64,000 nucleotides of DNA from Heliocidaris erythrogramma (Eukaryota > Echinodermata > Echinoidea > Camarodonta > Echinometridae). A program made the translations under genes and the position numbers. The stretch spans positions 34,728,625-34,792,624 of the forward strand of contig CM046853.1 of NCBI GenBank assembly GCA_025617745.1. Reading direction: 5' to 3'. Of the stretch, positions 1-64,000 are shown piece after piece. The notes beneath the pieces were generated by a model, which searched no databases, was not told where the DNA came from, and saw nothing but the letters and a program-made list of their open reading frames with translations. How positions within the stretch are numbered: position 1 is the stretch's first letter; every line of letters starts with the position of its first letter.

Positions 1-895
1 TATTACAAAAAAATAAGAGTCGGGTTTTTTTTCTTCCCGCTGGAAAATTTTTGAATCAAGGCAGGATGTGGTGACATTTTGACAGATAAAAAGAGCAAGC
101 TTTCAAATGGGGTCCCGACCCATGCATAGGCTGATACTTGACTCGGGTTTACGGTGTAAATGAATAACGAGAAGAGCGCCCATTTTCGAATGACGGATGA
201 CCGCCGCTAATGGTATGATAAGAATCAAATGCTTTCTGTCGATATGCTTTACGACACCTTTCCCGCGTTTCGAAGATAATTCATTTTAAAGAGGGGTAGA
301 TCATTGACGAGGGCTCTACTTGGAGATGCAAAAGGATGGCTAGCGGAGTATTGGCTCTTCATTTAACCTGTAACGATATTATGTGAGGGGTGTAGAACGA
401 GAGTTATCACTTAATACACTCTTGCGGTGAAAATGGATGTATTCAATTACAGGATCAAAAGGTTTTTCATGTGTATCGTGTATATTTTAGTTGAAAACGC
501 TTTTCATAAATATTTTATGCAGCGCCATTATAGTTCTTTGTCTGTCAGACGGAATAGTGTACCTTAAATCAGTACATTAATTCATGCAGAGATCAGTATA
601 CCTTACCTGACCATATACTACGAATAAAATATATCATACGGTATATTGTTTTTACAATTAACAAACTTTTCAAACAATTATTGGAATATAATGAATAATA
701 AATTATTCTGAACTATAAGTTGTATAGCGACAGGAGAAGAAAAATAAACTCTAGTAGGAGTATGACTGATTGCAGAACGATATCTTTGCAATGATTCGGC
801 AGTGCATGTGTCTAGATAAATAACATAATGTAACATTGCACTTAGCTCACAACAGTACTAGTAGTAGTAGTTTTAGTAGATGAAATAGTAGTAGT
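1..895. other. No feature recognised
   Basis: AT-rich single-copy-looking sequence. I see no exon-like frame, tRNA fold or terminal repeat. A short irregular GTA-rich stretch sits at about 857-895. Confidence 0.5.
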
Positions 896-1770
896 TAAAA
901 TAATATGCCCATTAGTAACTTTTACTTATTTTTCCCATGTAGAATTTACTTAAAAACATAAATTTTGCCACTTACGCACTCGATTTAAATAACAACTCAA
1001 ATTTTCAATTTAGTAGAATATATATACGTGAAAATTTTAAGTAAAATTAAATACAAAAGAACATTTAAGTAATTTCAACTTGTATTAATTTAGTATTGTT
1101 AACTCAAAGTAAGAAAGTGTACGTATTACTCAAACAATTTATGTTGATTGTACTTATTTTTAAAAGTAAAGACTGGCGCAGTGCGTAATATAAGTATTAA
1201 CATAATTCATGAATATTCATTAAGACCGAGTTAATCTCTTTTTTAGAATTAAACAAATCTATTTTTTGGTTGAATGAGAATTTAAGGAGTTTAAAATATT
1301 TTCATTTAAAGCAAAAATAAGAAGATAAGACAATTTTTAAGTTGTCACTCGATTCAAAACAAATCAAAACTTGATATTTCAGAAAAATTGTCAACCATTT
1401 TACTTTTTAAGATGCTACGATCAAGTATATATAAAATGGTTGTCAACTTAAAGCGTATGTAATAGTGTTTGTTGGTGATGGTGGCAGATATTTAATTAAA
1501 TCCCAAATCCTAAATTGAAAGAGTAGAGTGTCAGTGAATGTTAGATGGGTACAAGTATAATCATGTCATAATTTTTTTTTTTAATTGTTATCTATCATGA
1601 TTACAATACTTAAATTATTTACGTTAATGTAACTCAATTTAACTGAGTAAAAGTTTATTAAGAAAAATAAGTAAATTCTACTTAAAATTCCCTGTTACAA
1701 ATACTTAAACTAATCAAGGCAATCCGTTGACGAACTTTTTTGAGTAATTTCAACGAATTTTTTTTACAGT
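896..1770. repeat. Decayed AT-rich interspersed repeat
   Basis: A very AT-rich block dominated by variations of AAGTAAATT, ACTTAA and CAATTTA on both strands. The motif GTAGAATTTACTTA near 940 recurs inverted near 1670-1690. The right edge reads poly-T then ACAGTG, a common terminus of short invertebrate DNA elements, directly followed by a GTA microsatellite. This suggests an old inverted-arm element, but no clear matching left terminus was found and the family is unknown. Confidence 0.3.
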
Positions 1771-1794
1771 GTAGTAGTAGTAGTAGTAGTAGTA
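1771..1794. repeat. (GTA)n microsatellite
   Basis: Eight GTA units in a row, seeded at the right edge of the AT-rich repeat. Similar irregular GTA tracts occur at about 857-895 and 17213-17245. Confidence 0.9.
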
Positions 1795-3508
1795 TGTTTT
1801 GTTGTTGTATCCTCTCAGAAATTACAGGTCCAAAAGTGCCCTGCACTCAGCATCTGGACAATCTTGAACTGGTAAAAGTTTCTTCATTTGCTTTATAGTT
1901 GGACCTTTAAGCTACTCAGGAAAGGTTTGCCATAAAATGATGCCATGTAGGTTTCAAACATTGAGAGGTACTTAAATTATTCAAGTATTATTTGAAAGAT
2001 GATTGGTAGCAAGAACAATCTATAGTATATAGAACCTATAGGAGGATTAACGAAAACGTGGGAACTGCGACAAAGTGGTATTGACAGCGTTGGTAAAGTG
2101 ATAATACAGGAACAATGTTAACACATTCTAGCAGATAATACATAGATAACAAAATAAAGGCAGGTAAGACTCTTTAGAAATTATATAAGCCAACAGGTTT
2201 GTGTGCACTGCACGTTTGCTTTTAAGAGTAATTTTGCATTAAGCGTTGTACTAATAACATTGAGCTCTCGGGGCAAGAAAACCAAAAACAGGCACTGAGT
2301 GGGCTGATCGATTGAAGTAACATTTGCGTTGGACCATTACTGTTTCTAATGGTTGTTCCTAGATATAAAGTAAGGAAAATCGTGATTTAAAACGAGATTA
2401 TACTGACAGTGACAAAATTAATGGAAAAGCGGTGAAAAGAACAGAATAACACAAAGAATTACCTCGCTAATTTCTAACTGAAGTAGAAGTGATATTGATG
2501 TTTTCGTTTCGCTAATGATCTATACGAGACTTAATTCAATTAATCATTTTATTCGATGTTTTCCTTACAGGGCGACATAGATGGAATCAAACGAGAAAGG
2601 TTAAAAGGAAATTGTGAAGATGTGCTTGAGCGCTAGTTACTTTGGTGTCTCGGCTATAACCAGGATAATAATGCCTTAGAAGCGCCATGAGCGTCACTGC
2701 GTGACAGATATGAGCGCTATAATTGGCCATTATTATATTATTAGTAATATCATTAAGAAATCCATCCAATGAATATCAATCTTAATGATCAACCTATAGC
2801 TTTGATATTATCAATAGCATACGTTCGAAGACCTAAGCCGACGCCCTCCCTGTTTTGTGAATTCAAGATACGCAGATGTCATATTCTTGTACATTTTTGT
2901 CTATTTTTATCTCGATTTTTACCTCGTAGATTTCATTTTATTTTCATCTACATCCACCCAGCTTATAATTAATCATGTGGTCTAATCAACGGTTGACTAA
3001 ATTAATAAGAAGTCTAATTAATATGTGGGCGACTTTTTATTAATTTCGTTAATTACCATTTTTATCCATTCGGTTCCTCCATTCCCAGAAATTTCGAACT
3101 TTCTTTTAGATTGATCAAAAGATAAATCATTTTTGCTGGTCTTTGTGGCACTTCATGTAGCCATAGGACTGGCGTCTCCATCCTATGGACGTATTTAAAA
3201 GAAGAAGGAGGCATGTTTCGTATGAGGAGCAACGAGAACAACAACAAACTTCCATCATTTGGGAAACTTAATTGAAACATGGTTACAGCAAACTACCGTC
3301 ATTGTGAGTTTTTGTGACAATTATTAATACAGCTTCCTTGGAAGAAATGTTCTTCATTTACATAGGAGTTCTAGAGTTAGCCAGAGAAAAAGTGAGAAAT
3401 CACAATCATGACCTTGCGATAATATGCATTTTCAGCCTTTACCCCAAGCAGCCTGCCTTGAATATTTGCCGCCTAGAGAGATTAGAGAGAGGAAAAAAGA
3501 CAGGAGAT

Positions 3509-3509
<1 letters not shown>
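1795..3509. other. No feature recognised
   Basis: Unique-looking AT-rich sequence. Two short open frames (2587-2769 minus, 2769-2972 plus) show no domain, signal peptide or splice context and look like chance. Confidence 0.5.
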
Positions 3510-3548
<39 letters not shown>

Positions 3549-3585
3549 GGTTAAGAAAAGAGAGAGAGAGAGAGAGAAAGAGAGG
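3510..3585. repeat. (GA)n microsatellite, two blocks
   Basis: Purine dinucleotide runs at about 3510-3542 and 3557-3585 separated by a short A/G-rich spacer. They produce artificial Arg-Glu or Ser-Leu frames on the two strands, which I do not treat as genes. Confidence 0.95.
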
Positions 3586-3599
3586 GTGGGGAGACGGAG

Positions 3600-6500
3600 A
3601 TAGAACGACAAACACATAGGCGACGCAGATCCACTGACGGTAATCATGCAATCAAGAGCAAGATTTGAAGTTCTGGCTAGAACTAAGCATGCTAAGAGGG
3701 AGAGAAAAATCTATTTGTATTGTGTTATTGCATAGGTCTGCCACAGGACGTTCGGCCATTTCCTGTTTGACGAAGGTTTTACTGTATCAGGTTAAATCAA
3801 AAATTCACTGTGAAACAAGGGGGAATGTACACCCAAAACTCCTTTCTTCGGAGCTCAGCGGCTTGAATTGAGTGCATGTAAGTATATCTGTCAATCAATA
3901 TCCCATCCCAGTCTCATTTGGGACGGAGCCTGCATATCACTTTCCCTCATTTCCCAAAGTGACTTCCCGGCTGCGAATATAGCATCAAAATGCAGAATTT
4001 TATCCTAAAAAAGAGGGAAAAAAACGCCCACTGCTAATCAGTCCACGAATCGGCAGTGTTATACAACGAGTCAAAGGAAGGACTTCATGAACATAAGAAA
4101 CATGCCACAGTATTTTTTTTTTTTGCACGCGAGGCAATCTGCGTTCTTAGTCGAAATGTAGTACATTTTTTTCTCAAAGTCAAATATGTATCTAAGCAAC
4201 GTTCATAAGAAAACACATTCACATTCTAGCATTGTTTTTATTGCTGAATATTCACGTACGTGTTTGTAATTTTTAGGTACGGTAACTTGCTTAAATGCTC
4301 GCTGCAGTTCCTGTAGATCTGTAGAGATTGACAAAGTAATTCGATTCTTCCCTGTCTAAGTATCTGCAAGGAAACTGAGTGTCTCCATCAAACCATGCCT
4401 CTCTCTCGAATTCTTTCATATATTTTTGCTCGAAATAAAATTAAAACAAGCACAATCGCGTCTCTTTCCCTCATATAAATGATTTCTTAACCTGAGCAAT
4501 TACGCCAAGTCGTGTTGCAGTAGGATGGAATTTGACATGTTTGTTAAACCAAAATCTGTTTTACAGAGCCTACTAACGTACAGCTTCATCCTCTTTTATA
4601 TAACATCATTCTCATAATGTGTCACCTTGGAAAGCTTTTCCATCCACAATAGTAAGCGGCATTTAAGCACTTTTTCATGCGAGAAAAGTAAATTAAATGT
4701 ATTTCTATTCGAACATAATTAGTAACGTATAGGGGAAAAGATTTAAACGTCTAATTATCACAAAATTCTTTTCAATGATAATATATATACGGTAAAAACA
4801 TCGCTGGCTGTTTCCCCCGGACAGGACATGAATGTCTAAAGATAGAGTTCATATCATTGAATATACCTCATATTATATATTCAGTCGGTACCTTGTATTT
4901 CAGGTTAATGCACTGACTACCCATTTCAAATTCAATCGTGGATTTGGTTCTCTCAAATATCAGGCAATCTGGGAAATCGTCTAGGAGTATAAGATCAAAT
5001 TTTGCGGTGTCTCCGCCAAGCCACCTAATTTTTCGCTCCCCAAAATTCTGCGTCAGCACATGATTCCTTTCTTTGCAAGCCTTCCCGATCCTGCGAATGG
5101 CGGAAATGGAATAATCACGCACTCGCTGTCTTGTTTTTAAACATGTAAATTTGACTCATTTTGGCATGAGAAATTCCTGCCAAATATGGATGGCATTTAA
5201 GGAGATTTTTATGGTCCGATATAGATCTGGCTGTTTACAGTGTGCGGAGACGAGATGAGAGATCTGAATTTACCATCTACCTAAGATAAGATCTAATCAC
5301 TCAAACATCTAGCAATGTACTCTTGTGATTAAAATTAAAAATGTTTTAATGCAATTTACTTGGGTCTCTTGTGTCTGTTTCTAACAGCTCCATGGTGTTG
5401 ACGAATACTGAAAGTGTTTTCCCTTTTAACACGGTTTGTTTTCACAGCCAAAATAAGAGAGTTAATTCTCTCGAGATCACACTCCGGGATGTTTAATGAT
5501 GAGATACAGCATTCTTGTAATACTTTGATTCGGAATTTTTACAGGGTATTAAACTCATCTATCGGGGGAAATTGATGTACTCTCAGGACTCTCTCAACCT
5601 TAATTGCAAATGTAATTAACTTTTTCATTTTTTCAATTTTTACTAACATTAATTTTGTTGTATATACTGGTATGTATTATAAAACATTTTTTTTTGCTAA
5701 CAAAATTTATTTCATCATTTCCCTTTTATGCCTAAAACTGCATGCAAGCGAAAACATTTCATGACAGACCAGGAGGTAGCTGATTTCTAATAATATGTAC
5801 GCAGCACTAATAGAATAATCGCAAAACAATTCCTTAAATGTTAATAATTTAGCAACTCTGCCTTCCCTTTCTCCAATTATTGCGTATTAGGCACGTAGTC
5901 CATGAATCAATTAGATGATAGGTGCATTACCACAGACCTGATAACGATAACTATGATTCTCTACTGAGAGCCAAAAGGATATTTACTCATATTCTTTTAC
6001 ACAAAACTAACGCCCTTCTGGCTCCCAGCAGAAAGGTGCTACTAAACATTATTGGACTACCACGTAATATTCATCAAAAGTAACATATTTCTCTAGAAAT
6101 TAAATTTATGGATGATTTTGGCATTTTTGCACCAACTGCGTTGCTGAAACGCACGCAGGGATAGAGAGGGAAAAAACAGGAAGTATAATTTGTCTTCCCT
6201 CACAGTAAAGATTCGTTATTTTTCGAAAGAGACAAACAAGGTCACTAAAATTCGGACCGATATTTTTTACTGATTCGTCCGTTTGCTTGTTATACCTATT
6301 CCTTTCAACAAAATATCTAAAGGCCAGTTCACTTTCCTATGAAATAATGAAATACAAAAAATAACCATGAAGATTAAAGTTATTTTTCCATTTTTGGTAA
6401 CGTGGAAATCATTATTGGAATCAGATAATATAAAACAAATATGCAATTTATATGTAAATCATAATTGGGCTATCCATCAGGTAATATCTAGCTATAATCA

Positions 6501-6839
6501 GATAATATCTTGCTATTATATTTGATTGACCTAGTTTTCAGCAAGTCCGTCCTGAATAAATATTAATCGCGTCCTGTGTATCAAAGGCAAAAACTGTACG
6601 ACAAACGCTCCGGCAATTACGGCTCCAAAGTCAATTTTCTTACACAAATCGAATTCCTAACTTTAATCCTTGACTTTTTCTTATCCTAACCATAAATCTA
6701 ACCTAAAACCAAAATCGCAGCCATAACCCATACCAAATATTTGACCAAAATACAGCCCGTAGCATGTTTCGTGTCACTGCTCGGAATGTATGGGATCACT
6801 GTTTAAGTTGCTCCTTAAAAACCACATGTACTTCTTTAG
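3600..6839. other. Mostly featureless; one open minus-strand frame
   Basis: No repeat terminus or RNA gene seen. The minus-strand frame 4868-5122 has a balanced, protein-like composition in its second half (contains FDLILLDDFPDCLIFER). A CAG just before GATCGGG and an AAG/GTACCG near the other end could be splice sites. I do not recognise the peptide and 84 codons is within chance for this window. Confidence 0.35.
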
Positions 6840-6844
6840 GAAAA

Positions 6845-6985
6845 TGTAAGTTCAGATCCCTGCCTTTGGCTGCAAACTGATTCTGTTCGGACCCAGGTTC
6901 GAAACTGAGTCACGTCTTTCGGATGGTGATGTTAAAGGTCGATCCCCAGACGAAAGTAATCATATCTGATTGATACACGTCTGTC
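6845..6985 (+). repeat. Possible SINE 3' fragment
   Basis: Contains CAGGTTCGAAACTG followed by TTTCGGATGGTGATGTTAAA and GGTCGATCCCC. This order resembles the 3' body of SINEs common in marine invertebrates, where a TTTCGGATGGGACGTTAAA-like block precedes a GGTCCC block. No tRNA-like head was found upstream, so this would be a 5'-truncated copy. Identification is by memory of the motif only. Confidence 0.3.
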
Positions 6986-9900
6986 TGTCGCTAGTAAGTA
7001 TTGTTCTTTGTTCGCAGTGTCGGTTTTCCATTATCAAGATACTGTTTTGAGATTTCTCATAATATAATTATCATTTTGGTACGTTTTACAGCAATTAACA
7101 CATAGTCAGAGAGTGCTCAATTCGCATCAATCACACCCAGGGACGTCGTTATAGACAATTTTGCATTGGTAGGTGAGGATGGTTGGATCAAATAAAATTG
7201 TCAAGAAAGTGAAACAAATACAAAAAATGTCGAAAAAGGATTTTCATCAATTCTTATGATTTCCGGGTAAGGCTTTAAATATTCCAAAATTGCCGACGAA
7301 ACAATGAATGGGGATGTCATACGCCCGCGCCCCTTCGAGCAACGCACTAAATTTAGATTGAAAACATAGCTGTTCCATGACATCTGAATGACTAAACGGA
7401 GAACATCTATTTATTTTGTGTACGCTTTATTTCAATTCCCCTGTGAAAATTTCGATTATAGCCCAAAGTGGACTGCTGTCCAAACAGCCATGAATGTAAG
7501 ACCGGTGGGTGAAATGCTCACCGACGAAAATAATAGTCAATCACCAACCACGTGACTGGGTAGTCTATGAACGTCATCACGCATCGCAATAAGCTTAAAT
7601 GGGGGAGATGTTTCGTTTCCTGTTTGTGAATATTTCTCCGATTTTTATTCTGTCCGTCCATCAGGAAGGTGTTTATGCATACATTTACGCACATATGGAT
7701 GCTGGCCATTATTTTTTTCTTCTGTCCAAACGTATGTGAAAACATAAAGGAACACATACATGGAAGGGGGGAAAGGGTTCCAGCGCCTTTGGCGGTAAGA
7801 CGTAGGTATCATCGGTTATCGGATTTTTAATTCAACAGCATTTAAACCTAATGTTGGCGAGTTGATGGTGCGTGAGCGTGAGTCAATCAGTGGGTTAAAA
7901 CGTGCGAGAGAGAACACGTCTTATCAGCTAGTAATCGATAATTGCCTGGAATTGCTCCACTAATGCTACAGACTTGATTTCCTTTCTTCTGATGAGTGTG
8001 CAATAGCCTTGGAGACATTGCCCCGTTCTAAAGCGGTCGGAACATGGAGACATATTAACCATGACAGTAACTTATATTGCACTACCACAATTAGTGATAA
8101 CACAATTAATCAAAGGTCATATCTGTGTATGCGGTCACATATTAATTAGTTCTAGACCAGGAAAAGTAATTTAGACGGGAAAAGTCTGCATTGTCTTTCT
8201 TTTTTTTAAATCATCGCTTGTCCTTTTAAAGGTGAACAACAGCATTCCGATGTATTACAGTGTCCTTGCCAAAGTGAGACATTCGGGTATGACCTTTTTC
8301 AGTCCGAATGGCAATTGTTTCATGACTTGTGCAATTACCTAAGATATATTAAAGAGCCTTTGGGGATTACAAAGTCAAAAGGCTTCCCAAGCTAATACGA
8401 CCAAGTGTGTCTCTTAATCGCTTTATTTGCATGGATGCCCCGCTGTCCGTATCATAGATCAATATAACAAGGGGGTTGTGGGTCTCGTTGTATGCCTAGC
8501 GTCCTCCTGTCGCTGAACCGCGGCGGACATTGGGCTTACAGCGAAACGCTATCGATCACTCGACTTCTGCCCGTCCGTGGAATGTTTGCGTTATCCTATC
8601 TTCCCCAATCACTCATGACCCGGTCCTAGCGCTCGCCCAAAGTGGCTTCCCAATTTACTGGCTATAAATCCGAGTTTACGTGCAGTTTACCCTGGTAGTT
8701 TAAACATTACTCGGAACATACCGATGCAATCTGGTTCCGCTCAATTATGTAGGAGCCATTCCGGATCATTTTCGGGAAAGACGGGTCGCGTATCTGACGG
8801 TATGTCTTCTTACAACCTTTGTTCTATCCAAGCGTTAATTGCCCCAGTCAAGGCTGATTAATGGGACGAATACATTAATTTCTATTATCGGTTATATATT
8901 CTTTGACTTCCCATAAACATGGAGTTCAACAAATCTCTGTTAAATTATTATGGGCGAATGAAAATAGAGAAAAGAGTTTTACCCAGTTAAATATCATGTT
9001 CTAGTTACTTTTGATTTTCTAGAAAGTATATATTATCATGGCTGCCCCTGTTATACCACGGAACTCGAAATGCTACCTTCTATGATCCAAAACGAATTAT
9101 AACAACACATGAATTAAACCATTGCCTCGGCTTGCTCTCCCATTATTTATACCGGTCCTGCCTGACTAACAGTTGAATTTTGTCAGTCACACACAAAAAT
9201 CCGGTGAGAGAAAAGCTGGTGACACGACGCCCTCATGAATGGTCCAATGGTATGGTTGTATATCTTTTGTTCATATCCAGTTGACTATCTTGTAAGATAT
9301 CGTCATAGAAAGTTAGATGGAAGTCAAGGGGCCAATTCATATTTAACAGAAGAATGGTTTGAAAAGAAAGTTGCGACGTCTGTGGTTAGCTAAAATCAAG
9401 CACCGAATACCGTTTACATTTTATCTGATGAAATTTCCTTGATATTTACTTGGACGCATTCTTTGAAAAGGATTATTCCCCTTAACAGGGTCATTCATTC
9501 AAGATTGACTAAATGTCGTCATCTTCACGGTGTAAAATTTAACCAATTAGACGTGTTGAAAGTGAGTGTACGAACCCTCTTAACAAAAGGTCATTTCTTT
9601 CAAGAAAAGTCACCACTCTATTTTCAGAAAGCGAGGAAGGTCCTGGTATTGTTTGCGCCTATGAGGGGGTATACCAAAGTTTGCTCAAGGCAAGCTCTGT
9701 GAAAATTCGTATTTGCATGTTCATTGAGGATTTAAAGAGAGCACGGAGAGTTATGTCAGTGTCATTTCTGACAGGGAAAGATTACCGCATGCGATAAAGG
9801 ATATCAAGACATTTCTAGCAGGTAACAAGTCAAGCTGTCAGCAGAGAGTAAATATCAATTCCGGTGAACCTGCAGCTCAAAATATGAAAATAATGCCCCT

Positions 9901-12770
9901 GATGGACCCTGATGTTATTGATGAGAAGTTAATTAAGGGATCTCAAGAAATACTTTTTTTCAACATAGCTCCGAGTGTGGTTCATTTAGGCACGTTTTAA
10001 AGGCTTCGGTGTTTGAGCATCTAGAACACAAGCCTTTCATAACTTAATGATAAGATCTCTTGGGGTAAGAATATGGAGAAAGCCTTGGCTAATGGGTAGC
10101 AGAAAGTCGGGCATACTCAGGACGGAGGAAAGAGTGAAGGCGAAAGTTCCCTGGCACTTCATGTTTCTGACTTGCAAATGAAATTATCCTTTCAGGTAAA
10201 TGATCTTGTTGCCGATAGCGCGCAGTAGTCGGTGTCACATTATCAAATGAGATAGCAGTGCGTCTATTGTTAAGCGCCAAAATCGCCCAAAGCGTAAGGA
10301 TATTTAGAAATAGACTGGACGTTTAGGGTGAAATACGCAAAGAGGACCGACAAAGAAACGCAAACAAAATAACACAGACCGATAAAACCATGAGGCACTC
10401 TAATTTTTTTTGTAATCAATAATTTGTTGGCCCAGAAATATAGTTTTTGCTCAACTTTGTTGACATAGCCTCTCACCTTTTCGTAGTATTCACACATATA
10501 CGTGCAAAGATTGTGCCACAGATCCTATGTAAAATATCAAACTGATAGTTTGTATCTTAACAGCAAGGACCTTCATTTTTCAAAGGAAAGGGTGCATGTA
10601 AGGTTATCTTTTATATTCAATGAATAAAATGCCGCTTTGCAAGGTAATACCCGCGACCGGGCTTACAATATGCTAAATTATTTTTCAATTAGGCAGTGCG
10701 GAATAACTAAAACTTCAAAAACAGCCTCTTATTATTCATGGAATCCTGATTTCTCATGAGTCGACATCCTTGTACTTATATTCTGTGCCACGGCATATAA
10801 AAACAAGAATCGAGAAAATGATTAGTAATTAATAGCAAGCCTACTGGCAGGATTAGATGAAATGGCATTGGCATAACGATTCGTTCTACTACCTTCGGTT
10901 TCGTCCAATAATGGGATTGCCTGTAGGATTTGGCGTAACAGAAGTAGGAAACACTGACGTGAAATCATTCAGTCAGAATCGCAGATTTTCCCGAATACAT
11001 TACGAGCTTCATGACATTTTTATTACCATTTTTGAGAATTGCTACTTGATTTCATATGTACGTTAATTCACCCATCACGTTATCAATAATAAAATACGTA
11101 ACCTTAGGACACGATTTATGTACCAAGAAGGGAAAAAAAGTTTTTATACATTCCGTGTTTAATTTTTCTTACAAATTTGTTTTAAAATATATTCTTTCAT
11201 CACAGAAAAAGGCAGCTGCATATCGTTGTGAGAATAAAACCCCCTTGTTCATGTTCAGAAGATTGAAGCCACAGCTGGTCGGGCAAATGTCTTGATTAGT
11301 TTACGTTGTGCAGGACCTCCTTTGGACCGCACAGGTAGTGAACGATGACCGATGATGTCTTTTCTTCATTACAAGCCTTGCTTCCTCAATCACCTGTTTT
11401 CATCAGAACATTGCTTTAAGTAATATCCTCCATGATCAAACGATACTGATGCATTAACTAAAAGGTCATGACAGAAGGTCCGATTTTGTAAAGTTAACAT
11501 TCTCTACAATTCAAACAATAGCGCCTAATGGAAGATTATGCATGTATCCGTACTATTGAATATAGGAACTTAATGTCGGCAGTTAAAATGTTAAACGAAT
11601 GCTTGCGTAGGCAATACAGATGAGATAAATGAAATAATGGAGGACATGATCCAAAGCACTTAGATTTGAAAATCATCTGGGCAAAGACGAGACTAACCAA
11701 CTGTTGCTTTTCTCTCAGGGCATTGTTCTGGCAACATCCCACTGTCTCCTAGTGGGTTCCATAAGAAAGCCTTGTTATTGATACTCCTATCTAACCTTTA
11801 TGATTTAACTTGATCAACAAACAGAGTGTAGGGCATGAATGCTTGGAGGATGCAAAATCATAACACTCACCAATATCCCTTTTTGCGGGGGAGGGGAAAT
11901 TTTCCTGCCTAAAGGCACGGTAAGGATATGAAACATCGTGCAAGGCGAACATGGTAATCAGATTGCAAAATCTTACTATTTCCGTTTCCATTGTGTCACT
12001 AAGGCATTATGAAACCCGATCCCTTCTATAAAACAATTTTCACCTACTATACTAGCGATCTACGTTAAATCTTTCCTTCAAAGACAATGCGTTGAACTGA
12101 TTCCTGGAAATAATTTGCGATTAAAAAAAAAAAAAAAAAATCTTCCAACAGATTTAAGTGATTTGTTTTGCTCCGCACATATCCGATTATTCTTTATTTA
12201 AATTGTAGCAGTAATGTAATATCCGGTTAATGGGCTTGAATATTTACATTTATTTTTTTTCTTAGTAATATGTCACGTGATGGTTAGAAGCACGTTCTTA
12301 GGAAATCATTTCCAGTATGCCTAAGTTCGTTTCTTCAGAGTACAAAAATTTATAGATTTACCATCAAAACTAATATTTTATACATGGGTTGAGTTTAATA
12401 AGTTCTAAAAGAGCTTATTCTAATTATTGTATATAGTTTTGTGTTTTATTTTAAATTTTTATATCATTATCATCTGACAATGGAATATATCTTTATACAT
12501 ATATTTTAAGGGGAATGGTGTTGATTGTTGTACAAGGAATTTAGAGAATGTGATTTGATCATGAAAATATTAGCATTTAGATACTTCTGCTATTAATCGT
12601 CACATTAGCCAAGACAATTCTATCAGAAAGTTCACATCTACAAAAGATGAAGATATAGCATATTGAAATATGGGGTTTTCCGATTTTTATTTAAAATATT
12701 AAATTATCGATGAAAATTATTACCCGCAAAAGAATCTACGAGAACATATTTCCAGTGGATTTGTAGAAAT
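6986..12770. other. Gene-less stretch, nothing recognised
   Basis: About 5.8 kb without a recognisable exon, repeat terminus or RNA gene. Short frames (for example 9439-9702 plus, 10089-10497 minus, 11791-11991 minus) show no family signature. A 19-base poly-A run lies near 12122-12140. If the secreted-peptide exon at 13.7 kb is real, its downstream exons on the minus strand should lie in this direction, but I could not identify one. Confidence 0.45.
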
Positions 12771-12990
12771 GGTTACAAGTCGTTTTTCCAACGGTTCGTA
12801 TTTCCGAAAAGTTATTTAGGTCTCTATTTCATTGTCAGAATTACGAACCTGCGGAATTATGAACCCTTTTTTTTTTTGGAATTACGAACCTTCAGAGTAA
12901 TGCATCAGATTCATCTTCGGAATTATGAATCCCCTACTATGGGAAAGTTGTGTTTCGGAATTACGAACCTTCGGGGAAAATGAGTACCCC
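12771..12990 (+). mobile_element. TTCGGAATTAYGAACC foldback element, copy 1
   Basis: A 220 bp element built from repeats of the 16-mer TTCGGAATTAYGAACC and degenerate forms, facing both ways. The right end reads CGGGGAAAATGAGTACCCC. The left end (GGTTACAAGTCGTTTTTCC) is an imperfect inverted match to it. The same ends and internal order appear in reverse at 53623-54015, which shows this is a mobile family and not a local array. No clear target duplication was found. There is no coding capacity. Superfamily unassigned. Confidence 0.7.
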
Positions 12991-13727
12991 GTAAAATCTA
13001 GTGATATATGTAGGTTTGGTAAGATTAGAGAATTGTGGAGATTGTGTTTTTCTTCCTCACATCCTGATGAACAATTGTACATGGTTAACATTAATGAAAG
13101 TCTGTTTATACGTATAACAGTTCGCACATAAAACATTTTGTCCCCCTCTAAGTAAGAGCTATTTATTATATATACTAACTCTAACTGTTTAATTTTAAAA
13201 ATGCATACATGACATAATTCGGTCGGTTTTTATGAAATTTCACATATACTTATTGGCATAACTTCACTTTCTAATCATGTAATCGAGTTAAATGGATCAT
13301 TTACAGTAACAATATTTACACAGGGTCTTATTTCAATATTCACATAAACGTTAAGCATATGAAAATAGGTGGCAAGGATAAAGATTTATTCGCTTATTTA
13401 CGTTCTTTCAAAGTACAGACCATTGGGAATCTAAACAAAAAATCAGATAGTGTATTCCCTTTGCCCATTTTTGTCCATATGTAATAATTATGAATTGGTC
13501 TTCCCATACCACCTTTACACTCACTTCGAAAGTAACATTTATTGTCTGAAATTGTCAGGTTTTTAGAAGCATAAATGAAGGTGAACTACAATTTCACGTA
13601 GATGCCTTTTTAAGTGTGACCCTTATGGTAGGAATGATGCTCGCTTTATCATCTTTCAAATCGAATTACTATCCCTTGAGAGAAAGTTCCCGAAGACATA
13701 GACTTGGACAACATTTAAAAAAAATAC
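12991..13727. other. No feature recognised
   Basis: AT-rich sequence. On the minus strand it would be the start of the intron following the candidate secreted-peptide exon. Confidence 0.4.
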
Positions 13728-13846
13728 CTTTGTCTCTGAGTACTGGGTTGGTTGTCCGTCGTTCTCGTGCGTGATTGGCCGGAAGTGACGCAGCAAGGGC
13801 GCAGAATAGCACTACCAGGAGAAATAACCTCAGCTCCATTGTCGTA
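13728..13846 (-). CDS. Candidate leader exon of a secreted peptide gene (partial)
   Basis: Reading the minus strand, a pyrimidine-rich tract ends in TGTATACAG (acceptor) at 13847. Seven bases of 5' UTR follow, then ATG at 13839-13837 in the context ACAATGG. The frame gives 37 residues plus one base. It starts MELR and contains the hydrophobic run LFLLVVLFCALAASL, then LPANHARERR, and ends NPVLRDK just before AAG/GTATTT (donor), so it exits in phase 1. This is the layout of a signal peptide with a likely cleavage after an Ala-Ala-Ser type motif. RERR is a possible furin-type processing site. An upstream in-frame ATG at 13884 exists but would bury the signal peptide behind 15 residues and overlaps the pyrimidine tract, so I prefer 13839. 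The remaining exons and the mature peptide were not found and the family is not recognised. A CCAAT-core hairpin lies about 170 bp 5' of the exon. This could be a small neuropeptide, antimicrobial or matrix precursor, or a chance open frame. Confidence 0.5.
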
Positions 13847-14018
13847 CTGTATACAGAGAAAGGGGGAGAAAACAGAAGTTTCATTTAAGGAACGGTTGAA
13901 TAGCTTCGTACAAAACGAACGGCGGGGAAACACAGATATAGAAATGAGGCGATGTGGGTGGTTGTGGAGCGGTGATAAAGTTAAATGTTGAAAATTTGTG
14001 TGGCGTTACTTTATTTCT

Positions 14019-14165
14019 GGGCCCGTTTCATAAAACTTGCTATCAGTAACAACTGGCACATTTCTATGACAAATTTGCTCTCAGCCAATCAGATGCAAGG
14101 ATTTCACTAGCTTATAACAGTTATTGGAACTTGTTTTTTATAACAAGTTTTATGAAACAGGGCCC
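14019..14165 (+). mobile_element. CCAAT-core hairpin element, copy 1
   Basis: 147 bp foldback starting GGGCCCGTTTCATAAAACTT and ending with its inverted match AAGTTTTATGAAACAGGGCCC. The loop side carries the core GCCAATCAGATGCAAGG followed by ATTTCA (14084-14106), shared by five other elements in this window. No target duplication was evident. Non-coding. Confidence 0.85.
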
Positions 14166-16298
14166 TGGTGTTGTTGTGACACGTTTCTGTGATTGAACAT
14201 GCCGCAAAACTGATGAATCTCCTCAGTTTGTGGTATCATGACTTTAAACAAATCACATCTCTATTGTCCACCGGAATACGTCAAATCAGATTAACCGGAA
14301 TTTCTTTTCAAGGCAAGACGTGCAGAACGAATCAAGATATAAATAGAACTTCCGATAACCTCTATTTCTGCTGATTTCGTTCTCGATCTAATAATCTTTT
14401 CTTATTTATGGCCTCCATCAAAATGTAGATGGTCTGTGTAAATCTATGGCATCTTTAATATGGTTATCATGATCACATTTTCAAAATGCATGAAGGTAAG
14501 TAAAAAAATTACATTCCTATGATCTTTTGCTTCATGTCTTTCTCTCTTCCTCCCTGCAATCTCGCCCTCGTCCCTCTCCCCTCTATGTCCTTATTTTTTG
14601 TTTTTAGTTTGTCTTTGTCTTTCCGCTCTCTCTCTTTCTTAAAGTTGAAATTAAAGTTAAAATTAAAGTTTTTCTTGATATTCAAGAAGAAAAAAAAGAC
14701 GTGGTTGAATTGTGCAAATATCAATCACAAAATGCATTTGAAGCACGGTAAAATTAAAAGCGGCTATCGTTTAGGGTGTAAAAGAAAATGTGTGCTATTC
14801 CTATATTTCTATTTTCGTTTAGCAAACACGTGTATGCAAACATGTTTGAAATCACGTTGAGAATTAATTCCTTGGAGAAATAATGCATTCGTAATATTTA
14901 TTTTCTCGTTCCATTTGCTGTCTGCAAGAATTTGTATCGTTCCTCCCACACAGGTCCCCAAAAGGTAGTACCTTTAAGCTAGCACAATACGAACACACCG
15001 TTTAAGAACACATTACCGTCAATCGAAGGACAACGGCCCATTTCTTCGAACTGTTTAAAGCAGATCCTTAGTCTTCTACTTTGTCACGTTATCAGTGATA
15101 CTTTTTATTCGCAAAGTACTGGTAAAGACGTGCAAAAGCAAAATCATTAGTGCAATTGCAACATGATTATTGTTAGTGACATCCAGACCGTTTCTATTAG
15201 CTTACGTGCCTGTTTGAAGAAATAATAGATTTGTATTTGATACCTTGAGCCAATCTAGTTTACCCAACGCCATCAGCTACTTAGCACTTATGTTTTCTCA
15301 GTGTTCTCTTCTTTCTTTTTTATTCTTCAATTAGCCATATTTAACTCAAACCAATGCTGGTGCAGGATTGTTGACAGGAAAGATTAGGTTTTCAAGCTAA
15401 AATCCACTGAAGATATGGTATATATTTCAGATATCATAATCATCCATCGGCCGAAACATTTGTTTCTCACTAGGGATTCACAGAAAATGGTTGCTTTCTA
15501 TCAAATAAAATGTGAATTTAAATGACAGCATTTTGTGCATGAGCATTTCTGAATATGTTGTACAATGAGTGAGTGGAGACATGATACTAAAAAAGGGTTC
15601 ATTTGATGTGCTCGTATGGATGTGGTTTAAAAAAAAAGAAGATGACGATTCCTGAATAGTTAGGTTTGCTGGCTCCCCCATAATCATACATATTGTCATA
15701 ATTTGAGCTGTATGGAAGGTCGACTATAAATCCCAGTGCGCTGGATTGTCCAGGGAAGAACTTTTTGACATTGATCAATGGCGGGGAAACCCCTAGCAAT
15801 CGGTTAAGAATATAATGTGTGTTGTTTGTGCGTGCGTGTGGGTGTCTAACACCCACACCAAATGAAAATAGGTAAATAAAGAAGAAACGAAAACAGAAAC
15901 AGGAACAAATAATACACAAAACAAAAATTAAAATTACGGGTCGAAAAGAGATTCAAGAAAAGAAGCGATAGAAAGGAACGCCAGCAATGAAGTATTGATA
16001 TTTGTAGTTTGTGGCTACTTTTATGTTTAAGAATAATTATTTGGAAAGCATCACTTTTTTTTTTTTATGTGTTATAATATTATGTTTCATTCATTTTACG
16101 ACAGAAGAACGGTAAAAATAATCGAAAAAGTGATTAGAGGAAGGTCGCAAGTACTTGAACATTGAGCAGGTTTATACTTGACGATTGATCCTTGGGTGCG
16201 CAATTTAGAACATTTCACTTCATAAGACTAAAACATTACTAAGCTGAATTTCTTTTAATATTTTCTGTTTTTGCAACATTTTACTCTTATGAAATGTT
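14166..16298. other. No gene recognised; small hairpin at 15836
   Basis: Pyrimidine-rich tract near 14530-14640 and an imperfect AAATTAAAGTT repeat near 14645-14670. A short perfect hairpin (GTGTGGGTGT, 3-base loop, ACACCCACAC) lies at 15836-15858. The minus-strand frame 15599-15919 spans it and shows no recognised domain. Confidence 0.45.
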
Positions 16299-17177
16299 TT
16301 GCGTCCCAGAAAACACGAAACCGAGATTTATCGATGTTTGATCATATCTTAATCGCAATTATGATTAATAAATGACACATATTTTTCAAGCTGGGATTGA
16401 TGCCACTCATTATGAAACATACTTCACGCATGAGTAAATAAAGACAATATGAAGCAGGGCTATCAAAAGTCGTTTGGCCAACGATATCTGAATTTCAAAT
16501 AGATAATCACATTTCTAGAAAGTTCATTTCCTTCCCTTCCATATGACACCTAAATCAGGAAAAATGAGCCAGGGGTGACAAAGCTCTGTTGGTGTAAATT
16601 GATGTTTGCATTTCCATGATTTATTAAAGGCTCCCAAATCGTCTCCATTCTGTTACCAGAAATACTCGTTGCTCTGTTGTTAACTGCATGGTTAAGTAGA
16701 AAACGTACCTATCACTATTAATCAGTTTTTGACATTTTGCACTGACCACTCCCTTTTGTTGACGATCAGCCATGCATGAAGACTTGTTTGTTTATTGCTA
16801 GGAAAGGTAGCCATTGCAAACGGACTAGTGTAATAAATCATGGAAATGCGAGCATCATTTTACACCAACAAAGCTTTGTCATCCCGGCTCACTTTTCCCG
16901 ATTGAGGTGTCATATGGAAGGGCAGAAAATGAACTTTCTAGAAATGTGATTATCTCTTTGAAATTCAGATATCGTTGGCCAAATGACTTGTTGGTAGCCC
17001 TGCTTCATATTGTCTGTATTCATTCATGCGTGAAGTATGTATCATATGAGTGGCATCAAATGAAAGTAGAGGATTCATGCTTTACAAATATGCGTCATTA
17101 ATTTATTAATCATAATTGTGATTAAGATATGATTAAACATCGATAAATATCGGTTTCGTTTTTTCTGGGACGCACTG
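16299..17177. mobile_element. Long-inverted-repeat mariner-like element
   Basis: Two arms, about 16301-16626 and 16831-17173, are reverse complements at roughly 85-90 percent by eye, around a 204 bp spacer. The outer ends read GCGTCCCAGAAAA and TTTTCTGGGACGCACTG, followed by TA on the right. A terminus of CAGTGCGTCCCAG next to TA is typical of Tc1/mariner elements. The left terminus is eroded. There is no transposase. The small frame 16907-17101 lies in the right arm and is not a gene. If transcribed, the arms would form a duplex of over 300 bp. Confidence 0.75.
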
Positions 17178-18890
17178 TATAATACTGATGAGGCTACCCT
17201 GGGTAAACGAGATTAGTAGTAGTATAGTAGTACTAGTAGTAGAATTATTATAGAAATGACGCACGCCGTATGTTATAATTAAGATTTGAGTGATTATGTT
17301 TGGGCAAGATGGGACACGGCAATTCTGGGCTGGATGGGACAGTATATATTTGTGTGTTGTTTTCCATCTCTTTCAGCCATGAAATCTCAGCATCTGTCTT
17401 GTATCATCCTGTCACAAGCATACCTGAACATTCACAAACTCACAATTTAAGAAATGAGCTACATTCATTTTAAGAAGCATATCCCCAAAATAGATAAGTG
17501 CGTATTTACTGAAAAACACTTTTTTTAAAGTACATGCAATACGTAATCAGTCTCCTGTAATCACCACAAGATGGGGTATATAATACATCCCAGATTTGGT
17601 TTCTTAAAATTAAAAAAAAAATTACTAAAAAAAGCATATTTTCTCATATTTTCCCCATAAGTGTTATTGCAAAATGACAGGGAAACACCATACACATGCA
17701 TAGTGTGATAATCTTATGTAAGGTCTTCAGCATAATGAATCGAAAAGCGTCTAAGGCTTTGATGTATTCTAATCATCAATAATCATAGAAAGAAGTATGA
17801 ATAAAGCAATACTGAGATCCCTGTTTTGCTGGGCCTGCGGCTATCGGGAAAGAAATTAATTTCCTCTAGGATAGTTGGCCTATTACTCTTCTTCACTTTT
17901 CTTTCCTATTCGTCATGATGAATATACAACAACGCAAACATCGCAAGCAGTTATACAAATCATAGGTCTATCAACCGGACGTGAATAGTGTACATTTCAT
18001 TTTTTCAGATTAAGTTTAAATAAATTTATTTCCAACTTTCCAATATAAGTATGCAAAGTAGTAAATGAAAGAAATGATGTACATGTGTTTTTAACCCAAA
18101 AATAAAGCAAACAAATTTACGTATACAATGTTCTTTCATTTATTTCCACCTGAAAATATCACTCAGAGCTTGTAAATTCATATACTGGCTTTGTAATATT
18201 TTATATCATATAATAACAGACACGTTATTTTTATGTTATATATTTTTTCTTTGATTTAGAGGTATAGCATTAAGATTAAACTAATCATGTATGAAAAACG
18301 TAAGATAATCTATATAAAATACAAAGTTGTGAATACAGATATTTTTACATACATAAGTTTGTTACCTTCTTTTTTGAATGATTTATGCTGTCTTCTGTTA
18401 CATGTTGTTTATTTCATAGATATTATTTATATTTCTTTTTTTTTCTTTGGAAAAAGAATATTTTATAGCTAAGGTTTTAATATTATTACAGTGTTACAAT
18501 TGAAGTAGGAATTTGGGTCAGAAAATGTTATTTTGAAATTCAGGTTTTTTGGGGTGATACATTACTGATACATCACAAATGTGACATAAGATAATTATGT
18601 ATCTTCGTCGTCATGGCGACAAACTAATTATGAATATGGACAGACTAGGATTCTAACGTTCAGCAAGTTTAGTTCCAATGATATACAGTTAATGATGTCT
18701 ATCGTCAAGGATCGCTAATTCTCAAATTTGACAATTCTTCTTTGAAACCTTGGTCATTACATTATCCGCTTTGAGAAAGTCACTGATAACAAAGGCAACA
18801 TAATTATTCCGATTATATTTAGATAGCTACGCGACTGTAAATTAGTGTGTTGCTCCTTGATAATTATGTCATTTCATGTTCACGCAAACT
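17178..18890. other. No gene recognised
   Basis: AT-rich sequence with an irregular GTA tract near 17213-17245 and a TTTTTTT-rich block near 18430-18450. No exon or repeat terminus could be supported. Confidence 0.5.
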
Positions 18891-18891
18891 C

Positions 18892-18956
18892 CACACACAC
18901 ACACGCGCGCGCGCGCGCTCACACCCACACACACAACACTTATATATATATATATA
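18892..18956. repeat. Compound (CA)n-(CG)n-(CA)n-(TA)n microsatellite
   Basis: CA repeats run directly into an alternating CG tract (about 18904-18918), then CA again, then (TA)n at about 18941-18956. Alternating purine-pyrimidine DNA of this type can adopt Z-DNA. The intact CG alternation is notable because CpG usually decays in animal DNA. A (TC)n tract follows at about 19040-19060. Confidence 0.9.
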
Positions 18957-19062
18957 CAGGCATCATGCTTAGCTTCCAACAGTTTGTTGATACAGTGAAA
19001 TTATTAATATGCATAGAAACGTATATTATGCGATATATTTTCTCTCTCTCTCTCTCTCTTTC

Positions 19063-21480
19063 TTATTGTCATACAATTAATTCACACATAGATGCATTTT
19101 GGGGTAATTGTTTTCCTATTTTTTTCCTCTCTCTCAACTATTAATCAAAATGTTCCTAATCTTCTTCATCTTGATCATTCCGTCATTTTTAAAAGGTTAT
19201 TCATAGTTTATTCACGATACTGAATTAGTAGTTAACACACTCTAATGCCCTTACTCAGCTATCGATTTTCTTATTCTGTATAATCTCCCAACGTCTGGAG
19301 AGGAGATTACAGGAGTTATTGGATATTCTGTGGTCTATCGCGGCTATCAGCGTTCAACAACCCTATCGCAAAAATAATAAAATGGGCATATACTGTATCT
19401 ATAACTCCATTGTTACATGGCGAATGCATTATGACAAGTGTAAACCATTGTTCGCAAAGACCGACAAATAAAATTAATCTAATTAACATCATGTAAAATC
19501 ATATAATGTTTATAGTTTACGTATAACTCATAATTATATTATGTCTTTCAAATCACGGCAAGGCAAATTATATTTTAATTGGAAATATATCTTACCGTCT
19601 GCACAATCAAAATCGGCTCAGAAATAGAGCCAGTGTGGTTTAGTAGAAGCTAATTTAGATCATATTAACTATTTTCGAAAGGTAATTTTGGAATGGAATG
19701 GAATGGAATCTACCTTAACCTTTAAGAAATTTTCGGATAAAAGGGGGCTGAAAGAAAGCTGTTTGTGTTCATAAAGTCACATTACTTTTGAAAGCCCTGT
19801 GATATTCCAATATTTTTCATTTACTTTTAATTGTGATGTCGTCATTAGTCTGGATATAATCTAAGCGAAAATTATCGGCATACAATTTGATCTCAATATC
19901 CATTTGTCATATTATGTAATGAATTTAAAATCCACAGTATGTATTTCTTTTAAAAAACACTTTATCACAACCTTCTATTTATCTTGCATCTTTTTTCCAC
20001 TAATGGATTTAAATTTCATGAATTAGTAGATAGCCTAAACCTCATCATTTTATTTTACTAATCAACTTTTCAATATATAGGAATTATTTACATGTGCATT
20101 TAACCTACTTTATTTTCATGTGCACTTTCTCACAGGACACATAATCCAGTCAGATGCGAAAGCAGAAAGTATATTTTTTCTCCAAAAAAATCATACAGCC
20201 TTTCTCAACTACATTTTTTTTTTCAGTTTTAGACACAGAGAAAACATTTATTAAAATGAATCCAAACTTCAGAATAAGCGAGAATAGTATCCACAAGAAA
20301 TGGCGCGAAAACCATTGCTTATCCTTGATTGATCGATAAAAACTAAGAAAGAGCCAACAACCTACAACCCGATAAGATTTCACCAATAAATTGAGATACA
20401 GCTCACTCCGTGCAACAAGAAAATTGATTTTTCTCCCGGTGTGGAACAGTTTTGCCTCGTTCCTACCGTAATAGAGCAGATAAAAGTCATCACATTGCCA
20501 CGTGCAACATGCTCTTCCTGCCGAAGATTGATTGAAAGTATCGGCCGAGTGAAAAAAGAGGAAGGGAAGCTGTTTCTCCTTACAGATCCACCAACCATTT
20601 GAAAACAGACCCGTTTGAAGCTTTTTTCTTTGAAAGAATTAGGCCGCCCTGGTGAACAAAAGCATGTCTTATGTCGCACGAAACACAGTGTTTGAAAATG
20701 CCCTCGCTCTACTTACTTTAATTGTCTGAAAGTTTGAAATAACATTTCTAAGGAATTGCAATAATATTGTAGCAATTTAGTACACTTATGACGGGATTTT
20801 CTCACAGGCTGTAACGCTTTTCACCGATGATTTATGGCATCTCAGACATAGACAACTGAAGGTTAACTCTTGATTCCGAAGTTCCTAAATTCTGAAAATC
20901 GATTATGTCTGCAAGTGATCTCTTCGGGTGAATGGTTTAACATATTCTAAGATTTCATTACCGTTATAGATATAGCAGGAATAGCTTGGCTGCCGCTAAG
21001 GGATATTTAATGCATTCATACTGATGCTGTGATGAATTTACTACCCGAATGATGACAAGTTCATTGAGGCGACCAGTACTCAGTAAATCCATTGGTAATT
21101 CGAATATTTTGAGGGATTCGTTGTATTAAATTAGAGATATCGAGCATCGACTTTCAACATGGCCTAGTCGGTGAATGTGATAAAATAGATTTATAGCAAG
21201 CGGGCCAGCAAAGTCACATTTTTAAATTTAAAGTGTACCAATACCCTGAAAAATAATTTTTGTACAGCTAGCACGTATAAAGTTAACCTAAAAACCCTTT
21301 ACCTGACCTATGGGTTAAGGAGTATGAAGAAAGTGATGGAAAACATGAAACCCCCTCGCGACAAAACTACGGTGTGAGTGGTTCGTAGAGAACTAGGGTG
21401 ACATATATACGCTTTCGAATCTTTCGAACTTTATCCCTTGAGTTTATTTTTAGGTTTTATTGTGCGTTTGTTTTGTATAT
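19063..21480. other. No gene recognised; short (GGAAT)n
   Basis: Contains a four-unit GGAAT repeat near 19689-19708. Frames at 20150-20386 and 20380-20679 (minus) have no family features. Nothing else seen. Confidence 0.45.
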
Positions 21481-21493
21481 AAATATATATGTA

Positions 21494-21537
<44 letters not shown>

Positions 21538-21564
21538 TACATATATATATATATGTACATACAT

Positions 21565-21607
<43 letters not shown>
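21481..21607. repeat. (AT)n array with embedded GTACATAC blocks
   Basis: Long AT dinucleotide runs interrupted by GTATGTACAT and its reverse complement (ATGTACATAC), so the tract is self-complementary at two scales and prone to cruciform extrusion. It creates artificial Tyr-Ile frames. Confidence 0.95.
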
Positions 21608-21609
<2 letters not shown>

Positions 21610-24600
21610 AAGAAAATCAGCAAGTTAATGGCTCTTAGATTTTAGTTAGTAGGTCTGATTTTAATGCATATCATGCTTTTGAAGAAAATGCCTTTATCGC
21701 AGTGTGGCTGTCAGGTAAGTTCACATCTTACCTTGATGACGTGTACAGAATATTGGCCACAGATATTTCAAACAGATATCAGAAATGAACGATTCAAATT
21801 ACAAGGAAAGAATAGGTCACTGCATTATGTCTAGACAACCTTGACATTGATTATTCTGGGGTTTATTCTCGTCAGCATTGACGAAGTGAGATTGAACGAT
21901 TCGATTCCTGGAAATGAAATATTTGGAGTTCTACGTTGAAGAAGGCAAACCTGGCAAATGTGACACACGCTCCTTTCTATCTTAATAGGAGTCGAATGAT
22001 GGTCTGAAAGTCTCGAGTTTCTTTATCTCTGAAAGTCTACACACAACCCATTAAACAAACGTCACTGATATACGTTTGTATACACCATGACTCTGTGAAG
22101 CTTTTTTTGTGGAGGGGTATCTTTCATTGTGTCTTCTGCTTGAAGGAAATCAAATCTACTTCTCACCGATAAAGAAGAATTTACAATGGTCCCACCACAT
22201 ATTACCAACGTTATCATTACGATCGACTGGAGGTGAAATCACAATGCATGAGAGATGGCAAATAGAGAAAATTGAATATTTAAGGAACGATGCTTAGCTT
22301 ACCGGCCTTATAATTTTATGCGATGCACTGCAATCGTTAAAAGCAATTTAATGTACGATTGGTAAAATCAAAATATTTCTATGGACATAAAGTTAACAAT
22401 CGTTATAGGTTGTTGATAGATTTGTGTTCGAGGACAATTTTGTATTTTCGGCATAATCATAGTAAGTTGCTGTGTTGATGAGAACACAATGTAATGTACA
22501 TGAATATAGCTGTTGTACATATTTGACGTTCAATGTCGCTTCTACGGCAGCAGAAAAATTTAGATGTGTAGACATGTAGTTTCTGTAGTTCGGCTAAGCA
22601 TGCTAAGCAAGAAGGCGCGACAAGATTTAATTCGATTTCTGTATGTACGGAATGTCAAATATACAATTAACATGTCGTTGGAACTTCCAGGTACGTCTAA
22701 TGCCCTTTACTACCGGCGCTAATCACTTCTGTAAATGCGAGTGACCCATACGTTAATAATCCAAGGCAGTATGTGCACTTTTTCTCTTTTTGCAATCATT
22801 TTTAGTAACTACACCATCGACTCATGCTAGTCAGTAGTTTATCCAAAATTGTCAGTATGGGAGAAAATACTCCAGATTTTTGACATCAGTAAACCACTTC
22901 CTTTCGGTAATGATGAAAATGGACATACCTTGTCATCTCAAGCGGAATACATGGGAATGGCCCGACATTATCCGTCGACCGTGCACATGATCAATCTTTT
23001 AGAGTAATTGAGGATAAAAACAGACGTGCCCCGATAAGGAAGATTGCTTGTGTGGACGAGGTATCTTGTGACTCGTAAACTTAACTCTTCCAATTCACCC
23101 TTTTCTGTCAGACCATCTCAATAGATCTGCTGACAGATGGTGGAACGGCCATGTTATATCTAAGCTTCCTTCCATTTATGACGTGAGGTCTATCTCCATT
23201 TGCAGATACCCTATTTGATATCCTTTCCAAAGCACCCTTTGGACATATATATTTCCATGAATGCTTCATTGAAGAGGAAAGCCTTTCTACGCCTTTCAGG
23301 CTGCAGCAAGAGCTTTACAACGAGCTATATACCCTTATTCAGCTAGATGCACATACTTCCCGTCTCTGACCTAAAATCTGTCCATCGACACTGTATGAAA
23401 TATGAATCAGATTCCGAATATAATTAAGCCGTATTTAATCATGGATGATAGATTTTCAAATGTTGAAAAGGTTTGAAGAGCAGTATCATCTTTGCTCATT
23501 GATGTTTTTTGGGGAAATTTACAATATCATATAGCATAATTATAGAGATATAGTGACATAAAAATATAATTCGTGTTTTATTATATTGATGCGATATTAT
23601 TGAGTGTAATGGTTATCATATGATACGTTTTTAAAGAAGTAAAAATGTTGTTTCAATTTAGCCCTCGGACTGTGATGCATATTTTCGAATGAACCAAACC
23701 ATCAACATTACTAGATGAGCTTCCCAAAATTGTGATAACAATGACATTTTAAACAAGGTGCTTTAAAAAAAAGGATCCAATATAATTCAATCAAAGGCTT
23801 CATAGAAATATTTCCCCCATCTTTTTATATAATGCAAACCTGCTTGATGAGCTGCCCTGTGAATGAGCAAATAATTCAATGCCGTCAAAGTCATCTTTGA
23901 AAAGTGCAATGGGTCTGTCATCTGGAAGGTCAACGGGGAGAGGAAAGCTTAATAATTATCCAACTTCTTACTTGCACCCGGCCTCTACTAGGAATAGAGT
24001 CCGCCGCGCAATTATTAGAAACGAACCGCTATGGAAAATGAAGATTTATTTTTGTGAAAGAAATTATTGTCTATTTGCCAACTGACATCCTTCCGTTTGC
24101 TTAGATGGTGGCAATATGACTTGGGATATTAGCTCCCGTAGGAAGCCTTTGTATTCTTTGACATTCAGCAATATTTGCAATGTCATATGATTTAGCTGTC
24201 AGTAATAAAAAGCGAAAGTGACTATATTCATATCATTTGTCATTTCCATCTGCACTGCAGGAAACTTGGTAACAGGAAACGATTCTAGCTGAATAAATCT
24301 TAGAGATGGAGAACCCTCTCGTATCAAATGGCGTATCTGAGCCTTTGCATAATATGTTATAAAATATACATTGCGCGCCAGAGGAAGTATTTGTCTTAGT
24401 TATCTCTAAATCAAAGGAACATAGGTTAAATAATAAGCCTGTATTACTTGTATTTTGTGGAACAGCAACACATATGCATTAGCCAGCATAATGCCACACC
24501 AATCCAAACCAGCGGATAATGTAACCGGTCGACTGATATTATGGCACCTGCGAGGAAATTACAAGTATAGGGTTTCCAAATGTACTCTCATCTTGAAATT

Positions 24601-24841
24601 GACCCGTCGATGTTTTTTGTATATATTTCTTCCCAATTCGTATAATCTTCACCTGTTTTTTTTATCTCCTATAACTCCGAAGTATTGACGGAATCATAAC
24701 GATCACAATGGGATGTCATCCTTAGGGAACAAAAGGCCTAGTTTTTGTTAAAATTCCAAGCCAGAGGGTCTTATATACGTACTTTCTACAATTCATACTA
24801 GGCGTCCCACAAAAGCTTCATTAGTCGTTAAGAAACTGCAG
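21608..24841. other. No gene recognised
   Basis: Unique-looking AT-rich sequence. Open frames such as 22109-22297 and 23879-24085 show no domain or convincing splice context. Confidence 0.5.
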
Positions 24842-24880
24842 GAAAGAGAGAGAGAGCGAGAGAGAGAGGGGGAGGGAGAA

Positions 24881-24913
<33 letters not shown>

Positions 24914-24914
24914 T
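24842..24914. repeat. (GA)n microsatellite
   Basis: Interrupted GA/GGGA purine tract. It accounts for the leucine/serine-rich minus-strand frame at 24821-25036. Confidence 0.95.
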
Positions 24915-27310
24915 AAGTAGCGCAGCCCAGAGGAGTCATTCGTTATCAATTTGAAGATCTCTGTGTTGACGGTGAACTTTTTTTTTTTTGCAATGTACAT
25001 TAAATACCGAAACCGATATTTTATCCATCGCTCCATTTGGACTATTTTTTTCTCTACAGAAACAGGTGAAAATGGGATTTAGTTTCAGAGCGTCTATGGT
25101 GATCTTTGCCTCAGGATTTGGGGTACATGAAAGCCCGTATTACCCTTAACAGATCCCCAGTGGAGGATAAGGCCCTTTTGGCTTTCGGTCCATTAAATAT
25201 TAAAGATCACTCTGCGGATGCCCTTTAACTTTTCCCGAAAAAAAATCATATTTCTGAGGACAATGCATGATAAATTCGCCATAAATATCCTCCATCGGAC
25301 GGATTATGATACCGGTTATACAAATCCGTATCGAATGGTATGTTATGAGGCTATTAACAATTATATTTCCTTTTAGTCCATTACCCTACGATCTGACTGG
25401 CTTTTGGTCATTTGTTATGATTCATGTGCTGGGATTATTGCAGTGCCAGGTGATCGAAAATTAACGAATCATTCACAATTCACCTGCCATCTGCAAATCT
25501 ATTGATTGTTCTCCATCAAATCGAGCATACATGTACATCTTTGGTAAATATCAAAAAGTAATATATCGGATTTGCTGATAGAAGCTTAATACCCACTATG
25601 CTTACCTGTTTTGTGGTTGCTGTTTTATCTTCATTGAAGTAAAAAGCGAAATGATCAATGAAAAACAGATCCCAAGCCTTGGAGAGAACTAAATTGCCTG
25701 ATCGTTTACTTACCCGTTTGTTTATATGCTCAATTTGACGCTCTTTCGGTCCCCACCTTTTGGTACCCACGGCCGGGGAATGGTTCTTAGAGGGTTGGAA
25801 GGCAATTTTTAAGGGCTGACGTACCGTCCATATTTCATAAATTCATTTCTAAACATTCAATTTCCGGAGGGAGTAATAAATCTGCCGATGGAACAGCGCA
25901 CTGCCGTACGTACGAAAAAGTGCCTTCTGTGATGCCCCAACCCATACCCTTTACCTGTGAAGGGGAGAAACCTCAATTGGTGTACTGCCAAAGAACAACG
26001 TGACGTGTATACTCCAAGGCCATATCCGCAAGTATGGCTTCAATATATACGGCGCAACAACACACGCGTTGTTCGTTCGCACCGCACACGTGCACATACT
26101 TCACGCACATAGTATGTAGCTTCATGGTTAATAGTGTGTATGTAAGGTTTCACGGTGGTCGCGGGGGGGTCTCATTGAGGCCGGTACATCATCCACGTGA
26201 AAACGGATAAAAAGGGTACATGGGGGGGTATAGTTCGGTAATGTGTTCCAAATTACGTAACATTTCTTTTACGGTTCCTTTTTGTCTAAAAAGAGTCTAT
26301 AATAATGATGTCGGCCTAATCCTGAAATATAGGATGTAAAATACCAAGTAAAATATAAAATCGCCGTTAATGGTATAAAAGTCAGAGATAGACGGGTTTC
26401 GCTGTTTAGGGTATCAAAATCTGCCCCAACTTCAATCTGCTTTTCAATTCAGCAAGTGATTTACGCGGATGATATACAGGTCTCAGTGAAACACCCGAGA
26501 ATAGAATTCAATTTCGAGAGAAACTTTCTAAAAAAATAGTTTCTGACTTTTTTCAATAGATCGGTCGATTGAAACAGGAAAATATTTTAATCCCATTATA
26601 TTTATCCCAAATCTCATTTACACATTATAGCCCACCGAGTCAAGCACAGGGGACGAGACGACTGCCTCAAATTCCCTATCGCAAAGTCGTTTGGCACAGC
26701 CATTCCATTTATTTCTAGTCTTGAACATTTAATATACATTTCGTTTGATTTTTTCCTTCATCACTAGAACTCAAGATTTTATGTTCAAAATCTCCCGAGC
26801 ATTGCCTCTTTCTATCTGGCTGTTGATGGCACCCATTACATTTAAACAAAATGACGTTAAAGAGTTTCATGCGATAAGGAATAATAAAAACAATGATTGA
26901 TGTAATCACAATATGCCTAACACACAAACACACACGCACGCACACCTCCCCCCCCCACACACACACCACATCCCCACAGTTAAAGTTAAGCGGTGGTATT
27001 TTTAAAGATATGTTATATTTTATTTAGTGTAAATATGTTCATTGTTATAACAAATCGAAATTAGGCCAGTAGGGCAAGCCATTGCTTAATGTGTGCGCAA
27101 AGTTGACTGCGTTTGCGTATAGTAAAGAGAGACATCTTCCTATAAGCACCAATAATAAGTGTTCATTCCACACAATTGTTGTGACAATTAACACACTACA
27201 GCAGTTGTAGATATCAGACGCCATTTTGAATACTGCGATGGGACAAAGCTTAAGCATACATCATCAATTTACACTTTGCTTTATTTTTGGAATTAAGTGG
27301 AAAACGAGCT
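24915..27310. other. No gene recognised; CA/C-rich tract at 26925-26968
   Basis: A CA-rich microsatellite with a 9-base C run lies at about 26925-26968. The rest shows no exon-like or repeat-terminus signal that I can support. Confidence 0.5.
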
Positions 27311-27459
27311 GGTCCCCGTTTCATAAAACTTGTTATCAATAACAAGTTACAATAATGGTTATAAGCTACTGAAATCCTTGAATTTGATTGGCTGAGAGCA
27401 AATTTGTCATGCAAATGGGGCAGTTGTTATTGATAACAACTTGTATGAAACAGGGCCCT
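27311..27459 (-). mobile_element. CCAAT-core hairpin element, copy 2
   Basis: Foldback of about 149 bp with arms CCCCGTTTCATAAAACTTGTT and an inverted match ending ATGAAACAGGGCCC. The shared core lies on the minus strand at 27370-27392. The stem carries TTATCAATAACAA, which is itself nearly palindromic. An extra 9 bp inverted match (GTGGAAAAC/GTTTTCCAC) lies outside the arms. Confidence 0.85.
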
Positions 27460-27487
27460 GTTTTCCACATTCTAAAATGAGTTGCGC

Positions 27488-27680
27488 AAAAGTTTACCCC
27501 ATATTGGGTAAGAAGGAAACATGCATGCTGGCTAGGTACAATGTTACACAGTGGTAGATAAAAAGCACTAAAAAGTGGGTAAAATTTACTAAATATTGGG
27601 CAAGACTTTACCCAAATAACATGTATGTTTCCTTTTAACCCAATATTTAGTCAGATTTTATCCAACACTTTTACAGTGCA
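27488..27680. mobile_element. Decayed foldback with ACTGTAAAAGTGTTGG-type end
   Basis: The left part (AAGTTTACCCCATATTGGGT, then GAAGGAAACATGCATG) is matched in reverse by CATGTATGTTTCC, AACCCAATATTTAG and a CCAACACTTTTACAGTG end. The two arms are diverged. It looks like an old short DNA element next to hairpin copy 2. Family unassigned. Confidence 0.5.
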
Positions 27681-29609
27681 TGTCTTATTCTCAGTGTGTT
27701 CCTTTTCCTGTGTGTCTGAATGTTTATAGTCGTCTAGAACGTGTACAGTAATAGCATTAACCAGAGCCGACAAGGTTTATTTTTTCAAATGTCATCAAAG
27801 CATCGAAAAGGATTATTCAGAAGGGCAGACCAGTCCATGGGGTAGAGAATGATTACTTTAAGCGTTTAGTTGCAAGGAAGCGTGAAATAACAACTAATGG
27901 GGTGATTGGAGACAGATTCTTGTCTTCTTGTACTTAAATATATATTACTAACGATGTATGTGCATGAAGCTATGTGGCGTGAATACAACAAACTGCGCAT
28001 ACGTATAGAGGATAGTTTCAAATATGTCATCTGAAGTAGGTCACTAATAAATACTGCCCTCTTATCCAAAATAGTATTTTCATATCTTAGAATGATAAAA
28101 GACTTTAAACGAGTGGAAAACGGCGTCTTTGCGCGTTTACAGAGTTTGTAAAGTTTATCTTATTATAGAGAATATCTATTTCAGATAATATATTTGATTG
28201 CCATGCCTTGATTGTTTTTTTTAAATATTCATTCCAGTGTCCTTGTACCGAACACTTCATTCACGGTTTTCGTTACAATATACCCTAATACCCGTAAGAT
28301 GAATAGTTCTTTTTTCCAAGAATTGAATTATATCGCTGGAGGTAAGACGTCAAGAGTGTATTTGTCTCATAAAGCCATCACAACTTCGTCTTGTCGGAGG
28401 CACAATTACGATGCTGATTTGAAATATACGGATTCATTGCATCTCCACCCACCTCTGTGCTAGGAATTGTAATCTTGCTATCAATAACATATGCCAATTA
28501 TTGTCTGTAATATAAGTATTGTGGTGTAGGAAACCTGGTGCCTTATCAAAACGGATGATAAATCCAAGCAGAGAACTGATCGTGACATATGCATTCATGA
28601 AATCAACTCCATAAATCGCATTAAAAGCATGTCCTTTGCATGGGGGATTACATCTAAAAGCGGGTTTGTAGGTGCGGGTGAAATCTGATTGTTCCAAATG
28701 ATACCACTGTATCAAAATTATATTTATTTGAATTTAATTGTGGTATGCATGATTCTCGGTTGATTGAGGGTGCACTATTGTCCTTTTTCTATAACATATT
28801 TTTTCGAAGGTTTCATATAGTTGTTCTTGTTGGCGTCAAATGTTCAGAAATCTATTTAAACAAATGAGATAGACAATATTTATTCGACATCAAGAGAGCT
28901 AGGCAGTTTTGAAATGCGATTTTTCCTAGGCTCTTACAGAAACCAACATTGTATTCCTAAAATCTTATTCTAGGATCCATTTTCTTCAGGATCTAGACTC
29001 TATTGAACTAAATTTGGCATTTCCAAATGTTTATACATTAGGGAGCAAGATGTTATTCCATTGCTTTGACTTTCTAGTGAATCGAACCACACAACCTATT
29101 AACTACCTATATTTTGCGACATAATACTTTGACAAAAAGCCATTAAAGGTAATATTGTTATACGTCAAAGAAAAGTAAACCCACGCACCGAAACCACAGA
29201 CATTAAATCATTACTTAACTTTAATCTGCGGATATGAAATAAATACAATACGGTTCTGCAAAACGTTTTTAAGAGGAAAAGCCGAACAAATGGACAAATG
29301 ATCTGTGCAGGAATCTGCGAGATAAGTAGTTATCATTATTATTTGATTGTCCATATTCATTATATGAGAGACCTTGTTCAAAGCGGCAAATTTGCTAAAT
29401 TACGTTTGAGAGCAGTATGAAATTTCGTTATTTGCCCCCAAAAGGCAGTAAACAGATACAATATCGGAGGTTCAAGGTACAGATATACGAATTTAAATAC
29501 ATAAAGATTTACAAATACAATTACAATCCTCTGTGCATGAAAAAATTCATTCTTTCGAGGACGCAATCCATCCGAAATCATTCAAAATTTAAAATATTGT
29601 CCCCCAGAT
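27681..29609. other. No gene recognised
   Basis: Contains minus-strand frames 27866-28069 and 28434-28715 without recognisable features. No repeat terminus seen. Confidence 0.5.
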
Positions 29610-29835
29610 CTTAGAAAATGTCAGTTACTAAAAAAATTCTCTTTTATATTTCTTTTATGGTGAGCATAATAACAGAGCATAATTTCTATATTTGTGCGAT
29701 AACAATAACTTGAGATAATTTTATATTTTGATTAACATTCTAATTTGAGAGAGAGAAAAAAGAGAATGTAAATTCTATTTCCTAATATTCATAACTGATC
29801 TTAAAAATGTTAAAGCTCTTTAAGATCATATATAT

Positions 29836-29882
<47 letters not shown>

Positions 29883-30830
29883 CAGTATTTTTTCTTTTAT
29901 AACAGAGCTTAATTTTTATATTTGTGCGATAACAATAACTTGAGATAAATTTATATTTTGATTAACATTCTAATTTGAGAGAGAGAAAAAAAGAGAATGT
30001 AAATTCGATTTCCTAATATTCATAACTGATCTTAAAAATGTTAAAGCTCTTTAAGATCATATATATTAAATATATATATATATATAATATACAGTATTTT
30101 TTTCTTTTATAACAGAGCGTAATTTCTATATTTGTGCGATAACAATAACTTGAGATAATTTTATATTTTGATTAACATTATAATTTGAGAGAAAAGAAAA
30201 GAGAATGTAAATTCTATTTCCTAATATTCATAACTGATCTTAAGGGTGTTAAAGCTCGTTAAGATCATATATATATATATATATATATATAATAAACATT
30301 ATATAATGCATTTATATTCACGACGGCATTCCCAATTAAGAACAAACTTATAACTGTCTTGGAATTCGATTGAAATATCGATTGAAGTTCCGAGTCTTGA
30401 AAATCGAACAGTGTTATTAAAAAAAAATTCTTCAATCTTTCTTTTGTGGTGATCATAATAACAGAGCACACTTTATATAATATTTAGGTGATAACACTGA
30501 TTTCAGATATTTTGATATTTTGATTTCCATTCACATTTGAAAGAAGAAAACAGTGTTAAAAGAAAATGCAAATTTTATTTGCTAATATTCATAACTGATC
30601 TTAAAGATGTTAAAGATCTTTAATATCATATTTATTGTAAGAAATGTTCCTCGAACGCATGAAAATAAATGTACTAAATAAATATGTGTATAATATATAC
30701 AATACATTTATTTTCATGAGGGCATTCCCAATTAAGAACAAACTTATAACTGTCTTGGAATTTGATTGAAATATCGATTGTAGTTCCAAGAAAACAGGCA
30801 TTGTTGACAAAATGTAGTTCCAGGTGAGAT
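29610..30830. repeat. Composite A-A-A-B-A-B tandem array
   Basis: Unit A (from AACAGAGC...TTTGTGCGATAACAATAACT to an AT-dinucleotide tail) starts its anchor at 29671, 29901, 30111 and, more diverged, 30460. Unit B (contains GGCATTCCCAATTAAGAAC and TGTCTTGGAATT) follows at about 30325-30415 and 30720-30795. Spacings of 230, 210 and 349 bp fit an ancestral A+B unit of about 350 bp in which A was later amplified alone. Each of A1-A3 ends in an (AT)n run of different length. Anchors share a TTAAAAATGTTAAAGCTC block. No coding capacity. Confidence 0.8.
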
Positions 30831-30987
30831 ATTCTAAAAAATATGTTATCGAATGAAAAATGTCTGTGTTGGAAAAAAAATTAAACCATTCAGATTAAAG
30901 CCTTTGGCAATAATTAGGCAACTGTAAAATAGGGCACCATGTGCTATATAGTATACAGAGAATTGCAAAACTCTTCAGAAAACCAAA

Positions 30988-31064
30988 TGACGTCAGTTTC
31001 CACAGTTCCGTGACGTCACGTTACCTTTCTTTCATGCAGGAAGCTGACTTTCGAGATGACGTCA
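30988..31064. promoter_or_regulatory. Cluster of three CRE palindromes
   Basis: Three exact TGACGTCA sites at 30988-30995, 31011-31018 and 31057-31064, the full consensus for CREB/ATF-type bZIP dimers. One exact site is expected about once per 65 kb, so three in 77 bp is unlikely by chance. A CTTCCGG (ETS-like) sequence follows at about 31075 and a 13-base G run at 31088-31100. No neighbouring gene was identified, so the regulatory role is inferred. Confidence 0.45.
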
Positions 31065-31100
31065 ATATGTTCTTCTTCCGGTTAGGAGGGGGGGGGGGGG

Positions 31101-31787
31101 ATTTGGATATTGTTGATATATTGATTTTTGCATTTATCGATTTTGCAAACCTTCCAGAAAAGAGGCCAGTGTAAATGCGGATCCATCCAATCAGGTACTT
31201 TCGAAGTAGGCTATATCGAGTATTTAAATATCTTTAAGTCTACACTGCAATTTTGGTTGAAAAACAATGAAACTCAGTTATCTACAGTATAATGATTTAT
31301 ATTCGAACATAACACACAAGCCATAGCTTTATATATTTGTTGCAGTAAACCTAATAATCAACATTTGTTAAAAAGACATATTTTCATAAAGTAACAGGAA
31401 AATATCAAGTCATGGCACTGTTGAATATTTTAGATCAACACTCCACGATTTCTGGAGAGTATCCCCTTCCATCTTTTGAGTCAAATAGATTTAACACAAA
31501 CATAAATCACAATGAACGAAGCTATAGCCATTAATTCGGCAGTTTGTATAAAGTTATTGGTTTCCCTTCCTCCTACAAATATATAAAATGTGAAAATTAG
31601 CCGAAGGCTTGTTTAATGATGTTTAATGCATTAGGTAAAGTTTGATCATGTACAATATTTGGAGTGACAGTTTGATCGAACGATATCTATTATCATCTTG
31701 CCTTTATTATAATTATGATGGCATATTAAATCATTATAATTTTTATTGCACGTATGTTATAGAATAATGATCCTTGGATGCTGAATA
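31101..31787. other. No feature recognised
   Basis: AT-rich sequence between the CRE cluster and the hAT-type MITE. Nothing seen. Confidence 0.45.
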
Positions 31788-31795
31788 CTTGTATT

Positions 31796-32043
31796 CGGGT
31801 CCGCTCGCTATTCATAAGGACCGCTATTCATAGAAAACTGCTATCCATTTAACACGCGTTATGAATAGCGGTCCTTATGAATAGTTATGAATAGTGGTCC
31901 TTATGAATAGCGAGGTAATTTGTCTATGGTTTGCTCGCTATTATGAAGGACCGCTATTCATTTAGTCACGCGTTATGGATAGCGGTCCTTATGAATAAGT
32001 GGTACTTATGAATAGCGGTCCTTATGACTAGCGAGGTTACCCC
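31796..32043 (-). mobile_element. hAT-type MITE, copy 1
   Basis: 248 bp element flanked by an exact 8 bp direct repeat CTTGTATT (31788-31795 and 32044-32051), the duplication size made by hAT transposases. The right end is the inverted form of the left end of copy 2 at 37753. The body is largely reiterations of GAATAGCGGTCCTTAT in both directions, with an internal ACGCGT in each half. Non-coding. Confidence 0.88.
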
Positions 32044-32051
32044 CTTGTATT

Positions 32052-34325
32052 ACCTGCCTTATGCAGTACTTGAGATATTAAAGCTGTCGGATCTAGCACT
32101 ATTTTTTATTTTACTTTTTCTTACTTTACTTGGATTATACTTCTTATAACGGCAAAATTGCATTGTTTTATTCAACAGATACTCAACCCTTTCAAGACAG
32201 GAATTATTTAAAGGATTCGGTAACTTTGTGGAGGCTTGATTTAATAAATTGTTGAATTTTGATATCTGTCATGTATAATGATGTTCAGAAGGATGAATAA
32301 ATAGCCAGGCATAGAAAGGAGACAATTTACGAAAGCGAATGGTCATACGCTTTAGTCTAACACTGAGTCTATGGGGGAAAATGAGTCTGGCATTTCCGGT
32401 CACTTGCATATCTTCACTTGCATATCTTCACTTTTGTGAAGGAAATGATGACTTTGAAGTGCTTTTTTCCCCGTGGGCTTCATTTTTACACCATATTACA
32501 TACACTGATAGCATGTAAGGCCAGGCAGCTCATATTTCATCAAACCTCTACAAAGTTACCTAATCACTTTAAGTGTTAAATCGATCACTTGTTCTTCAAA
32601 TTGGCAACCATACAACATTTATTTTAGTGCTACATAGTTATAATACGGTGTAATGTCTTGGAAAACAGAATATATGGTTTAAGAATTTTGTCCAAAAGTT
32701 GAAAAGACTGCCAATTGTGATTTTAAAAAATGATTTTGAACTTCTCAGTGTATTGTTAATTTAAGGATTTTCAGGCTTATTCTTCTGTTTAAAATTCCTG
32801 CCATCAAACGCAATTTGGTCATGCAACAAAATGGACATTGTATGTGCAGAGATTTTTGCACTTTCTACTCATGCATCTGTTAGATTTTTAGAGCTCTGCA
32901 ACAAAGGTTATTGAGCCAAATGTGGTTAATTGTCTTGAAAAGTTTAAGTGAGTATTGACGGATAAATGTTAATTTAACGTGCATGAAATAATCCAGCTTA
33001 TAGAGCCATAGGATAACGATAGGTACATAGAATGGGACGCGATACTTGACTCATGAATTGAACTGTGCACAATTTTGACTGACAAAATACACGAGGGAGG
33101 GAAGCAGTGGTGCATCGGGGACAGGTCTTGTCACAACTCGATGTAAGCACATCTTCCTCCGTCGGAATCATCTTCCATCATTTAATGTCCTCGATGAATA
33201 ATGGAAGATGCGATTCAACATGGCCTCGGGCCAGAATTTAATTCTCCTCCCAAGCGATTTTATGCTTAAATATTATCCTTCACCATTCCCGACGTAATAT
33301 ATATTAGGAGTTATACTTTTCATTTAAATATGACTGTAAACTTTGCAGTATGTTTTTCTTTTAAGAAAAGAGAGAGACATACATCGGGTATTTCAAAAAT
33401 GGTCCCGTCACTTCCTCACGTAACTCAGTGTCTTGTGCCGAGAGACAACATTACCATATTGTTTTTCAATGTCAGAATGAATACAACACGACCTTTATAG
33501 ACGACAAGCTGCAGACATTGTTCTCAGGGAATCAAGATTACGTCTCTATATTATTACATCATGAATTAATCTTTTTAATGAATATCGATGAATTTTGAAT
33601 GTCATGAGCTATAATCACCAAAATGATTTCTGCTGTCATGTCATCACGGCCATAATACCCGTCAAACAGTAGGTATATCTTTTAGAAATCTATTATAACT
33701 GTAAGATTTAATTGCTTCCAGTAGCCATGACACACTTGCTTAGAGTTCAGTCCACATTTACCAAACGAAAACCAATAAACGCCCCTTCTAGATGGGGATG
33801 GGTGTAGGGGTTGGCAGTTCAAATTAAATGAGATGGCAAATTATAGATCCAAGCTAATTCTTCCTTGCCTCATAAACATTTTAAAGATGTACTAGTCATC
33901 CATGCATAGAAAAGAATTTTTACTAACCGCAACATATTTAACAATCCCAAAACGTCATCAACATCTTTTTGTGTGTGTTGAATACGAAATAGATTAAAAC
34001 ATATTAGCCAGTCCTACTCGTTAGGATTGTGTGAGTTGGTCTAGTAATCATGTATCTGGTCTGCTAATAATAAATGACCGAGGTCCGAAGCCAAATCATT
34101 TCTTTCAGATGATGCCATGGAGTACGTGACTGATACGCGTTTCTTAACACCAAACACACGCAATGTCACCCTCATCCACAACCACACACAGCCACACACG
34201 CCCACACTCTCACCCCCGCACACCCACAATCTCGTCACAAATCGACAGCCCACATATGTCTTTGAAGTATTTTCTACTAAAATGGTAATTAGTCCTACCA
34301 GGACCCCAAATATCTGTTTAGAGAT
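32052..34325. other. No gene recognised
   Basis: A direct duplication of CACTTGCATATCTT occurs near 32401-32430 and a CA/CCC-rich tract at about 34150-34225. No exon could be supported. The frames at 34041-34364 come from the CA-rich tract. Confidence 0.45.
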
Positions 34326-34553
34326 GTTGTGATGCAATGGATTAGTCATTGGACTGTGGACCACAAGGTAAGGGGTTGAATCCCTGCCCCAGCAATTACG
34401 ATCTTTGGCAAGACATTAATCTACAATTTGCCACACTCTACCCAGGCGATGTAAATAGGTACCTGCACTGTGCGCTGATAACGCGGGGTAATAAATGTGT
34501 CATAATGTGATATTCGCTAAACAAGAACGGAACATTATTATTCATCATTATGT
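34326..34553 (+). repeat. tRNA-derived SINE (His-like head)
   Basis: The head resembles a tRNA: an A-box-like TGGATTAGTCATTGG, an anticodon arm GGACTGTGGACCACAAG with GTG (His) in the loop position, then a B-box-like GGGGTTGAATCCC. The B box lacks one base against GGTTCGAATCC, so polymerase III activity is doubtful. The body continues AAGACATTAATCTACAATTT, CCACACTCTACCCAGG and GGTACCTGC. It ends in ATTATTATTC-type sequence, as in SINEs of marine deuterostomes. It is not a functional tRNA gene. Confidence 0.7.
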
Positions 34554-34737
34554 ACCTCATGCATAAACCTTAGAAGTATAATTGATTAATATGTTGTCTT
34601 GGTGGACAGCTGACTGGACTCTCAATAGGTCTAGATGCAATTTCATTCAATGCGAAATATTCGTAATACCAACTATCTTCACCATCAATAGTGTTTTATA
34701 TAGATATATTAAGAGTTTATTTTTGAAAAGTAAGAAA

Positions 34738-34854
34738 GCAAATGCCCCTCTTGTCAACTTTTACAATATCAAGTTGTAGTCATGATCAGACAGCACCGTA
34801 AGGACTTTAATATTGCAAAACCCTCAGTAACTCCTAATGAAAATGGCCTTTAAT
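34738..34854 (+). repeat. Dispersed repeat, copy 1 of a pair
   Basis: Starts GCAAATGCCCCT and ends GAAAATGGCCTTTAAT. The order of short blocks (TTCAAC-like, TGATCA, CAGC, GTAA, TTGCAAAA, CTCC) is matched in the same orientation at 55793-55916. The copies are diverged, so this is an old family. No terminal inverted repeats seen. Confidence 0.4.
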
Positions 34855-36727
34855 CCATTGACCACTGAATTATCTAACTCCCATAGGCTTAATACAAGGG
34901 CCACCCGGTTCCCGTAGACAATGGGCTAAGATTTCCATAGATACTATCAAATATGACAAAAGTAAAATATGGATACGATAGTAATAAGCTTTGATGGACA
35001 CTCTATTATACCTAAAACTAATTTATAGGTATGCAACGAGCATGCTACCTACTAGACTAGGTTCTGATAAAAACAAGTATGTTTAATTCTCCTATTTTGC
35101 ATTATCGATTTGGTCTTATTGTAGTCCTGTCATTGTGATAATAAAAAATACTCTTTAAACAACCTAGGCCCGTTGACAATTCTCATTAATTAATTACTCT
35201 TTGAAAATCTGCGAGTAAAGGATGTTTTGGGGCTGAGATCTTATCCATTACGCATAATGACGCAAATAGTGCAGCAAACCAACTTCGATTGTGTTGGAAA
35301 CTGAAGGTCGGCCGTGATTATTTATGAATGTTGTGTTGCTTTGTGATTGGCTAGTTCCCGGAGAAGTCCATTGTTATATGGATGAAGCGTATTGTGGAAC
35401 TAACCTAAATATGGATTTAGCATGTTATGTTCTGTAACTAGATTTTTTTGTATTGGCAGATTTTTAAACATATATTTTTAACTTTCCCATGAGGAATTTC
35501 AACTTCCTTGACTTGTCTGTCACAGTGTATGTAGCTCCTGGAATTGAGTACATTCACGCGAAAAAGGGTGATAAAGGGATCATGGCTGAATTCTTCACAT
35601 GTAAATGCTAAGAAAGCTGTGTTTTTTTAATTACCAAACATATCATAACCAACACAATTCAAGAATAGCTCTGGCCACCAGATTAAACAATTGTTTCGAG
35701 TATGTGCGTAGAAGAAATGACACAATGAATGAACATAAGAAGCATATTTTTGTACCTCCAGTACCACCCGACTTATTGACGTATTCCTAAGATCAGAAGA
35801 TAGGTAAAATGACATCTGTTATCCATTTATTATTCCCACAATTTCTAGAATTAATTCATGAAATAAATAAAACCATAAAACAGAGCTTCGTCTGTGAGAA
35901 ATTATATTTCTACATTTTATAAATTGTATATGGTAACATCGAATAGTTACTGAGTGGACCTGCCTTACAGTAGAAAACATCAATTGAACAAATGCTTTTT
36001 GTGGGTTCTCAGACCATATGGGAACCTAATTTAAGGGTTTTTAGAAGAAGTTAGGAAAGAGAGAATAGGATATGAGGAGAAAGAATTGAAAAAAAAATCA
36101 GAAATTTTGTCGGTGTTTAGGCCTTTAACAAAATACGACGAATATGAAAGTTGTAGACGGAAAGTGAAGGAAGGGCAGTAATGACAGCGAGCAACGAGAG
36201 AAGACTTGTATTGTTCCTAAATGAATAATGGAAGAAGGGCGTTTCGAAAAAGCCCAAAATGCGTCAAGACCGACACGCTTTCTTATCTAAAAAAATCATA
36301 AAGAAAGTCTTCAATACATCATGAAGATATAAATACGTTGTCATTTCCTGGACATCCTGCCGGGTTACTTACTTGATTCTGGGGTCATTTCAGTGATGGC
36401 ATATAACAACACCCAATTTTGTAATTGCGAAGAGAGCGTGGAAAATTATTTCGTAATAGGCTGTAGGGTATATCGTTTCTTGCAAATGTCATCTTTTATT
36501 TCCTTTTTTTTTTTCTTTGGAGGGATGAAACGTTGGACATGAAAATAATCGGTAGGCATACTGATCTAGGCCGTGCTTCAGAAGGACACTTAATGATAAG
36601 AAATTGCTGGGTACTTGGTATTTGACCTTTCATCCACTTTTATCTTGATCATAGTTTTACTCATAGTTCGGTTATTACATATTATTACATAACATTACAT
36701 ATTACACGATTACATATTTAACAACGG
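34855..36727. other. No gene recognised
   Basis: Frames at 35605-35815 on both strands show no features. Short TTACATATTACA repeats lie at about 36676-36715, just before the LINE. Confidence 0.45.
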
Positions 36728-38344
36728 GGGTTGTGCCTAATGCTATGAAAATAGCCAAAGTCATTCCTATATTCCAAACAAATGATTCATTTAAAGTCAG
36801 TAATCACTTTTAACAACTTTTTCAAAGATACGTGACAAAAATTATCCAGAAGAGACTAATCATATTCATGAATGACTTTGACATTTGTGCAGCATTTAAT
36901 ATGGCTTGAGAGTAAAAAAAACACAGCACGACACATGCTCTTTTAACTCTCTTTGAAAAAGTAACTAAAGCATATAATAACAACTCACACACAATTGGTA
37001 TATTCCTGGACCTCTCCAAGGCCTTCGACAAAATAGATCACATAATTCTTTTACATAGATTACATCATTAGGGAATTAGAGGCAAGGCCTTGGAGTGGTT
37101 CAGGAATTACCTTACAAACATAAGACAATTTGTCTGTATCAATAACTACGAATCTATAGTCATAAGGTTATCAACTCCAAGGTTCGATTCTCGGTCCCTT
37201 ACTTTTTATTATATACATTAACGACTTTTATAGATCATCTCATGTATTATCTTTTATATGACTCGCGGACGACTCAAATATTTTCTTTTCAGATCGAGAT
37301 CCACACCAGATAGTACAATTAGTTAGAAAGTGTAGCTAATTGGATTAGATCGAATAGACTTTCCTTGAATCTTGAAAAAAACAATTTTATGCTTTTCAGC
37401 AATACATCACATACTTTACCGGGGATTGTTATCATGAACGACTATTTCGTAAGCAAATTTTTTTAGGTGTGGCCATCTAAAATCAACTCTCATGGAAACC
37501 ACATATACATGACCTTTGCAAAAAAAGTATCAAAGAAATATTGCTATTTGGTATCAATAATAAACGAAAACATCTTTTCCCTTGCAAGACCACCCCCTAC
37601 ATTATACTGCATCCCTGTTTTATGTCTCTTAAACTATGGTATTCTTTTTAGGTTAACTGTATCAAAATCAACCTAAACAGGGTTTATCTTTTACAGGAAA
37701 GAATAATGAGAATGATTTTTAACAATAGTTACCGGGCACACACCAATTATTGGGGGTAACCTCGCTAATCATAAGGACCGCTATTCATAAGGACCGCTGT
37801 TCACAACGCGTGACTAAATGAATAGCGGTTTTATATGAATAGCGGTCATTCTAAATAGCGAACAAACCATAGACAAATTACCTTGCCATTCATAAGGACC
37901 TCCATTCATAAGGACCACAATTCATAACTGTTCATATGGACCGCTATTCACAACGCGTGTTAAATGGAAAGCGGTTTTCTATGAATAGCGGTCCTTATGA
38001 ATAGCAAGCGGACCCCAATTATTGTTCATTGAATGTAAGTCCCTAAGAATATAATTATGATTTATACTCCCTACAATCTTCAAAATTTTATGTATCAACT
38101 TAACAGAAATGACCTACCAAAAGCACTAGTGCAAATGTTTCTTTAAAACAATGAAATTCACAGATATCAAATCTCTTTCACCCTGCAGGTACAAAAAAGC
38201 TCGCTATACAAAAAACATTCATAGACTGGACCCCGACTTTGGAACTCACTGGACACGGCCTTGAAATAAACCCCAATATTTAACACATTTAAACTTAAAT
38301 ATAAATTGTCCTTGTTGGATATTTACAACAACCAAGAAAAGTAA
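36728..38344 (+). mobile_element. Decayed CR1/Jockey-like LINE, reverse transcriptase to 3' end
   Basis: A 5'-truncated, inactive non-LTR retrotransposon. Translated pieces in shifting frames give MKIAKVIPIF (start of the RT domain), then TIGIFLDLSKAFDKIDH (RT motif A) near 36993-37045, and RGKALEWFRNYLTN. A degraded PQGSILGPL-like block follows near 37172. LADDSNIF (catalytic motif C) at 37262-37285 lies in a different frame from motif A. After further RT thumb and C-terminal blocks (RIMRMIFNNSYRAHTN) the coding part ends KYKLSLLDIYNN and a TAA at 38342-38344. Several frameshifts and stops are present. A hAT-type MITE (37753-38016) interrupts it and is therefore younger. The 3' UTR may run on to about 38830. 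Clade assignment is by motif style only. Confidence 0.85.
37753..38016 (+). mobile_element. hAT-type MITE, copy 2 (inside the LINE)
   Basis: 264 bp element starting GGGGTAACCTCGCTA and ending TAGCAAGCGGACCCC, flanked by the exact 8 bp duplication AATTATTG (37745-37752 and 38017-38024). It is the reverse-orientation relative of 31796-32043. Internal repeats of ATAAGGACCGCTATTCA and two ACGCGT sites give it a multi-hairpin structure. Confidence 0.9.
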
Positions 38345-40614
38345 ATGTATACTCGAAGACTTAAACCAAATGTATTAGACGGCCTATTTCATCTTGGGTT
38401 CCCCTACCTCTTTCTATTCCTCCATCATTATTTTTAGTTATCACTGCCTCTTTATCTTTCCCCTGCATTGCTTGTTCACAACATTTTTTTTTTTCTCTCT
38501 CTCCCCAGTACTATTCACATCCCCCTTCTTTTTCCTCTCTCTCTCCCTCTCTCCATCTCCTTTTCCCCTCTCTTTTTAAAAACTTTTTAATAGTGCTCGG
38601 ACGTTTCATTCATTATTTTGAAATTTATGGACTGTAACTCTGTGAAATACAAGCCATGGTTTCTTAATAGACTCCTCCACTTATTTTTTCCTTAACAATT
38701 ATTGCAATGTTTACATTATACCAATTATCGCTTTATTAGTGTAAAGCATAACCAAGTCCATTGCATTATGATCTGTTATAGGTATGTGTCAATTTATTGT
38801 TATGTTCCTGTTATATAACATTACCTGTTTCCTGTTTCCATGTACGTCATCATCTCAAGAATAACAACGCTAAACAGAGAATAATGGAAAATCCACTTAT
38901 ATTGAATTTGTGAGACGTTATAGAGCAAGTGTCATGAGCGCCCAGCAAAGGCTGATACCTGCGCTATTCAAGAAGCCATAGAGTCATCATCATTACAAAT
39001 TCTGTTTATTTCATTTAATCAGACAATATTGTTCAGTGTAACTGAAAAGATGTTTAGTACTATAGAATCGGAAAATGGCGTTGAAGAGAGACATACTGAA
39101 GCTTTTCGTCTTGCACTCATCGGAATATACCGCAAGAATGAACAGAAAACCGAATCGAACAATATACCGGAAACTAAAGGGACAAAGCGCGCGAAATATT
39201 AGACAGATTTTGATTGGCTGCCTGAACATAACGGGAATTAGGCTTATTGCCAGCCGGTTTTGTGTATAGGTACAAGACTCGATTACCATTCATGCTATTT
39301 TGTGGTTCTTTTATCCTTCAACGTAATTGTATGCTACTTTTTATATCATTTGTTATGTTTTTGTCAGTGCATTATAAATTTGGGATGCACGGGAGATCGA
39401 GAGGGTGGGGAAATAACATGGATGAAATAAATATAAATACATAATTCTTCGTCACATCTTAACCCTTAACACAGCATACAAGAGGCAACAATGAAATATA
39501 CCTTCGACCTAAAAATGTTGCTGATATGAAGAGAAGAACTGATAAATATAGAGAAACAAAAGAAAACAGATATATCAAATGAGTATATTTCACCCCAATC
39601 CTCATGGTATATTGTTGGCTTTTTTTTTTTAGATAGCTGCATGGGGACAGCAGAAGCAAAAGGACAATCGAGAGTAAATACGAGAGAAAATAATGGGGGA
39701 AAGAGAGATAATCTTGTTTTAAATCTTAAAGACTATAGATGTACTGCGAGTGATGACTTCGGGAAGGGGTTTGTATAATGGCATATCGCTGTGATATCAT
39801 CTTATCCTGATAAGCGACAGTTTCGTTTAAACCATTATCGCTCGGATCAATTGACCTGATTCTTTCTTGCGATAGAACTAGCACTTTTAGGACAAAAAGT
39901 CACCTTAAAGATCGTAGTATACACTGCGGGTTTCTTTAGCGTATAGAGACTCCAATATTTTGTTATTTAATGGTTTGGGTAAGTAGATCTAGATCGTTTC
40001 TTAACCCTACAGAGGTTTCATCCGTTTGTTGATGTGTTTTTTTTTCATGCATAACTTACCCGAAACAGAACGTTGCTTTGAAATACACTATAAAGCTATA
40101 ATAACTACAAATACACTCAAGCTCAGGAACCAATTTTGTTTTTTTCATGCCGTAAATCTTACCAGCTTATTGATTGGAATCCTCCTAGAAGTTCACAGCT
40201 ATAGCCCAATCCATTTGATTATTACAATTTCGTTGACCCCCCTATGGAAAATTATTATCTTTAGATTAAGGTAGAAGATATGTATTCATAGAGTTATCTC
40301 TTTAATAAGGTCCTTCATTACTCAACCTAGAAAAAATAATTGAAGTTTACTTCGTTTCTAATACATTCATGAGATAGGAAATGAAATGATCAATGGGTAT
40401 TAGAAACTAGATAATATTCGTGCCAAAATGACAATACCGACTTGAAATGTAATCTCGTCGTATTTCATGAATCTCTTTTCCGTATAAGCCAGTTCGCAAT
40501 TACAATATGCGCATGTGCAGATAAATGATTGACCTTTGTACACTGTCATTTTGTGCGCACCACGATGCGCACCATGCGCACACCAGTATGATTTTACTTG
40601 TTTAACAAGTAGCA
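38345..40614. other. LINE 3' region then featureless sequence
   Basis: A T- and CT-rich tract at about 38480-38575 and sequence to about 38830 may be LINE 3' UTR. Beyond that no exon is supported. Overlapping frames at 39011-39289 on the two strands are unrecognised. GCGCACC-type repeats near 40555-40585 precede the next element. Confidence 0.4.
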
Positions 40615-40735
40615 TCCGTCAAAACAAGTGCGCGTACGCGTACAAATTAGCCAGTTCGTAAATAGTTCATGGTACAAATGACCCTGAAATGACCCCAATT
40701 TGTAAGCGCCCACGCACTTGTTTTGGTGGACGTGG
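40615..40735. mobile_element. Short foldback with CAAAACAAGTGCG ends
   Basis: CCGTCAAAACAAGTGCGCG at the left is matched by CGCACTTGTTTTGGTGGACG at the right, around about 80 bp. A perfect ACTTGTTTAACAAGT palindrome lies just upstream, near 40595-40610. Likely a small non-autonomous element. Family unknown. Confidence 0.4.
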
Positions 40736-40801
40736 AGTATGAAGGTCAATAAACTTGCACTCGGTAGAAATGACCTTCACCTGTGACGTATGCGTAAATT
40801 G

Positions 40802-41204
40802 TAATAGAGTACCGAAGTGTGACGTCATCAAATTTTGATTTTTGTATTTCAGTATTTTTATGACCATATTTAGGTAGAGCATGAAGGAAAACGTTCACAC
40901 ATCAAATTTGACATGAATCAGTTCATGGTGGCCCAAGGTATGGCTATATGAATATCTAATTAGCCCCATTGGAGTCAGTGTAAATTGGCCTGGTTCTTAA
41001 CAGTTTAGAACCAGGCCAATTTAACACTGACTTCAATGGGGCTAAGGAGGTATTCATGCGGCCATATCTCGGGGCCCAATGAGCCAATTGCCATAAAATT
41101 TGGGATCTGGATGTTTTTCACAATATTCCTTTGAGGTATGGTATAAACAATGTAAAAATGAAAAAAATAGCTTTTTGTGACGTCATCACTTCGGTACTCT
41201 ATTA
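40802..41204. mobile_element. 403 bp palindromic element with a CRE in each arm
   Basis: Ends TAATAGAGTACCGAAGTG and its inverse CACTTCGGTACTCTATTA. The arms match through to a near-perfect centre at about 40983-41025 (TTGGCCTGGTTCTTA, short loop, TAGAACCAGGCCAA). Each arm carries TGACGTCA (40820-40827 and 41178-41185) next to the end. TA at the ends could be a target duplication. No coding capacity. GAACTGGCT just outside the right end also occurs inverted upstream at about 40489 and 40649. Confidence 0.7.
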
Positions 41205-43597
41205 GGAACTGGCTTGTTGAGTGCAGCCGAAGAAACATTCAGAAGTTATTACTGGATTGGACGGTTTTAAGTTCCACAATACATATATATATATGGTCCG
41301 AGTGCCCATGTCTGCGCAGCGTCCTTGTCTTTGCACACGGTTATCTGCGCGATTCTGGAAAAAAAAACTGTTCGTCTTCATTACAGCGATAATGCTGAAA
41401 AAAAAAGGAAGACAAAATATTAAGAAAAATGTGTTATTTCAGTCATTTTGTATACAAACCTCGAAATACTGTGGTTCTTGTCAAAAATCATGATCTAGAC
41501 TATGTGTAAAATTAATGAGTGCGCAGACATAGGCACCTTTGTTTTTTCATTGTCAAAATGACATGGCCGCATTTTATGTTGAAAAATGGCATAGTTCTTG
41601 GTCAATTTTTTGGACAAGATTTTTGACACACTCTTGACAGCCATGAGGAATAATGTAGAATTAGGCCTCCGCATAAGAGGAAAGAAAATAAATTCTAGTT
41701 AAATTTCAAGTCCAATCTTAAGTGCACAGACAAAGGGCTCCCCATCAAAAAGAAATATTCAAAATTCATGCATACTTTGAACATAGAATGAAATAAATAA
41801 ATAGTCCCATGCGTAATTTCAACATCATCAGTTTATACTTAGGAACATGGTTAAAACAGCATTTCCAATTTTGTGAACAATGTGAACAATAAAGATGTAG
41901 AAGTCAATAAAGTATATATCCCACTTGTTGTTGGAAAAAAATCTTTTGATTTGAATGTGTTATAGGTTTTACAATGTTTAACAAACTTTCCATGTGAGTT
42001 TTATTTTTGTTTCATTGAAGTGGTGTAATATATTCCCCTTCATATCTTTTAAGATATATCAAGTTCACTGTCAATATAATACTTTTTTCAGTTTTGCCTA
42101 CTTTTCACACCGTATATACACGATCTTGTTAATAAGAAGCTATATTTCCGCTAACAAATTGAAGATAAAATGGATATCACTTAAATATACATTATATTTA
42201 TTGACAATTGTGTTTCTATGATATTGAATGGCATGGTTTGTTTGTGACAAAAATAGTATTCCCTAAAATACAAATTCTTTAGATGACAGTCGGAACAGGA
42301 AAGCGGAATGGAAGCAGAAACATGACATCATTCAAAGATATTTCCAAAATATGTGGGCCGAAAATTCATACCCCTAAGACCGTTACATTTCTACAACATT
42401 ATACAAAATACGAATCTCCTGTTTTATACGACTCCCGATAGCAGTAACAATATCGACAAAATAATGTGCAAATTTGTCGAGATCAGTTTACGAATGTATA
42501 GGGGAGAGGGTATGACACCCTACTCCCTTCTGGCGACGTAATTCCTTCCAGGGCATGACATGAATATTGGTGACAGATCTTGTGAAGAGGGGATGACCCC
42601 CTCCCCATACCTGAAATCATACCCTCTCAGGGTGTGACGATTAATTGGCCTGTTCCTGATATTCCAAATGTCTTCTCGGGCTCTCTAAACGGCTTCCTCT
42701 CTTCCTAAGACATTTACTTATTTTTGTTCAAGAAAAATTCTTTTTCACCATAATATTGATAGAAATTATTATAGACGCTTCATAGGTCTGTGCTAATTTA
42801 TATTGATTATCAGCTATGTAAAATAGGATTTAGGGAATACAGGAATACAGTACAGTAGATTATGAAGAAATAGATAAACTCGCTCCGCTTTTTCTGCTTA
42901 CCATTTAGCTAAATTAACCCATTAACAGAAATTTGTATGAAATGAGCCTACTTTAAAATAAGCAACAACAAAAGAGTGCACGAATTCTTCGTGTTAATGT
43001 ATTATCACCCTTCGGTCGGAAAGAGAATGAAATAGGAAAGCAATCATAAAACGCTAGCAAGTAATTGATCTGTCGCATGTCGAGTACTAATTCATCTTGG
43101 CGGCGAAAATGTATCGCCCAGCTTATGATTTCCCAGGAGATGAAGTCTTACTTTGCCTAGAGACGCCCAATCCAAGCCTGGGCTATTGTTCTCTACGGTC
43201 AATCTGGCGCGATGTGTTTACCCTCCCTGGTGTTGTTTTCCTTCGAGGAGATGATCATGTAACCTCTTCACTCACAAGTAGACGTACAGCCATGCTTTAC
43301 CCCCAAAAAGTCATAAAGTCACATGGTGTGTTGAAATGTCAAAACTCTTTGGATACTTGTCTACTTCCCTTATTATTATCAAAAAAGTCTTCGGCGATAG
43401 AAATACCCATCATAACATCCTGTACGTCACAATACTGGTTGTAATATTTCCTCATGCACGCACGAAGAACTAAAGGATTCAACATTCATTGGAGCACCGT
43501 ATTTAATCCGAAGGAGCGCATTTTTAACAATTTTTTACCCCGTAATGTGCGCCATTAACCTTAATGGTGCGCCCATTTATCAATTTAGGTATAATAT
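41205..43597. other. No gene supported; unrecognised open frame at 43109
   Basis: A plus-strand frame from ATG 43109 runs 111 codons to 43444 with a purine-rich start context and a fairly balanced composition (MYRPAYDFPGDEVLLCLETP). I do not recognise it and no convincing donor site was seen. A 12 bp inverted pair GAGAGGGTATGA/TCATACCCTCTC flanks about 110 bp near 42505-42637. CCATTAACCTTAATGG is a short palindrome near 43553-43568. Confidence 0.35.
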
Positions 43598-43857
43598 CCC
43601 AGTCACACCAACCAGAACGACACCGGGGGGGGGGGGCGTTCCATGAAAGGACTTGTCAGATATTTTATCTGGCAAATTTGCTCTCAGCCAATCAGATGCA
43701 AGGATTTCAGTAGCTTATAACACTTGTCGGATAAAATATCCGACAACTTCCTTTCATGAAACGCCCACCAGAACGACAATAGACCGAGCAAAATACGTTA
43801 CCCCTATAGTGGTCAAGATATCAATCGGTTTAGAATCGGTTGGGCAGTGTGACTTGG
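43598..43857. mobile_element. Small inverted-repeat element split by a hairpin
   Basis: The left edge CCCAGTCACACCAACC and the right edge GGTTGGGCAGTGTGACTTGGG are imperfect inverted matches. Without the hairpin insertion at 43623-43766 (and one 12 bp duplicate) the element would be only about 105 bp. Non-coding. Confidence 0.45.
43623..43766 (+). mobile_element. CCAAT-core hairpin element, copy 3
   Basis: 144 bp foldback. Arms are GGGCGTTCCATGAAAGGAC then TTGTCAGATATTTTATCTG, matched by inverse CCGACAACTTCCTTTCATG. The shared core is at 43687-43709. Flanked by an exact 12 bp direct repeat ACCAGAACGACA (43611-43622 and 43767-43778). The left end has a 12-base G run (43625-43636) where the right end has only GCCC. 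The stem differs from copies 1 and 2. Confidence 0.88.
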
Positions 43858-45039
43858 GTACGAAGGTTCACTAATTCAACTACAATGACTACAAAGAAGG
43901 AAGGTATTAGAAATGCACCCTGTCGAAGTACTTATTGCATCATTAAAGGTGCTTCCACTTAGATATTTTCATATTTCGAAAACCTAAATTCGTAGTCTAT
44001 AGTTGCAAGTTTGGCACTGTATGATTTTGGTACACTAGTTTTACGCATTTTGTGCCCCTGATTATTATTTGAATGTTGTCAGCATAATGGTGTTGTATAG
44101 ACTAATGAAATGCATTATGTAGAAATTTGGGGAACGGGGAGCACGGAAATATACAATACACCAATTATAATTTAACCAGCATTCGAAGAGTCTTAATCAA
44201 GGCCGCCCTTATTTTTAAAGGAGAACAGAGCTTGCACCTATAGATTTCATCTATCCATTATAGAGACATTTCAAATATCTAGCGAGAATATAGGGCTTTA
44301 TTGCTTAAAGCTGTCAATTAATAAGGGTCATTTAAAACCTACGCATTGTAGAGTCATTAAAACAGTGTAAACGTATAACACAGCGAGAATGCATAATTAA
44401 ATAATAATATGTATGTAAGTGTGATGAAGAAATTAAGAAGTTTTAGGATAACAACTCCCTGATACGGATTCCCCAATCGACTATGAAGCATCAAACTATC
44501 AATAAACCGTAATATAACGACTTGTTTTCGTTGTTGAAAGACAATAATTCAAGCTACTCTAATACCCTCATAAAAGTATTAGTATAGATGGGCTTAGATA
44601 CACACATCCATGATCAACTTCAGAATATTTAGTAAGATATACGGTAACGAGGTGATTTCATACTGAAATACACGTAAATTAATATTTAAGCTGCTATACA
44701 AGCGAGAAATATAATAATACGCCTAAACCATGTCCATCCCATTCAAGAAAATTATGATCAAGACTATATCAATGCTATAAATTCATATGTATTCTATAGT
44801 TTCAGGAATATATGATAACTTTTATTTCAAATAAAGTATTCCCTTTAAGAGAAGTGATAGAAAAGGTTTTGGTATCACACTCTCGTTCCTTATTTGCTTG
44901 ACATATAAACAAGTATAATGCAAAGTTTGTGAGCTATGATGAAGTGCTTATTGATGTTATTGAGAACTTCAGAGCACAGTAATAAGAAATGATGAAGAAA
45001 AGCTAAAGACTTTCTATATGATCCTACCCCAAGCGGTTA
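43858..45039. other. No feature recognised
   Basis: AT-rich sequence with no exon-like frame or repeat terminus that I can support. Confidence 0.5.
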
Positions 45040-45412
45040 TTTACCTACAATCACGTCTATATCACTCTTTTTGCATCGTAATCTTAATTTTGCCACATAA
45101 TGTCTATGATGTTTTTGTAAATATGAATGTGTATCTAATTGTATACAGAATCGTATTTTACTGTGAATTTTTTTGAATGATGTATTTGTACTACATTTGA
45201 TTGAGCTATTGAGCTGCAATATGGTTTGAATAAATAGTGTTTCATCAAGCTTTTTGTCAGTGATTTATACCGACAACTGTTGTAAGCTACTGAAATCCTT
45301 GCATCTGATTGGCTGAGAGCAAATTAGTCGGTGAAAATCACTGACAAAACGCTTGATGAAACGCTCCTATGGTTTGAATAAATACCTTTTCAATTCAATT
45401 CAATTCAATTAA
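45040..45412 (+). repeat. Probable LINE 3' end with (CAATT)n tail
   Basis: A T-rich block ends in GGTTTGAATAAATACC, TTTT and a (CAATT)4 run at 45391-45410, the kind of short tandem tail carried by CR1/L2-like LINEs. It is split by CCAAT-core hairpin copy 4. No coding remnant was identified, so the family is uncertain. Confidence 0.4.
45237..45368 (-). mobile_element. CCAAT-core hairpin element, copy 4
   Basis: 132 bp foldback with arms GTTTCATCAAGCTTTTTGTC and the inverse ACAAAACGCTTGATGAAACG. The core is on the minus strand at 45291-45313. Flanked by an exact 16 bp direct repeat ATGGTTTGAATAAATA (45221-45236 and 45369-45384). The left terminus lacks the AGGAGC present at the right. The stem is the same subfamily as copy 6 at the window end. 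Confidence 0.9.
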
Positions 45413-46499
45413 AACAAGTATTTAGATTAGATTAGTAGGCTTAGATTAGTAAAACTTATATTTCTTTAAATTGAAATTTCGTCTTTAAATCATTTTAATT
45501 CCATCGACTGCCATTATGGGTGCATATACATGAAAAACACGTGACATATACATGTATTTCAAGACTAAGTCATTAAGTGCGTCATGTAATGTGTAAAGCA
45601 CGTCTCAAGTTAGAAAAAAAAAACTTGTTAAAAAAAGATAGACTTCAGGAAATATAATCATTGTCATTGAAATAACGTCTCTTCCACTGAATATTAAGCG
45701 CTTTAAATTTCATCCATGGATCAGCATAGGATTTAAAACAGAATTTAACCAAGCAGTAACTATGTTCGATGATTACATAATAGTACTTCAGAGTAAGTGA
45801 CCATAATCACCTAACAGATTTTTAAAAAATAGAGGAGGAGAATAAAATTTGCCACCGGCAATATTTTTCATTATTATTGCTTAAATGTATAACACAAACA
45901 GATTTTTTTAAATATTATGTAATCATTTCGAAGATTTGGCTGAGCCAAATTGGCTCGAATTGTTTTATCCATTTCCGTTCTAAAAAGTAGATGACATCTC
46001 TGCCCCAGATGTTAACCGAAGCAATCTTTAAACATCAATGTCCAGATGCCAGCCGATGCAAATAATTCATAGATCTAGGTAGGCTTCTGCGCTACCTGAT
46101 ACCCAGATTTGGAAGAAATTCACCACTGTCTGTTTGATGCATGCTTATTCCTGTCCCTTTTATTCATTGAAGATGCTCTGAGTCCGATCAAATGCATGCT
46201 AATTGATTTCGCGTATGCTTCGGGCATGGATTCAAGAAATAGATCCCATAATTGCTGCTTTTGTTATTCCAGTCTCATCGCATTACATTTTACTACATTA
46301 TCTGCTTTAAGAACTGGGTGTGTTCTAGGTAATTGTGTAGATGCTTCTTTGTAATTATGAACTATCTGTATTAAAAGGGTTATTGTCTGGTCACTTTTAA
46401 ATGTTATAACTAAATTGAAGTCCCCTATTTCTATTTTTCAAGAAGACTTCGAGTTTAATATACTATAACGGATTAGAAGTATGTCATTATACAATTAAG
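45413..46499. other. No feature recognised
   Basis: AT-rich sequence. The frame at 46109-46354 has no recognisable domain. Confidence 0.5.
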
Positions 46500-46595
46500 G
46501 AGAGAGAGAATATGTGTGTGGGTGGGTGTGTGTGTGTGTGGTGTGTGGGTGTGTGGTGTGGGTGTGTGTGTGGGTGTGTTTGTGTTTGTGTGTTT
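46500..46595. repeat. (GT)n microsatellite
   Basis: GT tract with GGGT interruptions, preceded by a short GA run. Confidence 0.95.
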
Positions 46596-49500
46596 AAACA
46601 AATTATGCTATCACGTTTAATTGCCAACAATGCTGCTCTCACATGGCCTATATATTACAGGTTCCATTACTTTCTGAATTCATGCTAATGAGGGTAATAA
46701 TGCTGGTTTCAATCCGTTGAATATGATGTCCATATTTCCAAACAAAGGAAGATAAGGAATTAGATGCTTACTGCCAACCATTCTCAACTGCCAATAAGAC
46801 TGAAAATTAATCCTACGTCACTGAAGAGCTTAATAATGAGATTCAGAAGGGGAATAACTTATATCTTGTAACAGAGAATTAACAAACTGCTGAGTCTTAA
46901 AAGATTATGGTAAGATTTACCTAGAGTAGCCTCATCAGTTTTAACACTGCTTTTCCTGAACGTCCTGCAATTATTATTACCTCAGCAGTACAAAGGTACC
47001 CCGAGTCGAGAAGGACAAATGTGGGTAAAACACCTTGTCAAAGAATATAAGCACCATATAAGACCATCACAAATCTACCCAAACTCCTTCGCAGAGAAAT
47101 ATACTTCGGGTTCCTGGTAGAAGGTCGTTAGCTGGGAAACTCCTAATATTTTGTTAGTAGAATTTTTTCCAACGAAGTCCTTCTGTCGGGCATCGTACAA
47201 GTTACGCTACATCTTTCGCAAGGGCGGGCTCATATACATAGCACATTTTGGTGCCCTTCGCCTGGGATGTTGGTTGTCGGGTACCAGTGACTGTTTTTTT
47301 AATCCACCCATTATAGCTGCCTCTTCGCTGTCACATTTAATGAAGAGTCTTGTTAAAGTATATTTTGATTGTGTTTTAGAATTCATCTCACAACTGTACC
47401 CCACTTTATTAATAATGATTATATACCTCAAATGACAGATTGCCAGTGAGTTAACCCCCAAAACATAACATCATTTACTACCACATCATCTCGTTACAAT
47501 TGTGCCACGAGCAATAATCGACGATAGTCTTTATATAATTTACCGAAACTCGAGAAACATTTATAAATATATTTTATTACATACCTCGTGGTCATCTTGA
47601 TATGGTGTAAATTATTATCTGCTTCCCGGTTAAACTGCTGTCACTGTTTTGTCCGGCAGGCAAAGTCAATCTCTTTAATCTAATTTTTGCGTCGCAGAAA
47701 CCGGGTTTTCCTGTCTCTCTCCGATCTCCGTCCAAAAAAGTCAGTCAGATTGTTTTCGCGCCGTATCTCCGTATCGTGTCACTACGATGTCTCAACACAC
47801 GTATCGCTTATATACACATGTCAATTGCGAGCAGCACGACTCCAGTTTGAGTCACAAAAACATAGGAAAAAACTTCTTGACAAACGCATGCGCAAAGTGT
47901 CCTAATCTTATGTAAACCAATCACGTGCGCTGGAGAAATTGGTACCATGCGATTGGTTGATAAGCATGTCGTCATTTCCCATTTACGCACTCTTTGACAT
48001 AGAAGCTCCGTTGAGTTAAGAAACGCTGATGAATGTGGTACACTATTCTTTTTGTAATGATTACCAGTAATACATTTTCTTTTTATAGTAATTTAATTCT
48101 AAAATTATTTACATCCAGTACCGTACTGTTGAATAAATATTCATAGCAAGCTAAATGAAGTAATGTTTTCTATGCATAAATATTTGTTTATTCCGTTGAA
48201 GAATAATTAACTCTTACTGAATTATTGAAAATACGACATACGGATTCATTGTATGAGAAAAGAACTAATCAAAATACTTGATCTATTGCAAGAGACATGT
48301 CAAGGAAACTGAAACTCTAGAAGATCTCTTGCTAATTAATAGGGTGGGTTTTTTTTCGAAAGATTGTTATGCTCGTTCTAACTTAAAAATCGGAGTTAGA
48401 CAGCAAGTTTTAATATCTTCCTTCCTTTTTAAATGAAACATCGGCCAGCATACGAACACGTGTTTTTTAATATTGTAAAACATTTTCCCTTAATTTTACA
48501 CAGCAAGTTCTTTCACCTAAATCAAATATGATATCGTAGCTTTGAAAGATTTTTGTTGGACGGGGTTTTTGTTTGCAAAGCTCCGTCATTCTCTGCCCAC
48601 GTTCAAATGCTTAGATCATTGTCATGATTGTCTTCATGTTGTAGTGATGGTGATGGCTGCGTGCACATGACAAATTGTAGAAGGGATAAGTGAAACTCAA
48701 AACATGTCTTCGTCCCACGAGACGTCGTCATCAAAATATGGTTTCATGCACAGAACACACTGTTCAGTGGTTGGGCTGAACCTAAAATACCCTAATATCA
48801 GGAAATCGGGAAAACAAGCTTCATGTTCCTTCTGCAGCGGATCCATTTGTTTCCACTCATGGGCATCGATGTTCTTCTAATACTACTCTTAAGAAATACA
48901 CACGAGAATCATAAACATTACCTAGATAGCCTAAAAATACAACAGAGAGAATATCTCTGAATTGGATGAACAAGGATATTTTCAACACCTGAACATCTAT
49001 GCATTATGCTATTTTCGACATTTGTATACCGATGGAAAAAAAAAAAAAACCACACTACCTATACATCCTACCTTCCAATCATAATCATAATGTCGTTTTA
49101 TATGTATTACGGTTGACAAAAGTTGTGTTTTCAATCCTTTCCGTAGTCACTTCATTAATTTTAACGCCATGGGGTAAAATAAGAATATATGAATGTCCAG
49201 AATGCAAATTGTTGTTGATATTTTTGTTTTGTATACAATAATTTCAAAACCCCGTAAGCCTAATTATACTCTGTTGTAAGAATGATGTTTCACATCCGGA
49301 GATTAATAATGCGAAAATTATGCTGGAAATCAATTAGCTACTCCTTTTCTCTGAAAAAGCAAAATGAAAATCGAACTAATTAGGCTAACTCATAAAAAAA
49401 AAGTGTGACTTAATATTAAGATTACAGTGCATGCGCACCTGATGTTACAGCCATGTGCAAATTTAGGGTTCAGGTATAGAGGAGTACGCGCCCCACAATG

Positions 49501-51216
49501 TCTTGTTTAACATAGTGGTTCCATGGTCATAATTAATAACAGGCATAAGTCTTTAAGAAATCCCTTCCTCATCTCCTCTGGGGTTAGGGGGAGCTCTGCC
49601 TTTTTTATGCCTATTTAGGAGCTACTTAAGATATGGTTTCAAAGGGTACATAATTTACTGCGCACCTGCGAAAAATGAGTTCTGTAACTTTACACAGCAT
49701 TCATCGCGCATAATATTCAGATCGGCGTCTGCCCAAGTAAGTGTTGTTTTCATAAGTCAACTCTGTAGTTATCTTCCAGAAAGTCATCGCCTTTCGTTAC
49801 ACAGTTGGCAGCTGACTGTTGCTTCTTCTTGACGCTATCGTTAATTGATATAAAAGACCAGCCTCCATGCTGGAATTATTTCGATGTCCCAAAGTTTTCC
49901 TCCCACTTAATTCCTTTCACATGAGTAATTATTTGTCTTCCACCTGCCACCATTCCATCTTGTTTCTAGTCAAAGTATATATTTGTTTCTTTTCAGTGAA
50001 TAGTGTCATTAACGATTTCTAGTTGTTGAGTTTTGCTATTTGTTAGTAACCTGTTGTCATTATTTTCAAAACCTTTGAAGGTATGACTTGTCTAATTTTC
50101 ATTCTCGTCATTTTTCTTCGGAAACATACCTCTAACACATTGACCATCTTTTTCCATTTCCTTGCATGTGTTTAACTCACACAAGTCATCCGTATTCCAT
50201 ATGACACATACCAGTATTCACACTCCCAGTCTTGATACCACGACGGTATTTGAGTTTAACAGAAAGGATATCTCTCTTCTTTGAAAGCTCATCTTCTGCC
50301 ACTGGACCCCTTTTCTTAATCTCCTCCTCACTCTTACATTCAGATGAAATCAATCTTCCAAGATAGTTTGAATTGATGAGGACCTAACTCGTCTGATTTC
50401 TGTGTCGTTTACCCAGATATTACACGGAGAACGCCATCTTATTTTACCGTCTAAATTTGCTTATAATTCATATAATTATATATATATATATATATATATA
50501 TACCTGTGTGCCAAATGTGGTGCTTTCATCTCAAAATGCACAATTGATCGGCTATGCCGCTCCACTATTATTTTGATTCTTTTCTAATTCTTTTGGGTTC
50601 TTCTTTATGTTTCTTAAGATCATCTCTCATATACATGTAATAATGCCAAAGACTACGTTTTTATCTACAAATACAAGCCTAGCTTTTTACTAGATTACCT
50701 CATATTTCACGCCCAATTTGTTTGTCTTATCCCAACTTTAAAATGATGGAATATTGATCGTGTCTCTATATGTCCACTTGCATATTTATTTCCTGCGTTG
50801 AAAGTATTGAAGCTGTTTCCTTATAGTATTGTAATAATGTACTGGTCATTGTCAACCTTCCATTCATGTGATATGATATCAAATATGAAAAACACTGAAA
50901 GTGAAACCCTTTTCTATCTCAACAAACTCACCCACTTCACCATCGATTTAACACTTACTGTGCCATTCTGCTATTTGGCACAGACTCTACACACAAATCC
51001 CATTGAAGTGTGTTTTATGTGGCAAACAAGAAGTTAATCTGTTGCCTCCAACAAAAGCTCCTTATTATTCTTAGGACCAACGTGACATCTTAAACCCAAT
51101 GGAAAATAAGAAGTTTTGATTGCCCAATAGAAACTAATCGAATTACACAGGAGGATGAGTAAAAAATTTCCATAAAATTAGACTTCAGCGGGAAACCATT
51201 CAGAATCTGTACTTCT
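46596..51216. other. Gene-less stretch, (TA)n at 50478-50502
   Basis: About 4.6 kb without a supported gene. Frames at 47151-47461 and 47687-47905 lack domains. A TA microsatellite lies at about 50478-50502. A 12-base A run lies near 49036. No repeat terminus recognised. Confidence 0.45.
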
Positions 51217-51374
51217 GGGCCCCGTTGCATAAAACTTACCATTAATGGTAACTCTGCTATCAATGGTAACTACCATGGTAACATCACTCAACGGCCAATC
51301 AAAATCAAGGATTCCATGGGAGTTACCATTGATGGAAAGTTACCGTTAATGGTAAGTTTTATGCAACGGGGCCC
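51217..51374 (+). mobile_element. CCAAT-core hairpin element, copy 5
   Basis: 158 bp foldback. Arms GGGCCCCGTTGCATAAAAC then TTACCATTAATGGTAAC pair almost perfectly over more than 35 bp. A second inner pair ATCAATGGTAACT/AGTTACCATTGAT adds to the stem. The core is a diverged version at 51294-51316 (GCCAATCAAAATCAAGG), 19 of 23 identical to the others. Repeated GGTAAC motifs make the stem itself palindromic. No target duplication was found. Confidence 0.85.
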
Positions 51375-53622
51375 TGCATTGGTAACTACTTCACATTCAC
51401 CATTTTTGCAACACCTCTAGATCTAAGGAAATGGTTTTAATTTGTCTATGTTCCTCACAATCGGTACCAATTCACGTCTATAAATAGGTGATGCTATGAT
51501 CCAGTTATGGTGATCCGGCTTTGATGGGTTACTAAAACTTCTACAAATTATGGTGTCGTTCTAGTGGTATTTGCAATTTTCTTGTGATAAAAGATAGAGA
51601 GAAGAGGAGAGAGGGGGAGAAAGAGGGTGAAATAGAAAGAGAGAGAGAGAGAGTTAAAGGGAGAAGGAGAGGTAACGGTAAATGAATTTGACACGACAAT
51701 TATAAAACCTCAGCCACACCGCCACACCACCACACCCAAACCGATCGATTCTTGGCCATTCGTTGTAAAGTAAGGTTTGGTCGGTCTGTTGTAGGGCTCG
51801 TGTCGATCTTGTCGGTTTGGCTAAGGTATTACACACCCTTTCTTCACTCACTTCACTAACTTTGTTCTCTCGCTTTTCATTAACTTTATAGTAAGACCTG
51901 TGCCCCCACCACCCCCCCCCCCTCCCTCCTCTCCCGCCCCCACCATTGACAACGGTGCCCTTTCTATGGCTAGACCCACGCTGCTGCACTCACTTTACAT
52001 TATCAGGTGGCAACATATTTCAACCAAAGCTATGCCAGACCGCACTGGCCAGACCTTAAGCCGATTTAGTCATATCAAATTCTTCCTTCCCCGTCAATGA
52101 AAAATGGGAAAAAGAAATAAGGTGCCTCAGAGACAGCTTTTGAAAAAACACGATACTGAAGTAGTAGAACATAGAAATAACAAGGTCATAATAAACATCC
52201 TATGTTACCATGGAAATAATAACATCTATTTCAAGCAATTTGCCGTAGTAGGTAGGTATATATGTTCATGAACAAAAATGGAATCGCTAGAATGTACTTT
52301 GGCAGATAAGACAACACAACAAAATATGATGATAAACAGCACACCTTGGGCAACAATTAGTATGATTGCTAATGCAAATATTGCCCTAATGGAATTTTCA
52401 CCATTGTGTTTAAAAAAAAATCAAAAAAGAAAAGAAAAAAAAATGGTTGTGATCAAGTACTATATAATTCTCTAAGGTTGCAATTCTATTTTTGGATTTA
52501 CCGAAATGCCAATTTGTGTTCATGGAGGCCTTGTTGATTCTAATTTGTTGGTAGTAACCCTCGTTAATATCACTCCTGCTGAATTTACATGGTCAAATTA
52601 AGAATAAATGATTCATTATCAAGGAAGGCCTCTTTCCCTCGTTATTCATTTCTCTCTCCCTCTCTCCCTCTCTCTCTCTATCTCATTCTCTCGCACTTCC
52701 TCCTCATCCCTACTTTTCTCCATTTAAAAACAATAAACAAACGTTTAAATGAGCCGCTACCAAATATATTTTTACCCTCTCTTTGAGCTTAAAAGACCAT
52801 TATTATTTTGTTTATCTTGGATCAAATAAGAGGTCGGAAGAAAAAATGGCGGAATTGTAAGCTTACGCTTATTCTTTAAGTTTGGGTAGTAAAATTGCTC
52901 ATCAACCAATAGTTATTTGTTCAGTTCAAAATTATTTGAACTTCGTCTGTTAAATTCACTACTGATTGATATTAATCTGTGAGATATTGGAAGATTGACA
53001 TTTGGCACTTAATAGATCAGTGGTCTAATTTAAACCAGATTAAAGCTAATTACATGTATATGAAGTGTGGTAACTGTACTGCATTGCGAGGGAAATTTGC
53101 TTTAAGTAATTATCAATAGTTTATTATGGATGGGTTGTAAAGTCAAGCAAAATAAGCGAACTGTAAAAATAGGAAATGTAGTTATGCTTAATTATTAAGG
53201 GTGCCACTAAAGGTAATGAAAGTTGGTACAAATTTGATGCCTTGGTTATACTTATCACCCCTTTATTTATGAAGGATCGAAACTCCGCTCTACCACACAA
53301 TTTGGAGTACATTATACATGTACACTGTAAGTGTGACAAAAGTCGACTGTAGCAGTTCCCTGTTTGTTACTTTGTTCGACCAAAGTCTGTAAATAGTTAA
53401 GATTAAAATCCACAAAATCTTCAAAGTCAGGCACAGTGATAATTATGATTATACTTAACTGATGAGGATTTTCTTTGTAATTCTTTCATTGCTTGGGTCA
53501 TGTTTGAGATATAACGATTTGATTGTTTAAGAAAATAACTGTTACTTTCATCTTATTTTGAGTCCACTACATGACAAGCCAATGACGAAGTAATATAAAC
53601 CATTACATTTTGTTGATCATCC
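51375..53622. other. No gene recognised; purine and pyrimidine tracts
   Basis: GA-rich tract at about 51595-51660, C-rich tract at about 51903-51945 (with an 11-base C run) and TC-rich tract at about 52645-52700. They account for the Gly/Arg-rich and Pro-rich frames at 51654-52100. No exon supported. Confidence 0.5.
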
Positions 53623-54015
53623 GGGGGGGGGGGGGGGTACTCGTTTTTGACGAATTTTCATAATTCTAAATGTACGTAATTCCGAAACACAAATTTCCCA
53701 TAGGAGGGGGTTCATAATTCCCAAAAGTGAAATAGGGTTCATAATTCCGATTTCCGAACATTTGCTGCAGTATCCGAACGTTCGTTACTCCGGAGATTAA
53801 ATAGGGTTCGTAATTTTCGAAAAGGAAAAAGGGTTCATAATTCTGAAGGTACGTAATTCCAAAAATGTAATAGAGCCCTAAAAATCTTTTCGGAATTACT
53901 AACCTTCGGAAATATGAACCCTTTTTCATTTTCGGACCGACGAACCGTCAGGGTAACGAACCTTCGGAAAAACGTTCGGAATTATGAACCTTCGGGGAAA
54001 AAACGACACGGAACC
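53623..54015 (-). mobile_element. TTCGGAATTAYGAACC foldback element, copy 2
   Basis: About 390 bp relative of 12771-12990 in reverse orientation. It begins with a 15-base G run into GTACTCGTTTTTGACG and ends CTTCGGGGAAAAAACGACACGG. The left half carries the 16-mer as GGTTCATAATTCCGA, the right half as TCGGAATTATGAACC, so it folds back. The minus-strand frame 53666-53929 is a by-product with repeated NYEP peptides. It is longer than copy 1 through extra repeat units. Confidence 0.75.
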
Positions 54016-55188
54016 TACCATGCAACCTCTTCACCGACTACCAATGGATTCCATTGTTCAGAATTAGAATAAATATTGAATGTAGAAACAATCAATCGCA
54101 TCACAATCATATGAGGTCCTGCAGTCTATTTGTCAATTGAATATGTCACATATCAATGAATGTTAATCCCTAATTGCTGCCTGATAACATTGACATTTTG
54201 CATTTCCATAAAGCGGCATGTTTTATTAGGCAGACGTTCCATTAGGCGAGATTTGGCGCCTAATTTTGTCAGTGTTCAATGTCATCTAATTGATGGGGGA
54301 TTAGAATACTCCGATGACGTTTTGCCTTTATTACTTTAAAGTGTGTTGATGAAGGTAGGTGCAATTATTGTTTGTATTTCAAGTCGATCAAGGATAAAAA
54401 TTCAATGTGTGTACCCAGAATATTCTGAACCACATCGTGGGATGATATATTGGTTATACGATATTTCCTTTTCCCTTTTTCTTCCTTCAGTAGTACATGT
54501 AAAAGGAATAAATGTAAGTGATAATTTTCAGCTCAGTAATTATTTGGATTTATTTTTTTGTTTCGGTGAGTCTCTTCGTTCTTTTAAAGCACGATGATTT
54601 TATGTAAAACTGGCATTTCGTTAGCGTAAATATGTTGATTACTTTAGATAGTCGAAATTTCAACAACCTCTACGATTTAGGCACCCCCATTGAGACTCAC
54701 CCATTCCACTTATTACGCATCACTTTTCAAAATCGCTAGTAAAAATTGAATAAATTTGGATCCAGGTTCATCCGAATTTCCCTATTCCACAGCATTATAG
54801 CTAATCCCACTCTTAAATTGGAAGTTGGTGTTACCGTCTAAGAACCATATTTATTGAAAGTAATTTTTCGATTTCCCATGACAGCAGAAATTGAAAGGCC
54901 GATTACAATACTGCCCTGATCAACATCTAAAGATAGAACCGTGTTGTCGTCATGGAACAGACCGAACCGTACTGGACGATTGGCCTGATTTGCCTATTTC
55001 ATGAAAATTTTAGAATCATGATTGAGATCTTATTGTGTGGTACCACACCACCGCTCTGGGCTAGCCAATTAGCTTGATTGCCAGTTGATAACGGGGTGGT
55101 GTATCCAGAAATTAATCAACAGGGGAGGGGCGGTAGTTCACCTTCTGTTTTGCCCCGTATGCCGTAGATTCATAGCAAGTTGTATCAA
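54016..55188. other. No feature recognised
   Basis: Open frame 54343-54597 lacks features. Nothing else supported. Confidence 0.5.
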
Positions 55189-55220
55189 GGAGGTACTAGG
55201 CAAACTTGCCTAGTACCTCC
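55189..55220. repeat. Perfect 15 bp hairpin
   Basis: GGAGGTACTAGGCAA, two bases (AC), then TTGCCTAGTACCTCC. The stem is perfect with a very short loop and no pairing beyond it, so it is too short for a microRNA precursor. It may be the centre or relic of a mobile palindrome or a protein-binding palindrome. Confidence 0.8.
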
Positions 55221-55792
55221 CTGGTTGTATTTATCTTATTTCCTTGGCCTTAAAACGGGGGAAGTATACGAAGGATACCGGGTTCCCTAACCATTTCTTC
55301 TATAAGATCGAGGGACAGACCAAATGGATTATGTTGATTGTTCTTGTGTGCATATTCGATATTTATATCTACTAGTGGTTTTTATTGTTATCAGAACTTA
55401 TTCTTTGAGGCTGACTGATGTCAGCAATATATGCTTTCATTAAAGTTATAACAATCGCAAGCTCAAGTTTAATGACGGGGTATTACTTGGAACTATAGAG
55501 AAAAAAATCCCCTATAACATTAGCGATATGGGTGTATTGGGTATAGTCTGTATATCTATCTGAATAAGGTGCGACAAAAATAATTTTGACAAGTTTAGCT
55601 GTGACATTTATCAATCTATCAATCTAAAGCACACTTAATGTGAGAAAAAGAAATATTATTTTGCACTCGAATTTGTGGATTTTCATATCAAGATGAAAAT
55701 GACAATCATAATACTTCCCAGACCCTATACGCACCCTTTGTTCCAATAATGGGGGTGCCTCGAGGCATCTCTAAGCTTTGAAAGATGAGGGA

Positions 55793-55916
55793 GCAAATGC
55801 CCCTTAATTCAACCTATATTCAACGATATCATAATGATCATGACCATGCAGCGGTGTAAAAACCTCTTTACAATGCAAAATACATCCACTCCTGTTGATG
55901 AAAATGGCCTTTATAA
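55793..55916 (+). repeat. Dispersed repeat, copy 2 of a pair
   Basis: Begins GCAAATGCCCCT and ends GAAAATGGCCTTTATAAT, with intermediate blocks in the same order as 34738-34854, including TGATCATGAC and TGCAAAA. Both copies are followed within about 120 bp by a similar AAATATGAC block. Family unknown. Confidence 0.4.
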
Positions 55917-57250
55917 TTTCAATAGAAACAATTAAATATGACTTGAACAATGACTACAACATGAATAACATATCATAAGCACTCACTATTGTTTATTGCA
56001 TGACCGAGTTTTTCAGTTTACAACGTGTAGGGAAATGTGTATCTGTTATGTGGTATGGTAATAATGTCATTTTTTCCTTACATCTCTTATCATGTCTATC
56101 ATTCTTTCTATCTTCTCCCAATTGTTCCAAGATGATTTTGCGGGCTGTTGTGTACTGTGATAAAGGGGGGTATAAAGAATTAAAGGTCACAAAATATCTC
56201 CGAACGAAGTGAACCAGAATACTTGTAAATAATGACAATCTTTTCGGTGAGTGATTTTGTGAAAAAGTGTGTAAATGCACACAAAAAATAACAAATGAAA
56301 TTTCTCTTTTAACACACAAAACTTCCAAATATAAATTAAAAATGCAACCACTAGCGTTTTAACCTGCAGTCGTTGAAAATACACAATAATAATTTTAAGA
56401 AATATACTATAAAGCACCCCACCTGTGTACATAATTATAAGAACATAACGAACAAGCAAAATACAGATTTCGATCCGAATACAAACTTAGCAAACAACGT
56501 AAACTACGTCGATGTTTTCTCAGACTATTTTGAAAGGAAACTAATTTTCAGACAAGATTAGCCCCAATCCTGACTAAATTGCTCTAATCCATTAGGTTAT
56601 GGTTCTTGCACCAAAATGGGTTTATGGATTTGAAAATGTTAATACGCAATTTCTCGCGAATTACAATATTATGAGCAACATCTACAAGAGGGATGCGTTT
56701 CCTTTCATGGAAAAAGAAAGGCCCACGACAGGAGGATATTGTCTGGTACTGTGTTATGTTACCATGACAACTTTATGATATTTTTGTGTCGAAGATTAGA
56801 CTGCAGACGTGCTAATGGAATACGTTAAAAAACGATAATTCATTATGCATAAATTCCCCTCTGTTCGTGATCATTTCAGATATTTCTATGAGGCAAGAGT
56901 AAATAATGCAAAAAATAAAATTGGGGATATGTAACAAATGTTTTCGGAATGAAGTCGAAATGCGATACAAAATCAGATCTATAATGTAAAGAACAAGACG
57001 CATAAAACTTAGAAAATCAAGATCTTCAGTAACATAGTCTATATATACATGCAGTTGCAAAAACTTGTTATATTTTCAGAGCAGAATATCAGTATTTCAA
57101 AGTTGTAGTAAGTTATTTGGAAATTGGAATACAACTATCTATGACTCTTTGAGCCAACACCGTGTGCCGTTTCCATACATTCTTCAACATCAAGAGTCTA
57201 TCGTCTTCGAGAATAGATAATCATTATTATTATTATTATTATAGCTTCAA
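55917..57250. other. No gene recognised
   Basis: Overlapping frames at 55993-56459 on both strands lack domains. An ATT trinucleotide repeat lies at about 57222-57242. Confidence 0.5.
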
Positions 57251-57279
57251 GGAGGGGTGGGGTGGGGGGGGGGGGTAGG
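57251..57279 (+). repeat. G-rich tract with quadruplex potential
   Basis: Reads GGAGGGGTGGGGTGG and continues into a 12-base G run (57264-57275). At least four G runs of four with one-base spacers satisfy the usual G-quadruplex pattern on the plus strand. It follows an (ATT)n repeat. Confidence 0.75.
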
Positions 57280-58997
57280 CGATCCTTGTATTTCCGCAAG
57301 AAAATCTCAATCAAATGGCCGTTCAGTTATACTAGTGCATGCATGACTGTTTCTTAAAACATATGAACGGTGTCACCGAAAAAGTTACATGTTTGGAGAA
57401 GAAAAAAGTCAGTAATGGATGGATCGAAATAAGCTTGAAAACATATGACCGGGAAAGAGGAAAGAATTCTTTATCCTATTTTTTCTTCTTCCTTTGTTAA
57501 TACCGTAACAACGATAGAATTCATTCAAGAAAAAATAAAAACACACAATGGCCATTGCACGAGGCAACATCTACTAATCATCAAGTTGTCTTATCAAAGA
57601 CGGATTTATCGACCTTACCATCTTCTCAAACGGATGTCTCTTCTTTTGTATGATATTACTTCAGCTTAATGATTATGACAGAAGTAAGATGGAATTTAAC
57701 AACTGAATACTACGTATTGCGTTTCCCGAATAAAAGTTCAAGTTCCTTTCTTTCTTTACATGTTCATTGATTTCCGACACGATTTAAACCAATTCATTCA
57801 TTCGGTCCAAACTTTCGATTCCTTTTATTTCTTGTATATTTCTCTGCCCGAAACCTTTTCTTGTGTTGTGCTTTATGAGAAAAGAAGAGATAGAATGGGA
57901 GAAGCGAAGATTAACTTTACGTTGTTCAAAGTCGAAGAAGGTAAATAGATGGCAGAATGGGTGTAAATAATATGGACACTTTAAAGGAGTACGGGAGAGA
58001 TAAATAGCCTTCTTAAAACGCTTGTGAGTGTGATTGAAGGCGAGAAATAGGGAGGGCAATGTCAATACGCATTTGGGTACAATTAATTGCGTCTATGCCT
58101 TGAAAGAAAGTCACGACCCGGGATCACCTTCTAAATCACTCCCTGACGTCGTGTCGTTAGTCGTTAGATACTTGTAAACAGTATCGACAACGGGATGGTG
58201 GTGCACGCCCGCTCGAAGATCAACCGACGTGTTGACTTTCAATCACGGGGATTTCACACTACGCACGGTTGTATACTAAACTGGACAGAAATACCCAGGT
58301 TTTATCCCAGCTTCATTTGGCGGGATTTGGTCAGGGGTATTGTATTTGCATGTGCATTGCTGGTGAAAGTGTACACATAAGAGACTAGAAATGTACGGCA
58401 TAATAAAGATTTAAAATTTGGGCGATATTAATATTGTCAACCCGACATCAATCCTGTGGGTCACTTGGGGTTTACTTCTAAATAAAAATGTACGAAGTAG
58501 TTATGAATAGACATTAGTTCATAATTTCATTAGTATCTAATTTGAAAATATGGGTTATCTTATGCTGAGCTTCTATTTTATATTACACGTATATAAATTA
58601 TGCTAAAGCGTTACAAATGGAATAGCTTGCCTGGCCTTAAAAAGGATAAGCATGCAACACGTCACGTACAGCGGAACGCGGAAATATTCTTTATGCATGC
58701 GTTAAAATTCGTCTAAAAACATGGGCCAAAGGATAGGCTAAGGACGCAGGCTTACCACTCAATAGATACACTCCAACTATACATCAGTGAAAAAAACCCA
58801 GGAAAGACCACACCGGCTGTGGAATGGCTGGTATGTTAGGGGACAGGTATGACGTGTAAATTTCCGTAATGCCCGCTGCACGCGATGTATCATTACGCTT
58901 CTGTTATTATCTAATTACAAATGCACGCCCCACCAATGCAACATATTGTTTGCACCGTTCATTTTGCATTCACTTTTTGCATGATGACATATTGCCT
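57280..58997. other. No gene recognised
   Basis: Frames at 57445-57669, 57760-58065 and 58195-58380 have no recognisable domain or convincing splice context. Minus-strand frame 58915-59160 is created by the Harbinger derivative's repeats. Confidence 0.45.
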
Positions 58998-60074
58998 GGA
59001 TGACACTTTCACGATTTTTGGTCCCGCACTGCCCCGCATTGAATGCGTGCCAGTGCGTGACAGTGCGTGCCACTTCAGTGACACGCACTGGCATGCATAG
59101 TTCCCGCATAGTTCCCGCATTGTTCACGCATTGTTCACGCATAGTTGACGCATAGTTCACGCATAGTTCACGACTATTTTACAAGTAGTTTGCGCATTGT
59201 GTTAACTATCAAAAAAAAAAACAACAAAAAAACAAGGCAGACGCCCGGCAGACGTCTATTCGCTCTCGTGTTTTCATTAATTCAGCATAACTATCGTCAT
59301 TAAGATGTTGAATTCTGAAGAAGCTAATTTAGAAGAGAGAAGGTGTTTATATGTAGCTGCAGGAGCATTAATAGTTTATCAACAAGAAAGAGATCTTGAA
59401 GAAAGACGAGAAGAGGAGAAAAAAGTAAAAAGAAAAAGGAGGACATTGTGGGTGAAAGATTGGCTGTCAAGACGCCACATCTACGGACATTTTGATCATT
59501 TACTGGCAGAGCTGCATAGGGAGGATCAAAAGAGCTATAAGAATTTCTTGAGAATCACTCCTGATCTGTTTGAGGAAATGGTTGAAAAGCTAACGCCTCA
59601 TCTGGAGAAGAAAACAACGTTTATGCGAGAACCACTAGAAGTTGGAATGAAACTAGCCGTCACTCTCCGTTTCTTGGCAACGCATCACGTGACTGATATG
59701 CGCGGTCCTTGCGTGAAAGTGCGCGAAGGATGCGCAACCACTGCGCAAATTATGCGGGACCATGTCGTGAACTAGTCGTGAAGTGCGTGCCACATTCCCG
59801 GGGGTGGGGTACCCACTGTTTTTACGCCACGCACTGGCACGCATTGGCACGACTTGTTTGCGCATAGTTTGCGCACAGTTCACGCACTGCTGCAATGCGG
59901 GAAGTGCGTGGCAAAATTTTCAACATGTTGAAAAAATTTTTTCGCTCTTCACGCATTGCCGCGCATTGCCGCGCATCGTCCCGCCCCTTCCCGCAAGTGT
60001 CCACGCATTGGCACGCATGATGCAATTTCAGTGCGTGAACTATGCGGGAACCGAAAATCGTGAAAGTGTCAACC
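58998..60074 (+). mobile_element. Non-autonomous PIF/Harbinger-type element with subterminal arrays
   Basis: The ends are inverted repeats sharing TGACACTTTCACGATTTT and GGT (left from 59001, right to 60071), with GG/CC just outside. Inside each end lie dense short repeats: on the left, units such as TTCACGCATAG and TTCCCGCATTG in an 11 bp phase (59090-59173); on the right, CACGCATTGGCA, GCGCATTGCC and TTTGCGCATAG types. A perfect TTTTCAACATGTTGAAAA palindrome is at 59917-59934. Between the arrays sits the nuclease fragment at 59305-59682. No clean 3 bp target duplication was seen, so the superfamily call rests on the nuclease piece. Confidence 0.75.
59305..59775 (+). pseudogene. Truncated HARBI1/ALP1-like PIF/Harbinger nuclease, N-terminal part
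   Basis: Open frame of 156 codons from ATG 59305. Residues 1-48 are charged, with ERDLEERREEEKK and KVKRKRR. Residues 49-126 match the conserved N-terminal region of Harbinger nucleases: WVKDWLSRR (49-57), the LLAELHREDQKSYKNFLRI block (66-84), DLFEEMVEKLTPHL (87-100), MREPLEVGMKLAVTLRFLAT (107-126). In the family this region precedes the DDE catalytic domain. Here similarity stops at LRFLAT (nucleotide 59682) and the rest of the frame is translated repeat array, so all catalytic Asp/Glu residues are absent and the product could not cut DNA. Intact family proteins are usually about 350-450 residues. The frame is still open, which suggests a fairly recent loss or selection on the fragment. It could also be a captured first exon. 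Confidence 0.85.
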
Positions 60075-63000
60075 TAGCTTATACTAACAAGGCGCGTCAA
60101 AAGACCGCGCCAATCGCTGACACAGTCCTATACGTCAGTCCATGACACGTCGAGTTCAACCCTATGGTTCAACCCGGGCATTAAAGCATGTGTGCTTTTA
60201 AAACATTGGACGTACAGATTAATGGTGGATCCTATGACTCCGATTTGAAGTGTTTTCACTTTGCCATTATTTGTGGTTAGGCATTCAGTGTAGAGCAATT
60301 TTTTCACTAATGAATTATTGGAGGAAAAGGGTTGTGTTGACGTCTGTGTGTGCTGTGAAAAATAACATGTGGGTGAATATTGTGTGGTGGGTGTGTGGGT
60401 TTGTGTATAGTGGGCGAGGAGTGTGTGGCGCCTTTTTGTTTGTTTATAATGCGACACTTCATCACTGGTTTCATTTTAGAAGCTTTTCGGTTTTGGTTTG
60501 GACCTGGAATTGGGCTTCTAGTTAGCTGCCCCCTTCAGGATTCTGAAGCCTCCCCCGCCCCGCTTCCCTTTTTCTTAAAGATTTATTATGATCCTCTTAC
60601 CTCTTAACTTTGACATCTTTACTCTTATAAACTGCAAGAAAATAGACGGGGGACTGTAATGAAAAGCTAGCATTATTGACAGGCTTTGATTAGATGTTTC
60701 CCGGACGAGGTATGAAATCAATCTTCATCTACACTCATAGCCAGAACATTACCGCCTCCAATTAGCTTCTTCGATAATTTACTAAGGTTAAGACAGACTC
60801 TTCGGGGGAAACAAGTATATGAAATTTCCCTACCAATTGGTCATCGGACGCAACGCCTACGCAGATAACAATCGCTTCAGACACTGCAGTTGGAAAAGTC
60901 TAGGCCGAAATATTTCAAAATATTTGCAGGAAATTTCCATACTTGTGGACAGTTTAGGGTGTCTTCTATCAATATGACACCAAAATTCTGGCAATATTTA
61001 AAGCTCGGGTGAGCAATAGCGACCTCTGCGAAAGGGAGCAAAATCCCGACTTAAGGAGAATTGGTATTTGTTCTGGCTGGTATTAACAAATTTGAGAACC
61101 TTCAAAAGTTGACATTTGGAAAAATTCACCCCAAATGAACATTTAAAAATATGTTCATGGAATTTTCATTGCTATGAAATCTCTCCTATCAAATGACACC
61201 AAGACATCTAACCATAATTCACACCTGAGTGAGTAAAAGCCATCGAACCTTTTTTTCGGATGAGGGGGGGGGGGGGCAATGAAGGTATGTACATGTAGTG
61301 ATGATTATTTCATGATTTTAACGCCTCTTAATTTCCAGCTTCTCCACGGTTACATGAAGCAGGGAAAAAAAATTGGGGGGGGGAACCAACTGCCCCCTGA
61401 CCTCTCCTCCCCCCCCCCCCCCCCGATCAAAACCCCTGAAAACAGATACCGAATCTTGTTAGTCTGGATTTAGCACCTTTTCACAAAAAACGGAGATTTA
61501 AACCAACCTTAAGAAACCCTGCAAGAAAATAGATTGCAACATTGAAATTAAGTTCCAAGTCAAAATGTACAGTCATATCTATTTTACTTTAGCTTTTGGA
61601 CAGGGATTATACAAAATATATGTCGTTCAGTGTATCTCTCCCACACTCTCAACATCAAATAATTTCATCCTCGCAGATTCTTTTTTTCTCCAATCAAGTA
61701 ACGAGTAGGAACAAAGGACACGATTGCCAGGTGACTATCCTGTTTAATCTGCTTGTTCTCATCTGAATCTAGCGAAGATCGATGAGTTTTCTGTTTCGTA
61801 TCGTCATATCGCCATATCGATTCAAATCGACTAAAAAAAGAAAGCGCAAACCCGTCCTTCCTTTAGGCAAAATATAAAATTATCTAAATGCAGGATAAAA
61901 CTTGATGAATTATCTCCCTCGAAGATCCAAACACGCTGTAAGCAGCTGGACATAATTAATCACCTTGAAAATATCTAAAAACATTGAGAAAACTATGATA
62001 TCATCTTATTGCGACTTTTTTCTTACGGAAGCTGTTGGACAGCTCTGAGTTTTGCTCGTACCTCCTTATCGAGCTTTAATTTTCTTCGATGTCAATGTTT
62101 CTGATTCCCGCCGTCTTGAAGCAGCTATACGTTTAAATAAAGCAACATAATCAGTTTTCCAGGCGTGGCAATTGAATATAAAAAGAAATGCTTACAGATG
62201 TTTGAAAAGTATTGCTTATATTACGATTCCAACGAAATTACTTCCCCCAGTCTATTCACACACAATCACACTCACCCACACATACGCACGTAGGGACGCG
62301 TTAAAAGGAGTAGACGTTTTAAAAGTGGTATGCCATGTTTAATGCTCTTTTTGTTATAATTTTTCCACTCAATTCTAGAAACTAAAATTGATTTTCCATA
62401 CATAAATATTTGCTGTGCGTTTGATCTACCAGCATATAAGATTCCCTTATAATGCCTATACGCTATACATGTTTCAAGCTATATATGAGCAGTCCCATTC
62501 ATGCCGTCGAAAAGTATGAATTTTAAAGGGTGTGGCAAGTCGTAATCCATGGGCCTAACCAGTTGGCCTGACTCGGGGAAATTCGGATCCAATCAGGTCC
62601 AATCGTGCGCTACCGAAGGAATGTTATTGCCGGATTCCTCGTGCGATCGTTAACTCGAATCCCTCCATACGCAACCGACCAATAAGATTCAAATACTGGA
62701 ATAAAGAACGCGCGATCTTGTTTACTCAAATTTGGGTCAGTGTGCGAACTTTTATTAGCTGCGCACGATAAATTGAAGTCGCTCTGAACTTTGATCCAGA
62801 GAAAGGAGCAGCCAACTGTAAAAGCGCCCTTAGATTGCGACTTGTCGATCCCTTTAACTTGCAAATATGACACAAAATCTTCAAAAAGTGCTTTCCCTCT
62901 TGACCTAATGATACATCACAGGAGAATTCTAGAAGGCATCATTCATCAAGACTCTCCTAAATGACTTATGCTTGCGACAGGTTTTTCTGCCCGTTTTACA

Positions 63001-63816
63001 CCAAATCGGGTGGAATATCGAATTCCAGTTTAACCTACATTTCTGATTTCCCTAGCGAGATTTCGACCGGTCTAGCTTGTTTGAAAGTACTGCTCCTAAA
63101 GTGATCGATCATCTTACTCTCCTCGCGGATAAATTGTGGAAAACTCATCCTGTCCTCAAAGAATGTCGATAGCCATTGTTTACTAAGGAAAACATTATAA
63201 AATATACATTTTTTTCGAGTCGGGAATATTATTATTATTAATCATTGTATAAGATAATGTGTCTCTCCATATTTTTCGCCCAGTGATTTCTTTTCAGGTT
63301 GGTATTCGTCTGTTTTTGTTTATTTTTTGTTTTTGTTTTCGGGTTGTCGAAAGAGGCTTTTCTTTCACATATAAAACTCGCTAAGATCGGGCTGAAGTGC
63401 GAGTTTTAAAATAAGTCCAGGTTTTTAAGAAAAATCTCCACGTTCTTTGCCTTCCTTCCTCTTGGCTTCATCAGGTTTGCTTTTGATCGATGCAGCAAGC
63501 TGGTTGTAATATAGGGATGGAGACTGGTGCTGTCATTGATTGTTTAACTAGCTTTGAGTAGGAATACAGATGAGATTCGATAGAACACTCTGATTCGACA
63601 ATGTTCGATGTAATAGAAGGATGAATAATTTAGGGCCGTAATGAAGTGGAATAAGCGTGCGCTTATAAATGGTATAAAGAATATAGAATGATATCAAAAC
63701 ACCCAAATAATTGTGTTTTCCGTTATTCTATTGGGGAATTCATGATCATGATCAATTCCTTTCTTTTTTAGAGTGCATATGCTTTATAATTATATCCACT
63801 ATATCTGATGTATGTC
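60075..63816. other. No gene recognised; G and C homopolymer runs
   Basis: Contains a 14-base G run (61263-61276), a 9-base G run (61375-61383) and a 16-base C run (61409-61424). GTTCAACCC is duplicated around 60149-60175. Frames at 60128-60607 and 62610-62873 have no recognisable domains. Confidence 0.45.
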
Positions 63817-63958
63817 CAGGGGAGCGTTTCATCAAGCATTTTGTCAGAGATTTTTACCGACTATTTTTATAAGCTACTGAAATCCTTGCATCTGATTGGC
63901 TGAGAGCAAATTTGTCAGCAAAAATCACTGACAAAACGCTTGATGAAACGCTCCCCTG
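63817..63958 (-). mobile_element. CCAAT-core hairpin element, copy 6
   Basis: 142 bp foldback with 45 bp arms pairing at 41 of 45 positions, starting CAGGGGAGCGTTTCATCAAG and ending in the inverse. Core on the minus strand at 63878-63900. Same stem subfamily as copy 4 (TTTTGTCAGTGATTT). No target duplication found at this copy. Confidence 0.88.
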
Positions 63959-64000
63959 CTCTTCAAGGGACTTCTGTTTAAAGAGAAGATTGAGTTCTGG

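Follow-up and report, generated by a model that had tools for sequence, protein, structure and literature searches.

A probable CWG-target MITE family of Heliocidaris erythrogramma in which different inverted arms surround a constant core

The window analyzed here, a 64,000-nucleotide stretch of contig CM046853.1 from the genome of the sea urchin Heliocidaris erythrogramma, contains six hairpin elements that have a common middle but different stems. How did different pairs of self-complementary arms come to surround one and the same core? The original prediction, made from the letters of the window, offered two answers: either selection acts on hairpin folding and on a recognised core, or the arms have been replaced by template switching.

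Six elements in the window and their copies in the genome

The six hairpins are present as predicted, with inverted arms on both sides of each core and element lengths of 130-156 bp. A 17-bp core motif matches the window six times, at 14084(+), 27376(-), 43687(+), 45297(-), 51294(+) and 63884(-), with 0, 2, 0, 0, 3 and 0 mismatches, respectively. The mean expectation is 0.12 matches, and none of 100 shuffled windows reached six. The core had been ascribed to all six copies; it is exact in four of them, but not in the copies at 27311 and 51217. Its proposed length of 23 bp was too short, as the common middle spans about 50 bp in five of the six window copies and 51 bp in the class consensuses. 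The stems fall into the four types that had been described, which we call A, B, C and D.

Elements 1 (14020..14164, forward strand) and 2 (27312..27457, reverse strand), the ends of which were read by eye, carry A arms on both sides (A/A). The 51-bp core occupies positions 14072-14122 in the former and 27354-27404 in the latter, whose 17-mer has two mismatches. Both are flanked by CTG on either side (14017-14019 and 14165-14167; 27309-27311 and 27458-27460). Element 3 (43625..43768, forward strand, core 43675-43725) belongs to class C/C; its left end is blurred by 12 consecutive G, and CAG follows its right end at 43769-43771. Elements 4 (45237..45367, core 45275-45325) and 6 (63820..63955, core 63862-63912), both on the reverse strand, are of class B/B. 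Element 6 lies between CAG at 63817-63819 and CTG at 63956-63958, a mismatch at W. Element 5 (51218..51373, forward strand) is a D/D element with a diverged core 17-mer at 51294-51310; CTG flanks it at 51215-51217 and again at 51374-51376. No open reading frame of 150 or more amino acids was found at any of the six elements, and a Pfam scan of ten open reading frames of the window gave no family at an E-value of 0.001.

The family is far larger than the window suggests. With up to two mismatches allowed, the 17-bp core has at least 29,094 matches in the 1.06-Gb source genome (26 contigs), of which 14,423 are on the forward and 14,671 on the reverse strand. The reversed control gave 13 (7 and 6); counts from core searches of this kind are lower bounds. 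The exact 24-bp core gave no match in viral_contigs and genome_contigs, and a literature search for this element found no report. For the detailed comparisons we used the stretches around the first 100 exact-core places listed, all of which lie at the start of contig C1. Together with those of the window, 102 copies were mapped. It should be kept in mind that the choice of copies by the exact core 17-mer bears on every statement about core conservation made below.

Target sites, ends and transposon group

The sequences next to the elements were compared in 45 B/B copies that have both anchors (GGGAGC..GCTCCC), with near-duplicates removed. A CWG triplet lies beside these copies on the left (C in 42, W in 43 and G in 42 of the 45) and on the right (C in 42, W in 41 and G in 37), and the target context of class B copies is the palindrome YCWGR. 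Identical CWG triplets on both sides were seen at window elements 1, 2 and 5 and at a copy with a B left and a C right arm (L055). When 74 joined flank pairs were searched for in the fetched DNA, three of them gave clear paralogous empty sites, each with a single 3-bp site. In the comparison of L023 with L039, the empty site is gap-free over 190 bp; in that of L025 with L024, the 3-bp site in L024 reads TGT. A fourth candidate, L081 compared with L030, is gapped. The third of the clear sites, that for the L040 element (copy at 2000), lies in the window at 34879..34929 on the reverse strand, with both flanks, a single 3-bp site and no element.

The ends of the elements are constant as well. They consist of a G/C-rich stretch and GTTTCAT (the GGG..GTTTCAT type), with CWG outside; the B consensus starts with GGGAGC and the C consensus with GGGGGC, and A and D have GGC after CWG. 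The B arm is about 44 bp long. As both the terminal motif and the target site are constant, the earlier view that these elements turn the pattern of an ordinary MITE family around was overstated.

Two window elements are flanked by longer direct repeats, of 12 bp in element 3 (ACCAGAACGACA) and of 17 bp in element 4 (TATGGTTTGAATAAATA at 45220-45236 and 45368-45384); the latter element has trimmed ends and no CWG. Such repeats are what SINE-like elements, retroposed by a retrotransposon and bounded by long target duplications of variable length, might carry. This origin is, however, the least credible of those that we weighed, as CWG normally flanks the elements left and right, the empty sites show a 3-bp duplication and the copies whose sequences were inspected have no tail of poly-A or similar type. 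Furthermore, the 12-bp repeat of element 3 seems to belong to a host repeat built of short tandem units, which is also found next to the L054 copy. Retroposition was therefore dropped for the family on the strength of the CWG triplets and the empty sites, and element 4 is still odd.

PIF/Harbinger-type (Tourist-like) MITEs are short, non-coding elements of high copy number with a fixed terminal motif and a 3-bp target duplication. The elements described here resemble them in all of these respects and differ from them in having long, class-specific palindromic arms around a single constant middle. They are short and non-coding, have inverted arms and a high copy number, and show a target duplication with empty sites. 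We are highly confident that they form a family of CWG-target MITEs, that is, of non-autonomous DNA transposons.

Within the PIF/Harbinger, ISL2EU and Spy (PHIS) superfamily, the NuwaI group has, in the part of the survey considered here, a CWG target site duplication and terminal inverted repeats (TIRs) that measure 12-61 bp and usually begin with GGG (PMC4482050). The CWG duplication and the GGG..GTTTCAT ends match this signature, which makes the family a probable member of NuwaI. The CWG duplication (with W differing in 9 of 30 copies), the GGG start (GGC in A and D) and the length of the TIRs all agree with it, and the host has an animal-type genome with many DDE_Tnp_4 transposases (150 matches scored of 581 candidates). 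Unlike NuwaI elements as described in that part of the survey, the copies here are non-coding and 130-156 bp long, and an autonomous partner with the same ends, which would be expected to encode a DDE transposase and, in a second open reading frame, a Myb/SANT protein, was not found in the flanks of four transposase families, which were read in part. One of the transposase families has a CAG-flanked end, GGCTGATATTCATAAAA, which resembles the ends described here but differs from them; a single end of it was viewed. The PHIS survey was carried out by transposase, so that MITEs might be missed by it (PMC4482050, same part). In summary, the elements form a new family of MITEs within a transposon group that was already known.

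Two further observations concern single copies and their flanks. The L056 copy, in which an ATG and open reading frames follow the core, was considered as an autonomous element and rejected; a retroelement has inserted into the MITE and splits it, with TAGCTTATAACA on both sides, and the insert carries what we take to be reverse transcriptase and GIY-YIG motifs. Separately, of the 30 class B copies with CWG left and right, 9 have a W that is not the same on both sides. This seems more than decay would likely give (P = 5e-5 if the mismatch rate is 6%, which is an assumption). One idea, a speculative one, is that an A-A or T-T mismatch is corrected in an extruded stem.

Arm classes, mixed elements and the constant core

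Arms were classified in 87 copies, which represent 85 of the 100 listed places and their neighbours with up to three mismatches; two copies near the ends of stretches, including the window copy at 63817, were left out. The symmetric classes comprise 51 B/B, 14 C/C, 6 A/A and 1 D/D copies. Ten copies have a B left and an A right arm (two of these, L052 and L053, are near-duplicates), one has a B left and a C right arm, and in four one arm is unclassified. Thus, the notion that an arm type always faces its own partner is true of the six window copies; it fails in the genome, where these ten B/A copies contradict it.

The same picture emerges genome-wide. With up to three mismatches, the B-core-B pattern has 8,081 matches and the B-core-A pattern 1,601, with no control hits for either. 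Among the B/A matches listed, 78 of 100 are exact, and at three mismatches a few A-left copies could slip into this count. The opposite mix, A-core-B, is rare, with one exact match and an intact A left signature in 6 of the 100 matches listed; the 1,152 matches of its pattern were set aside as a class count, since B-left variants make up most of those listed. For class D, at least 302 matches were counted, an undercount given that the pattern is about three bases off the D consensus.

We then compared the consensus sequences of the A/A, B/A, B/B and C/C classes (from 4, 9, 47 and 12 copies, respectively). The 51-bp core is identical at 51 of 51 positions in all six pairwise comparisons; 17 of these positions belong to the search probe and 34 are independent of it. 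The arms behave very differently. With GTTTCAT set aside, the B/A class has a B left arm and an A right arm, each at 0.90 identity, whereas its right arm is 0.48 identical to the B right arm, against a shuffled mean of 0.45. Similarly, the likeness of A to B right arms, and of A to B or C left arms, is about that of shuffled sequences, again without GTTTCAT. The B and C arms are closer to each other (0.63-0.67 identity; shuffled means 0.46-0.48). In class B/B, the right arm is the inverted left arm from the end up to the base before CAGTT. The A right arm has the same TT at the junction, the kind of trace expected of a template switch. Inner palindromes of the TTGTY..RACAA type, a different one in each arm class, are plausible candidates for protein-binding sites.

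The near-chance likeness of A and B arms might be taken to mean that independent MITE families acquired the same core by chance or convergence. This has very little probability, as 51 identical bases in the same place and orientation, together with the mixed B/A elements, show common descent of the middle. An independent origin is refuted for A, B and C and may still apply to the D class, which has 3 mismatches in the 17-mer.

Gradual substitution in the arms should have altered the core too, and the copies are close to their consensuses (median divergence 4.5% for A/A, 4.0% for B/A, 3.2% for B/B and 1.6% for C/C, with the sample sizes given above). For these reasons, replacement of the arms is the easier reading. 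Arm replacement around a constant core, as by the template switching that had been proposed, fits best: mixed-arm copies are numerous, and the core consensus shows no difference among classes with arms of near-chance likeness. Outside the family, a source for the B or C arms was not identified.

A different account of the constant core is that it is a functional cis-element under selection, for example a CCAAT box for NF-Y or an internal transposition enhancer, while the stems drift and correction keeps the arms complementary. The core motif CTCAGCCAATCAGA presumably fits the NF-Y consensus; a literature search found no report linking NF-Y or CCAAT with MITEs. The identity of the core in the four consensuses agrees with this account. 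Among 64 B copies, divergence from the consensus is 2.0% for the core positions not covered by the probe, compared to 6.2 and 6.7% for the arms. In the D class, CAGCCAATCA is retained although the core differs at other bases, which is at most a hint of constraint. However, the copies were picked by the exact core 17-mer, the arms carry several CpG sites and subfamily sites, and in the C copies the right arm diverges by 1.7% and the core by 1.6%, so that the lower divergence of the core may be due to sampling. Exact B-left/A-right mixes are inexplicable by drift. On balance, we regard selection on the core as an unlikely explanation, though the strongest of the alternatives to arm replacement.

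The hairpin itself could also be what is selected, if inserted copies were kept as hairpins for a small RNA or chromatin function and their stems covaried. When single-strand DNA was folded, left and right arms formed a median of 37 pairs with each other in B/B, 35 in C/C and 25 in A/A, but of only 10 (0 to 16) in nine B/A copies; the two arms of the B/A consensus fold separately, each upon itself. The B/A class is nevertheless numerous, so that the elements do not require a full hairpin in order to spread. Compensatory changes were looked for at 44 stem pairs in 64 B copies, in which 300 changes are one-sided, 18 compensatory and 10 two-sided but non-compensatory. The 18 compensatory changes compare with 12.0 (sd 2.7) after the right arms were shuffled; a count of at least 18 arose in 32 of 1000 shuffles. 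There are 2473 paired states, against a shuffled mean of 2454 (sd 6.3), and 8 of 1000 shuffles are as high. Part of this small excess comes from positions 18/119, a strong site pair (Fisher p 0.0003) that acts like a subfamily marker. An earlier set of 65 copies, which perhaps included mixed ones, had 454 one-sided and 15 compensatory changes, the latter versus 8.6 when shuffled. There is thus a weak excess of pairing, and single copies decay mostly one-sidedly. Features of a structured or miRNA-like RNA were not found either, as the window has no Rfam match and one-sided changes predominate. Although the paired-state excess is in its favour, selection on hairpin folding, the other answer of the original prediction, is therefore very improbable. 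The hairpin shape looks like a by-product of arm copying rather than something selected by the cell.

A route of arm exchange and its meaning

TIR exchange is already known from Galileo, a P-superfamily transposon of Drosophila mojavensis. In the part of that study considered here, some copies have two TIRs of different subfamilies and others have TIRs of one subfamily and the middle of another, which was ascribed to recombination or conversion; such chimeras account for 12 of 170 copies and are without matching target duplications (PMC3573991). The likeness is one of process, namely TIR exchange between subfamilies, and not of family membership. Unlike the Galileo chimeras as reported there, the mixed class described here belongs to another superfamily, has 1,601 matches and includes some copies with matching CWG. 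Among eight distinct anchored mixed copies, three have matching CWG on both sides (L001, L052 and, if its G-run is taken to be one base short, L023). The other five do not, and some mixed copies could hence have formed in place. Simple crossing-over would yield both products, and the one-way excess of B/A over A/B accordingly suggests that the B/A class has probably spread as a unit.

We propose that a new class would be founded when recombination or template switching, with the identical core as homology, replaces one arm. The first product would be an asymmetric B-core-A element. In a second switch, the new arm would be copied in inverted orientation onto the other end, giving B-core-B and restoring a near-perfect hairpin; the perfect palindromes would then be a by-product of this copying. 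Class C may have arisen by a repeat of the arm switch or by taking ends from a related family. Judged by median divergence, in small samples picked by the exact core 17-mer, the order of classes may have been A or B/A, then B/B and then C/C. Recognition by the transposase would depend on the terminal motif and on the class-specific subterminal TTGTY..RACAA palindromes rather than on the whole hairpin. As a guess, the CCAAT-bearing core could be a promoter remnant of the ancestral autonomous element. Taken as a whole, the explanation of a CWG-target MITE family with a constant core, exchanged arms and arm copying is in our judgment a probable one.

A more far-reaching and tentative possibility is that the 51-bp core is a passenger that moves between transposon ends, the same MITE having been mobilised successively by different transposase families. 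Each time, a new end module would be copied in inverted orientation, thus bringing the symmetry back. If this is true, a small element outlives its helpers by swapping the end modules that they recognise.

The scale and apparent spread of the mixed class make this family a variant that deserves specialist attention. Strong genomic hairpins need not imply selection on folding, as a copying mechanism can produce them. The gain of new recognition ends, by which short non-coding elements survive the loss of their transposase, can seldom be observed. In this family, the mixed intermediate is abundant beside the symmetric forms, and the constant middle serves as a marker.

Inverted repeats and an open frame in the window

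Other inverted repeats are present in the window besides the six copies of the MITE family with CWG target duplications (W = A or T). In one arrangement, a roughly 270-bp repeat region made up of TTATGAATAGCGGTCC units occurs twice, in opposite orientations, at about 31793-32044 and 37703-37998. The copies match at 81% over 271 columns and lie about 6 kb apart, and they are perhaps the ends of a larger element. A long inverted repeat at 16467-16989 (arms of 107 + 55 nt, 93% and 91%, with about 200 nt inside) bears no relation to the core, the 17-bp search probe from the family's common middle. Two hairpins lie at 53818-53934 (48-nt arms, 88%) and 40888-41117 (97-nt arms, 72%).

An open frame of 164 aa at 59281-59775 (+) is surrounded by dense GCACGCATTG-type repeats. 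A Pfam scan of this frame at an E threshold of 0.001 matched no family; judged by eye, its predicted product resembles the N-terminal region of a Harbinger (HARBI1-like) transposase.

Similar ends and an insertion elsewhere in the genome

Two MITE-like elements, in genome stretches fetched around exact core matches (L026, position 2995, and L025, position 3326, both on the minus strand), end in CAG or CTG followed by GGGGGTGTTTCAYAAAG. This end is of the same type as in the core family, whereas the insides are different and the core is absent. In a third such stretch, L056, a B-type copy contains an insert at 1-2090 (-), flanked on both sides by TAGCTTATAACA. We take this insert to be a retroelement carrying motifs of the reverse transcriptase and GIY-YIG-like kinds.

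DNA at the target

Element 2, the family copy with A/A arms at 27312-27457 (-), is enclosed by a small inverted repeat of host DNA, GTGGAAAA / TTTTCCAC (27298-27305 and 27461-27468). This single case could reflect either chance or a target preference.

In the genome sample, the left and right W of the CWG duplication are unequal in 9 of the 30 class B copies with CWG on both sides, and every such disagreement lengthens the palindrome by one pair.
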